Shown here in pieces: positions 1-64,000 of a stretch of 64,000 nt of DNA (the first letter of the stretch is position 1; every line of letters begins with the position of its first letter). The stretch is from Bolinopsis microptera. Its lineage: Eukaryota > Ctenophora > Tentaculata > Lobata > Bolinopsidae. The DNA lies in assembly GCF_026151205.1 (NCBI RefSeq), contig NC_087076.1, forward strand, positions 10,640,902 to 10,704,901. The letters are read 5' to 3'. The notes beneath the pieces are model-generated. The model searched no databases. It saw nothing but the letters and a program-made list of their open reading frames with translations, and had not been told where the DNA came from. The position numbers and the translations under genes are program-made.

Positions 1-106
1 TAAAATTTCCTCTATTCCGCCTTGTCCGCCCATGTCCCCCTAGCCGTCTATGTCCGCCATTCCCGTCCTTTTTGGGTTCTATGAACAAGCACATGACGGA
101 CGGTCA

Positions 107-132
107 CCCCCCCCCCCCCCCCCCCCCCCCCA
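107..132. repeat. 26-base poly-C tract
   Basis: An uninterrupted run of 26 C is followed by seven A. The minus strand is a G tract able to form G-quadruplex structure. Its length is likely to be unreliable in any assembly. Bases 1-387 hold no gene that I can see; the first 60 bases carry a short degenerate repeat of TGTCCGCC. Confidence 0.9.
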
Positions 133-387
133 AAAAAATGGTTAATACCTTTACGAGGAAGTTTACACGATTGAAAATTCAAAAACTCCAAAATTAAAAA
201 ACCTGACCCCAAATGCCGGGGGGAGCACACAAATCCACCGCTTTTGAGACACCCTCAAAAAATACTGAAAATCTTCATTCACTTGTACAGTTTAAATGCA
301 ACGTGCTCTCCATCCTTTCTCTTTGGGTGTCGTAAAATATATCGGCTTGTTGAGCGTATTTGTGGGTCAAGTTTTTTGTTTGATAGA

Positions 388-800
388 TCGTCCAGATAGT
401 CACTGCGGTGATAACTGAAGACAAAGAAAGCTGTAGCTCCAACAGGGTTGTTGACGTATTTAATTATTTGATGGATTTCGTTCCAGATAGGTCACTGCGT
501 GTGATAATCTGAAGACAGCTATAACCCAAACGGGGTTTTGACTGTATTTTAAAATTATATAAATGGATTCGTCCAGATATTCACTGCGGGTGAAAATCTG
601 AAGACAGCTATAACTCTAACGGTTGTTGACTGTATTGTAATTATTTTACTGGATCCGTCCCCAATAGGTCACTGCGGTGATAATCTGAAGACAGCTATAA
701 CTCAAACGGGGTTGTTGACTGTATTTTTAATTATTTAATGGATTCGCCAGATAGGTCACTGCGGTGATAATCTGACGACAGCTGTAGCCCAGACGGGGTC
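388..800. repeat. Tandem repeat, about 5 copies of an 87-92 bp unit
   Basis: The anchor TCACTGCG recurs at 400, 492, 581, 669 and 756 (spacings 92, 89, 88, 87). Each unit also carries a GATAATCTGAAGACAGC-like block and a GGGTTGTTGACTGTAT-like block. Copies diverge by small indels. It is non-coding. The stretch 800-1850 that follows holds no gene that I can see. Confidence 0.9.
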
Positions 801-1849
801 CTTCGAGCGTATTTTTGTGTAATTTTACATGCAATCTTGAGAGAAATTGGGCTAGCATTGCAGGAAAAAGGAAAACCGGGGAATGTATTACTGTCACACT
901 TTTCTCTCTCTTTCGTGACAGAATAACTTCTAACCGTGTTACCTTTTCTCGCCAATGACAAAGCAAAAAGGATAACCGATTGGACTGGGGAGGAAGTGTA
1001 TACATTGGCAGCACACTACCGTCCAATCGTAAGCATTTATAATGTTAGTTATTAGGTATTTAATTTTGGATTTGGTTTAATTTGTGGTAAAGTTATTCTA
1101 TTCTTAATAAAGAATTTGTTTTACAGGATTTTGTACATACGACAAATACGCGGTATATTTATTGGTCAACTAAAGGTCTTTCTAACATAAACCTCCCCTA
1201 AAATGTCCACCCCACCCCTAAAACGCCACTCTTGAATGATTGGATCCCATCTTCTTAAAAAGTAATCTCACCTAATCATTGTAACTCCTAAACATAAAAA
1301 AATATCATTCAGACCCTGCCACATCCTGAAATTGAATCTAAAATGAGCCCCAAGGGCAATTTTTTTCACTTTGTACGAATTTTTTACTTTGAAAAAAAAG
1401 CGCACAATTTAATAACTCTTGAAGTAATTATTAATTAACTCGGTTTTGGTCTAGGATAGTGATATTTACATATTTTAGAATTTTACATATGATGCTGGAT
1501 GATAATGGAAAGTTATACATTACTCAATATTACTACCCTCCCCAAAATGACACCTGCCGCCCCCTAAATGGAATTTTATCAATTCTGGCTTGAAGACAAG
1601 CAAGCACCATAAAATGAAGGACCAGGCCTATTAAAACATCATATTAGCATCTAATGGTTATATGGTAAGCTTTGGCAGCTCAAGGCTCGTTTTATTTTAT
1701 TAATCGCAATAAACATCCCTAAAAAGTCTAATTATCCCCCCTAAATTTCATTTACCTGATCAAAATTACTCAGCCAGGCTTTTTCCTAAGATGCAATGCC
1801 ATACCTCACATTTCGTTAATATTGATGTAAAAAAGTAACAAGTGCCGGG

Positions 1850-1975
1850 CCCCCGGGACCGGGATGAAAAATGTGACTTGACAGTTGACCGGGACCGGGA
1901 CCGGGACCGGGATAGCTCAAAATTGCCAATCCCGGTACCGGGATTCCCGGTACCGGGAATCCCGGTCACCTCCTG
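1850..1975. repeat. CCGGGA/TCCCGG simple and palindromic repeat
   Basis: Alternating CCGGGA, GGTACC and TCCCGG words produce overlapping palindromes (for example CCCGGTACCGGG near 1931-1960). An open frame on the minus strand here is only a translation of the repeat. It is non-coding and GC-rich inside AT-rich sequence. Confidence 0.75.
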
Positions 1976-2300
1976 TAATAAAGGATTTTAGAGCCTGTAA
2001 TAAAGGATCTTAGAGTCTCTACGTAATAACATTTTCCAGGCTGATATAACGATAGACGGCACCAGAAAACCAACGATAACAAACCCCCTCCCCCGCGGTC
2101 TCCTTGATAATGATGTAACTGTAGAGCTTTGCATTATTGGTAAGTGCCAACTGGTCTTCCTCTCAGTGAGTTCAGCTTCTAACAGTGCGACTCTGCTTTC
2201 AGTTTCACCAATCTTCTTAAATCCAAGCTAAGGTTAAAATTATCTGCCTTCAGACCTTAATTAATCGGACAGCTACAATTGTTGAAATATCCGACTTCAG

Positions 2301-2486
2301 AATGCGCGAGGTTACAATTGGAAGACGGTCTTACGGACGATGCTGTGATTCCGGTCCAGGAAGGAGACGTAATCACCTTCAAATGTAGCAAACTTAAACA
2401 CCTTAATGTTGGGGCACGGACAGCTACCTGTGTTAGTGACACTGACTATGTGTTCTCTGGAGAAAGTCCAAGATGTGTCAGACCGA
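2301..2486 (+). CDS. Single sushi/CCP-domain exon of an otherwise unseen gene
   Basis: A 62-codon exon starts after the acceptor ...GACTTCAG (2291-2300) and ends at the donor GTAAGA (2487). Both boundaries are phase 1, as is usual for shuffled extracellular modules. The translation has the four spaced cysteines of a complement control protein fold: C near the start (SECARLQ), C in TFKCSK, C in TATCVS and C in SPRCVR, with the glycine and hydrophobic positions expected between them. Sushi modules mediate protein binding in secreted or membrane proteins. No flanking exon of the same gene can be seen within several kb, so it may be an exon of a gene with long introns or an isolated relic. A second sushi exon on the same strand lies at 21298-21493, but nothing ties the two together. 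Confidence 0.65.
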
Positions 2487-2734
2487 GTAAGATACTGTTT
2501 ATAATATATTTAGATTTTGTAAATTATTGTAGTCTTGAGTTTGAGTCAATGATAAGCAGTATACCACGAGGCTGGTTATTGTTTAGCATTGATTTCAAAG
2601 TTAACAATATTATTCCTCCAAAATAGTTTATCGAATTTATCAAATAAATCCCTTATTTTTGAAGTTCAATCGATACTCTGTGGACCATGAGTGGACCGTG
2701 GGTGAAAACTGAACATTAACAAACTGCAGAATTA

Positions 2735-3591
2735 TTAGCAAACGCTATTATTGTTTACTAGTGTAACCCGGCCTTCGGCCGGGATTTTACTGCCGCAGTT
2801 AAATAGGGTAGGAGCATTTACCCGTTGAGTCAAAACCCGCATTAGGTGAGCAATTCTAGTCGGAGTGCCTTCACGTATCCAATGGTATCTTAAACAATAG
2901 TAATAGTATCTTAAACAATAATCAATAGAAATTAACCCTAAACACCACACCCGCCTATCATTTTTGTGGACACGCATAACATTGTCGTATGAAAGTATGA
3001 ACTCTCTCTCTGCAGTCCAAACAGTGCCCCCTCCCCTAATAAGATTATAATATAGACAGCGAATCTTACCCGGGTAACTCAATTACACTAATTATGCAGC
3101 TACATATGCGAGCCCCGTAACTCTTACCGTTCTGCCCAAGCCATTTTATGTAACATTTGTGGTACAAAACCATCAATTAAACCACTTACCAACGACCGAT
3201 TTGATGAAAGCAAGCTTCTAAATTCGGGATAGCCTGTGGCAGGCAACGCCCGATTCTAATGCTTCTACAGACCTACACAAGTGTAAGTAAGTAGGTAAAT
3301 ATTTCATGCTAGGCATGTGGCACCCATTACGGTAACCATCCATTGAGTTTTTGCTTTTTCGCTGTACTATATTGCACAGCTCCCCATTTAACCCTCACAC
3401 ACGATTTCTCGAGCATTCGGCTGGGTGGACCGGGAGGGTGCATAAATCCTATGGGATCCTTAGCAGAACGTCGACGACGCTCACCCCAAAAAACCTTTAT
3501 CATTTAACTTCGTCAGAGTTTTGTCGGCACTTTACCGAAAAAATCAGTCCCGCAACTCTTACCGTTTTCTTGATTAAGCCGCTCGGAAATT

Positions 3592-3623
<32 letters not shown>

Positions 3624-3680
3624 AAAACACACATTCTGGGATTATTAGTTAGATACTTGCTCTTGTTGAATAATTGAAGA
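2735..3680. repeat. Probable decayed interspersed repeat with a GC hairpin and CAGA microsatellite tail
   Basis: The stretch opens with a perfect hairpin (CCCGGCC, loop TTC, GGCCGGG, about 2767-2783) and ends with a CAGA microsatellite at 3597-3624, a layout common for non-autonomous retroelements with a short repeat tail. Open frames across it do not match any family. No target-site duplication was found. Bases 3680-4270 hold nothing else that I can support. Confidence 0.35.
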
Positions 3681-4276
3681 TGAAAGGAGACTAGAGGAAT
3701 TGAGGGGCAGGAGTCTCACACAATAATAATAATATAAAAACACTGACATTCCTGAAATACCAACAGTTGTCACCTTTTGAGAAGAACAATCCCCTTATGA
3801 GTGCCAGTTAGCTCATCTTGATAATGTTTCCGATGTTGTAAATTGAATATCATGGGACGAATGCAACCTTACTCCCGCTAGGTTTAACTTACACACAGTA
3901 TTTATTTACCACCGTTTTCCTCTGATATCAAAATTCGGTTAACAAAATGTTTGCCGCAAATGTTTCAAATAATCACCCGAAATTCGCCAAATTTGTGGCA
4001 CACAAAGCAATTTTAGGTACGTATGGAATTGCTACTTGTAATTATTTGTGAAGGCCATGAATTTAAGTGCATTTGCTTTCTTGATTCAGTTATTCATGGA
4101 ATGAGTAAGGAATGACATTGAAATAAACAAACAGCTGAGGAATATCAGATCAACTGATCTGATCAGACAAGCTGGTTTCACCTGACACACCAGCCAATCA
4201 CTAGCTTCCAAATTGCAGAGATTCAGGCCAGCTGATCATCAGGTCCGGTCTGACATCTGATAACTCCTTGTTGTAT

Positions 4277-4308
4277 CACGTGATCTTATCAAGAAGGGTG
4301 GTATAAAT
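4277..4308 (+). promoter_or_regulatory. Core promoter candidate: E-box, GATA-like site and TATA box
   Basis: CACGTG (4277-4282) is followed by CTTATC (a reverse GATA site) and TATAAAT (4302-4308). A start of transcription about 30 bases downstream would leave a 5' leader of about 170 bases before the ATG at 4504. The same TCACGTGA-type word also occurs upstream of the divergent gene pair further right (near 5931 and 6153). Confidence 0.45.
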
Positions 4309-4503
4309 GTGAGCAAAAACAATATCAACATTGTCTAATTATTGCTAGCTAATATTTACCACCTCCTTGATTCGAACATAATTAGATACAAGAACCTCTA
4401 GATAGTTGTACCAGCACCAACTTTCACTTACTCACTTCTTACTTCTATAACTTCACAACCAGTACTTCTGACTTTAACCTACTTCATAGTTTAACAACCC
4501 AGA

Positions 4504-5043
4504 ATGTTCCAATATTTCCCACCCATCCTGTCAGGCACCCTCTCCTCTGACCCCATCTCACCTCAAGATGACATGAAGAGTGTGTTCTCGTTCTACATCA
4601 GGGAACCCACCAACATCAACCCTTTCAACCCCACCTCCATGTCAACCCCCAGGAAATCTCACCACGTCTCCATGCCTAACCTCCCTGCCAAACCCACTTC
4701 AATGAAACTACACAACGTCTCCCTGGATACCAAGAAGAAGAGGAAGATTGCTCCTCTTCACAAGACCCCATCTCTCCGACCCTTCCTGATCCGAATACAG
4801 AGCAGTGCGGATAACCTCGAGAACACTAAAGATACTCTCAGCAGAAAAGAGTTTACCAAACCCTCTAAAGGGAGAAGATCCACAACCGGGGGTCAAGCAG
4901 AGAGAACCAGAGCTGGAAATGTTAGGGGTGGTGTGTTCTGGCTGAAGGGATGTTCTCTGGGTTTGAAGAGAAAGCTGTCCTGCAAACCTGTCACTTCTGA
5001 TGATTCTGTCATGACGAAACAGCGCGCTTATTACTTTATTTGA
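4504..5043 (+). CDS. Small single-exon gene, basic Ser/Pro-rich protein of unknown function
   Basis: A 179-codon ATG-initiated frame ends at TGA 5041-5043. A TATA box lies 200 bases upstream and there are no obvious introns. The protein starts with a hydrophobic and proline stretch (MFQYFPPILSG), then becomes rich in Ser, Thr, Pro and basic residues, with a likely nuclear-localisation cluster (KKKRKIAP, about residue 78) and another basic patch (KGRRS, about 125). There is no signal peptide, membrane segment or recognisable domain. Codons look non-repetitive, unlike the transposon frames in the window. It is possibly a lineage-specific regulatory or signalling protein; no function can be assigned. 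It would lie in the intron of the minus-strand aminoacylase gene if that gene continues leftward. Confidence 0.6.
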   Translation: MFQYFPPILSGTLSSDPISPQDDMKSVFSFYIREPTNINPFNPTSMSTPRKSHHVSMPNLPAKPTSMKLHNVSLDTKKKRKIAPLHKTPSLRPFLIRIQSSADNLENTKDTLSRKEFTKPSKGRRSTTGGQAERTRAGNVRGGVFWLKGCSLGLKRKLSCKPVTSDDSVMTKQRAYYFI

Positions 5044-5327
5044 ATTTTTGTTAGGTTGAAATTTGAATGTTAAAATGTTGACAAGTTTAGTATTGGTTAG
5101 AATGATTTTGTACATATTTAATGTAATTGAGTATATTAACACATGTTGTTACCCTAATGACTTGTTTATTTCTTACCAATAGCTAAAGTTTATTGTTCCA
5201 CTTTCGTAAGGCGGGGATTTAAGTTGATGACAAATACTATCAAACCTCTGATTTCAAAAGGGTGAGTATTCAGATCATAACATATAACAGTAAAATATAA
5301 CAGTAAGCATCTCAAATAAACGGTTAC

Positions 5328-5477
5328 CTCAAGCCCAATATCAGCCACATAGTCCAGCAGCCAGAGTCGAGATTCTTTGTACGCTGGGTCAGGGTGAACA
5401 GTTCGTATCTTGAGGAACTCGACAAACTTCTGGACCTCTGGAGGGTGTTCCATCCGAGATTTCTTGGGAGCTGACAT
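5328..5477 (-). CDS. ACY1: Aminoacylase-1 (M20 metallopeptidase family), first coding exon only
   Basis: Fifty codons run from ATG (5477) to a phase-0 donor (GAG|GTAACC, next to 5328). The segment EHPPEVQKFVEFLKIRTVHP followed by DPAYKE and ending DIGLE matches the N-terminus of aminoacylase-1, whose hallmark is EHP..F..YLRIRTV.P.P.Y and a closing LGL. The enzyme is a cytosolic zinc hydrolase that removes acyl groups from N-acyl amino acids. The metal-binding SHTD and later motifs would be on exons further left, and I found none between 1 and 5327, so the gene either runs off the window through a long intron or is truncated. It is divergent from the coiled-coil gene starting at 6195, about 700 bases away. 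Confidence 0.7.
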
Positions 5478-6194
5478 GCGGCTATCTGGTGGGTTAGAGT
5501 TAGTGGGTTGGTAGACTGATGCGAGCTTCGTTTGTAAGAAATATGTATTGTTTATATAGATTTGTAAACAATTTTCAAATTTACTTTGATAGATCTGAAA
5601 ATACATTTTTTCTTTGGAATTCTAGCAGAAGTTTGGCACGGTAAATTACTTGAAGGCGATTCTCAGATCTTTAAAAAATTAAACGATTGGATTTGGATGA
5701 TCTGATAGGCGCTTTCTTGATAACTACCAAACTGTCACAAAAGTGGTTATGTTTTCCATGGTCGAATAATGGACGGATAAAAGTTACGGGAGAATATTTC
5801 AGGCATTTCCCTAAGTAAACTTAAACCATAAAGTTTCAAATAATAGTCCATCGTAATATATAAATATGAGACAACATAATGCATATCATTACTCATTAGT
5901 AGCACAAGCTGGTCTTTATAGACTTAGTACCACGTGACCGGAATAAAATAGATTTAGATCCCATTAAACCTGGATCAATTTAACAACCATCCATGTATAA
6001 TAGGTTTAACCACACAAGTCACCATGGCAACCAGCAATAATCACTCTCAATATATATCCTGGATGACCTCTCCGTCGTTTGAAAGTAGCCGGATATTTTT
6101 CGAGCGTTTTGCTGAGTACAATCGAACAAGCTGCAGTTAATTAAATTGACGTGTCACGTGACTTTAACGAAGCTACAATCACTGGTCCACCTGA
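5478..6194. promoter_or_regulatory. Divergent intergenic region, possible bidirectional promoter
   Basis: This 717-base stretch separates the minus-strand ACY1 start from the plus-strand coiled-coil gene start. It contains two CACGTGAC words (about 5931 and 6153) of the E-box/USF type. No open frame or repeat of note is present. Its role as a shared promoter is inferred only from the head-to-head arrangement. Confidence 0.35.
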
Positions 6195-7478
6195 AATGTC
6201 TCCAGGTAAGAAAGTTATTAAGTTATTACCACGTACCACGAACTGAGTCCGGAAATAACTCTAGAACGTGCACAAGATACTTAGATTCGAGCTAGAAACC
6301 GATTGTTCGTTGTAACCGTGTAATTTGACGTTAAAGTGTTCTGACTTTACCAGCTTATTGTCCGTTTCTTAAGTCTAACATCCTCAGTCTAGAATCGGCT
6401 GCTTTTCTGTCTTACGATAGTTATTTTCGACTGTTTGGCGTTAGATCTCGAAAGATCAAATTGCGCATGTGAGGTAAACATTTGGGGAGACGATCATGCG
6501 GCTGTCCAAAGAATCTCAAATCCTGGACCTAAACACCAAACAACTGAACAGAAGATTGGAGAATGTTCTCGATCAGAAACTGCAGGTCAGCTTTTAATCA
6601 CAGTTCTGTTATTTGATGCCGTTGTGTACCAGCTAATCAAGGTTTATTGATCTATATGAGGTTCGTGTGGACGTCTTCATACCAATTACATCATCATACG
6701 ATCGTAAACTTAAAGTGCAAATTATTGTTTGCAGAGTCTTAAATCCCGGACTTCCAGGCCGGACTTTATTTGAACTTAAACAATTATCTTTTAACCTAGT
6801 GCGTTTGGTATCCAGAGGTCACCAATATAATGCAGTACAATTATCTGGTTCCAAGACACCAGACGCCGCCAGTAATTGGTTTTAATTATAATGCCTAGAA
6901 TGACTGGAATGACTAATGACCCCGCCTAGTAATTGGTCTAAATACTGTTACCCAGGTGTTGGACACGCTGAAGGAAGAGCAGAGAAGAGGCCGTGAGAGA
7001 ACTATGACACAGCTTGTGTTGCGGACTGCCAGATATCATCACAGATTAGAGGTAAGAAACCCATTACGGTACTGTACCATAAATCTCAAAACGTTTGAAT
7101 TTGATAATGTGCCGTTTTTTCCCCGAGTACATCATTTGATAACCATTCAAATTAAATAAGTTGTATTAGTAATGAACCAATCGAGGTAGTGTGGAAAAGC
7201 CAATGTAATGTTCACTATATACTGAAATGGCATCGATCAAATTAAGTCACTGAATCCGTTATCATCAAAAATACCCCCAACAGGAGCTACAAGAACAAGA
7301 TTTACATGGCCGGTCAGTAAAACCCGGGCTGGGCGTGCTAAAGGAAGATAAGAGCGTAGAGACGACCAAACTGCCGCCCATCCAGCAGCACAGCAGCCTC
7401 AAAACCAAGATGATCACCCTCGTTCACACCAAACAGAACCCCCTCTTTCAGCGACATCTCAGATTACCACCTTTGTAA
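6195..7478 (+). CDS. Small coiled-coil protein gene of unknown function, four exons
   Basis: Proposed CDS: 6195-6204 (ATGTCTCCAG, strong donor GTAAGA), 6512-6585, 6956-7051 and 7284-7478, in frame throughout, giving 124 residues. The last two acceptors are clean and phases agree. The second exon encodes an amphipathic helix (SQILDLNTKQLNRRLENVLD), the third a charged helix (KEEQRRGRERTMTQ), and the last a proline-bearing tail (TTKLPPIQQ, ending RLPPL). The acceptor used for exon 2 is weak, so translation might instead start at ATG 6496 within the longer exon. I do not recognise the family. It diverges from ACY1. Confidence 0.5.
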
Positions 7479-8204
7479 TGAGTGTGGACTTGTTCTTATT
7501 ACGAGTTATAGGAGGCACGTACAATGTACATGACATTGAAAAAACTGAGTAAAACTGAGTTAAAACTGATTGTTAAAAGAAGAACGGTCGGGTTGTATTC
7601 TCACTTAAACAGTGCAGTAACAGCTGTGATGTGTTCACTTCCTTGATTAACACTGTCTGTGCTGATGAGTAGACGGGTTAAATTAAGTACCAACTCTGAG
7701 TACTGATGTATATGGTGTACTTGTAGTGTGTACAACTACATGTATTACATGGCGTGACAATAAGATGATAAATAATAATACATTATTTCATATATCTTCA
7801 TGGAGACACCTTGCACTCTATGGAGAATAATGTATATTATAGTATGCCGAGGATCAGATTCTGTATATGCATGAGTTATCTCAAATTCTATCGTATTGAA
7901 TCAAGAACTGTACGGAACTTTTCAAGAAAGCACAAGATGGGTACACGATTACATTTACCTGAATACTGTTTCTTAATAAATCGAACCGTACGAGGTGTTA
8001 ATATCTGTTGGCATGTCTTTTTATAACTTATAACGCTTACTTAACACAATATTAATATTAATATTAAGGGGACCATTAGTAGTTTAAATATTTAATATGC
8101 CCCTAAAACAGTATACAAAACGAAGCAAAAGGAAGTCAAAGCAAGCTCTCATTCCACAAGGCACTGTTTAATGTTGTTCAGAGGTGATTCTTCCGTGGTG
8201 ACAA

Positions 8205-8270
8205 TTCACACTTCACATGTGACAGTTGACACTTCACATGTTACAGTTGACACTTCACATGTGACAGTTC
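8205..8270. repeat. 21-bp minisatellite, three copies
   Basis: CTTCACATGT-type words start at 8211, 8232 and 8253, each followed by GACAGTTGACA or a close variant. Each unit contains the palindrome ACATGT. Bases 7479-8200 hold no gene that I can support. Confidence 0.8.
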
Positions 8271-8721
8271 ACATTGCATAATATGATGATTGGGCCTCAT
8301 CAGGGGGAACATTCACGAAATTTCAGAACCATTCAGTATAATCAATAATATTAATTGTAATTCTCCTACTTTAAGTTTACAAGCGTACTCTAGATCTATA
8401 AAACGGGGCACCGCTTAGTCTACAATTTTGCTAACTAACAATAGAATACGAGGTTGGTTATGCATCAGATTGTAAAGTAGTTATCATGTTATCCATTGTC
8501 TCAATCAGCTCCCAATAAGATTACATAATGACAATGTGAATGTGACTTTTTGAGTTAGAACATCATGTCCTTTAAGTCTAATATTATCGGTACTTCTGGC
8601 TCACGGAACGTTATCAAATTTCATATGCGACTCAAAGTTGTTCGATAAAAAACTAAATTGAAAGATATCCTGAATTGCAAATTCTATCTTTATGAATATC
8701 TTTCTCATCCAGTCGAAGTTC

Positions 8722-8852
8722 TTTTGTCGAACTTTAGTACGTGTCGAACTAGAGTCCAGGTAGCGCACTCTAGTTCGACAAAGTCGACCTTTAAATTTTG
8801 TCGAACTATAGTACGTGTCGAACTAGAGTGCGTGTCGAACTAAAGTACGTGT
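8722..8852. repeat. Clustered direct and inverted GTCGAACTA repeats
   Basis: GTCGAACTAGAGTGC-like and GTCGAACTAAAGTACG-like words repeat five times on the plus strand, and the complement (GCACTCTAGTTCGAC) occurs near 8765-8779, so the stretch can form alternative hairpins. No coding sense. The remaining bases up to 10003 hold only the small element at 9244-9314. Confidence 0.65.
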
Positions 8853-9243
8853 ACCCAGGGGGAAATGTAGTGAGATAGGGTATTACAATAGAAATGTGTG
8901 TAGTATATAGTATATTGAGCTATCAAATAAAGGGGAAGTACTGCGCAAAATAATGGCCTGACGCAAAGTATTGAACACTCTTAGAGAGTAATTATCACTT
9001 AGAAGATAACGATTTTGTAGTGTTAAAATACATTGTGTGAATAGTTTGTAGGTTACAGCAGAATAAGACAAACAGATTGGAACTGCTGACAATTTGGAAT
9101 CTATTACATAGACCATAATTCAATTCCCGCTCTCGGCACATCTCACCCTTGCTTTTCACGAAAATGTACTTCCTTACTGCCTTAATCCAGTTAGCTGCAT
9201 GATTGGACCTCTGACCCAACACAGAGAATTATATAGACCATAA

Positions 9244-9314
9244 TTGTCACTTAGTCACACGTTGGCTTTCGCCACGATTAGTGAAACGACAATGGGGGTC
9301 ACGACGTGATACAA
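9244..9314 (-). mobile_element. E5-type mini-element, 71 bp
   Basis: The element begins TTGTCACTTAG and ends CGTGATACAA, the reversed end of the E5 copy at 50619. It is flanked by a perfect 8-bp duplication GACCATAA (9236-9243 and 9315-9322). A further AGACCATAAT occurs near 9110, which may reflect another adjacent insertion. It lacks coding capacity. Confidence 0.65.
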
Positions 9315-10003
9315 GACCATAATAAGACATGACAAACTCCTCACAAATTCAAAAGGCTTCAAGAACTGGAAATTTCAAGTTTAAAATGTTTACATTGTGT
9401 CAGAAAACACGGCCTTGAAAAGGGTGATTTGGCGGGAAAAGAAAGTAAAAAGGTGGTTAATTACCACCTGTGATTCACAATAATGCGCCGGTTTCTGAGT
9501 AAACTCAGAAAATTATGTTAATAATCTCGCATATAAAAGAGTGTAAATTTGATCATGATATAAATTGAATAATTTATTATATTTTACATTATAAATACAC
9601 TTGAAAAACATTTGTTTTGTCACATTTAGCGTTAAAACATTCAGTAATGAAAAGATGTGGAAATATAATAAGGCAATCGTAATGAAAGTCATTATTACCA
9701 TAACATGTCATATTGATATCGTAACGGAACCCTTAATAATAATAAATTACAGCCCGCTGTAATACAATCATTAAAGCTCTAATGTGATTACTTCTGACTC
9801 TGATAAATAAAAATATCATGCTTTATATTATTGTATCATACTCACTGTACTTAAATTCACGTCTTAACAGCGAGTGTAAGTACATGATACTGTATGATAA
9901 TCTGAAAATAAGAAAGCACTATTAAAGTAAAACAAGTTGGTATCCTTAAGATTTGTAGTGAAGAGATTGTTGAAGTAGATTAGGAAGATATCATTAAGAG
10001 ATA

Positions 10004-13000
10004 CTATCTCTGAGATTGACGGCTTGATCTTTGCGAGGATCTGATAGCTTGATAAACGCTGTCATCTTCATCGCCGTCAAACGTCTGTAAATTGTTAAAT
10101 ATAATGTCATTTTGCAATGTCTTTATTTAAAACTTATTGGGTATATGAGCGGGCACCAATTAAACTGCCACTAATCAACTGATACTATGAAATTAATTAA
10201 CGTTTAAAATATAGTTCAATCAAAGATGGTTCAATTTGACCGCTGAACATTACACTGTTTCATTTACTCACCGTTTCGCTATGACCGGCATCATCCTCAA
10301 CAACTATTGAGCTTTGTCTAGAGACATCAGAGTGTTCAGTGGTAGTAGTGGTAGGGGCGGTAAAGGACTTCCTTTCTTCTGTCATCGACGCTACAAATAA
10401 GTAACAAAGTAAGTACTTGAATAAGACTTTAATATAAATACTATATCTAAATCAAATTCAAATAGACAATTGGGTTAGCATAAATGTTGATGGACATGTA
10501 AAAAAGATAGGGATATCTACCTTAAATCACTGTTACCGATATATCTTATTATGGAACGTAAAATAAACAACTAAAGGTCCCAAAAACTTACTTTTTGTCT
10601 TGATGGCGATACTATCCAAGCTAGAGTCAGTAGGACGTTCCAACTCGCTCCTATCAATGGTGGACTGGTCCATGGTGGTTTCAGTGAGGGACGTCATGAT
10701 GGAGCTAATGTTGGAGGCCTGTATGCTGATGTTAGAGGGCGCTACTGTGCTCGGTGTTTTGTTTTTCATCGTCCTATCTGGGCAGGAGGTGCGGATTAGT
10801 TATAAACAAAATATGGAAACTATTATACTTGTTAAGGTAACTGATTAACATAATTTAATTTTCTTATTTGAAGCTTACAGGAATATGGTGTAAACTTACT
10901 TATTTCCTTCATAATCGAATCATCAGTTTCGTCGTTCGATGAAATATATCTCTTGGCCCTGGCAGAACGAGATCTTGACCTGACTACACTGGGTGACAGA
11001 GTGTGCTCGTAAAACACAGGTTCTGAACGGTACTTGTAGTCAGACTGGATGTCGGGCTGGGGCCTGCTGGGTTCAGATGGTCCTGATTTGGGCTCAAACA
11101 GGGCTTCATGTCGTGATGGTGACGGTGGTTTGGGAGTCAGAGATTTGAGCTGATGCTGCAGAATGTTCGATTCGTTCTTTGCTTTCTCCCTGAAATAAGA
11201 AGGTGTTACTTTACCAGCTATAGCCAATCATCAATTGTGATCGGAGTTGTACCCAGTGGCGGAACAAAGGGCCCTGGACCCTGCAGACCCCACTACGGAG
11301 GGAGAAATTTTAAAATTTGTCTAACTTTGAAACCAGATTCCTCTTCCCCGTAAATCTCAAAGTAATTAGAAAGTCGAAATCTATTATCTTACGTTGATGT
11401 TTATCGGTGGTGAAATACTGATAAGGCGGCAAGATCGATTCGCGCGAAATCCGTTGAGAATTCGGCGCGTTTGTTTATTGCGCGAAAAAACGCAGAACTC
11501 ACAGTGTGTTGCTACCAAGCACACAAACACAAAGTCGCGCGTTACATCAACCTCTAAGTGACCGCCCCATATTTCCGCTCTAAAGTATAAAGCTTTTAAT
11601 CCAAACCTCTCAAATTGCTCGTTTGTTATTCTCCTCAGAAGATTCTTGTTTTGTTCTTTAAGTCTCTCGTAATCATCGCAGACAACTCGGTACTTCTCCC
11701 GCACTTCGTGAAGCTCAGTCTCCTTTATTTGAACCTTTGCCTCTAACTGATTTACCCTCATCAGCTTGTCTCCAACTTTTGACTGGTTATCATACTCCTG
11801 AAGATATATGTGATGAGTAATGCTTGTAATCGAATTAAGATTGGGTGCATTACCAGCCTCCACCACTGCGGGGGTTTTCAGACTATCAAAGTATCAAACA
11901 TGTTAACATTTATAAAATACAGTGTCAGATAAAAGAAAAGAGAATGTCCAATTCCCGGGTCGATTAAACGATTTCAACATTACCTGCTGTCGGCCAGTTT
12001 TGATAATGAACTCCAAGTTTCTAGCACAATCCTTCTCGGCAGCAACCTGACGTTTTAAACTCTCGCAGTCAGACGTCAGGTTCTCTATTACACGCTGCAG
12101 TTGTTCTACTTCTACACTCCTGCGATAAGATTGTCACGTGATCTAAATTAAGAAACTGTAATTGTAGGCTGAGAGGCTGAGGCTGTGACAAAAGTAGGAT
12201 ACTTTCTGCCTTTATACCTCCAATTAAGCATGATAAATAGTTTAGTAACGGACCTGTTAGCTGCTTGTCTAGCATGAGCCTCACGCTGCCCCTCTATCTT
12301 GTTGTTTATCTCTCTAACTGTCTCTAAATCAAGTAAAATGTGTTTCCTCTCCTCCTCATGCTGTTTTACCAGACTCCCGTATTCATTTACCTGAACACCA
12401 AATAAGAGAGATTAAACTCTGAGAATACAATTAATGTTACCTATCTTACTGTCTTGTCAACAGACCTGTTAACTTACTTCAAATGACTGAGAGCGGAATA
12501 CAGAACAGATACCTGTGACTCCATATCACCAATGTGATTCTCCAAATTCTCGTTGTGAGCCAGAACTTTCTGTATCTCCAGGGTTTGTTCTTTTAGCCGG
12601 GCTTCTAGAGCGTTCTTTACCTGACAAAGGAAGTGGTTTGTTAGCAACAAGGAGAAAACATTCAGATTTAAAATGTATGGATGAAATATAATGAATTTCT
12701 TAATGCCCGAGCTGTTACTATAATATTATGTATAATGATAATTCCCTATAAGTAAAAAGCATAATATGTCAAGAAACTTAATGATTGCCAGGATTCAGGA
12801 ATATGTATCCCACTAGTATAAATAAATAAGTAAATCATTCCTACGTCAGCGGTTGCAGCGAGATCCTTCTGCAGGCTGTGGCAGTTCTCAGCACTAATCT
12901 TAGCTTCTCGAGCTATTCTATCGCATTCCATGTTCAACTCTCGGTACTTCTCAAATATTTCCTGGTTATCAGCGTCCTGTGAATAATGCGGTTATTTATT

Positions 13001-16000
13001 TTTATGTTTCATTGTAATGTTTAGTTCGCCGTGATTCCAATTTACCATCTAGTGGTGGGTTATCGTGATGTATCTCATACCCTGTACTTTCTTTAGGAGC
13101 ATATTATGGAAATAAATAAAATATCGAATGTCCTATGATTACAAAATAACGTGGATCAGAAACAAAGTTTTAAACTTTACGGAAGGTGAAATTCATAACG
13201 TGATTGAAGTTTGGACATTACAATATAGTATAGTATATCATAATAAACACTGTCTAACGGGGACATCACGTGCGCAGAATTGAAATTTATTCGTGAGTAG
13301 CAGGGTCAGTTGTAGCTTCGGGCGGGATATTATTAAAAATCCGGTCATTTACCATGATCGCACGAAATGTTCCTAAAATAGCTGGATCGTAGTGTGCCTG
13401 AAAGGCTGTTGTACAGATAAATATGAACTACTTAGTGTATATTTCCTTAATCAGTTAGCACAGGGCCGATAGAATAATTTCAGGCGGAATTAAGCGTAAT
13501 ATTCCATCTATTAATATATGAGAGTGTAATGGTCATTAGTACTTGGGTCTGAATAAATTGAGGATTGAGTAGGGTAAGAGAGAAATAGCCGTTAAGTTAG
13601 AGAGTAAATCACAGGTGCTGTTAGAATTAGGTCTCCCTGAACGGAATACGTTGTATTAAACCATATATTAAATTATGGCCATTCTTCTTCTTAATTAGTC
13701 ATTTTCGTCACCGAAATAGCTCATTGAAACGAATGAGAAAACTGACTTCTGTATTTGACAAAACTTAGGCGTTAACCTTGCTAGTTCACAGTTCGATATA
13801 ACCTTATACATAATTAATCATCTGACTATCTTCACACTAGATGGTGGACACAATTAAGCTTAGTTTGGTTACGCAGTGTAGTATGAGATTTATTATTTTG
13901 ACATTTACTTGACCTCCCTTGCTTTCTTAAATACTTCATCATGTGTACAAGTCCATCATACTGAGCCCACACTTGGGTTGAAGCTAATAAATTAATTAAC
14001 ACAATTTCCAACTTGGTAAAATGTCTGATATCCTACTTTCTAAGCAAGATGACGTACAACTACTCCAACTACACCATGTTTGGTATAAAGAACAAATCAG
14101 AGAGGGACCTCCACGCGGGATGGATAACACTATTCATCACATTCTCTCTCCTCGGAGACTCTACCATACTTATAGCCTCCATCAAGTTCAAAGCATTTCG
14201 TATTCATAAGATTATAGTAGCTTTTATCCAGCACATAGCTGCTTGTGACTTGCTCACCTCTGCCGGTCATCTTCTTCCTTGTGTTATATCAATGATCACT
14301 AACAGTCCCCCCATGGATAGAGTTCAGATCTACATCAGGTTCTGTCTGAATTACTTTGTAAACACTGTTACGTTACTCCTCACCTGCACCATGGTGTTAA
14401 GTAAGCTGATCCTCCTCAAGTACCCGTTTAAGACAAACACCTGGAATTTAAGGTTGGCTCATAAAGCCTGTGCAGGTATTTGGATAGCCTCACTTTATGT
14501 TCCGGCTCTACATCTCTTGGTGGATAAAGATGATGTTATCTTTGACTACAGGATCTACGTCTGCACCCACGGTTACTCATCAAGGATATGGAAGATTCTC
14601 CTACCAATAAGTGGTGTGTTCACAATAATAGCCCCTAACTTTATACTGGTCTTCTCAACAGTTATGTTGCTGAGAGAGGCACGGAAAGTGGCAGGAAAAG
14701 GGGCTGAAAGTCTCAAGTGGCAAGGCATCATTACTGTCGTGCTCACAGCCATAGTTTACAGTGTTTCTCTGTTACCATTCGCAGTGTACTGTATTGCTGA
14801 GCCTTGGGTGCCTAAAGATCCCGTAACACCAGGACCATTCCACATGAAGTACTTCCAAGTTGCTTGTGGCATCATTAACTTGAATATTCTAGCTAACTTC
14901 TTTATTTATAGCCTGACTGTCAGAAGCTTCAGGGGGTTTCTTGGAACAGAACTTCCTCAAATGGTACTGGGACTCTTCTGCAAAGGTAATAATTCACATT
15001 TTTATTTTACTGTTAAAAACAAACAGTACGTAGACGATGATGTTTCTTGTTACGTGAGTATATTTTATAATGGTCCATAGTCATTGATGGATTTCAATCA
15101 CCACAATCTACCTTAATTAATTTACTATTCTCCACTCAGGAGGACCACCTAACGGCAGAAGACAGAACCCCTATCGGACAAATGAACTTCAAGTCAAACC
15201 CAGGAGACGACAATTTGATGGGGTGCCCGGTGCTAGGAGAGCACCAGCAGTAAAAATAGTTGCTTAGGTGGATTATACACTTGAATTAGGTGGATTCTAT
15301 GCAATTATTTTACCTTGCTGAGGGTAAAAGATAAAAGAGAGAGCCTGATCATTATATAATAGACGAGTCCAGCTGTTATCTCACACAGACTAACTACGGA
15401 CTCAGGGCTCATGTTTTAACCACTTAAATCCGCATACTCCTTACTCGTTAACGCTGTTTTCCTTTGTGAACACCTCTTTCTCATGTGACAAACCTAAAGA
15501 AGGCAAAGAACTAGATGCTTTCCTGCTGTGGACCTAAAGACTCAGTCCCTCTATAAAAACTAAATAAAAACATCCCCACATTCCCTCTCCACTGCTCATT
15601 AAAATACTGAGGGATAATGAGCAGTGGAGAGGACATGTGGGGAGCTGGAGGAGCAATAAGAAATACTACCAGCTCACATAAATACATACCATCATGTGTG
15701 GTTTAATTGCTAAGTTTAATATTATGGCCTTTTCAATCTGTTCGGACTGCGGACATACTTTCTGTTGTACTTATGGAGAACTACTAAAGACGAGCTCATT
15801 ATCATTTCCATCACGTACTACATGTGTTCCGTTTTTTTTCTGCGTTACTTTTATATCTGGTAAATTTATAATATTTCCAGTTTCTAGACATTTCAAGTTT
15901 CTAGACCATGGTTTTAATAATTTCGTCAGAATACCCAAATTTCCAGGAGTCATCTTCCTACTCAAACGCTACATTCACGAGGTTAAACATGGTAGGGATA

Positions 16001-19000
16001 CCACTTTATAAACAATCACTTTCCCACCTGAACTCTAGTAATATGTATGGTAATTGGTAATTATGGCAAACCTTGAGTCCTATCAGGTGCTCAATACTGT
16101 GGAGCTCGTGACTTTTCTCGTTCGAGTCCTTTCTTAGTAGTTGAACCTGTTTCTCAAGACCTCGCATCTCGCTATTCAGCCTCTGAAATTAGTTTTTAAA
16201 TGTTTATACGAATAGAACTAACTAAATCCATTTGGATAGATACTGTAATTTGTATCTGAACTAAGCTTGAATGGAGCCCCACCCCCCCCCCCACCCGCCC
16301 CCCGCCGCGCCCGCTCACAGTTACAAACCTGGTTCTCAGAAGTCATGTTAGCAATATCATCGGTTAGTTGTTTGTTGTGTTTCAAGGTTAATTCCTTCAC
16401 ACTTTCTAGTTGTGACAGTTCCTCGATCATCTTGTTCACTTGTTTTCTCAGACTGGCAACTTCCTGGTCCTAGAGGGAAAAATGTTTATTTGTATGGTTC
16501 TTACTTAGTCACCAGTTAAAAAACTCTAAAATTACCTTAAGCACTCCTCTGCTATGAACGAAAAAAACCAGACCGAAGTACAAAGAACCAACCTTCTGTC
16601 CGACAAGTTGTTTCTGCTCTGAGAACTTGTCCTCAAAAGCCTTTATCTCCATGGTCAGCACGTGCAACTCATTATCTTGCTTCATGAACTTCTGGTTTAT
16701 CTCATGTATCTTCTCCGTTTTCTCGTCCAGCTGTTGTAACAGTGTGTCCTGTTCTTTCTCCTTGTCCACAAGGGTCTGCTTCATCTTGATTGTGCTGTTG
16801 TTCTTACCTCGCAGCGAATCTTGTAGCTCTTGCACCTGTCACAGTAACGTTTCATGTGAGACTGATAATGGTATAAGAAGTCTCTGTCTACTTAAAACGC
16901 AATTCAATGAAAACTTCTGATTTAAATTTGTAGCCATTGTCATGAAAAGCTTTAAAGTTATGATGTGTTTATTGTTTAAGACTGTTTGAATGATGGTGTT
17001 AGAAGTTTCTGGTAAAGTAAAACGTAAACATCCCGATCTGACGAGGTCTTATCATTAGTTCTCGTCGTCGTGACAGGTCTCGTACGATAACTTTAATCAT
17101 TCCAACAGTTCAATCCTATTAGCGTTTAGCTTAAACGTTGTAAATTGCGCAAGGATATATAATAATTTAAACGGCCAATGATGTAGAAATAGTTTTCATT
17201 GTTCTTAATCTTTTGCTTTACAACTTTTAGCTTTGAATACTATAACATGTGTTATCACTGTAATGTTAATTTACCCACTAAATTGACACTCTTCAAATTT
17301 CAAATAGTTGTTCATTTCTGTGGCGCAGTTTTTACTTACGATGGCTAACCTGCAAAACCAGTAATTAGAGAAAAATGAATTCACGGGTAATGTCAAGAAC
17401 CAGCAAATGAAGGGTGTACCTGTTTGTCGAGGAAGTTGTTGCGCTGATTTACCAGCTCCAGTTCCATATTGACCTCTGACAGTTTGTTGTGCAGATCGTC
17501 TCTGCTGCGCTGCGCGGCTCCAGCCACCGTCTTAAGATGCATTATCTGCGACTCCGTGTGTGATTTCCCTGGGATTGTAAATTGTTATCAGCTTAATTTG
17601 AGTATACTCGCTGTTTTTTGCTGCTATCTTAGGAGGTGGACAATGTTCCTGCTATTTAGTGTTTATGCACTCAATACTTTACGAGGAATTACAGGCAATA
17701 TCTTCCAGAAAGTTGAAGATAAGAAATCTTCATACAAGTATTATATACATATACTCATTACTCATGAGTCAATGATAACAATACGTCTAGTGAAGACACT
17801 TGATCAGGTGATATAAGGTAACACAATCATCTGGTGGTTAGAGACCAGATGAACGCGACGCTTCTATGTATTTGTAAAACTAGGTTTGCAGTTTGACAGC
17901 TCATCAATCTATTGACAACAACATGTCATAGCTCATTTTAAGAGCGTGACTAATGATAAAAATTGCCTATGTAAAGCTAGGGTTTCTATGGAGACAATGT
18001 CTAGACAATTTACTGGAATTTTTTGTGTTGTCTAGACAACATTTTAAAATTATCTAAACAAAATCCAGATTCAAACTTTTAAGTTTTGAAAATAATATGG
18101 CTGGTGATAAGATACCCTACCCTGAGCCTTCATACCGTGAAGGTACTAATATTATGATTTTCCAAGAGTCATTCAGCCAGTATACCGTGTTTGCATTGTC
18201 ATATATATATACTAGTCATCAGGGGTCCTTGCACCCCTATTTGATTAGTAGGGCTAACTAATCGTGTTTAAGAGAGTGCTAGGTCTAATAAGCAGAGTAC
18301 AGACTAGCCCACCCCCCGCTCCTCAGCTTCAGTATATATAATGACAGTGTTTGTAAAGAGAGGAGCCCAGGTGTTTTGTTAGTTATCATGACTCACATTG
18401 CCTCCGCCATCTTGGTCACTTAGGCTGAGTATACTGTAGCTGTCATAACAGTCAGTGCTCTCTTAGATCCTAACTAAACGGTACGTTGCAGCTTTTATAA
18501 CAACTTTCAAAACAACGCACCTCCCCAAAATAACACCATCTAGGTGCGGGATAGCCTTACCCAGGTCCCGGATTTTACTTTTGAAGATGAATAATACATG
18601 TGAGTCCACAATTTACCTGCTTGAGCTGTATAAAGATGAGTAGAAGAAGTGGTGACTAGTTCCTCTAACTTCTTTATAGTCTCCTTAGCATTGCTCGCTT
18701 TGTTCTGCAACAAATCTCTCTCCACAGTGAGCGAATGTATCTTACGGTCCTGTTCCCTCACCTTGTCTCCCAATTGTTCTGTCTCCAGCTGGGCGGTCTG
18801 TTTGTCTAGCGCTAGTTGCTCTGTCAGGCCTTCTTTGGCTGATAATGCCTGAAAGTAATGTGCTAGCTTGGAGGGTTCGTTAATATTTATCAAGTAATCT
18901 TGGTACTTGGAGGGTTAGTTAATGTTTATTTATAAATTTAATGAACCCTCCAACCGTGCCTTAAGAACCGTGCCTTATGTAACCCTTGTGCCTTAACCGT

Positions 19001-22000
19001 GCCTTTAACTGTGCTTTAACCGTGCCTTAACCGTGCGTTAACCGTGCTTTGCCACACTACCGAATTGCCGAGAGTTCATTAATATTTGGGTAAATTAGGA
19101 TTGAACTCAAAGGTGTTAGGCCCGATATTTATTAATATGCATGGAAGCTTGTGAGTCAGGACGTGGACTATTGTTCTCTAAAGTTAGGGAAACGTTCCAC
19201 CTTCCACCCCATACCAAGCCGGTCACATACAGTTAACTTAGTCTGGTATATAAGCTGACCTCTAGCAGTGAGGCTGCATTATGTCATCCCTTCAAATATG
19301 TTGAGTGTTTCTCTGGTCTCTAGCTCAAGGCTGTGTTAAAAGTTAGTGACGTCTATGATAACTGAAACCGCTGGAAGTTTGCTTTTTCATTGCTATGGTT
19401 ATACTTAAATCATAATTGTCTGACCCCCTCTTTCCATAGTAAATGACACGTTCAGTGCTCACCGAAAAGAGCTTATTAAGATGCATGAATTGATAATTAA
19501 TTCCCATAACGATATACATTAGCCAATTATCTATTAGCTTAATCTGAAAACCATCACTAAATTACTCAGCTAATGTGGTCCTTCTAATACGCTGTGTCGC
19601 GGTATCCCTTATTCTAGTACAGACTACCCTTATCCTGCACCTCCGTTAAATAAAGCACCCGTTATAACGGGCTATACGGTATGCCCCAGGGCCCAGTTGA
19701 GCACGGATGGCCTCTTAATTTCGAGCTTTTAGTTTAATGTTATTGTAATTTGGAGTATTTAGCGGGAAGCTTTTCCTGGCAGTGCTATAATTATACTACC
19801 ACTTAACAGTTGCATTGCACTCCTATACTACTATTCTATACAGACGTAGTCCCACAGTTGCATTGCACTGCTAGTACTACTATTCTATACAGACGTAGTC
19901 CCACAGTTGCATTGCACTCCTATACTACTAGTCTATATAGACGTAGTCCCACAGTGTATTGCACTGCTAGTACTACTATTCTATACAGACGTAGTCCCAC
20001 AGTGTATTGCACTCCTATACTACTAGTCTATACAGACGTAGTCCCAGACTCCCACAGTGTATTGCACTCCTATACTACTAAGCTATACAGACGTAGTCCC
20101 AGACTCCCACAGTGTATGAACTGACCTCATTGAAACACGTGCAATACTTGCGATCACGTCCAGGAGAAACGTAACTGAAAATAGCTTAGTTCGCTTCTAT
20201 TCACGCAGCAAAGTCATTTTGTACACATTGTTAGCCTCTAATTGTTTTTAAATAGGCTTTTCTACTATAATTGTGCCTAAAATCTTGGTAAATACGTAGT
20301 TAAATATTTTTAGTTAAGTAAGCTGTGCTACAATTACTGTTAAATTGTTTGTGATCACAATATTTGGTATTATCCCCTACTTAATCATTTTGTAGTGCAA
20401 TTTTCAAGAGTTACACCGTGACTCAATTCAATTCGATTTTTGTTGTTTTTTGTAATTTTAAACATTATCGCTCAATCGTTGATATCTCATTTTTAGCGTT
20501 AAGTTTCCGAAGTCAAAGTAATCGTAAAAGCAGGCTGAGCAGAACCAGATACAGAAATGGGACACTGGGTTTCTACAGAGATTCTCTTATGGTTCTCATG
20601 GGGATCTGTTACGCAGGTACGTTTAAACTAAGAACTTCAAGTTAGAATACACTCAAAATATACACATCTTTTGGTTTAAATATAATGACACAGCAATATC
20701 AAACCGTAAATATTGATGGAATTTGATCGAAAAGAACATTGAGAGTTCACTTAGTTTCACTTATCAAACATATGTCTCATCTCTCAGGATATACTGAATG
20801 GAATGATGTTCCTACGGAGAAGGGGGTTAGACTCGAAGGACCTATTGAAGAAAAGAAATTCCAGATCAAAACTGATGCGATGATTAAACCAGGACATGAC
20901 ATTCGGTTTTTCTTGAATAATGCTTTTGTCACCTTTGAAGCGAGTAAAATCAACGTAAAAAAGTGCGGTCCCTATGTTTTTAAAACGACAGCTGGTTTTC
21001 TATCAAGAGGGGGTATTCTGACTTTCCTGAAAACTCAGACCACCCTCAAAATATGGTTTGATGATGAACTTGAAGTAGATTGGGACTTTAGTGAAGTCGC
21101 CGATTGCTGGATGAAATACAAGGCAACAAGTATCCAATTCCATCTGGCAAATTTTATGGACACAGCTTCGAAACAATACCGATTTTCAACGGGTAAGAGA
21201 AATTTAAATCTCTAATTCTATAACAAAAGTAACCTGTTCTTAAACTCGAATAGTAGTAGAAAATATTCATTTTTAATAAATTTGTCACACTCTTCAGATG
21301 ACCCCGACCCGTGCACAGCACTACCCACAAGACTGGAACTACAGGATCACAGAGGGAACACTTCCAGCTGATCCAGACTCGACACTAACTGTCAAGTGTG
21401 CTAGAGGATGGAAACAAGCGGGTGAAGAAGCTACTGTAACCTGTGTGACTGGAACTGAGTTCACATCTGATGTGGACCTTCCAAAGTGCTTCAGTAAGTT
21501 GTTTCTTAGATTATTGTAATGAGACTAACTGCAAACAAGTCAAATATTCATTTCTGGGCAATGATTATTTGATTTGTTGGTTGAAATATGCCACTTCATA
21601 TAAGAAAATTTTGTATTATGTTGGCATACATTTAATTCTATTGTAAATTATTGTTCAATAGTTCACCAAAATAGTAACCAGTAAACCAGTAACATTATGA
21701 CGAGACAGCTGACTAACCTGTTTTAGCTTGGTGATGGCGTTATCTCGCTCTATCTTGAGAGATGCTCCTGACTCCGCCAGTAACTGATCAGTCTGTTCAG
21801 AACGAAGTCTCTTTACTTCATCAGTTGCCTGGTTGAGACACGGTATTAGTACACGTGGTAGGTTTGGAGCATAAAAACAACTAGGAAATTGAGGAAGAAA
21901 GAAATGGAGTTACTTACAAAGTTCAGAATAACTTATAGCTTGATTAAAGTAATGGTAAAATTTAAAATGGCAACACTTTAGGTACATGTCTGTCCACAGA

Positions 22001-25000
22001 TTTATAATGTTAAGATTTTAGAAACCTGAAGGTAGAGAGCATCGATGTTGTCTCTCTCCGAGGTAACGAGACGGACATTAGATTTTAGGTTCAGAATCTC
22101 ACTCCTGCAGTTCAGAAACTTGCCGCTTTGCTTTATCTCGTTCAGTTGACAGCTTCTCCAGTTGTGATAGCTAGGAATGAAGGAGATAAGACCAAGGGTG
22201 GGGAGTTTGGTAAAACTTACAGTATTTTAATTGTGTACAGTGTAATTAGCTACATAGACTGATTTAAATTACATAGTTGTTGATGTATTACATAATATAT
22301 ATTATATATATTCAAGATGATATATTGTGAATAATTATCATCATCTTTCATTAACTAATTACTAACCGGTTCATTCTCCCTTGCAGGTATAGTGTATTTT
22401 GAGATAAGGGACTGTAAATTGGAGCACTCTTGTCTGTAATAATAACTTCTTCTGATTTCAGGTTCTACTCCTTCTGTACATCGTCTACCTCCTGTATTTG
22501 GACAGACGTATGATACACCGCAGTGTGCTTATAGAAATTACATTTTTAAAACAGACTTTGGCAGATGATTTAATTAATACTTGAAAGTTTTGTAACTTTT
22601 TAAAATTTAACCTTCAAAAGAACTGTAATCTGATTTTTATTAGAGTCCCTCTCATCAGTCAACTTATCAATCTGGTCCTGCCAGTTAGCTTCAGCCATTC
22701 CTTTCTGTTTGCTCCAAGTTGGTTGTCTTTAACGAGGTGATATGCTCCAAACTGAGATAAATATTAGATTTATTCGACAACTCAGTTAAATCTTTAATTT
22801 TAGCAATTAATGAACCGTATCCTATTTAAATTTTACCACAGTAAAAGTATATAATTTGGGAGCATGAATGTGTCATGCCGAATGCAAAAACTTTTCAATT
22901 ACAATTCCTGTTAAATTGTGTGATCGAGTAAGAAAAAAACAGATGGTCACTTATTCACCTGTTCACATTCCTCTTCAGCTGTTTATTCTCCTCCCCCAGA
23001 TCCCTGATCTGTCTGCCCGCCTCCTTCTTATCCTCCTCCAATCTCTTCACCACTAGAGTGAACCTCTCCGTCTCAACATGAGACTCCGTCAGCAACTTCA
23101 CTAGATCTTTCTTCTCCAACTTTAGCTCGTCTACCTTCTCTTGTAGAGCAACATGCTGTGCTGCTTTCTCCTCGAACAAGTTCTCTTTGTCTTTTATTCT
23201 TGTGGAAGACTCATGTCAAGCTCTGTTTCGTATGTTCCGAGGCGTGCGTTCTTTTCTACCTTCATCTTTTCTAGCTCTTCTTGAATTTTGTTGTATTTTT
23301 GTTGCAGGTCTGTGTTCCTTGGTTTGATATGCCTGATAAGGTTTAGAATGAACGAATGATACGGTTTATGAACACTGCACGGAAAACTTTATTTCTAAAA
23401 GGAAATAACGTGAAATAAAGTGAATGAATAATAACCTTATTTCCCTCCATTTCCTCTCGCTGTTTAGCCAGTGAGGCTCTCAATTTAGCATCCAGTTCTC
23501 TGTTGGCTTGTTGCAAATATTCGACCTAGATGAACATAGTTGGTCAATTGCTTAGATCATGTCTAAAGTGAAAAACAACAGAAAGCTTATAATGCTTCTC
23601 AATCGCTTAGATCAACCCAAAATTAAAAACAATGTACAGCTTTAGGTAATTTTTATCAAGTCTAGCATTACTTGCTTTTGAATTATTCAAGTTCAAGAAG
23701 GTGGTTAACAAGTGTTCACCTGGATATTAAGATGAGAGATAACTCTTTCAGTGCTCTCAGCCATCCCATCGTTTATCATGGCCTTAGTAGGTCTGCCACC
23801 TTCCAACAAATGTTGTAGCCTATCAATCTCCTTGTCTCTTAAAGTGACCTGCTTTACCAACGTCTCACTCTTCCTTGTAGATGCTGCATTTGCTTCCCTC
23901 CATGTTTTTGACCTGTCTGTTGAGTTCTGCAATCTGCTGATCTGCAACACGAAGCAGATCACACATGTAGGGATCTGATTGAGGTTTTGTGGGTGTTTGA
24001 ATGTCGGATCCAGGGGACATGGGCAGTGAAGTGTTCATCTCAAGGACAGGTCTTCTTTGGGCAATGTGGCGTCGTCTGCCACCAGGGGTTTCGACCACTG
24101 CATTCATATTTCGTTCCTAAAAATAATGTAATATAATATACAAGCAAAAAATATGATATAATTTTAAGGCAAACATTCAGAGAACAATTTCCTGATTTCC
24201 AGATGGAACTTACGTGAAGCTGTTGTATTCTGGTGGATTTAGCTTGCTCTTGTTTTTGTAAGGCTTTCAGTTTATGAGCATATTGGGAATTCAAAAACTG
24301 CAAATCTGCACATTCATGTTCTGACTTCCTGAGGGCACTTTTCAGATCTTTGACTTTACCATCAGTTTCTTCTTTCACCTGAAGTTTGTGAGCTAAAATT
24401 CCTGTATAATTATTTAGCTATTCAGTGTTTGTGTTTTGCCTTTCAATGTCACTATTATATAATAGACTTTATAATGCATCATGCTGTTCTTATCATTACG
24501 ATATCTAAATTATCTATTTTTTTCATTTGAATACAAGCTGCATTATACCTTGATAATTTGAATGTGTAGATCATTATTTTCTCTGAGCAGTCGAGTGTTC
24601 TCAGCTTTGTATGGATCACCTTGTTGAATGATTGCTTGGCTTTCTTCCTGGAAATATAAGAGTAAAAACAAGCTTGAACGACCATTTCATTTGATTTTAT
24701 ATATTTTTTAAAATAAATACATGTTGGCCTAAATCGTTGTTCAAAAAAGATGACGTCATGTCAATTTAAACTTTTCTATATTAGTGTTAAAAGTGTGTCC
24801 GTCATTTATGAAACATAGTCCACTGTTCCATTCAGGAATCTAGACAGGATTAATGATCACCTTTAAAGATGCAGTGTGCTGTTTGCTTGCTTTAAAACTC
24901 TCTGTTGTGTGAATAGGTCAGGCGAATAACTTTTCGACAAGAGGAACTGATGAGACGTCCAGGGTCTGCCTGTATCCCAGTTGGTCCAGTCTCTTCCGTA

Positions 25001-25036
25001 AAACATTGTATTTCTCTTCCAACCAATCCCATGCAG
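10004..25036 (-). CDS. CEP135: CEP135 centrosomal/centriole cartwheel protein, 23 exons seen
   Basis: CEP135 is a long coiled-coil protein that links the cartwheel to centriolar microtubules. Exons (high to low): 24861-25036, 24549-24647, 24214-24378, 23720-24116, 23436-23525, 22959-23332, 22612-22751, 22026-22170, 21718-21828, 18617-18848, 17420-17568, 16593-16835, 16329-16469, 16072-16182, 12845-12976, 12513-12620, 12254-12390, 11984-12119, 11607-11797, 10900-11189, 10592-10777, 10272-10390, 10004-10084 (stop TAG). Family signatures: VLRKRLDQLGYRQTL in the first exon, PYKAENTRLLRENN, FLNSQYAHKLKALQ, NAVVETPGGRRR, HLNIQ, VDKEKEQ..LDEKTEKI and LKEQNKN..TNEQFER. About 1316 residues against 1140 in human; the extra length is a Ser/Thr/Pro-rich C-terminal tail encoded by the last four exons. 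The starting methionine lies in an unseen upstream exon. Exons left of 21.83 kb are clean; those to the right carry frame breaks (see the entry at 22026-25036). Introns host two plus-strand genes. Confidence 0.9.
14021..14209 (+). promoter_or_regulatory. Overlapping upstream ORF of the GPCR gene
   Basis: An ATG at 14021 opens a 62-codon frame (MSDILLSKQDDVQ) that overlaps the GPCR start at 14049 in a different frame. If the leader includes it, translation of the receptor would depend on leaky scanning. This is a sequence observation; translation is not shown. Confidence 0.35.
14049..15267 (+). CDS. Rhodopsin-like seven-transmembrane receptor, nested in a CEP135 intron
   Basis: CDS joins 14049-14985 and 15140-15267 (phase-1 intron, donor GTAATA, acceptor CTCCACTCAG), 354 residues. 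The N-terminus has two N-glycosylation sites (NYSNYT). Seven hydrophobic segments can be placed: TM1 about residues 22-45 (GDSTILIASI in place of the usual GN motif), TM2 with AACDLL, TM3 ending SKLILLKYP where E/DRY is normally found, TM4 with a tryptophan (GIWIASLY), TM5, a basic loop 3 (REARKVAGKG), TM6, and TM7 ending ANFFIY in place of NPxxY. The tail is short and arginine-rich (KPRRRQ). The loss of the DRY arginine is notable for G-protein coupling. The ligand is unknown. A closely related pseudogene lies in a UBE2Q intron at 41.0-41.7 kb. The start at 14049 is preferred because the frame has no earlier ATG. Confidence 0.85.
15574..15642. repeat. 28-bp inverted repeat with 13-base loop, hairpin candidate
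   Basis: Arms 15574-15601 and 15615-15642 pair over 28 positions with two mismatches; the inner 18 base pairs are perfect (CTCTCCACTGCTCATTA pairs with TAATGAGCAGTGGAGAG). An AATAAA lies just before it at 15563-15568, about 300 bases downstream of the receptor stop. It could be a foldback element or a small-RNA precursor. No TSD was seen. Confidence 0.7.
16273..16315. repeat. C-rich low-complexity tract
   Basis: Runs of C broken by A and G lie in the CEP135 intron just left of the exon 16329-16469, close to that exon's donor. Polymorphism or slippage is likely. Not coding. Confidence 0.7.
18945..19055. repeat. 11-bp minisatellite CCGTGCCTTAA
   Basis: About eight imperfect copies of CCGTGCCTTAA, with CCGTGCTTTAA and CCGTGCGTTAA variants, lie in the large CEP135 intron. 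The rest of the intron from 19055 to 19800 shows no gene. Confidence 0.8.
19805..20120. repeat. Tandem repeat, six copies of a 47-55 bp unit
   Basis: AGACGTAGTCCCA recurs at 19842, 19891, 19939, 19987, 20034 and 20089. Units also hold GCATTGCACT or TATTGCACT and TACTACTA. One plus-strand frame runs through the array, but its translation is periodic and carries no domain, so the frame is a by-product of the repeat. Confidence 0.9.
20557..21493 (+). CDS. Probable secreted protein with an unknown extracellular domain plus a sushi module; 3' part not found
   Basis: Three exons on the plus strand lie inside a CEP135 intron. The first ends at 20616 (donor GTACGT) with a short hydrophobic run (SLMVLMGICYAG) that could close a signal peptide; its start is unclear. 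The second, 20788-21192, is phase 1-1 and encodes 135 residues starting YTEWNDVP, with alternating hydrophobic strands (IRFFLNNAFVTFEA, LKIWFDDELEVDW) typical of a beta-sandwich; I do not recognise the family. The third, 21298-21493, holds sushi cysteines in VKCARG, VTCVTG and LPKCFS. Its first cysteine (DPDPC, 21302-21316) is in a different frame, so a one-base insertion near 21326 is likely. The gene should continue past 21493, but no convincing next exon was found. Confidence 0.5.
22026..25036 (-). other. CEP135: Frame-disrupted part of CEP135
   Basis: Splice sites are intact but five of eight exons here have broken frames. An in-frame TGA sits at 24918-24920 in VEKLFA*P. Exon 23720-24116 is 397 nt, one base too long, with the shift near 23895-23903. 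Exon 22959-23332 has two opposite shifts near 23319 and 23208. Exon 22612-22751 shifts near 22713, and exon 22026-22170 near 22105. In each case the conserved coiled-coil sequence continues in another frame. Either the consensus is poor near the gap at 26174 or this copy is decaying. Confidence 0.75.
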
Positions 25037-25667
25037 CTGAACAACACAATGCAATTAAGTTTCGATTAATCTGACAAAATCAATGTGACGCAATGAATTA
25101 TTCTAATTAATGTGTTAGCTTTACTTCTATCAAGTCAGAAAATTATCTTTCAATCATAGGAGCAAAGCTGTTTTAACATGAAATTACATTACTACACAAA
25201 GCTTTAATCACTGTAATCAACTCACAGCCACAATTTTCTGCAACAATTTAATTTCAAAGTAAACATATGCGCACATTTGATAAGCAAAATTTCCTTGGTA
25301 AAATTCTATCACTTTCATTACTAGTGGCTTGCTTGAAACATAGTGGAAATCCTAACTCAATCAATTAACTGTATTCATGCTGTGTCATCAGTAAGATCAC
25401 ATCATCTTCAAAGTAAGGTATCTTATCTTGTGTAAAAATATGAGCCAAAACTAAAGATTGTTCGGTTATAATGGCTGTTTGAACACAATGAATTCCTTAG
25501 ATCAACAAAACAACAATTTCAAGAAACCAACAATTTCATTTAGTATCAATTAAAGCAGACAAAAATATATTTTATATATATAACTAGCACGAACTTAAGA
25601 CCAGAATATCTTAGGAGACTTGGAGTAACAAGAGAGTTACTAGAGGTATTATATATACTAAATATAC

Positions 25668-26160
25668 AGGGTGGGCCAAAAGGCAGTGTGCCAACGTTGG
25701 GTCTTATACTAGGGGTGGGCACGGATACGAATATTTTTGGGTGATGTCATGAATTTTTAACGGCCCTGTTTTTTGGGTAAAGGGACCTCCAAAATGAAAA
25801 AATAACTTGGTTTGGGGTCAAAAAGCCCAAAATAAATATTTCCGCCCCGTTTTCGGTTAGCGGGAGGGTCATTTTTGACGTTTTTGACTAAATTGGCTTT
25901 ATTTAATTCATTTCACTTTTTTACACCTCATGTTCCCAATGATTGTGAATCATTATTGACAAACCAGTTATACCTCCGCCGTGTTTTATATTTGAGAGCT
26001 GTTGCTTTGCAGATGGCATACTGTACTTACTGGTTCGAGGATTCCGTCGTCAAATTTGAAAATTCGAATATTTTAGACCACGCCCATTCAATATTAAACA
26101 CCTATATTTTTTTCTCTGAACAAAGCTGAACGCCTAATTTTTTCGAACGGGAGTTACAAA
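25668..26160. mobile_element. Mariner-type terminal sequence with a 258-bp insertion
   Basis: TACAGGGTGGGCCAAAAG opens a sequence that matches 43163-43290, including the block CTCCGCCGTGTTTTAT. TA followed by CAGGGTGGGCC is typical of Tc1/mariner ends. Relative to the 43-kb copy, this one carries 258 extra bases (25710-25967) starting TAGGGGTGGGCACGG and bounded by TTATAC on both sides. There is no transposase frame. The rest of 25037-25667 is the upstream region of CEP135 and no exon was recognised there. Confidence 0.55.
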
Positions 26161-26173
26161 GTTGCTATGATCT

Positions 26174-26273
26174 NNNNNNNNNNNNNNNNNNNNNNNNNNN
26201 NNNNNNNNNNNNNNNNNNNNNNNNNNNNNNNNNNNNNNNNNNNNNNNNNNNNNNNNNNNNNNNNNNNNNNNNN
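26174..26273. other. Assembly gap of exactly 100 N
   Basis: The round number indicates a gap of unknown size, not measured sequence. It lies between the RGG gene and CEP135. The sequence to its left contains the indel-rich CEP135 exons. Confidence 0.97.
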
Positions 26274-26299
26274 AATAATTATTGAAGAATTCTAGGACT

Positions 26300-27629
26300 C
26301 TATTCGTCTGGCTTGGCTGATTCTTTCCCCTCTCCTCTGCCTCCTCTTCCACGATCTCCTCTGCCTCCTCTTCCACCTGTCAGTTCATAAATTAGTACGG
26401 AAATTTGGTTGTAACTATGTATGTTTTACCAAACAAAAAAAACTTTAGGAAACTTGACTTGACGTCGTTAAAAATAAATTGGGATTCAGTTTAAAGCTGC
26501 AGTGCTGAAATAAGAGCCGAGCCGAACAAAACACAAAATAGTTCATTCACCTAAAAGTATGACCTAGCGATAAAAATCATGATTCTGCCCTCTATCCGGT
26601 AGTGTACGTTATGAAGTTTAGTCAGTCTCATGGCCAAATTTGCCCAACTTTTGTGCGAATCCGATACTTTAATTGTCGTAAATTGAGAATGAGATCAATC
26701 AACAAACCTCTCTGGGGTTTTCCTGCTGGTTCAGCTTCCTCTCCTTCTCCCTGAGATTGTTGTTTTCCAGCTCCTCTGCCACGGCCCCTACCTCCTCTCC
26801 TTCCTCTATTCTCCCCTCCCTCAGTCTCTACTTCGCCTGCTGCATCCTCCTTACCGCCTCTCTTTCCTCCTCTGCCTCGTCGTCCTCTCTTTCCTTCCCC
26901 ACTATCCTCTGTTCCTTCACCTTCTGGCCTACACTCTGATTTTCCTCCTCTTCCTCCTCTATTCGTCTTACCACATTCGTTGCTCTAACCAGAGCCCTCT
27001 CGCTTGCAGTAGCGCGCGACCGCCGGAGTACGCGTAGGCACATGGCTATGTGAACCACATTCGCCTCCTTCTGACTCTTTTCGTTCCCTACCTTGACCCC
27101 CTTCCTTGCCTCCTCTTCCTCCCCTACCTCTCTCTCTACCTTCTTGTCCTACTCTACCGCCTCTACCCCCTCTTTTGCCCCCATCTGGAGCAGGGCCCTC
27201 TCCTTCCTCTCCAGCATTCCCTCTTCCTCCACGGCCCTCTCCAGCATTCCCTCTTCCTCCACGGCCCCTTTGCCCGCCTCGGCCTCCTCCTCCGTCATTT
27301 TCTACCTCTTCCGCATCTTCTGAGATGAACAATAAGTTTAAAACAACGTTTAAGTTTAAATTATTATGAAATTTAGCGATATTATATTTATAATATCACT
27401 ACAAATGCACGACCACTTCTAACTTCGCGGCAAATAGCCACGAAGTGGTTCAACTTTAACTTTAAGTTTAACAGAAATCACGTATCGCGACGTGAGACAA
27501 ATTATAGTTATACTTACTACCTACAAATCTATAGCCATAGGGCTGTTTTCTGTCTTATTGGAACTGCTAAAATGGCAAGAGATGTCTCCTGTTCAACTCA
27601 CCGACTTTAGGTTTCAAATCTGCTGCCAT
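26300..27629 (-). CDS. RGG-box protein gene, interrupted by a mobile element
   Basis: Three exons: 27602-27629 (ATG, MAADLKPKV), 26708-27319 and 26300-26376 (stop TAG), with phase-1 junctions (donors GTGAGT and GTTTGT, acceptors CTCAG and GACAG). The protein is dominated by Gly/Arg/Glu repeats with many RGG and RGRG motifs (GGRGRGRGAG, GGRGDRGRGG), typical of RNA-binding, arginine-methylated proteins of nucleus or nucleolus. Without the 84 bases added by the E7 insertion (26980-27054 plus its 9-bp duplication) it would be about 210 residues. The insertion falls between ECG and KTNRGG and brings an in-frame TAG at about 26986, so this allele is truncated. No ordered domain is visible and the exact orthology is unknown. 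Plus-strand Pro/Leu/Ser-rich frames here are shadows. Confidence 0.6.
26980..27054 (+). mobile_element. E7 mini-element, 75 bp, inside the RGG exon
   Basis: It starts TTGCTCTAACCAGAGCCC and ends CATGGCTATGTGAA. It is flanked by the perfect 9-bp duplication CCACATTCG (26971-26979 and 27055-27063). The second E7 copy at 29278 has the same 75-bp length. The coding sequence reads through continuously once the element and one duplication are ignored. Confidence 0.85.
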
Positions 27630-28387
27630 CTTTTTTATTCAAGTCAATGCTACTTAACAAACGTCTGTATCAAAGGAAATAATAAAATACTCACATTCTA
27701 TCCGCTCATAGTCCTAGTCATAAAATCAAGTTTGCGTGGGACTTAAATTTGATTTTACTTCTTGGCTTACTAATACTATACATTCTGATTTTTGGCTTAC
27801 AGTTACAATACACGTTAAATTTTTCAAATGGAAAATTATTGATTAAGGAAATCTATTAGTAAATGATATTTTTAATGTACTTAACACATCCTGGTCGTGC
27901 TTTCCAGTATGGGGCGAATGTAACATGTAATGTGTAAGGTCACATTCGGAAGTACTAGTAGAATGTAACTGTAACTGTAAGGGCAAAGTAGAGGGACAAC
28001 GGTAAGCTTATAGTTATAGGTGTAAGTATAACGTATTCCGTGTAAATAATAATACTCCAATTCGGATTTTACATGTAAGTATAACGGTTTAATGCGATTT
28101 ATCAGACTTTACCAGACTGAAGACTCATCATTTAAGGTAGCCGTACTGGTAAGAGTAGGATACTGATAGTATTAGTATAAAACCAAGAACAAGCTCTGCC
28201 TGATTGCTGATTTCACGATTATCGGAATGTGTGATACCTATCAAGCGAATCTTTTATAATATAACTATATTAATATATAAGGGGAAATTACGATATTATA
28301 TGAGGTTTTGGAGAATTTTTAATGTCAATTCTGGAACTTCTTCCATGTTTCCAGTCCAGATCCGAGTAATTATGAATTAGCTGAAGT
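27630..28387. other. No gene seen
   Basis: AT-rich sequence upstream of the RGG gene. It probably includes that gene's promoter; no TATA box or other clear signal was identified. No repeat family of the window recurs here. Confidence 0.4.
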
Positions 28388-28457
28388 TTAACGGGTGATA
28401 CTCGTAAAATATCTGAGTCCAACTCGGCGCGCGTCCTGGTAGGTTGTAAACCTACAA
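28388..28457 (+). mobile_element. E2 mini-element, 70 bp
   Basis: It starts TTAACGGGTGATACTCG and ends AAACCTACAA, flanked by the 8-bp duplication GCTGAAGT (28380-28387, 28458-28465). The right end carries the hairpin TAGGTT, loop GTA, AACCTA. Confidence 0.8.
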
Positions 28458-28653
28458 GCTGAAGTGTTTGCCAACCTCTAGCAGCTGCTGAATTAATATG
28501 TACTGTGCGCTACACCCTCATAATCCCAATCTCAGAGCCGAATGATGATTAATGGCACTGACTACACTCGACTGTCACCTGACTTTTTAAATATGTAATC
28601 ATATCAGTAATAATTCCTCTACCATGTTTTGAACTAAAAACAAACCTTCTGGA

Positions 28654-28758
28654 TTGTAGCGCGATGCACTACTGGGTCGCGCGCGCATCAAATAATGCTT
28701 CTCGCAACCACAACGTATGCAGATCGGCGAGATGCGAAGGATTGACATCGTGAATCAA
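28654..28758 (-). mobile_element. E1-variant mini-element, 105 bp
   Basis: It starts TTGTAGCGCGATGC and ends GACATCGTGAATCAA, the reversed E1 layout with a different middle (CTTCTCGCAACCACAA). It is flanked by the 8-bp duplication CTTCTGGA. Its middle matches 63556-63616. Confidence 0.7.
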
Positions 28759-28914
28759 CTTCTGGACGACTTCCGATGAGTCCTAATGCCTGAAAAATAG
28801 TAAAGGGGGTAAAATAGTATAGCCATAGGGGATGCTATTGTGTATTGCTAAATCACTTTACAGTCTGCAGTCGATCTTCGAGATTTTTCTAAAAGCAAAA
28901 AGGGCCCCTGACAG

Positions 28915-29014
28915 TTGACGGATGTTACTCGTCTAAATTTCTTCGAAGTAGCGAAGTAGTGTGGCAAGTGCTACGAAGTAGCGCGCGCCGGGCCAGATCA
29001 TTAACAATGGTCAA
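28915..29014 (+). mobile_element. E3 mini-element, 100 bp
   Basis: It starts TTGACGGATGTTACTCGTC and ends ACAATGGTCAA, with the perfect 9-bp duplication CCCTGACAG (28906-28914, 29015-29023). The core carries two AGTAGCGCGCGCC-like words. Confidence 0.85.
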
Positions 29015-29115
29015 CCCTGACAGTTGAAAATTAAATCTACCTGGTTCAATATATTTTCGAACGCTGATTCCGAATCACCCCACATGACATAGGGTTTAAA
29101 TGCTCCCCTAGCTGC

Positions 29116-29186
29116 TTGTAGGTTTACAACCTACCAGGACGCGCGCCGAGTTGGAACAAATATTTTACGAGTATATCACCCGTTAA
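29116..29186 (-). mobile_element. E2 mini-element, reversed, 71 bp
   Basis: It starts TTGTAGGTTTACAACC and ends CACCCGTTAA. No duplication is visible at its flanks, so it may sit at a rearrangement junction with the E1 remnant to its right. Confidence 0.65.
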
Positions 29187-29234
29187 CGATGAATTGACAT
29201 CGTCAATTAAGTTATAGTTATACTTTATTATATA

Positions 29235-29393
29235 TTGCTCGTTCGGCGAGATGCGCTACTGTGCCGCACCGAGCTGCTTGCTCTAACCAGAGCCCTCTCG
29301 CTTGCAGAAACAAGCGTGTCACGCAGTACCCGTAGACACATGGCTATGTGAACCGAGCTGCGGTGAAATTCATGAATTGACATCGTCAATTAA
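29235..29393 (-). mobile_element. E1 mini-element, reversed, hosting a nested E7
   Basis: E1 sequence (CGAGATGCGCTACTGTGCCG, then GACATCGTCAATTAA at the right end) is split by the E7 copy at 29278-29352. The left end is not certain and no flanking duplication was found. Confidence 0.65.
29278..29352 (+). mobile_element. E7 mini-element, 75 bp, nested in E1
   Basis: It has the same ends as the RGG-exon copy. The perfect 9-bp duplication CCGAGCTGC (29269-29277, 29353-29361) is itself part of the E1 core, which proves insertion into a pre-existing E1. Confidence 0.85.
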
Positions 29394-29527
29394 CTCGGCG
29401 CGAGGCCCAGTTAAGTAGTGCATTGCGCTACAAAGACACAAAGTACAAGGTTAGTGTTAGGGTTTCAGCATATGCTTCAGTTAGGGATTGCCGGATTGGG
29501 ATCAGATAAGAAGGTTAGGGTTTCGAA

Positions 29528-29640
29528 TTGACGGATGTTACTCGTCTAAATTTCTTCGAAGTAGCGCGCGCCGCTTTCTTCTCGAAATGGCAAGAGCTAC
29601 GAAGTAGCGCGCGCCGGGTCAGATCATTAACAATGGTCAA
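29528..29640 (+). mobile_element. E3 mini-element, 113 bp
   Basis: Ends are as in the 28915 copy; it is flanked by the perfect 9-bp duplication GGTTTCGAA (29519-29527, 29641-29649). Confidence 0.85.
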
Positions 29641-29677
29641 GGTTTCGAACAGTCATTGAGAGCCACATAGACACTAG

Positions 29678-29904
29678 TTGACGGATGTTACTCGTCTATT
29701 TTTTTTCGAAGTATTAACGGGTGATACTCGTATAATATCTGTTCCGTCGACGAGTCCAACTCTGAACTCGGCGCGCGTCACGTCCTGGTAGGTTGTAAAC
29801 CTACAATCGGAGTAGCGCGCGCCGCTTTCTTCTCGAAATATTATGGCCCGATGGCAAGTGCTAAGAAGTAGCGCGCGCCGGGCCGGACCATTAACAATGG
29901 TCAA
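29678..29904 (+). mobile_element. E3 mini-element hosting a nested E2
   Basis: E3 ends are present. The flanks AGACACTAG and AGCACTAG differ by one base, which suggests an older duplication. An E2 copy (29714-29806) interrupts it after TTCGAAGTA, with TCGGAGTA following, an imperfect duplication. Confidence 0.75.
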
Positions 29905-29929
29905 AGCACTAGGTAAGTGGAAGTCTTAA

Positions 29930-31949
29930 AGGACCAGTTAACTGAAAAATTTGTAGTCTCCAATTTGGCTAAGATTTAAATCAGCTGTGACAAACTGGTA
30001 AAGAATCGTATCGCCGAAAGAACCAACTCTCTAGCGTACGTGTACCGCGTGTTATTGCAATAATAAGCTGTGGCCTCGTGACGTCATAAAGTCCCTCAGT
30101 GCGCGCTTGCATAGCGTAATTTACATTACAAATGTTTATCATCGTCAATAAAACACGTGTAACTCACTCAAATTTTAGAATTATGACTATTACCCTAGTT
30201 CTCCAAAATCCTTATAGTTTTGGCTATCATCCTAACTAAAGGAATAGCTGATTGGATGTACAGTGCTCACGTCATGATTTTAAACAGTGATATAGGTTCT
30301 TGAACAGTGGCGGGTGAATGTACGGTTAGAAAGTTTCTGCTATTACAACTTATGTCATATGTGATAATTTTGGATTGTTTTCATTGCTTAATTACACAAG
30401 CAGGGAGACTGTACCGATTATTTTTCCCCAGTCCATGAAACTCTAACGAATTTAGAAAGGATACAGATAAGTAGGAGTTTGTTCAATTCCGAGAGCAATT
30501 ATATTTATAGCATAGCGAAATTTCTAACTTTAATCTGCAAGTGTCTGCCAGTACAGGAGACAAGAAGTCTGGCTACTTTACGGCCGTTCCTCTGGGACCA
30601 TTAGTAGAAGTAGCTTCTATCAGAACAGTGCCGTGGGAACAGAATTCCCGCCAAAATACCCGGTCTACCAAATAGTAAAATTACTGATTGGAGGTGTGTA
30701 CGGTGTGAGGTGTGTTTTGAATTAGACTTCCGGCTTACCTAGTTGTTATCCTTATTGCATTATCATCGGTGCATAACATAAATAAACTACTGGTAAGTTT
30801 AAATACCAAGTGCAATCGTGTTCAGTCGATCGACCCACTGAACAACTATAGAATTTCCAAAACCCTATTATTCTCTGGCCATATATTACGGCACGATCGA
30901 TTGTTAGATGGCTAAATGACCAACGTTAATCTATACAATTCTAAAACTATGAGCTAGCACTTTAATCTAAAAATACCTTTTTTATATTACTCCTGATTTT
31001 TACATTTCACGTAAAACATTGTCGCCAGAGGTTGATCATGGACACTAACAGCTTAATTTGAGATAAATGACTTATGAGTTTCTCTAAAGTTAACTCTAAA
31101 GTTGTGTAGTCCAGTCATTTATGGACATTTATGGAAATGAACCTGCAAATGTTCTAATACTCACGAAACTTTGCACAGACCTTCCCGAAGTTATGATTAA
31201 ACGATTTTCGTTTGGAGACATTTTTTTGACCGTGGAGAAAACCCTGGAGGGCCACGCCCATATTGACCCAATAACGTAACCGACCCCTTGCTTCTGAAGG
31301 TCGTAGAGACTTCAAAATAGGCTTGAACGAAGCCGCATATGCATGTTTATATAGGAGTTATTGAGCAACACATGGCCTAAAATCCTTACTTTTCGATAAA
31401 TTCGCCAAAAACCATTTTGGGCGTGGTGCTAAGCCCATTTTCGATATGATCGTGATGGAGTCTTCAGACAGGATGCAAAAGAACCGCAATTAGCATATTA
31501 ATATATGACTTACGAACAAACATATGCCTTAAAGTGCTTACTTTTTCAGTTATTGGCGAATTTTCGGTTCCAGAAATCATGCAAAACTATGGGTATCTGT
31601 TTAATTGGGCTATGAAGGCCCTAAAGGTTTTTGAATGTGTGCAAATTGTGCAGAATGGCCATGTTTATATACAACTTATGAAGCAACATGTACCCTAAAT
31701 TACTTACTTTTAGAGTTATTCGGGGGAAAAGATTGTATTATGTCCATTTTTTACCTGTAAAATACAGTCTCACGAGCTACTCTGCGCGCAAGAGGGACTT
31801 TATGACGTCATCGCCAAAATAATACAAACGCTATTTACACGCGTTAGAGAGCAGTTAGAGATTTAGGAATTTCGACTCGTTGCTTAGTTTGCTATTTGTC
31901 ACAATCCGTCAAAATATGAGGATAACTTTTTTTTCAGTTAACTGGTCCT
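29930..31949. mobile_element. Non-autonomous DNA transposon, 2.0 kb, TTAA target
   Basis: Termini are AGGACCAGTTAACTGAAAAA and its complement, bounded by TTAA on both sides (29926-29929 and 31950-31953). Inverted similarity extends about 170 bases inward, including GACGTCATAAAGTCCCTC on the left and its complement on the right. TTAA duplication points to the piggyBac or Kolobok superfamily; the AGG start is closer to Kolobok, but that is inference. No transposase frame is present inside, so it is non-autonomous. Confidence 0.85.
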
Positions 31950-31953
31950 TTAA

Positions 31954-32969
31954 ATAAGTCTCGTGACACTTGACAGTAGAGTGTAGAGTGATTAATCATC
32001 ATCCGGGCGAGCGTGACCTGTTAATCAGACAGGAGCGCTCGCAAGGCTGTCAATACTGGTCTAGCAATCACGCTTCGGTCTACAGAAAAGTGATTAATCA
32101 TCACCCCTCGAGTAACAAATGAAATTTTTGAGTTGTATTCTCCCTTCTGGAACAGATAATTTAAATAGTTACAGATTAAAAAATAACTAACAAATTCTCC
32201 AACTTTTCGTTTAAGCACCCATTTGGAATCAAAGTTTGCCTTGAATTTGAAACTGGAGCACGAAGTGCTTGATAAACATAAGATTGAGCTAAAAACACTG
32301 CGCAATTCAGAAAGTGAAAAAGAGTGCCAAAGACGAACTTAAACAATAAAAATACGATAACGTTCTTACTTCTTTAACAGACAAGATTTTTAACTTTTTC
32401 ACTCTCAAGCTCAGTAATAAAATATGCAATTAAATCATCATATTATGTATTACTATCGGTTAGACATCGTCAGCTTTAGTTGAAGTTCTCGGTGGAAGAG
32501 GTATGCGAGTTGCTATTAACAAGGATTAATCAGAAGGAGTGATGCCAACTTTCTTCTATTAAATCAACTTAAACTCGTCTAAGTCTAACCAATCTAGTAT
32601 TTTACTGGAAATAAAACAGTATCCGACAAGTCTCATAAATTATAAAGGAAAGCACACACTAATTCTCGGAAAGTGGATCAAGTATCCAATTATATAACAA
32701 CAACCGATCCAATCACACTTTAACCAATGCATCATTGATTCTATCAATTTTATACTAGTCAACTTGGGAAGCTACATTCGCGCTCTGCGCTGCACTTAGG
32801 AAAATATTTCATAAAAACAACGCGATGTTTCAAGTCATGCATGCTCGGAAGTGATATGATCGGTTTGAAGTCATGTGCCTTGTTCAACCATAGTCTGTTT
32901 CTTCGCCTGATCCACATGCGATCACGTGTTTCTTTTCTCTGAAGTAATGTAGATCCCTACTCTTGTGTG
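31954..32969. other. No gene seen, 3' flank of UBE2Q
   Basis: Bases downstream of the UBE2Q stop. Short frames are present but have no family match or splice support. No element ends from the families in this window were found. Confidence 0.4.
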
Positions 32970-35900
32970 TCAGCCTTCTTCTTTTGGTGGAGTCACCCAA
33001 CCTGGAATAACAGCCACCATATTACTAAAGGTAACTTTTTGTTGGAGAGGCGAATCCTTAAAAAATGAATTCAAAAATACTTTAACTGTACAATTTAACA
33101 TAGACTTAAATCTAACATTGATTAGAAAAGTAAATACAATGGATGAATTACCTTGTGCCTCGTGACTCTCCACAAGTGCATTGAAGGAACAAAGTGCTCG
33201 CTCGAAGGTATAGGGCGTACCCTTGTGATTGAATGTGATCCTAGCTTTGCCCTTTACCAGGGTAGCAGATATCTGGGTAATCAGGGACTCTAAAGAGTAA
33301 GCACTACTCCACCCCTGTCGGGTTAATAATTCCATACATATTGCTCCACCCCTCATTACATACCCACCTGCAGGAGCAGTTGTTAAGAGCTACAAAGAAA
33401 ATAACTCACAACATGGGCTCCACAAATAAGTGGGAGATATAGTATTCTCATTAGAATATTGAGGGAGTCGATATGGACACGTTCATTTGAGTTTGAGGAT
33501 ATTGGTAAATATAAGTGACCCTATTAGAAGGCACAGTGTAGTTGACTTTGTCACACTATGAAATTACTTAAACCCTTGATGGTTACGATAATCGTCTCAT
33601 CCTCTAGGCTAACTTTGTCACATAACAATATCTTAATCAGGTGATAAGATATCGCTTAAATACGGCCGGCACGGAAATGGTTACATTGTCACACTATAAA
33701 CATGTGACGGAGTAAATATGGACCCCTTGCTGCCGTATTTGACCAAATTTTTTAGTGTCCAGTTGATTGGATGGGTACATATGACCATTACCTACATATT
33801 TGACGACTTTTTTCGTTAGATGGTGCATTCAGGTTTACTCTGTCACACATTAAAGAAAATATGTGATGAATGTTTAGGGCACCCTGATAAGCAATGCTGA
33901 GTAGTGTAAGTTTATTTGATAGCCCGGAAGTGCTGGGAATTGTTATTATATCATATAGTCGTAAGGAATTAAAACAAAGAAGGCACAACCAAGTTTACTT
34001 TGTCACATAATCTTGATGATATCTGAACATGTGTGAAATTGAACAAATAATGATATACCAGCTTAAACCCCTTATATTACGTACTATGGATCAAACAACA
34101 CTGATAGTACCATGCACCAGTCACATAAATCATTATCAGGTGGTAATATGTTAACAGTGTCACAATTAAACTACCGCTACATGGTCAAAAATAGGGTAAT
34201 TTCGTCACAAAAAATTATTATAACTCTGTTAGCTCCTTGCTGGCAAAATAACTAGTTTATCGAAATTTTGTTGATGATAAAGTTACATAGTATTCTAATA
34301 GAGGTATAGTTCTTCAAAATAGGGGCAAGACATGTTTACTTTGTCACATCAGTTATTATAAGAGTTAGGTAATTGTCATCAGATTAAAAGATATTTTTCG
34401 TAGTTTGGATCGATTAATACTTTAATAAACCTGTAATAAAGCATCCTATGCCAATTTTAACACACTATCTTGATACTGTTGGGGCAGGGATAGTTAATTT
34501 TGTCACATTTTTAATGTCTTTGACAAATTCATCTAAATTTTTAAAATTGAGCTCTTATGTTCTGGACAATATTCTTCCAATCGTTTCTGAAAGAATGTTG
34601 AATTCTAATAGAGTTATAGATCTTCAAAATAGGGGCAAGACATGTTTACTTTGTCACATCAGTTATTATAAGAGTTAGGTAATCATCATCACATTAACAT
34701 ATATTTTTTTGTAGTTTGGATTGATTTATATAGGTAATAAAGCAGCCTATGCTAATTTTTACACACTATCTTGAAATTGTTGGGGCATGAAAAGTTAATT
34801 TTGTCACATTTTTAGTGACTTTGACAAATTTAACCTACAATTGTTAAACTTAAGCTCTGATATTCTGGACAATATTCTAATAAAGGTATAGAATATAGAT
34901 CTTCCAAATAGGGGCAAGACATGTTTACTTTGTCACATCAGTTATTATAAGAGTTATTATAAGAGACTATTTCATTCTATAATCATTGTTTTTAATCTAT
35001 TTACGATTTCGTATAATTTTTTGTGACAATGTAAACATCAACTGATCTTAACTTGCATCAACTACATTGTCATCATATAAAATTTTCCCACCTTTCAAAC
35101 CAAAATCAGATATAAATAATTCGCCCAAAATTTAAAATTTCATATATTGTGACAGAATTAACCTCATTTCCCAATAACCAAGTGCCTGTATTAGCTAACT
35201 AGTCAAAACAACATATTTTAGGGCTATGATTGGTAGAGCAACCATCAAATAATGAGTTGAAAGGGTTTTTAGGACACCTCACAGTAGAATAGAGGTATGG
35301 TATCATGAGTGTGACAAAGTTACCCAAATATTGCCTTGTAACCGTTCGATCCGTGCCCATTAACCAATGTTGTATCATAATTGTTAGATTGACCTAATTT
35401 ACTATATTTCAGACCAAGGAATGATAATTAGACAACTGAAGTTAACTAAGTCACACAAAATGTGACATTTGAAACATTATAGTGCCTAACAACAATAGAT
35501 TTTCTTTCTGAGCGGTGCATATGGGAGTATGAGTTACGTGGCTAATGTTCAGAACTTCTGAACGTGCTAAGTTAATAGATGTCAAAATTAAGCCACTATC
35601 GTCAAAAACGATATTATTTTTGTTTACCAATATCCTCAAACTCAAATGAACGTGTCCATATATATTATCACATTATAGATATTGACACTAATGAACTAAG
35701 ATACTGGATACTCACGACTAATGTGCGGAGCGACTACCCTGACGAAGGGGGGTTCGAAAGGGAAGGATGGGCCGAAGCTTATAGCTAGGTGAATGTGTTG
35801 GGGATTGGGATCCAACTTTTTGATATCGTCCATCAGAGGGGAGTCCGGATCAACCCTGGGTTAAATTAAGAGTTGATGTTAAGCGAGCTGACTAACTTAT

Positions 35901-38900
35901 ACTTGTTATAGAAGCAAGAACAACCCTGGTGACCAAGAACTAGAACCGCCCAACCTGATTAACAAAGACACGTGACTCACTTTTGCAGGAACACATCCCA
36001 GCTGTAAAGATTGTCGTTGTTTATTGACACAGTGTAAACTCCCGTCTTGTAGCCTTCAGATTTGTAAATCTCTTTCAGTTCTTTCATAATTCGGTCTGTA
36101 GCTTGTACCGACCCGTACATCATGCCCTGACAACAGTATCTTCAGTTTGTGCGGAGTCGTGAGAATAAATAGATAAATAAAGTCACATTTTATACAGAAA
36201 TTTATTGATAAATATTCATACCAGTTATACTAAAGGAACTATAAAAGATGAAATCAATGAAATTTGGCTGATAAAAATGATAATATTTGATATTTGTATA
36301 TTATGCTATCTGAAAGAGAGTGAGATCTACTTAGTTACAACCGAAGTTAAGATTTAAGACAGCGATTATGTGTTATCCTATTGTGTGCGTGATTTTCAAT
36401 TGTAATTCTACTAAGTTATCATATAATATTTAAATTTCAATCTATGTCTCCGACTTGAGTGTTCATGGATACATTTTGAAACTGGGCATGCACCAACACA
36501 ATGAATACTGTCTAGTAATTGTGCCTTCCAAATTTCAAAACAATCCCATGTAAATGGAGATAGGGTTTAAAGTTGCAAAATTTCATTTTAGTTCATGGCA
36601 GGCTAGTTGAGACGCGCCAAAACTTTGAAATTAGCGAATTGTCTGGCAATATTTCGATATCGTTGCATTAACTTACATGACATGGGTCAGGTATGTACTT
36701 ATTCACTATGTACTTATGTTATTGTACCTACTGTATGAATTAAAATATGAGAGGATTTCAAAAAATCTATAAAACCTGAAGCAAGAGGCCAAATATTAAC
36801 CTAATATGTAAATGAAACGGTTAAACAAGAGACCAGAATAGCCATGTTCATATCATTAATTTATATTATACCGCAGAATGAGAGTAAAATGTGAAGATAC
36901 CTGTTCCTGATCCTTGCGAATAGTCTGCTTTATTCGCTCCAGAGAAGCGAACTGTTCCGGTTTCATTAATTCTATGTCTGCCTTCTCCTCACTGAAATAA
37001 TGAGAATTACAACTTTCAATTAAATATCAACTACTAGTCCCGCTATTCAGTGCAGTGTGCAATCAGCAATGATTAAAAATGGGTGAGGATGGAGTCTGTG
37101 TTTACATTTGTTGTCTTTACCAAGCTCTGATTATGCTCGACGATATGTTATGCTAAACGGTTGCTTGAAAATTATGGTTGGTTCGCTCGGTTTGGTGATT
37201 GCTTGCTGTAAATATGATCACAGAAAAGTTGAGTGCTGAAATTCATTGCTCTCCCACTGTCTCGCCAACCCCCGGTTCAAAGAAATGGTTTTTCAATCCG
37301 CCCACCACAATTTTCATGATCTAGTCTATGGTTTTTATTGATTTCAGGTTTTACCAAGCTCATCATTCATCGAACATATTTCATTGAAAAGAGATGCAGT
37401 ATTGTCGACAAATCAGAAAATGTGATGCACTGGGGATAATATGACGTAATCATGTCAGTGAATTGTATCCGGATTATGAGGATATTTAATTGACTTGTAG
37501 TCATGCTGAGAAACAAAACATGATATCATAAAATGCATGATAGCACTGCGCGGCTCAGTAGTCACGTTTTCCAAATTGACGGCACTCTCCACAGCGGTGA
37601 AGTGATTGTTTGCTAGTGGCTGTTGCGTTGTACACAAATAAACCGGCAAGTATGCTGTCAGAATATCAAATGTAGCGTGTTTCCACCATTTCATTTCATA
37701 TGACAACACTTAGGAACGGTTGAGGAGGTAAATTAAAAGAAACTCACCTGTCCATATTAGTATCAGAAAGAACATCCGCCTCACTCATATCGTCCTGTAA
37801 TGTTTAGCCAAATTAGCACAACTCTCTAGAAATTAACATGATTTGGAACACAGCCAAAAGGAGAGTTCGAGTGTAGATTAAATGTAGTCATAGATTTGAA
37901 GGCAACAACGTTGACCAAGGGACAGGTGAATTCAGTTACTGCTAGGAAATAATAAATCAGCCATGTAACTTACAGATAGAATAGAATCTGCGTCATCGGC
38001 CGAATCCTGAACAATTATAAAGTCACGTGAACAGGCAGCCAATATGAAAACATGAAAACCTATCATGGTACTAAGGTTCGTTTACATGTGCATTAATCAA
38101 AGAGAATTATCGCAAATAAAGAAAACAGGTAACGTTATAGCTGTAGTAGCTAACAAGCTAATGCCGATTTAACTTATTCGTGCCTCCCCTCCCCACCCCC
38201 AGTAACACTACAAACAGTACCATGTCACACTCGAGCGTAGCGCTGCTGGACCCCACCCCGTTACACAGGTCTATGTTAGAAGCGGAGCTCAGCCCAAACG
38301 CAGTACATAGCTCCGTTATCAGGACTTGAGAGGCGGACATTATCTGGGAATAGAAAACAGTGTTAGGAAACAAATGTACTTAATTAGGTTTATCATAATT
38401 CGTACAGCTATGTTATCATTAGGTTGTAGGAAATTATGGGAAAAACAAATGTTGAGACACGGGGTAAATTCAGACCATTGAATCAAGGGCCCCATGATTT
38501 TGAAATTTAAGGACCTAAACTTGATATAATATCAATTTACAATGCACATCTTTTGCTATGTAAAACAGTCTTTATACTCCAGAATATACTTTATACTCCA
38601 GTTGCAACACAATCATGTAGACACATGATCTTTCCCCCAGGTCGCACATCTTTACACTTACAGCAGTTTGACTCAATGACTCATAGTTAGTATTACTATT
38701 TGGCTCAAATTCTGGAAAGCTAGGCGCAAAAAACTTTATCATCTGGCCTTACCAGGGCTTTCAAGATTTTTTCGTTACTTGGAAATGTGAATGTTTTATA
38801 TAATCAAGCAGTACTGAGATGATACCAACTCAGTTTTATTGTGTTTTGTTTCTCCATTCAATTTTTTTTCACACGGCAAAAAAACAGGAGGCAACAATCG

Positions 38901-41900
38901 CGACCGACCAACTTCTAGACAATAGTAATACTAGATGTTATGTAATTTTGATTTTATTTTGCGCCACATGTTATATTGTATGTAAATTTTGAAAAGATTT
39001 TCATTTAAAAAAAATGCAGTCGCTACTCTCTTATCTAGCAACTAGTACTATATCCAGGTATTAGCTAGACGGCTGATGCAACAGTACGTACTGTAGTACG
39101 TGATCTGGTTTTTTTCCTAACTAGATACAGTAAAACCCCGATTTACCGCGGAGTTGCGGTAAATCGGGGTTTTGTTTGTTTACATTATAGATGTTAAGGA
39201 CTATTTGGGGGAAAGGAGATGGCCGCGGTATATTGGGGTTTGCAGTAAATCGGGGTGCGGTAAATCGGGGTTTTACTGTAGTATCTAACGCGTTACCTAA
39301 CGCGTTACCTAATCGTAACAGTGCATATCATATTTCACCAAACCCAGGTTTTCAAGTGCATAAAGTAATCAAACTTTAAAGAAGTGATAACTACTGCCTT
39401 AGTGAATAATAGTTATAGTATACATAGTGTATGTACGAAGTGTCATATCATATCACGTACCCCCAAATAGTGTATTTAATCAGGCAGCCTCATGCCTCAT
39501 TTCATCCTCATCAGATACCGAACATTATATCTATAGGAAAATGTAAACGAGTTATTCACTAAGCTTGAGTATATACTCAGCTGTTTTTGTTCAATCAGAG
39601 CTAACAATTACCATAATTGTGGGTAAACGACGAAGATAAGGTGTTTACTAGAGATTATAAGTCACATCCCATAGTTGATATTCACGGCAATTTAAATCAA
39701 GAAAAGTCACAGAGTTATAATATATTTAAGAGCAAAGTTTGCTTTTTATTTGTACCCTTAAATCGTCATTTTCAGGAGGGAAATTTTACTTTTGAGCAGT
39801 TGGTACAGACCTTACACGGCAGGCTTCATGATTTCAGCAATCAAACCGAGATGTGTTATAATGATGAGCCTACTAATATCAATATAATACTACAATTTAC
39901 TTCCTTGAACCACTAAACCTGCCCACACCTGGCCCCTAGACTGTATACATCCACAAGCTGGGCTATGTTTATACAATACCGGATTACAGCTCTTAAATTG
40001 TCTAATTGTTCAGATTGGATCTTATTCCTAGTTCACCATTAGTCTTTACTCTTGACAACAAGCAATACGTGTTTCATCAATCGTCGAGACTCGAGCGAAG
40101 TGTTTTGGTGATGAAAACCGATAAAACTAGGTCACATTTGTTTATTATAAACCATTTATAAACTGTGTTTATAAATGGTGTACCTCCCCACACGTATCCG
40201 CATATTGTAAATCTAATTTGTATACTCTAAGTATGCTCTTAAAACAGTGCTCATTAGTCATTATAACATATAACGATATAATAATATGTATTTAAAGGTC
40301 TGGGGGCCAGTTGCCTCAATCAATACTTATTGTCAAATTAAGCAAGAACTTTAGACCAGGTACAGATATGCAAATATTCTGTACTGCAGCTGTGGTTAAC
40401 CAGAATTCATATATTTTCATAACTACATGTCAGTTTGTAGATTTCTATTCTTAACTCGTCCAACAACATAATTTGTCCTTCAAATCCTCAAGTCAACGGA
40501 AGAAGCTGCAGTCTTGTCCATTGCATCTATAACATAATAAATATGTATAATACGTATTATAATACGTATAATACGTATAATATGTAAAATATGTAAAATA
40601 TGTAAAATATGTAAAATATGTAAAATAAATATGTTTTGTTTTATGTAAGATTGACAAGTCTTTTGTCTGACTGATTATTATCAACCAGACTGTTCTAGTA
40701 CATAATGTCTGAGCTACTCAGCTGGTAACCTATTGGGAGGAACTTTAAATAATTCTGCTTTGTTTCGAGTCGATGGGGAGAATTGTCTAGGGTTTCGTCA
40801 AAACAGCTCTTTTTCTCCTTAAATTACTTGCATGTGATAATTATGACCGTTATCTATCAGCCAACTTGTTTCGATTTTTAATATAGTCAGTAAATCAGAG
40901 CCTGTATTCAGGCTTATTTCATATCGAATAAGATACTATGGCCTGTTTAAATTTACGCCATTACATAAAACGTCTTTCTTGGGACAATGATTAAAACAAA
41001 TAATGCTACTGCTAACAAGGTAACGATGAGCTACATGACGACGTTCAAAGACACATCTGGATAATTTATCTACTTTTGAGATCTTCCTTTCTTCTGTGAT
41101 CGATGATATTTTGATACAGGTAGCTTGCATCACGAATGACAATTTCAAACTCAATAAATTCATCGTAGCAGTAATCCAGTATGTATCTGTATGTGATTTG
41201 ATACTGAGTGTAACGTATGTGTTTCCAACAATGATCTCATTGATTGCTGATGAACCTAGATGGGTGTTGGGAAATATTTTGGAGAAGATAACGGTACAAC
41301 TATCTTACCCAGTAGGCAGTGCTCTAGTTGCTGACGACCAGTAAGTATTTGTTGTTAAAGTATCCCTTGGAAACCAGCAAATGGTTTGGAAGAGCGGCTC
41401 ATTTGCTTTGTGGAGCTCTTTGTGGCTAGCATCGGCTATTTTCTCATTAACAATGTTCTTCAAATACAGAAATGGTTTATTCTTCAACTACATGTCATAC
41501 GATTTGGACTGTGGCTACAAAACTTTTAACTTCCAGTCCTGACGAAATGAAAATGCATTTTTTGATAAACGGGCAACGGCCCATTTTACGGAGTGTTGAG
41601 TGTAGGAGTGACCACGATCCTCACCCTTAGATTTCAGTAGCTCGCCGAGCTGGGGGATCATACTCTGGCAGGGAATAGTCACTGTGATCCTCACGGCGGA
41701 AGTGTTCTGTATCTCTACAGCAAAAATTATATTATCATTAATTCCCAGGATTGGCTAAAACCACAATTTTAAGAGAGTGGTTATCATAGAATAATATTGA
41801 TCATTGCTAAATAATTCTCCTTTCTTGTAACGATATTGAGGAACAATATTTCTTCGATGTTTGACGCCTTGAACCATGGGACACTATCCTTAAAAACACC

Positions 41901-42625
41901 TAACTCTAGACAAGTTAATACTTAACCAAATTAGAATCAGGCCATATAGATTATTTTATCTATCCAGTGAATAAAATTTGATTTCCGATTAAATTATAAC
42001 ATGAAAGTTGGAAATTTCGCTATTTCATAAGAGACTCACACTTCGTCCTGAACTGTTGATTTTGTCGATAGCATTGTTGATAGTGGTATCATCAGATGCT
42101 GTACACCATAATGGGGCCTGGTCGGGGTATCCTTCCTGCACATTTGTTATAATAGTTTTGCTAAATTTTAACCATTATATAACCATTATAACCATTTTAA
42201 CCATCTTAACCATTGTACAATGTACATCTTCTTTCAATACCTACAATTGCTCTATATTAAGATGTATTTTGACCCCTCCCCTTACTTCACAACCAATAAA
42301 AAAGAAGTAACGTCACAACTTACAAATATGTTGCAGGTGATTGAATGATGTTTTTCAGAATTGTCTAGGAATGTAAATAAGATTTCGTCGACATTCCGGG
42401 ATAGGATCTTTAAACGTGCCTGAAAAAAGAGACAAATATTTTATATTGAGTTTAAATTGTATGGAACATTTTACAAGGTGAGAGGTTAGATATTAATCAC
42501 AATCCAGTTAAATATAAATAGTATATGATATAAACATTAGAAATTCATAAAACAGAAAGTACCTGTTCTCCTGCCTGGCTAAGCTTTTCGTGCAGTTCAT
42601 TTATCTCATTCTTTAAAGATTGCAT
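32970..42625 (-). CDS. UBE2Q: UBE2Q-type E2 ubiquitin-conjugating enzyme, 11 exons, intact
   Basis: Exons (high to low): 42563-42625 (ATG), 42324-42419, 42040-42135, 38221-38343, 37974-38006, 37748-37794, 36901-36991, 35981-36126, 35716-35855, 33152-33367, 32970-33001 (stop TGA). All junction phases agree and there is no frame break; 360 residues compared with 375 for human UBE2Q2. The N-terminal RWD-like region is seen in [13 protein letters not shown] and [10 protein letters not shown], then a short acidic linker ([15 protein letters not shown]), then the UBC fold: [65 protein letters not shown] with the catalytic cysteine, [10 protein letters not shown] and the C-terminal WVTPPKEEG. It transfers ubiquitin from E1 to substrates or E3. 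A first untranslated exon may exist because an acceptor-like TTTCAG precedes the ATG. Introns hold repeats and a GPCR pseudogene. Confidence 0.93.
33540..35465. repeat. Intron filled with the word TTTGTCACA
   Basis: Variants of ACTTTGTCACA(T/C) appear about fifteen times (for example 33547, 33609, 33998, 34340, 34500, 34649, 34799, 34930, and the complement near 35310). Within it, a 280-310 bp unit is tandemly repeated (next entry). It lies in the UBE2Q intron 33368-35715. Confidence 0.6.
34310..34965. repeat. Tandem repeat of about 280-310 bp, 2-3 copies
   Basis: AGGGGCAAGACATGTTTACT starts at 34321, 34631 and 34910 (spacings 310 and 279), and the bodies between are alignable, including ACACACTATCTTGA and GTTAATTTTGTCACATTTTT. 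It is non-coding and intronic. Confidence 0.85.
39128..39278. mobile_element. MITE with 22-bp terminal inverted repeats, TA target
   Basis: CAGTAAAACCCCGATTTACC at the left and its complement at the right are bounded by TA (39126-39127, 39279-39280). Internal copies of GCGGTAAATCGGGG add further pairing. The ends resemble the pogo/Tigger branch of Tc1/mariner. It is 151 bp, without a gene, in a UBE2Q intron. Confidence 0.85.
40535..40632. repeat. ATGTAAAAT and ATACGTATA simple repeat
   Basis: Repeats of TAATACGTAT followed by five or six ATGTAAAAT units lie in a UBE2Q intron. An open minus-strand frame of Tyr/Phe/Thr repeats is a shadow of this. Confidence 0.8.
41020..41725 (+). pseudogene. 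Decayed class A GPCR, paralogue of the 14-kb receptor
   Basis: Fragments collinear with the receptor at 14049-15267 are spread over three frames: [19 protein letters not shown] and [11 protein letters not shown] (TM2, about 41145-41260), then [17 protein letters not shown] (end of TM3 and loop 2, about 41335-41395), and [17 protein letters not shown] (TM6, about 41665-41720). Frameshifts near 41330 and stops inside loop 2 and after TM5 rule out a functional product. The TM3 end SKYLLLKYP shows the same loss of the DRY motif as the intact copy, so the two belong to one subfamily. It lies in the UBE2Q intron between 38343 and 42040, on the opposite strand to the host gene. Confidence 0.8.
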
Positions 42626-43160
42626 GACATGCTGAAATTTTAATAGATTTATAGGTCCTGAAAACCCTTCCAACAATTTCGCAAAGAGAGAAATTGCCCA
42701 CCACATTATGTTAGTACAGGCATTGTAGGGGAGCCAATAACTTCCTCGAATTGCTCATCTAGAATATTTCACACATTCGACACTTGAACATCCTTGTTTC
42801 TGTTGGTACGTTGCTCGGTATAGTAGAGTCTTAGTGAATGCTTTAGTACTGTGTAATGTTAGGATGGATATTGGAGACGAAGTAGAAATTAGTGCCACAT
42901 GGTTTTGAATAGACCCCCGTGTCTCATTGGCAATTTAGATATTATGGTTAGTCACGTGATATCTAAATTCAAATTAATTATTCAAGATATTATGATGATA
43001 TAAAGCTATCTGGTACATTCTTATCCATAACTTCACCAAACAATACTAATTTGACAGTTTAGAGGTCAACTACTTAGGACGTCCGCCAAAATCGCAGATT
43101 ATCAGACTATCCCCTCCCCTGCCCGAAATTCTTCTAATTCTTTTAAATCTGAGGCATATA
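42626..43160. other. Upstream flank of UBE2Q, no gene seen
   Basis: This stretch should contain the UBE2Q promoter. No TATA box or distinct site was identified. A TCACGTGAT word lies near 42953. Confidence 0.4.
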
Positions 43161-43295
43161 CAGGGTGGGCCAAAAGTCAGTGTGCAAACGTTGGGTCTTA
43201 TACCTCCGCCGTGTTTTATATTTGAGAGCTGTTGCTTTGCAGATGGCATACTGTACTTACTGGTTCGAGGATTCCGTCGTCAAAATTTGAAAATT
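43161..43295. mobile_element. Mariner-type terminal fragment
   Basis: It starts TACAGGGTGGGCCAAAAGT and continues with GTTGGGTCTTATACCTCCGC; it matches the 25.67-kb copy without the 258-bp insertion. A third, shorter copy of the end (ACAGGGTGGGCAAAAAGTCA) lies near 52938. No transposase is present. Confidence 0.6.
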
Positions 43296-43397
43296 ATATA
43301 ATTGATGTATCGAAAGGATATTCCCTTTTTTACCACCTCACCATTCTGATTGATTTTGCACATGACTGACATGTTTTAACTGGAGAAGGGGTTCGCA

Positions 43398-43495
43398 CAG
43401 TGGTAGTTTTATAAACCACTTTTAATTTATTGACCTATTATACCTAGTGGTAGTTTTATAGACCACATTTAATTTATTAACTTATTATACTTAAT
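43398..43495. repeat. Tandem duplication, GTGGTAGTTTTATA unit
   Basis: Two adjacent units of about 48 bp share GTGGTAGTTTTATA, ACCAC and TTTAATTTATT. The flanking bases to 44160 show no gene. Confidence 0.7.
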
Positions 43496-44206
43496 ATTTA
43501 TTTTTGGTGACTGTATCACCCAGTTTTAACATTTGATAATTGTACAGTTTATTGCCGACACATTGACTGAATGTTATTTTATATTCTAATTTATATTCTA
43601 GATATTTTATTTATTTTTCAACAGACGACAACTTCCTGTTTTTTTTCTTCTTTATTAGTTACTCGTATCTCTTGTACAGACTGTTTTACAAGGACATTGA
43701 CAGATAATACTACCATTAGGCATTCATTATTGCATCTAAATTATTTCACTTGCATTAGGTTTAGAAATTTATTCTCTGGTTAACAGATTTCAAATGTTCA
43801 ATTAATTTGTAGTATGACAGTAAGGTATATAAGAAGTTATTCAATTTTGCTTGGGCTATTATATTGACTATTGAGGTTTAATGATGATATGGAATTTGAA
43901 TTTCATATAAATTTACACTATGTGGTTGGGGCATTTTGCATAGTAAATATGGTTACTACTCCTATATATCATATTATTTGATTGGTATTCGATTTCTGAT
44001 TATTTCCCTAGGAATATGATTATTATATCTCAATTTGGCTTTAGGTAGGGTGCCCCGCTAAAAGAACTGGATTCTTTCAGGAAGCATCCCGTGCACAGAG
44101 CTTGGTCTACATATATATTAAATTATTAACCATTCATTCTGTATGTGCACAAAAATGTATTTCAATCAATTCCAAAACCACGCCCCGGCCCTCCCACCCC
44201 CCCCCC

Positions 44207-44224
44207 CCCCCCCCGGCCCCACCC
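44207..44224. repeat. 18-base poly-C tract in a C-rich patch
   Basis: This is a C homopolymer inside a CCCCGGCCC-rich stretch. Just right of it (44307-44390) lie an ACTACCAT simple repeat and a doubled GGAATACCTTGGAATCTGAC. Bases 44390-45060 hold only a small CGAGTCGCAAAT repeat (44855-44900). Confidence 0.75.
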
Positions 44225-45059
44225 TCAATTGCCGGAGTTCGTAAGCAGATGGCCCCTTAATTGATTAAGGGTCGTCAAGAATCTAAACGACGTGTTCGCG
44301 CATACTACCATACTACCATACTACCATACTACCAGACTGGTAGTAGGAATACCTTGGAATCTGACAGGAATACCTTGGAATCTGACGCGCAAGCGCAAGA
44401 ATCTTTCAGGAATCTGCAGGAATCTTGCATTTGCGCTCGATTCGAACGTCTTCTCGGATAAATATAGAATTAAAGTGCAGTGCGCGGCATTACAGTGTGT
44501 AACAACGAGAGCGACTATTTTAAAGTTAATTTAATAATTTTGTTGACAAAAATTAGTCGGCGTGGCTATGGAAATTAATATGGCTAAGAATTAGATTCTT
44601 AGATTCATCACTTTATGTCACTGGGCCGGTTGCTACCCTTAACCACTTCAATCAGCAGCATCCATGGTAAATGATTATGCCAGTGCGTGTTTTCACATGC
44701 TTCTTGGCTTCTGTCTTGGCTTGAGCAAAGAAATGATGTGACTGCCCCATTTGCAAGGATGACTTGGTCCACATAAAAATGTGTCCTAAGATGAGCAAAA
44801 CAAAAGAAATTGTCTCATCAGACGGTGTAATCGAGCGATTGTCTTGGCTTAAAAATCGGGTCGCAAATCGAGTCGCAAATCGAGTCGCAATCGAGTTGCA
44901 ATACAATTACACATGAGCGCTGACCTTTGACCGGCGATAATTTCGGCTAGGAACAAAATTTTTCCATGGGACCAAAAACAACTAGTAGGTATTACTCCCC
45001 TCTATCAAAACCAACTATAAAATAAATTTGGAGAGAAATTTCATAATTTCATAGGTCAA

Positions 45060-45400
45060 ATCAAAGAATATTCATGTTAATTTTTTTTGAATGAAGGTTC
45101 ATTTTCGCATTTATTTGATAGTTTGATTAATCGGATCGAGCCAAATTGTATGGAATTGTGTTCAAATTACATTTGACCTAAAAAATGAGAGTTCTAGCTC
45201 AGATGACGGAGATATGAAGCAAAACGAGGTTATTCATTAGGAGTGATCAAGTGATTGGGTTGACACTATGGGAATCGTGCAGAGAGCCAAATTACAGTAT
45301 CGTAGCATGCAATCACATGATTACCCAATCAATTTTGCTAACGAGATAATCAAATTGCTCATCATCATATTCTCAGATCAAGTTCCAGATTTAATTTTAA
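45060..45400. repeat. Dispersed repeat, copy 1
   Basis: It is alignable with 53160-53620 over about 250 bp (shared words CATTTATTTGATAGTTT, TCGGATCGAGC, TATGGGAATCGT, CAATTTTGCT). It is non-coding. The 53-kb copy is interrupted by an E6 element. Confidence 0.7.
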
Positions 45401-45549
45401 TTAAATTAAATTTATTGCAATAGTTAAAACTATTGCAATATTTTACAATGAATTTTCTAGTATGTTCGCAAACACGAATGTAAGCAATTCAGTGTTGATT
45501 GGTGGCCCTTAAAAACAGAATTGGCGGTACATTAGTCAGTATGTCATCT

Positions 45550-46325
45550 ACAAAGCAACAAGTCTCAAATATGAAACACGGCGGTGGTGTAAGACCAAAC
45601 ATGTGTGCACTGACCTCAGGAATCTCGATAGGGGATGCCAGGAGGATGACTCCAAGTTCTGCAGGGAGACCCTAATTCTAAAGATTAAGAAGGACGACAT
45701 GATAAGCTGCCATCGCTCTGGCAAAATTGATCCTGACAAGCCAGACCACCATCGCCTGCTCATCATCCAGACACGAGATGAAGAGTCAGACAATTTCTAC
45801 ACTGACCATGGTAAGGACTAGACTGGGAAGAGTCAACTTATTGGATCAACTTAGATCTCTGCAAGGCAGACAGAGATATTCGTATTTTAGCCAGAAAGGA
45901 GAGGAAGAGGCAGGAGGAAGCAAAGAAAAGAGGGACAGAGAAGACGAAGGAATTATAATTATTTCCTCAAGTTTACTTCTAGTTAACTAATTCGTGGTTT
46001 AAGCTCTTATTTTATTTATGATTAAAGGAATGTAAAATAAAACTTATTGTTTCATTGAAAACTTAAAACTTATTGTTTCATTGAGAATTATTAGAATTAT
46101 TAGAATTGAGGAAAGAGTCAACTTATTGGATCGACCAGGACCTCTGCAAGGCAGACAGAGATATTCGTTTTTTAGCCAGAAAGGAGAGGAAGGAAAGGCA
46201 TGAGGAAGCAACGAAAACAGAGACAGAGAAGACAGAGGCAGTAGAGCCAGCCGCAGTGCCCTTAAATATGAATTATACCAATGCTAACGGCCTATTTAAT
46301 AAAATTGATGAACCAAAATAAATTG
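45550..46325 (+). mobile_element. LINE 5' fragments: ORF1-like segment, duplicated
   Basis: A frame at 45603-45818 encodes ILKIKKDDMISCHRSGKID and DHHRLLIIQTRDEE, which is like the C-terminal part of LINE ORF1 proteins (RNA-binding). A second frame (to 46318) ends LNMNYTNANGLFNKIDE, like the beginning of a LINE ORF2 endonuclease. Between them the word GAGTCAACTTATTGGATC and the downstream GCAAGGCAGACAGAGATATTC occur twice (about 45828 and 46105). The intervening part carries TTGTTTCATTGAAAA repeats also found at the ends of the related LINE fragments at 49850 and 60090. All are truncated. Confidence 0.5.
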
Positions 46326-47231
46326 TATCAATTAAATGTATAAATCTATTGAGGTAATTTATATTAGCTTATTATAACCATTGATACAACGAACATAATT
46401 TTTCAACAGCTCTCCAATATCCATCTTAAAGTTGCATCTTATATCCTCAAACTACACAATTTAAACTTAGGCATATATATAGTGTAGACTTTCTGTCACA
46501 ACAAGACTGTAACCCATAGTAACAAACACAAACAGAACCCCTAACGTCTGCTAACAATTTTCTTCTGATCCTCATATGAGCCCTGTCTCTAAAAACTCAA
46601 CTGAACTAGCGTTTTGGTGTGTGCAAAAGCTTTCAGGCACGCACATTCCCTGCCCCGTTAGTTGCCTGTCCCTTCAAAATCAAACTAACAGTCAAGGACA
46701 AAAAGTCATACACCAAATGAGCATTATATTTTTATAAATTGTTTTACATCTCTTTATTATTATTAATTATTAATCAACTATATACAGCAAACACAAGATA
46801 ATAGAAATTAAATCATAAAATCGAGTGGCCGAGTAGTCTCGACTCACCCATAGCTTCTCCATAGACGTCTATCATGAGCTTTGTACACTAAATCGTTGAA
46901 ATTAATTAAACTAAATCTTTTATTTACAATCACAATAATTTGTTTTGTCATAATGTCTTTTAATAATAAATCAAATAAATTTGAACGAGGTCTGCCCCTC
47001 CTTCCTTTGTAGTCAAAACATCCTAAACATGCAAATCTGAAAGATAAGAAGGCGGGAGTGTCATCACCGCTTCTGAGAACGTGCCCAAGCATTTTCCATC
47101 TTGCTTTCTTGATCCTTTCAGTAAGGGGTCGGACATTACATCTCTTATATAAATTCTCGTTACTGATAACCGTAGGCCAATAGGTGTTGATTATCTGTCT
47201 CAGATGCTTCCTTTGAAGAACGTCGACAGAT

Positions 47232-48619
47232 AATAATAATAATAATAAATACAACTTTTATAAACCGCCTTATAGCTAAATCATATAACTCGATATAATT
47301 TAATCCTGGAGATAAACTCCAGTGCTTTCTAAAGCGGCTCTTACATTAACTGAGCTTAGTTTAATTGAAAATTAGACATGACAAGTTCATTTTACCTATG
47401 TAAATGCAAAATCAATCAAATGCTAGAGAAAAGAAGTATGTTTTAAGTTTGGTCTTGAAAGATGTAACTGACTCAGCTGATCTTATGTCGTATGGCAAGG
47501 AATTAAATACTTTAACTGCACAGTGACTAAAAGCTTTCTCTGTGTTTACATAGTTAGGAGAGGGCGGAAAACTAAGGTAAAAATAATCATTATCAAGACG
47601 TACATTTTTAAAACTTTGCTGCCTAGGAGATATCAACTCTTTTAGGTAAGGAGGAGCTATATTATTTAAACACTTGTAGGCAAGTAGGGCAATCTTAAAA
47701 TCTATTCTAAATCTAACTGGTAGAAAATGAACTTTCTTAAGTAGTGGAGTAGTGTGTGCCTTTCTTCCTCTCCCGAAAATAAATCTTACAGCAGAATTTT
47801 GCACCTTCTGTAAACGACTTAAATCATAAGAGCTCAGTCCAAAATATACGCTATTGCAATAATCAATTCTAGAGAGTACTAGAGCATGAACAAGCTGAAT
47901 CTTAAGGTTAAAAGACAGTTTTGATGCAATAAACCACAAATTTCTGATCTGAATATTACATGCTTGAACCACTGACGTAATCTGATCACTCATTGAAAGA
48001 TAACTGTCCAAATACAGCCCAAGACTCTTCACAGTTCCACTAACAACATGTGGCTCTTGATCCTTAACAATCTGTAGAGAGGCTGGAATATTTTTTGAGT
48101 CAAATTTAGAGGATATAACGATGACTTCAGTCTTAGAAGAATTCAGTTGAAGGAAATTGTTTGTCATCCATTTCTTGATATCAGACATACAGTGTTCCAT
48201 ATTGTGCTCTAGCTGTGATGGGTCATCAGAATCAAGAGTGAAATATAGCTGGGTGTCATCAGCATACAAATGAATACAGCACCCATGCATACTTGCAATG
48301 TTCTCAAGATCTTTGGTGTACAATATGAATAGCAGGGGGCCAAGGATTGAACCTTGTGGCACACCTATCTCAAGAACAGTTGATGAGGAAGACGAATCCT
48401 TGACTTTGACACAAAATGAACGGTTAGCCAAGTAGGACCTGATCCATGTAAGAGCAATGCCTGTAATGCCATAAGCAGATCTTAGCTTCTTGATTAATCT
48501 TGGGTGATTGACAGTATCAAAGGCAGCACTCAAATCTAGAAGTAAAAGAACAACTTTAGTTTTCTTGTCAATAGTTATCAAGATGTCGTTATGGATTCTG
48601 GTTGTTGCAGTTTCAGTTG
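47232..48619 (-). mobile_element. 5'-truncated CR1/L2-like LINE insertion
   Basis: Inserted in the host LINE with the 5-bp duplication CAGAT (47227-47231 and 48620-48624 on the plus strand). Its 3' end is a TTA microsatellite (47231-47250), as in CR1/L2-like elements. Removing it restores the host reading ETVMASVDVLQRKHLRQ. Confidence 0.8.
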
Positions 48620-49757
48620 CAGATGCCATTACGGTTTCAGGTGCAGCCCAGCTGCTACAGTTATACAACAACACTGAAGTGACAAGAGCTTCGTACAGCT
48701 TCAGCTTTCTACTCTCACTGATCTGAACAGAACTATTCAACCAGACTTTCTTGTAGGTGTAGAAGGCAACATTGGCTTTGTTGCGTCTGTTGACAATATC
48801 TCTTTCTGAACAGAGCTTTGATCCTAATAGCACTGACTCTCGCCACTCTTCATCTCCTCTAATTTTATTGCCATGGGCATCTAAAGCATCTGTATCTGCC
48901 AAATACACTCTTGTAAACACCGTCTTTGATTCGTTAACAAAGAGACTCCAATCCTTTAGTATATCACTGGCAATCTCCAGTATCTTCACCAGGCTCTGAC
49001 CATCTTCACTCAGAAGCTCAGCATCGTCAGCATAGGCGGACTCTAACGGGAGGCCTCTATCAGAGACTGGGGGGTTCGGTCTAGGAATCGTGACACTGAT
49101 CACGGCTCTGATGTGATTCAGGGCACCGGCAAGGGTCAATGTAAACACTTTACCTGCCAGACTGTCTCCCTGGTAAGCGCCAATATTAATCACAAATTCA
49201 CCAGACTCAGATCTGTTGACCGTCACCTTGAGCTTTGTATTTGAGAGGAGGTACTGAACTAGGCGAATGTCGTCTCTAGAGCATCCTGCATCAATGAGGA
49301 GGTTGATGATGGTCTGTCTGCGGATAGTATTAAACGCAGCGGTCATGTCAATGTTGATTTTACTATACTCAAACTCGCGCCTGGTAACCACTGATGTCAA
49401 CATTCTCTGAGACCATACCAGGTCAGCACAACTGCGACCCTGCTTGTATGCCGCCTGCCAAGGTCCAGTGTACATATCAACGTGGTAATTGATTCTGTTC
49501 AAGGCTACGAGGGATAGGACTTTTCTAGTTCCATTTAGCAATGTGAGGGGCCGGATAGACTTTATCGGACCTCGGGGTTTTCCTGGCTTCTGAAGGGGTG
49601 TCAGGATACCTTCTCCAATAGCTGGGATGTATGTGTTGGTCTCAAAGGAGAGATTGTAGATCCTAGCCAACTCACAGTGGAGGGGATATCCAGCAGCTTT
49701 CGTTAGCTCATTAGGTATACCGTCAGGGCCACACGCTCTACCGGATTTCAGCTTCAT
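47412..49757 (-). CDS. Chimeric 781-codon frame with two reverse transcriptase domains
   Basis: Residues 1 to about 380 are the host LINE reverse transcriptase (active-site AYADD). Residues about 385-781 belong to a CR1/L2/Jockey-like element: LLLLDLSAAFDTVNH, GVPQGSILGPLLF, HLYADDTQLYF and the C-terminal SLPYDIRSAESVTSFKTKLK. The join ETVMAS|ATETATTRIHND is in frame only by chance of insertion. Nothing suggests that the fusion is used; it is a by-product of nested retrotransposition. Both halves look young because neither has a stop. Confidence 0.8.
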   Translation of the reverse strand: MKLKSGRACGPDGIPNELTKAAGYPLHCELARIYNLSFETNTYIPAIGEGILTPLQKPGKPRGPIKSIRPLTLLNGTRKVLSLVALNRINYHVDMYTGPWQAAYKQGRSCADLVWSQRMLTSVVTRREFEYSKINIDMTAAFNTIRRQTIINLLIDAGCSRDDIRLVQYLLSNTKLKVTVNRSESGEFVINIGAYQGDSLAGKVFTLTLAGALNHIRAVISVTIPRPNPPVSDRGLPLESAYADDAELLSEDGQSLVKILEIASDILKDWSLFVNESKTVFTRVYLADTDALDAHGNKIRGDEEWRESVLLGSKLCSERDIVNRRNKANVAFYTYKKVWLNSSVQISESRKLKLYEALVTSVLLYNCSSWAAPETVMASATETATTRIHNDILITIDKKTKVVLLLLDLSAAFDTVNHPRLIKKLRSAYGITGIALTWIRSYLANRSFCVKVKDSSSSSTVLEIGVPQGSILGPLLFILYTKDLENIASMHGCCIHLYADDTQLYFTLDSDDPSQLEHNMEHCMSDIKKWMTNNFLQLNSSKTEVIVISSKFDSKNIPASLQIVKDQEPHVVSGTVKSLGLYLDSYLSMSDQITSVVQACNIQIRNLWFIASKLSFNLKIQLVHALVLSRIDYCNSVYFGLSSYDLSRLQKVQNSAVRFIFGRGRKAHTTPLLKKVHFLPVRFRIDFKIALLAYKCLNNIAPPYLKELISPRQQSFKNVRLDNDYFYLSFPPSPNYVNTEKAFSHCAVKVFNSLPYDIRSAESVTSFKTKLKTYFFSLAFD

Positions 49758-50228
49758 AACAGCACGGCCAACTTCTTCAGGTGTTATGGGACAGAGGAGG
49801 CTTCCAGGAGGGTCAATGAATGCTTTACTCTGTAAAATGTGCTAAAAATTAAATTTCTTGTTTCATTGAAAATTTCTTGTTTCATTGAATTTGTGTAACA
49901 GAAGCTCATTTAAGTAGTGATATATTAGATGCCGAACTTTATATTGAAAGATTTAGTATGTTTAGAAAAGATAAAGATTTTAGAATTGACAATTCCATTG
50001 CTAAAATCACTGAAAACTGTTATTTTGATGATTTTTATCAACTTTGGAGTCCCGTTGTCATCCAAGTTATTTTTGAAATCTTCTGAAACTTTGCATACTT
50101 ATCAAACTATATATAAAATACCACTATGCAAAAATGTATGTTGATTCATTATTGTATGCGTACGCAACGTCCGCTCAAAGTTTGCATGTGCGAAAGGTGA
50201 GAAATCTGTTCATTCGTTATTTTGTTAT

Positions 50229-50343
50229 TTGGTTGACGATGTCAACCCATCGAGATCGTTGCTCTGCGAAGCAGAGCAACGATCGACGATGTGAAGCAAG
50301 AATGCTAGTTCGCGCGGCGCGTCGAAGCGGCGAAGTCCTCCAA
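50229..50343 (+). mobile_element. E4 mini-element, 115 bp
   Basis: It starts TTGGTTGACGATGTCAACC and ends AAGTCCTCCAA, with the perfect 9-bp duplication TTTTGTTAT (50220-50228, 50344-50352). It contains a 14-bp perfect stem with loop GAA (50254-50284) and a 7-bp stem with loop GAT (50231-50247). Confidence 0.85.
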
Positions 50344-50459
50344 TTTTGTTATTTGTTATTTCGAATAAATTCTGCTTTCCCACAACATTTAAATGGCATT
50401 ATATCATATATATGAACTTAATGCCAACTCCAAACTCAAAACTTGAATATGTAAAAAGT

Positions 50460-50549
50460 TTAATTGACGATGTCAATTCATGGCAGCTCGGCGCGGCACA
50501 GTAGCGCATCTCGCCGATCTAGCTGTATCAGTAACGCATCGCGCTACAA
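50460..50549 (+). mobile_element. E1 mini-element, 90 bp
   Basis: It starts TTAATTGACGATGTCAATT and ends CATCGCGCTACAA, with the perfect 9-bp duplication GTAAAAAGT (50451-50459, 50550-50558). Confidence 0.88.
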
Positions 50550-50618
50550 GTAAAAAGTGCCATATTAAGTCACTTATTGACAGATATGCCTACTTAAACA
50601 CAAGTGACAAGGAAATGT

Positions 50619-50722
50619 TTGTATCACGTGGTGACCCCCACTGTCGCTTCACTATAGTAGAGTTTCTACGATACAGGGGGAGCCGCGCACTCGTGCGCGG
50701 CGGGTCATACAACGTATGACAA
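50619..50722 (+). mobile_element. E5 mini-element, 104 bp
   Basis: It starts TTGTATCACGTGGTGACC and ends CAACGTATGACAA; it is flanked by GGAAATGT (50611-50618, 50723-50730). Hairpins: GTCATAC, loop AAC, GTATGAC at 50704-50720, and a 9-bp GC stem at 50682-50701. Confidence 0.8.
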
Positions 50723-50774
50723 GGAAATGTTTTCAAAGGTAAAATTCCAAAATCTTTGAAATCACCTCCTTGTT

Positions 50775-50858
50775 TTACTGGGCCGCGCTCAGCCTGTCAT
50801 TCCGCCAAATCTTTATTTATAATGTTTATGAACATAATAGCCTGGGGTCCCCAGGTAA
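50775..50858 (+). mobile_element. E6 mini-element, 84 bp
   Basis: It starts TTACTGGGCCGCGC and ends CCCCAGGTAA, with the terminal hairpin CCTGGGG/CCCCAGG. Clear flanking duplication is lacking for this copy. Confidence 0.75.
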
Positions 50859-50987
50859 CTCGTTATAATATAATAAAGTTATGAGTTTACATTTTGCCTT
50901 TGTAAAGTACCCTGAAATTATAATCAAAAAGAAATAATATTTGACCGAATCCCATAATCACGGATAAATAATAAAGTGGACCGCTGC

Positions 50988-51098
50988 TTAATTAATATAA
51001 CGGGTGATACTCCTAAAATATTTGTTTCAAATATTAGACCGTCGACGCGGACGAATCCAACTTGGCGCCGCGCGTCTTGGTAGGTTATAAACTTACAA
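50988..51098 (+). mobile_element. E2 mini-element, 111 bp
   Basis: It starts TTAATTAATATAACGGG and ends AAACTTACAA, with the perfect 8-bp duplication ACCGCTGC (50980-50987, 51099-51106). Confidence 0.85.
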
Positions 51099-51198
51099 AC
51101 CGCTGCCAGTGTTTCTTTATTCCAAACAAAAGCAAAAAGGAAATAATATTAATTTGAATAACCGTCTGCAAATGCAAATTGATACCGAAACAAATGCG

Positions 51199-51292
51199 TT
51201 GTAGGTTTATAACCTACCAGGACGCGTGCCGAGTTGGACTCGTCGACGGTCCTAATAATTGGAACAAATATTTTACGAATATCACCCGTTAA
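51199..51292 (-). mobile_element. E2 mini-element, reversed, beside an E7 remnant
   Basis: It starts TTGTAGGTTTATAACC and ends TCACCCGTTAA. It is immediately followed by CAAGCGTGTCACGCAGT, the second half of E7, so it probably inserted into or recombined with an E7 copy. No matching duplication. Confidence 0.65.
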
Positions 51293-51425
51293 CAAGCGTG
51301 TCACGCAGTTCGCGTAAACTCATGGATAGGTAAAGAGTACGATGTTCGAGCTAGAAGGGATCAACATTTTAAAATCAAATTAGCAATTAAGATCATTAAA
51401 TGACATGGCGTTTGCTTTATCGATC

Positions 51426-51503
51426 TTACTGGGCCGCGCTCAGCCTGTCATTCCGCCGAATCTCTATTTTTAATGAACATGATAGCCTGACGTCCCCAGG
51501 TAA
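51426..51503 (+). mobile_element. E6 mini-element, 78 bp
   Basis: It starts TTACTGGGCCGCGC and ends CCCCAGGTAA, with the perfect 8-bp duplication TATCGATC (51418-51425, 51504-51511). An E7 fragment (CCAGAGCCCTTGCGCTTGCA, from 51511) and a truncated reversed E2 (about 51560-51640) follow. Confidence 0.85.
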
Positions 51504-51646
51504 TATCGATCCAGAGCCCTTGCGCTTGCAGTGGCGCGCGCCCGCCCGCAGTAGCGCGATTGTAGATTTATAACCTACCAGGACGCGCGCCGAGTTGGAC
51601 TCGTCGACGGTCCTGGAACAAATATCTTAAGAGTATCACCCTGCAC

Positions 51647-51877
51647 TTGACCATTATTAATGGTCTGGCCCAGCGCGCGCTACTTCGTAGCACTTGCCGT
51701 CTTAACGGTTGATCATGATACTCGTAAAATATCTATTCTATATATATATACAGGTGACAGGACCGTCGACGAGTCCAACTCGTCGCGCGTCCTGGTAGGT
51801 TGTAAACCTACAATTAACGTCGATAAGAAAGCGGCGCGCGCTACTTCGAAGAAATTTAGACGAGTAACATCCGTCAA
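51647..51877 (-). mobile_element. E3 mini-element, reversed, hosting a nested E2
   Basis: It starts TTGACCATTATTAATGG and ends AACATCCGTCAA, with the 8-bp duplication CCCTGCAC (51639-51646, 51878-51885). A forward E2 (51702-51813) sits inside, with diverged flanks CTTGCCGTC and ATTAACGTC. A partial E4 (GAAGCAAGAATGCTAG to GTCCTCCAA) follows at 51896-51937. Confidence 0.8.
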
Positions 51878-51966
51878 CCCTGCACCTGTTAATGCGAAGC
51901 AAGAATGCTAGTTTGCACGGCGCGTCGCAGTCCTCCAAGGATAGCTTCGGGGTTATGTGTTATGGT

Positions 51967-52050
51967 TTACCTGGGGACCTCAGGCTATCATGTTCATAAA
52001 TCTAGAGATTACTGATTAGGCGGAATGACAGGCTGAGCGTGGCCCAGTAA
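51967..52050 (-). mobile_element. E6 mini-element, reversed, 84 bp
   Basis: It starts TTACCTGGGGACC and ends GTGGCCCAGTAA. Flanks GTTATGGT and GTTATGCA match at six of eight positions, suggesting an older insertion. Confidence 0.7.
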
Positions 52051-52082
52051 GTTATGCATATTGTTGGAATTAGGGTTTATGT

Positions 52083-52202
52083 TTAATTGACGATGTCAAT
52101 TCATGGCAGCTCGGCGCGGCACAGTAGCGCATCTCGCCGATCTAGTGAGAAGCCTTATTATATTAAGTGCGCGGCGCGGCAAAGTAACGCATCGCGCTAC
52201 AA
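52083..52202 (+). mobile_element. E1 mini-element, 120 bp
   Basis: E1 ends are present; the perfect 9-bp duplication is GGTTTATGT (52074-52082, 52203-52211). The middle includes AGTGCGCGGCGCGGC, not found in the 90-bp copy. Confidence 0.88.
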
Positions 52203-52237
52203 GGTTTATGTAAAACTGTTTTGTTCGGCTGCAAAAC

Positions 52238-52327
52238 TTGGAGGACTTCGTCGCTTCGACGCTCCGCGCAAACTAGCATTCTTGCTTTACAAAGCAACGA
52301 TCTAGAAGGGTTGACATCGTCAATCAA
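52238..52327 (-). mobile_element. E4 mini-element, reversed, 90 bp
   Basis: It starts TTGGAGGACTTCG and ends GACATCGTCAATCAA, with the perfect 9-bp duplication CTGCAAAAC (52229-52237, 52328-52336). Confidence 0.85.
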
Positions 52328-52372
52328 CTGCAAAACCATAAAAACCAAAGCACAAAGTCACGTGATAATTTC

Positions 52373-52585
52373 TTGTCATACGTTGTATGACCCGCCGCGC
52401 ACGAAGTGCGCGGCTCCCCCTGTATCGTCAGGACGATAAAGGGGTGAAACGACCGTGGTTAATTGACGATGTCAATTCATGGCAGCTCGGCGCGGCACAG
52501 TAGCGCATCTCGCCTTATTAAGTGCGCGGCGCGGCAAAGTAACGCATCGCGCTACAACGACCGTGGGTGTCACAACGTGATACAA
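52373..52585 (-). mobile_element. E5 mini-element, reversed, hosting a nested E1
   Basis: It starts TTGTCATACGTTGTATGAC and ends ACGTGATACAA, with the perfect 8-bp duplication ATAATTTC (52365-52372, 52586-52593). The GC hairpin at 52394-52414 has loop GAA. Confidence 0.85.
52459..52557 (+). mobile_element. E1 mini-element, 99 bp, nested in E5
   Basis: E1 ends are present; the perfect 9-bp duplication CGACCGTGG (52450-52458, 52558-52566) is E5 sequence, so this insertion is younger than the E5 copy. Confidence 0.88.
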
Positions 52586-52773
52586 ATAATTTCTGGGCGA
52601 GCGAATTAGTGAAAGCCCATTCCGCCACATCTTCATTCGGTGTGTTGACAAACACCGAAGCCGGAGATCTACATGCCATTATTGATTATCAATTATACCA
52701 GGTAAACGCTTCCTTGAAAAGTTATGAACTTAAATATTAAAACTGTTTTGCATTTTGGTCGTGTGACAGGCTT

Positions 52774-52893
52774 ACTGTCACCAAGATGTAAATCAGATCG
52801 AACGAGAAATTAGATCGAACGAGAAATTAGATCGAACGAGAAATTAGATCGAACGGCGTCTCAATTCGATCTGATTTACATCTTGGTGACAGT
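52774..52893. repeat. 29-bp perfect inverted repeat enclosing a 17-bp tandem repeat
   Basis: Arms 52774-52802 and 52865-52893 (ACTGTCACCAAGATG at the outer left end) are exact complements. Between them AGATCGAACGAGAAATT repeats about three times. This is probably a foldback element; the target duplication is unclear. Right of it, 52978-53070 is a TATACT simple repeat. Confidence 0.8.
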
Positions 52894-53159
52894 TATAGAA
52901 CATGAATTCGATCGTTTGTGGTTTAGTTACGATATTATACAGGGTGGGCAAAAAGTCAGTACCCATACGTTGGCCTTTATACTTATACTTACTTACTTAT
53001 ACTTTATACTTATACTTTATACTTACTTATACTTTATACTTATACTTTATACTTACTTATACTTTATACTTATTATAGCTTAGTCACTGAATGTCCGATT
53101 GAAATAATTCTTTCTGGTATCAGGTATGATTTAGTACCACCACTAGTTAGAGTTAATTG

Positions 53160-53620
53160 TCAACTCGAAAAATATTCTATATTTTTTTCAAATAAGGGTT
53201 CATTTTTGCATTTATTTGATAGTTTAGATAGTCGGATCGAGCTAAATTTTATTGAATTAGGTTTGTCCTGAAAAAATAGAGATGTAGCTACTCAGATGAC
53301 CGAGATACAAACTACGAAGCATAAGGAGTTTATTCATTACCAATTACGTGTGATCAGGTGATTGGCTTACCTAATCATGTGATAGAGTGACCCCGTTAAA
53401 CATTATGGGAATCGTTAAGGCTGCCAAATTAACAATTAAGGTGTTACCTAGGGACCCCAGGCTATTATGTTCATAAACATAATAAACCGAATAGAGATTA
53501 GGCGGAATGACAGGCTGAGCGCCGCCCAGTAATTAAATTTAAGGTGTCACAATCACATAATCACCCGATCAATTTTGCTTACGAGATACACAAAATGCTT
53601 GATAACTTCGTCATTTCTAA
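53160..53620. repeat. Dispersed repeat, copy 2, interrupted by E6
   Basis: It is alignable with 45060-45400. A reversed E6 (53444-53532) splits it; TTAAGGTG lies on both sides, although on the right it is displaced by six bases. Confidence 0.7.
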
Positions 53621-54329
53621 TCTGTTTTACATCATTTTTTCAGATCAGATGCAGTATTTTCTAATCTACCGTCTCTGAAAAAAATTAGGCATCCAGCATT
53701 TTCTCAAATGATTGAAACATGAAAGGTCCACCGTTAATTAACCGTCCCCCATTGCTCATAAGAAAAGAAAGAGGAAGTAAAACAGTTTGTATTTGTAATG
53801 GTTAAAATGAATGATGAGTATAGATTATCATACATCGACATTAGATTAATATCTTGCTAATATAATCATTCATCATTAGCACAAAAACACCAATCAAACA
53901 ATTTTCACAATTAACAAAATGGAAGAAATTTTTAAAAATATAATAAAAATTGTTCGCCAAAAAGATTGAACAGTAATTTTATTTACTTTTCTAAATTTCC
54001 GAGGAGATCTTTTGGACGTATATATAAACATTAAATCAAATATTATTTTCCTCGGGGAGATCAAAAAAATTATGTGCAGTTCGCAGCCAATGTCCCACCG
54101 AATGACACTGTAGCAGTTTTTTATTTCTTCAGCGTTATCTTGGTTCGAATTGAGATTGCTATATTAAATTTTTCCTATATTTTACGTAACGCGCTAACGC
54201 CATTTGAGCACAGTATGTGCTAATGATCTCGCTGTCAATCCTTTAATACGTTTTGCGCGCTAGCTACTCTGGTAGCGCGCATGGCGGGTAATTTTATTAT
54301 CTATTGTTTCAACTTTTTATTCAGTTTTA

Positions 54330-54400
54330 TTCATTTAAACGATGTTATTCATTTAAACGATGTTATTCATTTAAACGATGTTAATCATTTGAAACGACTT
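54330..54400. repeat. 18-bp minisatellite TTCATTTAAACGATGTTA
   Basis: About four tandem copies. Bases 53620-54330 to the left show no gene and no recognised repeat. Confidence 0.85.
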
Positions 54401-54434
54401 TACTAGAATTTGTCAACGAAGAAGAACTCTAAAT

Positions 54435-54720
54435 TGTTACCACAGCAACCATTCAATGTTGCCATAGAAACTACACACTCTTAACATAGCAACCACACAC
54501 GGTTACCGTAGCAACTCCAAATCACTACCTAGCAACTAAACACTGCTACCATAGTAACTACGTACTGATACTATAGCAACTACACACTGTTACCATAGCA
54601 ACTACACACTGTTACCATGGCTACTAGTACACACTGTTACCATAGCAACTCACCATAGCAACTACACACTGTTACCATAGCAACTACACACTGTTACCAT
54701 AGTAACCACACACCGTTACC
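54435..54720. repeat. Minisatellite of palindromic X-box-like units
   Basis: About thirteen copies of GTTACCATAGCAACTACACACT-like units (22 bp consensus, split here as GTTACCATAGCAAC plus TACACACT). GTTACCATAGCAAC fits the palindromic RFX/X-box consensus GTNRCC-N-RGYAAC. Variants include GTTACCACAGCAAC and GTTACCGTAGCAAC. Confidence 0.8.
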
Positions 54721-54725
54721 AGGAA

Positions 54726-54806
54726 CGAGAGCGAGGGTCGACAAGGGGCTATTGCGATGCAATCTGGACAAGAGTCCAGGCTGGCTCCCTTAGTTCCAAC
54801 CTCTCG
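54726..54806. ncRNA. Foldable repeat, copy A
   Basis: An outer stem (CGAGAG 54726-54731 with CTCTCG 54801-54806) encloses two adjacent hairpins: ATTGC, loop GAT, GCAAT (54751-54763) and CTGGAC, loop AAGA, GTCCAG (54764-54779). Copies B and C keep the pairing with different bases. Transcription is not shown and the strand is unknown. Confidence 0.4.
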
Positions 54807-54912
54807 GTACTGGAAACGATACATTTTCTAATCCTCATCACCCATCTCCAAGTTGCAGTCATACAATAAAATTACAATCTCATCGTACTCACATCTTGAG
54901 TTAAGCGCAAAG

Positions 54913-56110
54913 TAGGGTTGCCATTATCGGTACAATTCTTTTTATCGCGATAATCGATAATTTTTTCGAAATTATCGCGATAATATCGGTTATCGGCGAT
55001 AAATTTGGCAAGATAATTGAAGTAATATTTGTCTGCACTCTGCGTACTTACATATTGTATTATGCTCCTATGCTATGTAACCTTGCAATATCATCATTAT
55101 ATAGTAACAAAATGGCATAAAATGTAGAAAATCAACAATCAGCATATCTAACGAAGATTCATTCAAGTTACAAAATAGTTTATTCAAAAAAGTCTGCTGG
55201 CGTGGTACGATATAATATAATGAACGGCGTATTTCTTAGATAGTGTCAGTTTTCTGCCTGTTAGTTGTGAATAGGTCAATCTCCCGAGCAAGGGTATCTA
55301 TCATTGGTACCGAGTTGTCGAATGGCCTGTAAGTCCTGATAACCAGTCGCCGTTTGTCTCTTACTACTTGAACAACCGCTGGTGCAGGGACTTAAAGTTA
55401 CTTCGTGATAATTCTAGAACGTTACCAGCGATACAAAGTTAAGGTTCTTTCAATCTTTCTCTTAACATATCGTGTACGTAGACTATCAACTTCAAGAAGA
55501 GATCGAAAATGTAGCAATTATATCTTTTCCGGCTGTCAATAAACTGAAGAATCACTTCTGCATGAGCGAGATTTTTGTCTCTTTTACACAGAACTGATAA
55601 TGTCTTTAACTAACTCAGTCTTTTCAGCATCCAGTTTTAGATTACCTAGCTCCAATTCAACCAAAACGTCGTTCACTGCATTGCAGTTATCACTCCAACT
55701 GCCAACATACTGCACAGTGAGCTCCAACGGTTTTTGCAGTCTTGTTGTAGTCTGAGTTCCTTTCTGTGCTTCAACAAACAACAATCTCTACGTCTGAGCA
55801 TACAACCTTCAAGTTCAATCCACCTACTTACTTAGATGCGATAACGCAACATTTAAATTTTCATTGCCACAAATTCATTCACAATACACACTACACAGCA
55901 CGTCAGCATACCATCACACTGTAAATTATGCTAGCACTGGGGTTTTACTCTACAAACAAAGAAACAGATTAGAAAATCTGTGCCATTTTTCCCTAATAAA
56001 AAGTGGTTGATTATCGCGATAATTCTCGAAAATTATCGCGATAATCGATAACGATTTTTGGAGAATTATCGCCGATAATTATCGGCCGATAATATCGGCT
56101 GGCAACCCTA
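54913..56110. mobile_element. hAT-type non-autonomous transposon, 1.2 kb
   Basis: Ends TAGGGTTGCCA and TGGCAACCCTA form inverted repeats, with subterminal TTATCGCGATAA words on both sides. The perfect 8-bp duplication GCGCAAAG (54905-54912, 56111-56118) is typical of the hAT superfamily. The interior has no transposase frame. It was inserted between foldable repeats A and B. Confidence 0.9.
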
Positions 56111-56116
56111 GCGCAA

Positions 56117-56181
56117 AGCGTCACTATGGGACCTTCGCGATGCGAACCAGACACATAGTCTGGACTGGTACCTCAGACGCT
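56117..56181. ncRNA. Foldable repeat, copy B
   Basis: Outer stem AGCGTC (56117-56122) with GACGCT (56176-56181); hairpins TTCGC, loop GAT, GCGAA (56134-56146) and CCAGAC, loop ACATA, GTCTGG (56147-56163); then ACTGGTACC. Both strands of the first hairpin changed relative to A and C, so pairing is conserved. Confidence 0.45.
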
Positions 56182-56223
56182 AACGTGAAACTTACAGAGT
56201 ATATAGGATATAACAACATACTC

Positions 56224-56303
56224 GGGCGTAAGGAGTCGATACGGAGCTATTGCGATGCAATCCAGGCAAGTGTCTGGACTGGCTCCTAAAACTCCAAACG
56301 CTC
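56224..56303. ncRNA. Foldable repeat, copy C
   Basis: Outer stem GGGCGT..GGAGT (56224-56236) with ACTCC..ACGCTC (56291-56303); inner stem GGAGC/GGCTCC; hairpins ATTGC, loop GAT, GCAAT (56249-56261) and CCAGGC, loop AAGT, GTCTGG (56262-56277). It is identical to A in the first hairpin but changed in the second, on both arms. Confidence 0.45.
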
Positions 56304-56695
56304 GGGCGAGCGGCATGGCAACTCTGATTCTTTACAAATAGTTATCTTACCAATCATACAGTACGCAAAACGAACGCAGATTTCAATTCTTATATAGCGA
56401 AATAGCCGAAGTGCGCGGAGGCCGGGGAGAGGGGCAAGCTCCGGCGCGCGCGCCGGGATAGCACCCCAACACGGCAACGCGCAGCAGAGTAGTGGGGTCG
56501 GCCACACTACCGAATACACGAGAAGCCAACCCGGGATTTATTACCCGCACGGCTATATTATTATGCGCAGTTGAAACCTGGGGGCTCGCCGACCAGGTTC
56601 ACCGGGTGGAAACTGAAGGCATATATGACCCCCATATCTGAAAGCAGGTTGGGGGCACTACGGAAAGCTTAGAAGCTCCCGTCACCTACTAACTA
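56304..56695 (-). promoter_or_regulatory. GC-rich block with a minus-strand TATA-like box
   Basis: It contains CGCGCGCGCCGG and, on the minus strand, CGCTATATAAG (about 56388-56398). A transcript from this TATA running leftward would pass through repeats C and B. The block separates them from the LINE frame at 56696. Whether it is a real promoter is unknown. Confidence 0.3.
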
Positions 56696-59026
56696 CTAAC
56701 TACTAAGTGCTATATCATCTGCAAAGTCCACATCGGTGATGATCTTGGGCCCCACTCTTCTGCTTTTTCTACGTTCGAGGGTGAGTCCAAGTCGCTCCGC
56801 ATCATCGCCTATGGCTTGCCTCATACAGTAGTCGATGACTATTGCAAAGAGGTAAGGTGCTAAGGTATCACCCTGTAACACACCTGCAAGTATCTCGAAC
56901 AATTCAGTTTCTCCGTCTGGAGTTAGGACTTTGGCCATTGTCTTCTCGTACATGAGCCGTATAAGCTGCACGATTTTGACTGGAATGCCGTAAGCTTCTA
57001 GAATCTTTAGCATTTTCCCACGATGTACACTGTCGAAAGCCTTCTTAAAGTCTATAAATGTCAGAACAGCTGGCAGTTTCCGACTCTTGACACCCTCTAT
57101 AAGACGTCTCAGTACCAATATCTGTTGAGTTGTTGACCTTCCTGGTCTGAATCCATTCTGGTTTCTACGCAGAATTGTCTCGATTTCTGGCTTCAACCGG
57201 TTTAGAACCATCTTGTTTAGAGACTTGGCAACTAGGGATGACAAGCTTATTCCCCGATAGTTCATTGGTTCGCTAAGGTCGCCCTTCTTTGGAATTGGTA
57301 TGATGTTGGCAGTTGACCATTGGTCTGGTTTCTCACCTTTCAATAGAGCATTGTTACAGAAGTCTAAGACAATTAGATCAAGGTCGCATCGTTTTAAGAC
57401 TTCTGGGGCTATGTTGTCGTCACCCCATGCTTTCCCTGCCTTTATGCTGGACTTTGCTTTCCTGTACTCATCCAACGTAAACGGTTCTGTTCCGATATTC
57501 AGAGGTGGGTGGACTGGATCAATATCCTCTTCCGCGTTCTCTACCGTCGGTGGTGAGCCGAGAAGAGTAGCAAAATAGTCCTTCCATTTCTGAACCCTTT
57601 CCGTTGGTGAGTTTCCCTTGATTTTGCCAGTATATGATGGAGCTTTACCTGTGATCTTGTTGATCATGGTCCAGCTTTTAGCATGTCTGCCCTGCCAACT
57701 TGCTTCCTCCACTTCCCGGACCTGCCCCTCCAGCAGGTGCTCTTTGGCTGCTTGATAAGCATCGCCTAGCTTCTGTTTGCCCTCTTGAACAGCTATTCGG
57801 TTGTCTTCTGTAGCATCTGAGTGGTATTTTATGCTACATTCCCTCAGCTTCAGCCTGGCAATCTCAACACTTGGAGTCGCTGAGATTTTACATCTTTTCT
57901 TTTTCTCCTTTTCAGGTAGTAAAAGTCGAGAAGTTGTCCTATTCGCATCAATAAAGCATTGGTACCTTTCTGTTGCCGTCTGATCATCCTTTTCAAGTAT
58001 GGAAAAGCGGTTTTTAACTTCCACTGTGTACCTCTCTTGTAGAGCGATATCAGTTTTAAGTTTAGACCAGTCCAGAACCGGAGCCCTCTTCTCCGTCTTG
58101 CTTATCCGTAGACTAAGCTTTACCCTTGCTACGACTACTCTGTGATCCGAGCCAATACTGTGGAAACTACCATATGCTTCGGAGTTCTTGACGGAGTTCC
58201 GCCATTTCTTCCGGCAAATGATGAAGTCGATTTGAGATTTACTTTGACTCATATCTGAGAGATATGTCCAGAGTTTACCTCTTCGCTTCTGAAATCTGGT
58301 GTTTGTGATTTCTAGCTGTCGCTCCAACAGCATATCCTCTAGCAGTCTACCATTTCGGTTTGCTGGACCCTTGTGGAAGGATGTCCAGTTTCCTGATGAT
58401 GAGACATGCGCATTGAGGTCTCCTACAACGAATAGTAAGTTGTGGGCTGGTATCTGGTCGATGGCACCACCAAGGCTGTCGTAGTAGTTTTCTGCTTCGT
58501 CGACAGTCGCCCCCTCTGTCGGGCTATAAGTCACAATAACAGTTGTGACCGGGTTCCCTGCAAAGTTGGCTACCATCGTCCTCCTGTCATGTGAGTATAC
58601 ACTAATCAATGAGTTGAATACTGTCTTTTTGTCCAAGACAATACCAACCCCACCAGCAGCCGCCCCATTGCTGGTTCTCCATGCCGAAGTTGTTATGAGG
58701 TGAGAGCTTCCAAGATCTTGATACTCGATTTCAGTGCTATGTACTACCCGATGCTCCTGAATGCCCAAAATATGTACGCCACTATCCCTCATGCATACAC
58801 CCAGCTCATCCCTCTTGTATTGTTCTCTTATTGTTCGTACATTAAGAGTTCCTACAAGAATTTCCTTCTGGCCACGTAGTAACTTAGGGTACCAGCCTTT
58901 GAAAGAGTTGGAGCAGGAGATTTGGGTGTGACCCGCCGGTCGAGAGATTAAGGTGTGTGCCCGAGGTAAATACCCCACACACCATGTGTTGAGTCTACGG
59001 CGGCGCCCGGCCAATAGGCAGGTCAC
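56696..59026 (-). mobile_element. LINE ORF2: endonuclease plus reverse transcriptase, 3'-truncated
   Basis: A 776-codon open frame. APE-type endonuclease (about residues 55-300): VGTLNVRT, LGIQEHRV, VVGDLNAH, GSDHRVVV. Reverse transcriptase (about 480-776): MNYRGISLSSLVAKSLNK, NGFRPGRSTTQQI, FIDFKKAFDSVHRGK, GVLQGDTLAPYLF and DFADDIAL. The frame ends six codons after the catalytic FADD with a short TAGT repeat, so the rest of the polymerase and the 3' end are missing. A LINE copy normally loses its 5' end; loss of the 3' end points to a later deletion or recombination. The initiation codon is unclear; the longest reading starts at GTG. It resembles RTE/craniofacial-development-like LINEs; clade not fixed. 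Confidence 0.85.
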
Positions 59027-59381
59027 AAATTGTTTTGCCAGACTTGTATAACCGCATCATAGTACTCAAGCGAACAACCATCCCCCTGTTCGCTAGGGCC
59101 GTTACTGCAGAAAGCCTCACGTCTAGAACAATTGATCATTTGTCGCTCCTGATCCTAGAGCATCCTTGTCTCGTTACTTGTCACATGCACTTTTTCTAAA
59201 GAGGAACTGTATAGTGATATACAGAAAGAAAATCTGTAGTAGATTTTCAAAGGCGACTGATAATATTGCGGACGCCACACCAGCAATATGACAACCATAC
59301 CATAATCCAACATTCCCATGCACCTTTATAGTTTAGAGTGCTTAGAACTATCCCAACTGCCAATATATTGCCAAAACGTTT

Positions 59382-60131
59382 TTGTCCAACAGAAATGCCA
59401 ACTATAGTTATAGTGTTATACACTGTGCCTCAAATTATTTGATCAAAGAGTGGAATCTGAATATTAATGAATCAAAGACAGAGTTTGTACACGTCTACAT
59501 AGCTGGGAAAGATGAGGTCATGGATGATGGTAAACCCCTTAGAATGAATGAAGAATGGTGCAGTAGCAAGTTGTTGGGTTCTCTGCTAGAAAGTAGGAAA
59601 GATGTCACCAGAAGAATCATGTTAGCCAATGTAGCATTCCAGAACTTCAAGAAGGTCTGGTGCCAGAGTAAGATCCCCCTACAGAAGAAGCTGAAGGTCT
59701 ATGAGGCCCAAGTAGTATCTATCCTCATGTATAACTCTAGTTGCTGGGGAATGCCTAAATCGTACTGGGACAAACTAGATGCATGTCACCGTAACCACCT
59801 CAGAAAGATCATGAATGTCAGCTGGCCACGCAGTATTATGTCCAAAGATACCCTCTACAAACAGAGTAACTCTACCCCTATGTCTGAGCGTGCTGAGTTA
59901 TCTAGGTGGAAGATGCTAGGACACATACTGAGGAGCGATGAAAGATCACCAGCTCAAGCTGCGCTGTGTTTTGCTGTCGAGATGTGTAGTGAAGTTGGTA
60001 GACTCGGGGCTCACAGACGTAACCTCCTACACCACCTGAAGGTTGACCTCTGGAAGCGTTTCATCTTGCTGGAGTCAATGAAACGAAAAGTTTTCAATGA
60101 AACGAAAAGTTTTATTTTACATTCCTCATAA
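59382..60131 (+). mobile_element. LINE 3' fragment, same family as the 46.8-49.8 kb host LINE
   Basis: It encodes the region after the catalytic centre: NINESKTEFVHVYIAGKDE, YNSSCWGMPKSYWDK, HRNHLRKIMNVSWPRSI and SRWKMLGHILRSDE, which aligns with VFTRVYLADTD, YNCSSWAAP and WKMLGHVLRS of the other copy. It is truncated on the 5' side. The tail has two AATGAAACGAAAAGTTTT units. The bases 60100-60190 match the complement of 45955-46050. Confidence 0.75.
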
Positions 60132-60689
60132 ATAAAATAAGAGCTTAAACCACGAATTAGTTAGCTAGAAGTAAACTTGAGGAAATATTTTTGGTGATTG
60201 TATATAATTATTTAAAAAACTTTATTTGGTTGTTAGTATTTTAATTATGGTAAGTGGTTGAATTTAGTGAGACAAGGTCAGTTTCTCTATTATCTTAGAA
60301 AAATTCCTACTAAGTTACAGTAGGCAATGCTGAGTGGCAGGAATGAGGGACCAAAACGCTTGGGGCTAACAATGGCCCATTTACAAACCACTTCAGACAT
60401 GGCAATGATGTCATTTATGCTTAATTCGTCTGAAACTGACCCTACTGCACTTGTAACATTCTATAAAAATCTCTTCTAAAATAGGTATAAAAATGCATAA
60501 CACAAAACACACAAACAAAATGTTTATAATCCTTATATAATAAATTTCTATAGAACTTTTAAATTTATATAAAACTAATAAACCTATATATATATAATTC
60601 ATTTTGCACCCAGAGAAAGATGTGATCACAGAGGTAGTTTCGATATTATGTTCATGACAAGGTATGGGGCTGCTGCAAGTTATATTTTG

Positions 60690-62105
60690 CTAAGATATTA
60701 CCGCTTTTTCAAGCTTAAGTAATCTAGGCAAGGTCAATTTTAAAGTTTTTGAATTTTGTCGAACGCTGTTTAAGGCTAAGTTCCAGTCATTTGGTTCTCC
60801 TTCCTTTTGAGTGTGAGTGATGGTGATTCTTATGGATGATTTGAGGTGATTGGGCTTATAACAGGTGAATGTAGTTAGCATGAGATTTTGTCGTACTGTA
60901 TTCCATATTGTCCCTGCTCTGTATATGTAGCTGTCTGATGGTTTAGGTGTGAGAATGAGGGTCTCTTTGCCAAGTCTGCCAGATGTTTCAAAGAGGGACT
61001 ATAGTGATATAGGGGTTCTATATTTCAAGACCTTGAAGATGTCATTAATACAATGGTAGAAGTACAGATTATGCACATTCATGATTTCATGAGTGTTGAA
61101 GAGGGGTTTTGTATGCTCCTTTCTGTAGAATTCCTTGCCCAAGATTTGCTCCCCGTAGGGTCTGCATCGTGCACTAGTTTTAAATTTATCCAAGTATGCT
61201 TCTTTATCTCCAAACATTATGCGGGCACACATTTTCTGTGCTTTGAACAGAGGTTCAAGTTTTTTGTTAGATGCCCCTCCCCAGACAGTTATACCATATG
61301 CAAGATAGCTTTCAAACAGAGTGTGATATAGATCTTTATGGAGTGATGTGGGAATGTTATCTTTAATTCTATTTAGCATGCCACAGCAGCTGGCTAGTTT
61401 TTTTGCTAATTTCCTTCTATGTGCGTTCCAGTTTAGGTCTTTATCGATTGTTACACCTAAGAATTTAGTTTCATGTACTCTCTCCAAGGGTATGCCATTG
61501 ATATTGATTTCTTGATCAGAGGGTGTATCTTCATCTTTGTTGGATCGAGAGTTTGAGAATTCAAGGTAACAGCTCTTGCCAGTGTTTATGTGAAGTTTAT
61601 TGGCAAGCATGTAGCGGTGTACGGAATTTAGGACTTCATTGGCTTTTTTGTATGCTAGGTTTTTACTTTTTGCAGCGACGAAGATATTTGTGTCATCAGC
61701 AAATAGAACAAATTTAGAGTTCTTTTCAGAGTTTGTAAGATCGTTTATGTAAATTAAGAACAGAAGGGGCCCTAAGCAGCTCCCTTGTGGCACTCCAAAA
61801 AGCACAGGTAGAGTATCAGATATTTCATTGAGCACACCAACATATTGTTTACGGTCGGAAAGATAACTTTCCAGGAGTTTGTGTGCCCGTCCTCTGATCC
61901 CGTATGTGTTTAATTTTTTGAGAAGTATTGAGTGATCTATTGTATCAAATGCTTTACTTAGGTCGATAAAGATTCCTAAAACATGATTACCGGCTTTGAG
62001 TGACTGCTGAATGTGGTGAATAGAGTAGTTGAGTGCATGTGATGTTGAATGACCCTTTCGGAACCCAAACTGGCTATCGTGCAGTATTCCCTGACTCGAG
62101 AGAAA
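60690..62105 (-). mobile_element. CR1/Jockey-like LINE fragment, 5'-truncated, one in-frame stop
   Basis: Reverse transcriptase motifs read continuously from about 62095: SQFGFRKGHSTSHAL, GIFIDLSKAFDTIDHS, GVPQGSCLGPLLFLIYIND, VLFADDTNIFV and KFLGVTIDKDLNW. A TAG at 60999-61001 interrupts the frame; the same frame then resumes (SLFETSGRLGKETLI, IYRAGTIWNTVRQN) to 60690. A 22-base piece of the element (about 61704-61725) is repeated at 62104-62125 next to the truncation point. Confidence 0.85.
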
Positions 62106-62125
62106 ACAAATTTAGAGTTCTTTTC

Positions 62126-63555
62126 AGTCGTATGATGATATTCTCCATTTGAGAGAACTTGCTAGTGACCGTGGTTATTGGACTAAATTGTTTAACTTTA
62201 TACTTGAGTAGAAGTCAATTTGACTATTGGGACATATAATTTTACAAAGGATCACGTTTCGGTTCTAAATTATTTTAGGATTGTTGACATTTGTAAGATT
62301 GACATGTTTGATGTGGTTTCATCAATAAAAACGAAGAAGTTTATAAATTTGAATTAGGGCTAGCGTTGGACCTTATTTAAAATGTTTTGACTCCTTAACA
62401 TGTTCACTTCATAAAATTAAAGTTTAAATTAATCTATATTTTTATTCATGAACATTTTTGATTATCTTATGTATCCTTACGTTTTGATATAATTTGATTT
62501 GTGGATGCTTGCAGAGTAACAAGGTGAGATATCTGCAACATCAGTTAAATAAAAGGAAGTGATTAATTACTATTCTACAATGGTTGGAGCAAATTAGAAA
62601 CAATTCATCAAAAATGGTGCACTTCGTTGTGTTACTAATATTTTTATGTAAGTTAGCAGATGTTCTTACTGGTGCCAATATAACTAATTTGGCGATCTCT
62701 GAGGAATCTACATTGCTTTATTAGTTGTGTAAAAATTATGTCCAAAATCAAGTAGTATCTGAGGCTAAACAAAACAAAAAAAACAGTTCTTGTAAGTCAC
62801 ATTTTAAAACAAACTCTTAAAACAAAACTAACTAATAAATATTACTTTTGACCTAAATTTGAGTCTTTGAGACTTACAAATTTGGCCTCTAGGGTCTTAG
62901 TGGCACAAGGTACTCAAATTAAAGTGCAGATAGAGGTTTAAGTTTAGGAACTGTGAAAAATTCCTCTTGACCATGTCATAATTTCTATGTGAATACTCAC
63001 CTATGGTTGACTCAGTCGAATGATAAAAACAGTGATAAAGGGTTATTGATACAACAGTTATATTATTCATTGATCACTGTTTTCTAGGAACACACCACTT
63101 TAGCATAGCTATAGAATTAGAGCCCTGTCCCCTGAATCGTCCCCTTCAGTAAATGTAAATTATGTGTACTAAAAAAACCATTTCAAATTGACGATTTAAG
63201 TGCAGGACCATACGTGACGAGTACTCCTTTGTGCTTTGTATATTCAAAGTATTTAAAAGTAGTAACTTATACGGAAAACCGCTTGCCAATTTAACGAAAC
63301 ATGAAATTTTAACTATTCTATGACAGCAATTATGAATTATGTTAAATGTCATTGTGCTTTAAGTTTATTGTATCTACATATTATACTACATTCTTACTTC
63401 TCAATCCTCTCCCTTGAGTGTACAACTGAATAACTTTTCGGAGCTAAAAAGTTGACTCAGTGGTGACAATACAAAATTGCTATCAAAATTAAAAATAATT
63501 AACATCTTGGAAACCTCTAACAAATTGCAAATGTTAACTTCAATTGTAAGTGAGG
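62126..63555. other. No gene seen
   Basis: AT-rich sequence with short frames only. No splice-supported coding segment and no terminal repeats of the known families were found. Confidence 0.4.
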
Positions 63556-63616
63556 TTGTGGTTGCGAGAAGCATAATTGATTGCGCGGCGCGTCCCAGTA
63601 ACGCATCACGCTACAA
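63556..63616 (+). mobile_element. E1-variant fragment, 61 bp
   Basis: TTGTGGTTGCGAGAAGCATA to CATCACGCTACAA matches the complement of the middle and left part of the 28654 element. No flanking duplication, so it is a partial copy. Confidence 0.55.
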
Positions 63617-63702
63617 GCGCGACAAACAACAGACAAAGAAATAAAAAAGATTTGTCAAATGAAGTGCTTGACCAAACAGACTAAATTAATTTCCTACAAA
63701 AC

Positions 63703-63820
63703 TTGCTCTGTCCAGAGCCCTTGCTCTTGCAGTGGCGCGCGCCTACCTCCTCCCTCCCGGCGTTGTGAAACAAGCGCGCCCGCAGTGCCACAGTGGCGCA
63801 AAAGCACATCGTTAGGTGAA
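63703..63820 (+). mobile_element. E7 mini-element, long form, 118 bp
   Basis: It starts TTGCTCTGTCCAGAGCCC and ends CATCGTTAGGTGAA, with the perfect 9-bp duplication CTACAAAAC (63694-63702, 63821-63829). It carries an extra CTCCCTCCCGGCG segment relative to the 75-bp copies. Confidence 0.85.
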
Positions 63821-64000
63821 CTACAAAACTACAATCCAATAAAAATAATTCCCTCCAAAAACTGTAATCAAATGAGAAAGTATTGTCATGTTCACTAATT
63901 TTATAATACACGGATCTAACCAGATATTATTAACACGTCGCGCGCAGCATCAGAAATGATACCAAGATTTGTGGTGCCAAAAGTTGGTCGATGTGCAATG

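Follow-up and report, generated by a model that had tools for sequence, protein, structure and literature searches.

Tiny TT..AA elements in the ctenophore Bolinopsis microptera: probable non-autonomous DNA transposons with a palindromic dyad at their ends

What are the short sequences, beginning with TT and ending with AA, that lie in this part of the Bolinopsis microptera genome, and what could have moved them? The question was raised by a window of 64,000 nucleotides (the whole stretch of DNA that was analysed), for which a sequence-only reading had proposed at least seven families of such elements, with target-site duplications (TSDs) of 8–9 bp, different interiors and perhaps a shared transposase. 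The families are upheld. Numbered E1 to E7, in agreement with the earlier numbering where the sequences allow (E6 is here the element at 50619–50722, of which further copies are present elsewhere in the genome, and possibly was another element earlier), they consist of tiny elements, mostly 52–132 bp, inserted precisely with an 8- to 9-bp TSD. An exact TSD stands at the predicted ends in 46 of 60 genome copies fetched by similarity (13/20 for E5; 16/20 for E4, one being of 10 bp; 8/10 for E6; 9/10 for E7), with one mismatch in a further six and no TSD in eight. In this regard, variable ends without TSDs across the genome had been named as the observation that would overturn the proposal; the ends are precise in most of the copies fetched. 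Also borne out are the lack of an open reading frame and of a common terminal inverted repeat, and the GC-richness of the elements, with family means of 0.45–0.55 vs 0.385 for the window.

Within the window, 16 elements from all seven families combine family ends, TT..AA, with an exact TSD of 8 or 9 bp (Table 1). Eighteen such insertions had been claimed earlier, a figure that is compared with the present sixteen by number only. Several elements are nested: the E3 copy at 29678..29904 contains an E5 copy with one mismatch in its TSD, its own outer TSD being imperfect by eye; that at 51647..51877 holds an insertion with E5-type ends at 51702 and 51813; and the joined flanks of the E1 copy inside E6 fit an uninterrupted relative at 92% with three gaps. 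A family-blind scan of the window for exact TSDs around TT..AA segments of 38–400 bp, the counts of which include overlapping and chance matches, gave 16 hits with 9-bp TSDs, vs 1–4 per shuffle, and 33 with 8-bp TSDs, vs 4–9 (ten shuffles each). Rfam returned nothing at its cut-offs for the window. Reverse-transcriptase genes are present in the window.

Table 1. Positions, strands, duplications and terminal dyads of the elements in the window (dyads as paired stem positions at the two ends).
Element	Position	Strand	TSD	Dyads and remarks
E7, 75 bp	26980..27054	+	exact 9 bp, CCACATTCG	both ends 5-4-5
E5, 70 bp	28388..28457	+	exact 8 bp, GCTGAAGT	5/7, 7/7
E1 variant, 105 bp	28654..28758	-	exact 8 bp, CTTCTGGA	6/7, 6/7
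E3, 100 bp	28915..29014	+	exact 9 bp, CCCTGACAG	5/7, 6/7
E7, 75 bp	29278..29352	+	exact 9 bp, CCGAGCTGC	
E3, 113 bp	29528..29640	+	exact 9 bp, GGTTTCGAA	5/7, 6/7
E3, split by E5	29678..29904	+		family ends; E5 at about 29714–29806
E4, 115 bp	50229..50343	+	exact 9 bp, TTTTGTTAT	left 7/7, right 2/7
E1, 90 bp	50460..50549	+	exact 9 bp, GTAAAAAGT	7/7, 6/7
E6, 104 bp	50619..50722	+	exact 8 bp, GGAAATGT	5/7, 7/7
E2	50775..50858	+	none accepted by scan	E2 ends
E2, 78 bp	51426..51503	+	exact 8 bp, TATCGATC	5/7, 4/7
E3, 231 bp	51647..51877	-	exact 8 bp, CCCTGCAC	7/7, 5/7
E1, 120 bp	52083..52202	+	exact 9 bp, GGTTTATGT	7/7, 6/7
E4, 90 bp	52238..52327	-	exact 9 bp, CTGCAAAAC	3/7, 6/7 from its ends
E6, 213 bp	52373..52585	-	exact 8 bp, ATAATTTC	7/7, 6/7; hosts E1 at 52459–52557
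E1, 99 bp, nested	52459..52557	+	exact 9 bp, CGACCGTGG	
E7 long variant, 118 bp	63703..63820	+	exact 9 bp, CTACAAAAC	

Beyond the window the elements are abundant. Genome-wide, the left-end 25-mer of E5 has 1,838 occurrences and its right-end 24-mer 1,180, with none for the reversed control of either; E5 minis number well over a thousand. The E7 copy at 29278..29352 found 944 first-look candidates. Tandem arrays of E4 and E7 with a spacing of 0.7–1.3 kb were considered as long elements and rejected, being local post-insertion duplications. Identical E5 copies carry different TSDs and identical E7 copies sit in different flanks; because identical copies occupy different sites, the responsible transposase would have been active recently. 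Moreover, empty relatives were found for 35 of 105 joined sites under loose conditions (an identity of 75%, with gaps permitted); at 14 of these sites the relative reaches at least 90% identity with at most one gap, and for one, in the same array, the joined flanks match at 90 of 90 bases. These are mobile DNA elements, present at many sites with a duplication of 8 or 9 bp.

Both lengths of TSD occur in all seven families. The ratios of 8 bp to 9 bp are 1:9 for E1, 4:3 for E2, 3:5 for E3, 3:22 for E4, 15:7 for E5, 12:1 for E6 and 1:20 for E7, a bias by family with p = 2e-8; the earlier division into mostly 9-bp families (E1, E3, E4, E7) and 8-bp families (E2, E5, E6) is therefore right in tendency. 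Pooled, the 106 verified copies divide 39:67. No strong target motif is seen at the insertion sites. The hAT superfamily makes 8-bp TSDs, from which 67 of these 106 copies depart with 9 bp. Short TSD-bearing elements that make introns are also known, and it could be asked whether intron creation is the effect of the present insertions; TT..AA ends yield no GT..AG boundary, however, and element lengths vary freely, and this reading is highly improbable.

What becomes evident on closer inspection of the termini is that each element end consists of TT followed by a dyad that begins 2 nt inside, usually of the form 7-3-7. With E7 set apart, 11 of the 12 family ends have five or more of seven bases paired about a centre of 3 nt that lies at nucleotide 11; the exception is the right end of E4, with 2/7 pairs, and the dyad of E7 is 5-4-5, unlike that of the other families. 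In total, 68 of 84 stem positions pair, vs a mean of 30.9 with shuffled arms, and none of 20,000 shuffles reaches 68. Exact TSDs around TT..AA with a 7-3-7 dyad (at least 5/7) at both ends occur 52 times in 127.7 kb, made up of the window and the 60 fetched loci, which were picked for holding such elements; of ten shuffles scanned likewise, only one gave any hit, and that a single one. The proposal of different interiors under one end rule is thereby strengthened, the rule now including a dyad in fixed place that had been missed. The sequences of the dyads differ between the two ends of an element and largely between families. Indeed, left and right ends match solely in TT and in possessing a dyad, and a comparison of the two ends of the long E5 copy L121 (see below) revealed no longer terminal inverted repeat, the feature which, had full-length copies carried it, was to have counted against the proposal. 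A search with two end patterns found no matches in viral contigs.

A dyad that is kept while its sequence is not, with paired changes between related ends (AATTGAC/GTCAATT at the left of E1 vs GGTTGAC/GTCAACC at the left of E4), invites the thought that a shape-reading transposase, or a new DDE superfamily, recognises the ends as hairpins or cruciforms whatever their sequence, and that one enzyme therefore serves all families. The lack of such ends at the MULE and Merlin loci sampled below also speaks for this view. Against it, such a dyad is equally expected if each family's own enzyme binds a palindrome as a dimer, and the unpaired stem positions of the commonest end sequences, read on the 5'-TT strand, comprise 6 G.T, 8 A.C and 3 other, which gives no sign of single-strand folding. 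Recognition by shape, or a new superfamily, is thus considered unlikely. In the fuller version, the elements would form a novel animal transposon superfamily with ends set by their shape: an as yet undescribed transposase would recognise the 17-nt dyad 2 nt inside the TT tip, probably as hairpin or cruciform. This version is quite unlikely; were it correct, unrelated sequences would turn mobile just by gaining such ends. Folding of ten whole elements as DNA gave z-scores between -2.1 and 0.2 for eight, the other two being at -4.3 and -6.6; whole-element folding is mostly unremarkable, and the claim therefore stands on the terminal dyads.

A relation of the tiny elements to longer ones is seen in E5, where copies of 4–9.5 kb carry the mini ends, the only part that they have in common with the minis. 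Three long copies have exact TSDs (ACATAACA, CTCAAACT and GTTCTAAC) and a fourth has one of 9 bp with one mismatch. Among 22 verified E5 minis, 14 can be covered in full by joining the start of L121 to its end, with 0–4 bases of overlap (two of the minis, L008 and L011, probably go back to a single insertion that was duplicated); the window copy at 28388..28457, for example, is covered by 28 nt of the left and 43 nt of the right end of L121. When the first 100 listed exact left ends, all on one contig (C1), were paired with exact right ends, 38 formed short pairs (63–111 bp), seven formed pairs of 140–20,000 bp and 55 were unpaired. From the 62 left ends of the latter two classes 39 were fetched, two of the seven long pairs, of about 16.6 and 17.4 kb, being left out; behind three of them (L105, L107, L128) lies a single long interior, for L128 with no right end found, and the remainder were provisionally read as minis with altered right ends, minis interrupted by other elements or deleted copies. 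A query with both interior flanks of L121 gave 58 first-look candidates, of which 40 were scored and further long copies mapped; two more complete long copies and the middle of one of roughly 21 kb were fetched. Some 400 bp of the long interior and left end recur at 92% in a pair of subtelomeric loci (L143, L144), neither of which has an exact end.

The four complete long copies fetched are non-coding: none contains a stop-to-stop frame that reaches 90 aa. In keeping with this, L121 and L122 differ by 89, 93 and 90 substitutions at the three codon positions, and 7 of 56 gaps are multiples of three. Ten short frames of L121 gave Pfam matches only below each family's cut-off, and Rfam returned nothing at its cut-offs for the four long copies. 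A 563-aa frame in the copy of about 21 kb was examined as a transposase and rejected: it matches RNase H above the Pfam cut-off and reverse transcriptase below it, and it lies between repeated AAATAAGTCCTCT by an AAAC-rich tail, as a nested LINE piece.

LINE-mobilised SINEs have variable TSDs and an A-rich or repeat tail, features that the tiny elements lack. The reading of the elements as structured RNAs that a LINE has returned to the genome is consistent with their being short, structured and multicopy, with the reverse-transcriptase genes of the window and with one E5 copy (L020), which lacks its first 7 nt beside duplicated TATGCCGG and so resembles a 5' truncation; this loss is taken for a deletion that arose afterwards between GG repeats, although 5' truncation would look alike. 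Precise ends on both sides, a TSD fixed at 8–9 bp, the missing A-tail, the series of internal deletions and non-coding copies of 4–9.5 kb with both ends intact all argue against it, and it is disfavoured as highly improbable.

Which enzyme, then, could serve these ends? Long copies with the same ends exist, but the shared transposase proposed earlier stays putative: searches for Merlin, MULE, KDZ and P-type transposases, and from the E5 ends, found no transposase-coding element with TT-dyad ends. Merlin makes 8- to 9-bp TSDs, as do the tiny elements, and its IS1595-type DDE family has 58 matches in the genome, many of them intact-looking in open frames of 295–337 aa; the notion that the elements are non-autonomous Merlin (IS1016-type) derivatives accordingly deserves consideration. 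Yet alignable Merlin copies start GGCAGT, GGTAAC or GGCAAC rather than with a TT-dyad, and among 20 of the 58 loci, several of which gave no determinable ends, no TT-dyad pair was found, such that a Merlin origin is very unlikely. MULE transposase domains have 88 matches, and candidate ends at the 15 loci fetched start GG, CG or GA, not TT. In the stretches covered around these 15 MULE and 20 Merlin loci together, TT-dyad pairs whose TSD is exact or has a single mismatch number 0, vs 0–1 in shuffles. KDZ (Zisupton and kin, PF18758) and P-type (PF21787) profiles had no genome match, their controls being equally silent.

Long terminal inverted repeats are typical of MULEs, and non-TIR MULEs are known; here none is seen, nor at the ends of L121, the inverted TT..AA alone being common to both ends. 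MITEs are short, non-coding and of high copy number, arise by internal deletion and have TSDs and matching terminal inverted repeats. The present elements are likewise short, non-coding, multicopy and flanked by TSDs, with a deletion origin for E5 only, from a parent that is itself non-coding, but their two ends lack the match of a MITE. MULE TSDs are given as 8–10 bp in PMC5225508, and those found here are of 8 or 9 bp in every family, with one E4 copy at 10 bp. The same paper describes the Mutator-like Muta1 of Aedes aegypti, in which TSDs of 8 or 9 bp occur within one family and any preference for particular targets is slight at most. Its extreme tip is a short imperfect palindrome (10 bp with two unpaired bases), and its terminal inverted repeats measure 145 bp and have subterminal repeats; of its more than 300 non-autonomous derivatives, the majority vary in their interiors and agree at the ends alone. 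On that description, the mixed TSDs, the lack of a strong target motif and the terminal palindrome are like Muta1; unlike it, the ctenophore elements have no common terminal inverted repeat and no transposase found, and their dyad is 17 nt with three unpaired bases, 2 nt inside and differing between ends. The ATon elements of A. aegypti (PMC3422177) are likewise short and abundant, in non-autonomous families with no autonomous partner known, but they carry terminal inverted repeats and use the dinucleotide AT as their insertion site, neither of which applies here. Replitrons, reported from green algae and land plants in PMC10741241, lack terminal inverted repeats and have TSDs of 2–8 bp, a likeness to the tiny elements, short direct terminal repeats and an HUH enzyme being Replitron features.

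Taken together, precise ends with TSDs, empty relatives, a dyad in fixed place, long E5 copies and minis that are fusions of their ends suggest that the elements are probably DNA transposons of the non-autonomous cut-and-paste type, which a DDE-type transposase, most plausibly a MULE-like one, would move in trans; the last step taken alone, assignment of the enzyme to the Mutator-like (MULE) superfamily, is tentative. Such a transposase would bind the dyad at each end, with a protein dimer contacting double-stranded DNA or with the dyad extruded into a hairpin, and would join the AA-3' ends to target strands 8–9 bp apart, internal deletion of longer copies giving rise to the putative mini progeny. 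Against this reading as a whole stand the failure of the above searches to find a transposase-coding element with such ends, the lack of TT-dyad pairs around the sampled MULE and Merlin loci, the strong family bias in TSD length, which could reflect several enzymes, the E4 right end (2/7), the different dyad of E7 and the eight of 60 fetched copies without a TSD.

The composition of the elements adds a further aspect. CpG observed/expected is 1.1–1.7 in six of seven families and 0.78 in E2, the same value as in the window. In the ctenophore Mnemiopsis, according to PMC12221973, the anchors of chromatin loops contain a GC-rich motif that includes two CpGs, and DNA transposon insertions are present in more than 90% of the promoter regions that take part in distal contacts. 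On these grounds a possible connection with genome folding merits a test; in the quite unlikely version with shape-defined ends, the CpG-rich cores may also have spread putative sites for the lineage's own loop-anchor proteins. If the reading is right, a ctenophore, from a lineage that is maybe sister to all other animals, would hold a new and abundant group of DNA transposons, for which TT and a dyad centred on nucleotide 11 would be the recognition mark, and which repeat finders based on inverted repeats would miss. The question raised is how one insertion chemistry would serve ends that have a common palindrome but no common sequence.

The tiny elements beginning TT and ending AA are flanked by short target duplications (TSDs), and within the window 16 of them, from seven families (E1–E7), combine family ends with an exact TSD of 8 or 9 bp. 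Genome similarity searches using stretches of the window gave 944–4,632 first-look candidates per query, every query but the last taking in flanking DNA or two or more elements. Among 60 purposely fetched copies, an exact TSD stands at the expected ends in 46 (13/20 for E5; 16/20 for E4, one being 10 bp; 8/10 for E6; 9/10 for E7), one with a single mismatch in six and none in eight. A wider tally of the window and fetched loci L001–L100, restricted to copies in which the end 8-mers and the TSD are all exact and so leaving out those with mutated ends or TSDs, comprises 106 copies, 39 with an 8-bp and 67 with a 9-bp TSD, inclusive of post-insertion duplicates (the L096 and L099 arrays and the L008/L011 pair are counted more than once). 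TSD length in these 106 copies differs between families (chi-square 46.8 with 6 d.f., p = 2e-8; the counts in some cells are small).

The sequence-only reading had regarded the elements as mobile and their flanking repeats as target duplications, a view borne out by comparison with empty sites. Of 105 sites whose flanks were joined with one TSD copy kept, 35 find a match elsewhere that runs across the junction when the setting is loose, and in 14 of these the identity is 90% or higher with no more than one gap; the empty relatives are often located within another tiny element. In the array L096, an empty and an occupied unit are identical at 90/90 bases. The target is duplicated on insertion. 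Base counts by position around 116 insertion sites, a set which includes alternative registers of one element, give a modest G excess at TSD base 1 and no strong target motif.

Positions of tiny elements and of other features, in window coordinates unless a locus is named
Feature	Position	Observation
Clusters of tiny elements	28388-29904; 50229-52585	Several nested in one another
Segment including an E5 copy	28388-28653	Recent duplication: all 266 bp recur unchanged at contig C5:11073441-11073706, ~0.4 Mb off
E6 element (our naming)	50619-50722	
Further tiny-element family	L038 674-872	199 bp with nested E4, ~75 bp without; TSD AATTTTCC; dyads 6/7 and 5/7
Reverse-transcriptase frames	47412-49841; 56696-59056; 60999-62111	Above Pfam cut-off, one with endonuclease domain; LINE-type elements
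Frame	59346-60131	No Pfam match
371-aa frame	13965-15080	Resembles a seven-helix receptor by eye; no Pfam match at 0.001
Minisatellite-like repeats	54417-54743; 19803-20104	Units ~22 and 47-55 bp

The ends also share a dyad, in which two 7-nt arms starting 2 nt inside the tip pair around a 3-nt centre at nucleotide 11 (7-3-7). DNA folding placed hairpins beginning exactly 2 bases from a tip in most of ten elements, and a scan for a TSD, TT..AA and this dyad at both ends returned 52 elements, as against none in nine shuffles and one in a tenth. Other offsets and loop lengths gave 0–2 elements, bar four registers: two with the same centre as 7-3-7 (31 and 20 elements), one with offset 0 and loop 4, which is the centre of E7 (18 elements), and one with offset 0 and loop 3 (seven elements). 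Across the 12 family consensus ends other than those of E7, whose dyads are 5-4-5, Watson–Crick pairs average 5.67 of 7 at centre 11 and at most 2.58 at any other, the families having come mostly from the list of the sequence-only reading and from repeat content. Paired stem positions number 68/84, compared with a mean of 30.9 when 3' arms are shuffled among ends, and 0/20,000 shuffles reach 68; without the left ends of E4 and E3, removed because of their similarity to those of E1 and E5, pairing is 56/70 against 24.7, again with no shuffle as high. At least five of seven positions pair in 11 of the 12 ends, the exception being the E4 right end (2/7); E6 is not an independent case, because hairpins were already being looked for when it was picked from a TSD scan. 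Among mismatched stem positions A.C (8) is as frequent as G.T (6), and folding of one particular strand is therefore unsupported; a dimer that binds a palindrome in double-stranded DNA accounts for the dyad equally well.

Exact E5 left and right ends form 38 pairs of 63–111 bp (mode 93) on contig C1, together with seven longer pairs, two of which, of 8,505 and 9,490 bp, have a common interior and TSDs ACATAACA and CTCAAACT. Through this interior two further complete copies were located, L147 (~7.1 kb, TSD GTTCTAAC) and L145 (~4.0 kb, 9-bp TSD with one mismatch). The four complete long copies (L121, L122, L145 and L147, on contigs C1, C6 and C7) span 4–9.5 kb, several having internal repeats of ~0.3–0.9 kb. 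None holds a stop-to-stop frame of 90 aa, although such a frame occurs in 16/20 shuffles of L121 and 19/20 of L122. By codon position, substitutions are 89/93/90 between L121 and L122 and 18/18/25 between L145 and L147, with 7/56 and 3/10 gaps divisible by three. For the E5 family, to which these long-copy results apply, the four copies are taken to be non-coding, short exons that would evade the frame and codon tests aside. CCAAT- and TATA-like motifs close to the right end of L121 and an AATAAA close to its left end, noted by eye, suggest a transcribed non-coding unit. Subtelomeric blocks near chromosome ends (L143 and L144, on C11 and C10), 94–99% alike in parts, hold a fragment of the long-E5 interior.

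The start and end of L121, overlapping by 0–4 bases, wholly cover 14 of 22 verified short E5 copies, with several junctions. They form an internal-deletion series of the kind known from MITEs, although the parent in this case is non-autonomous too. In the strict sense the elements are not MITEs, since their left and right ends do not make up a pair of inverted repeats. Titles and abstracts of the open full-text literature, a scope outside which lie subscription papers and repeat databases, yielded no description of elements of this type from ctenophores, nor of TT-dyad ends; such elements may still be in print elsewhere.

Fixed 8–9 bp TSDs, precise ends and internal-deletion series are marks of a DDE transposase. 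Genome-wide profiles gave 58 Merlin (IS1595-type DDE) and 88 MULE matches, and TT-dyad ends were not found at the 20 Merlin and 15 MULE loci fetched, true ends having been placed for part of these loci. Searches of the genome for KDZ and P-type transposases gave no match, the controls being equally silent. The closest described behaviour is that of the mosquito MULE Muta1, which makes TSDs of 8 bp in 21 events and 9 bp in 39, inserts with little or no sequence preference, has a palindromic 10-bp terminal motif and has left more than 300 derivatives, most having only the ends in common (PMC5225508). It is from this likeness that a MULE is ranked first as mover, an assignment by analogy that is possible and held tentatively. 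Firmer than this step is the view that the tiny elements are probably DNA transposons mobilised in trans.
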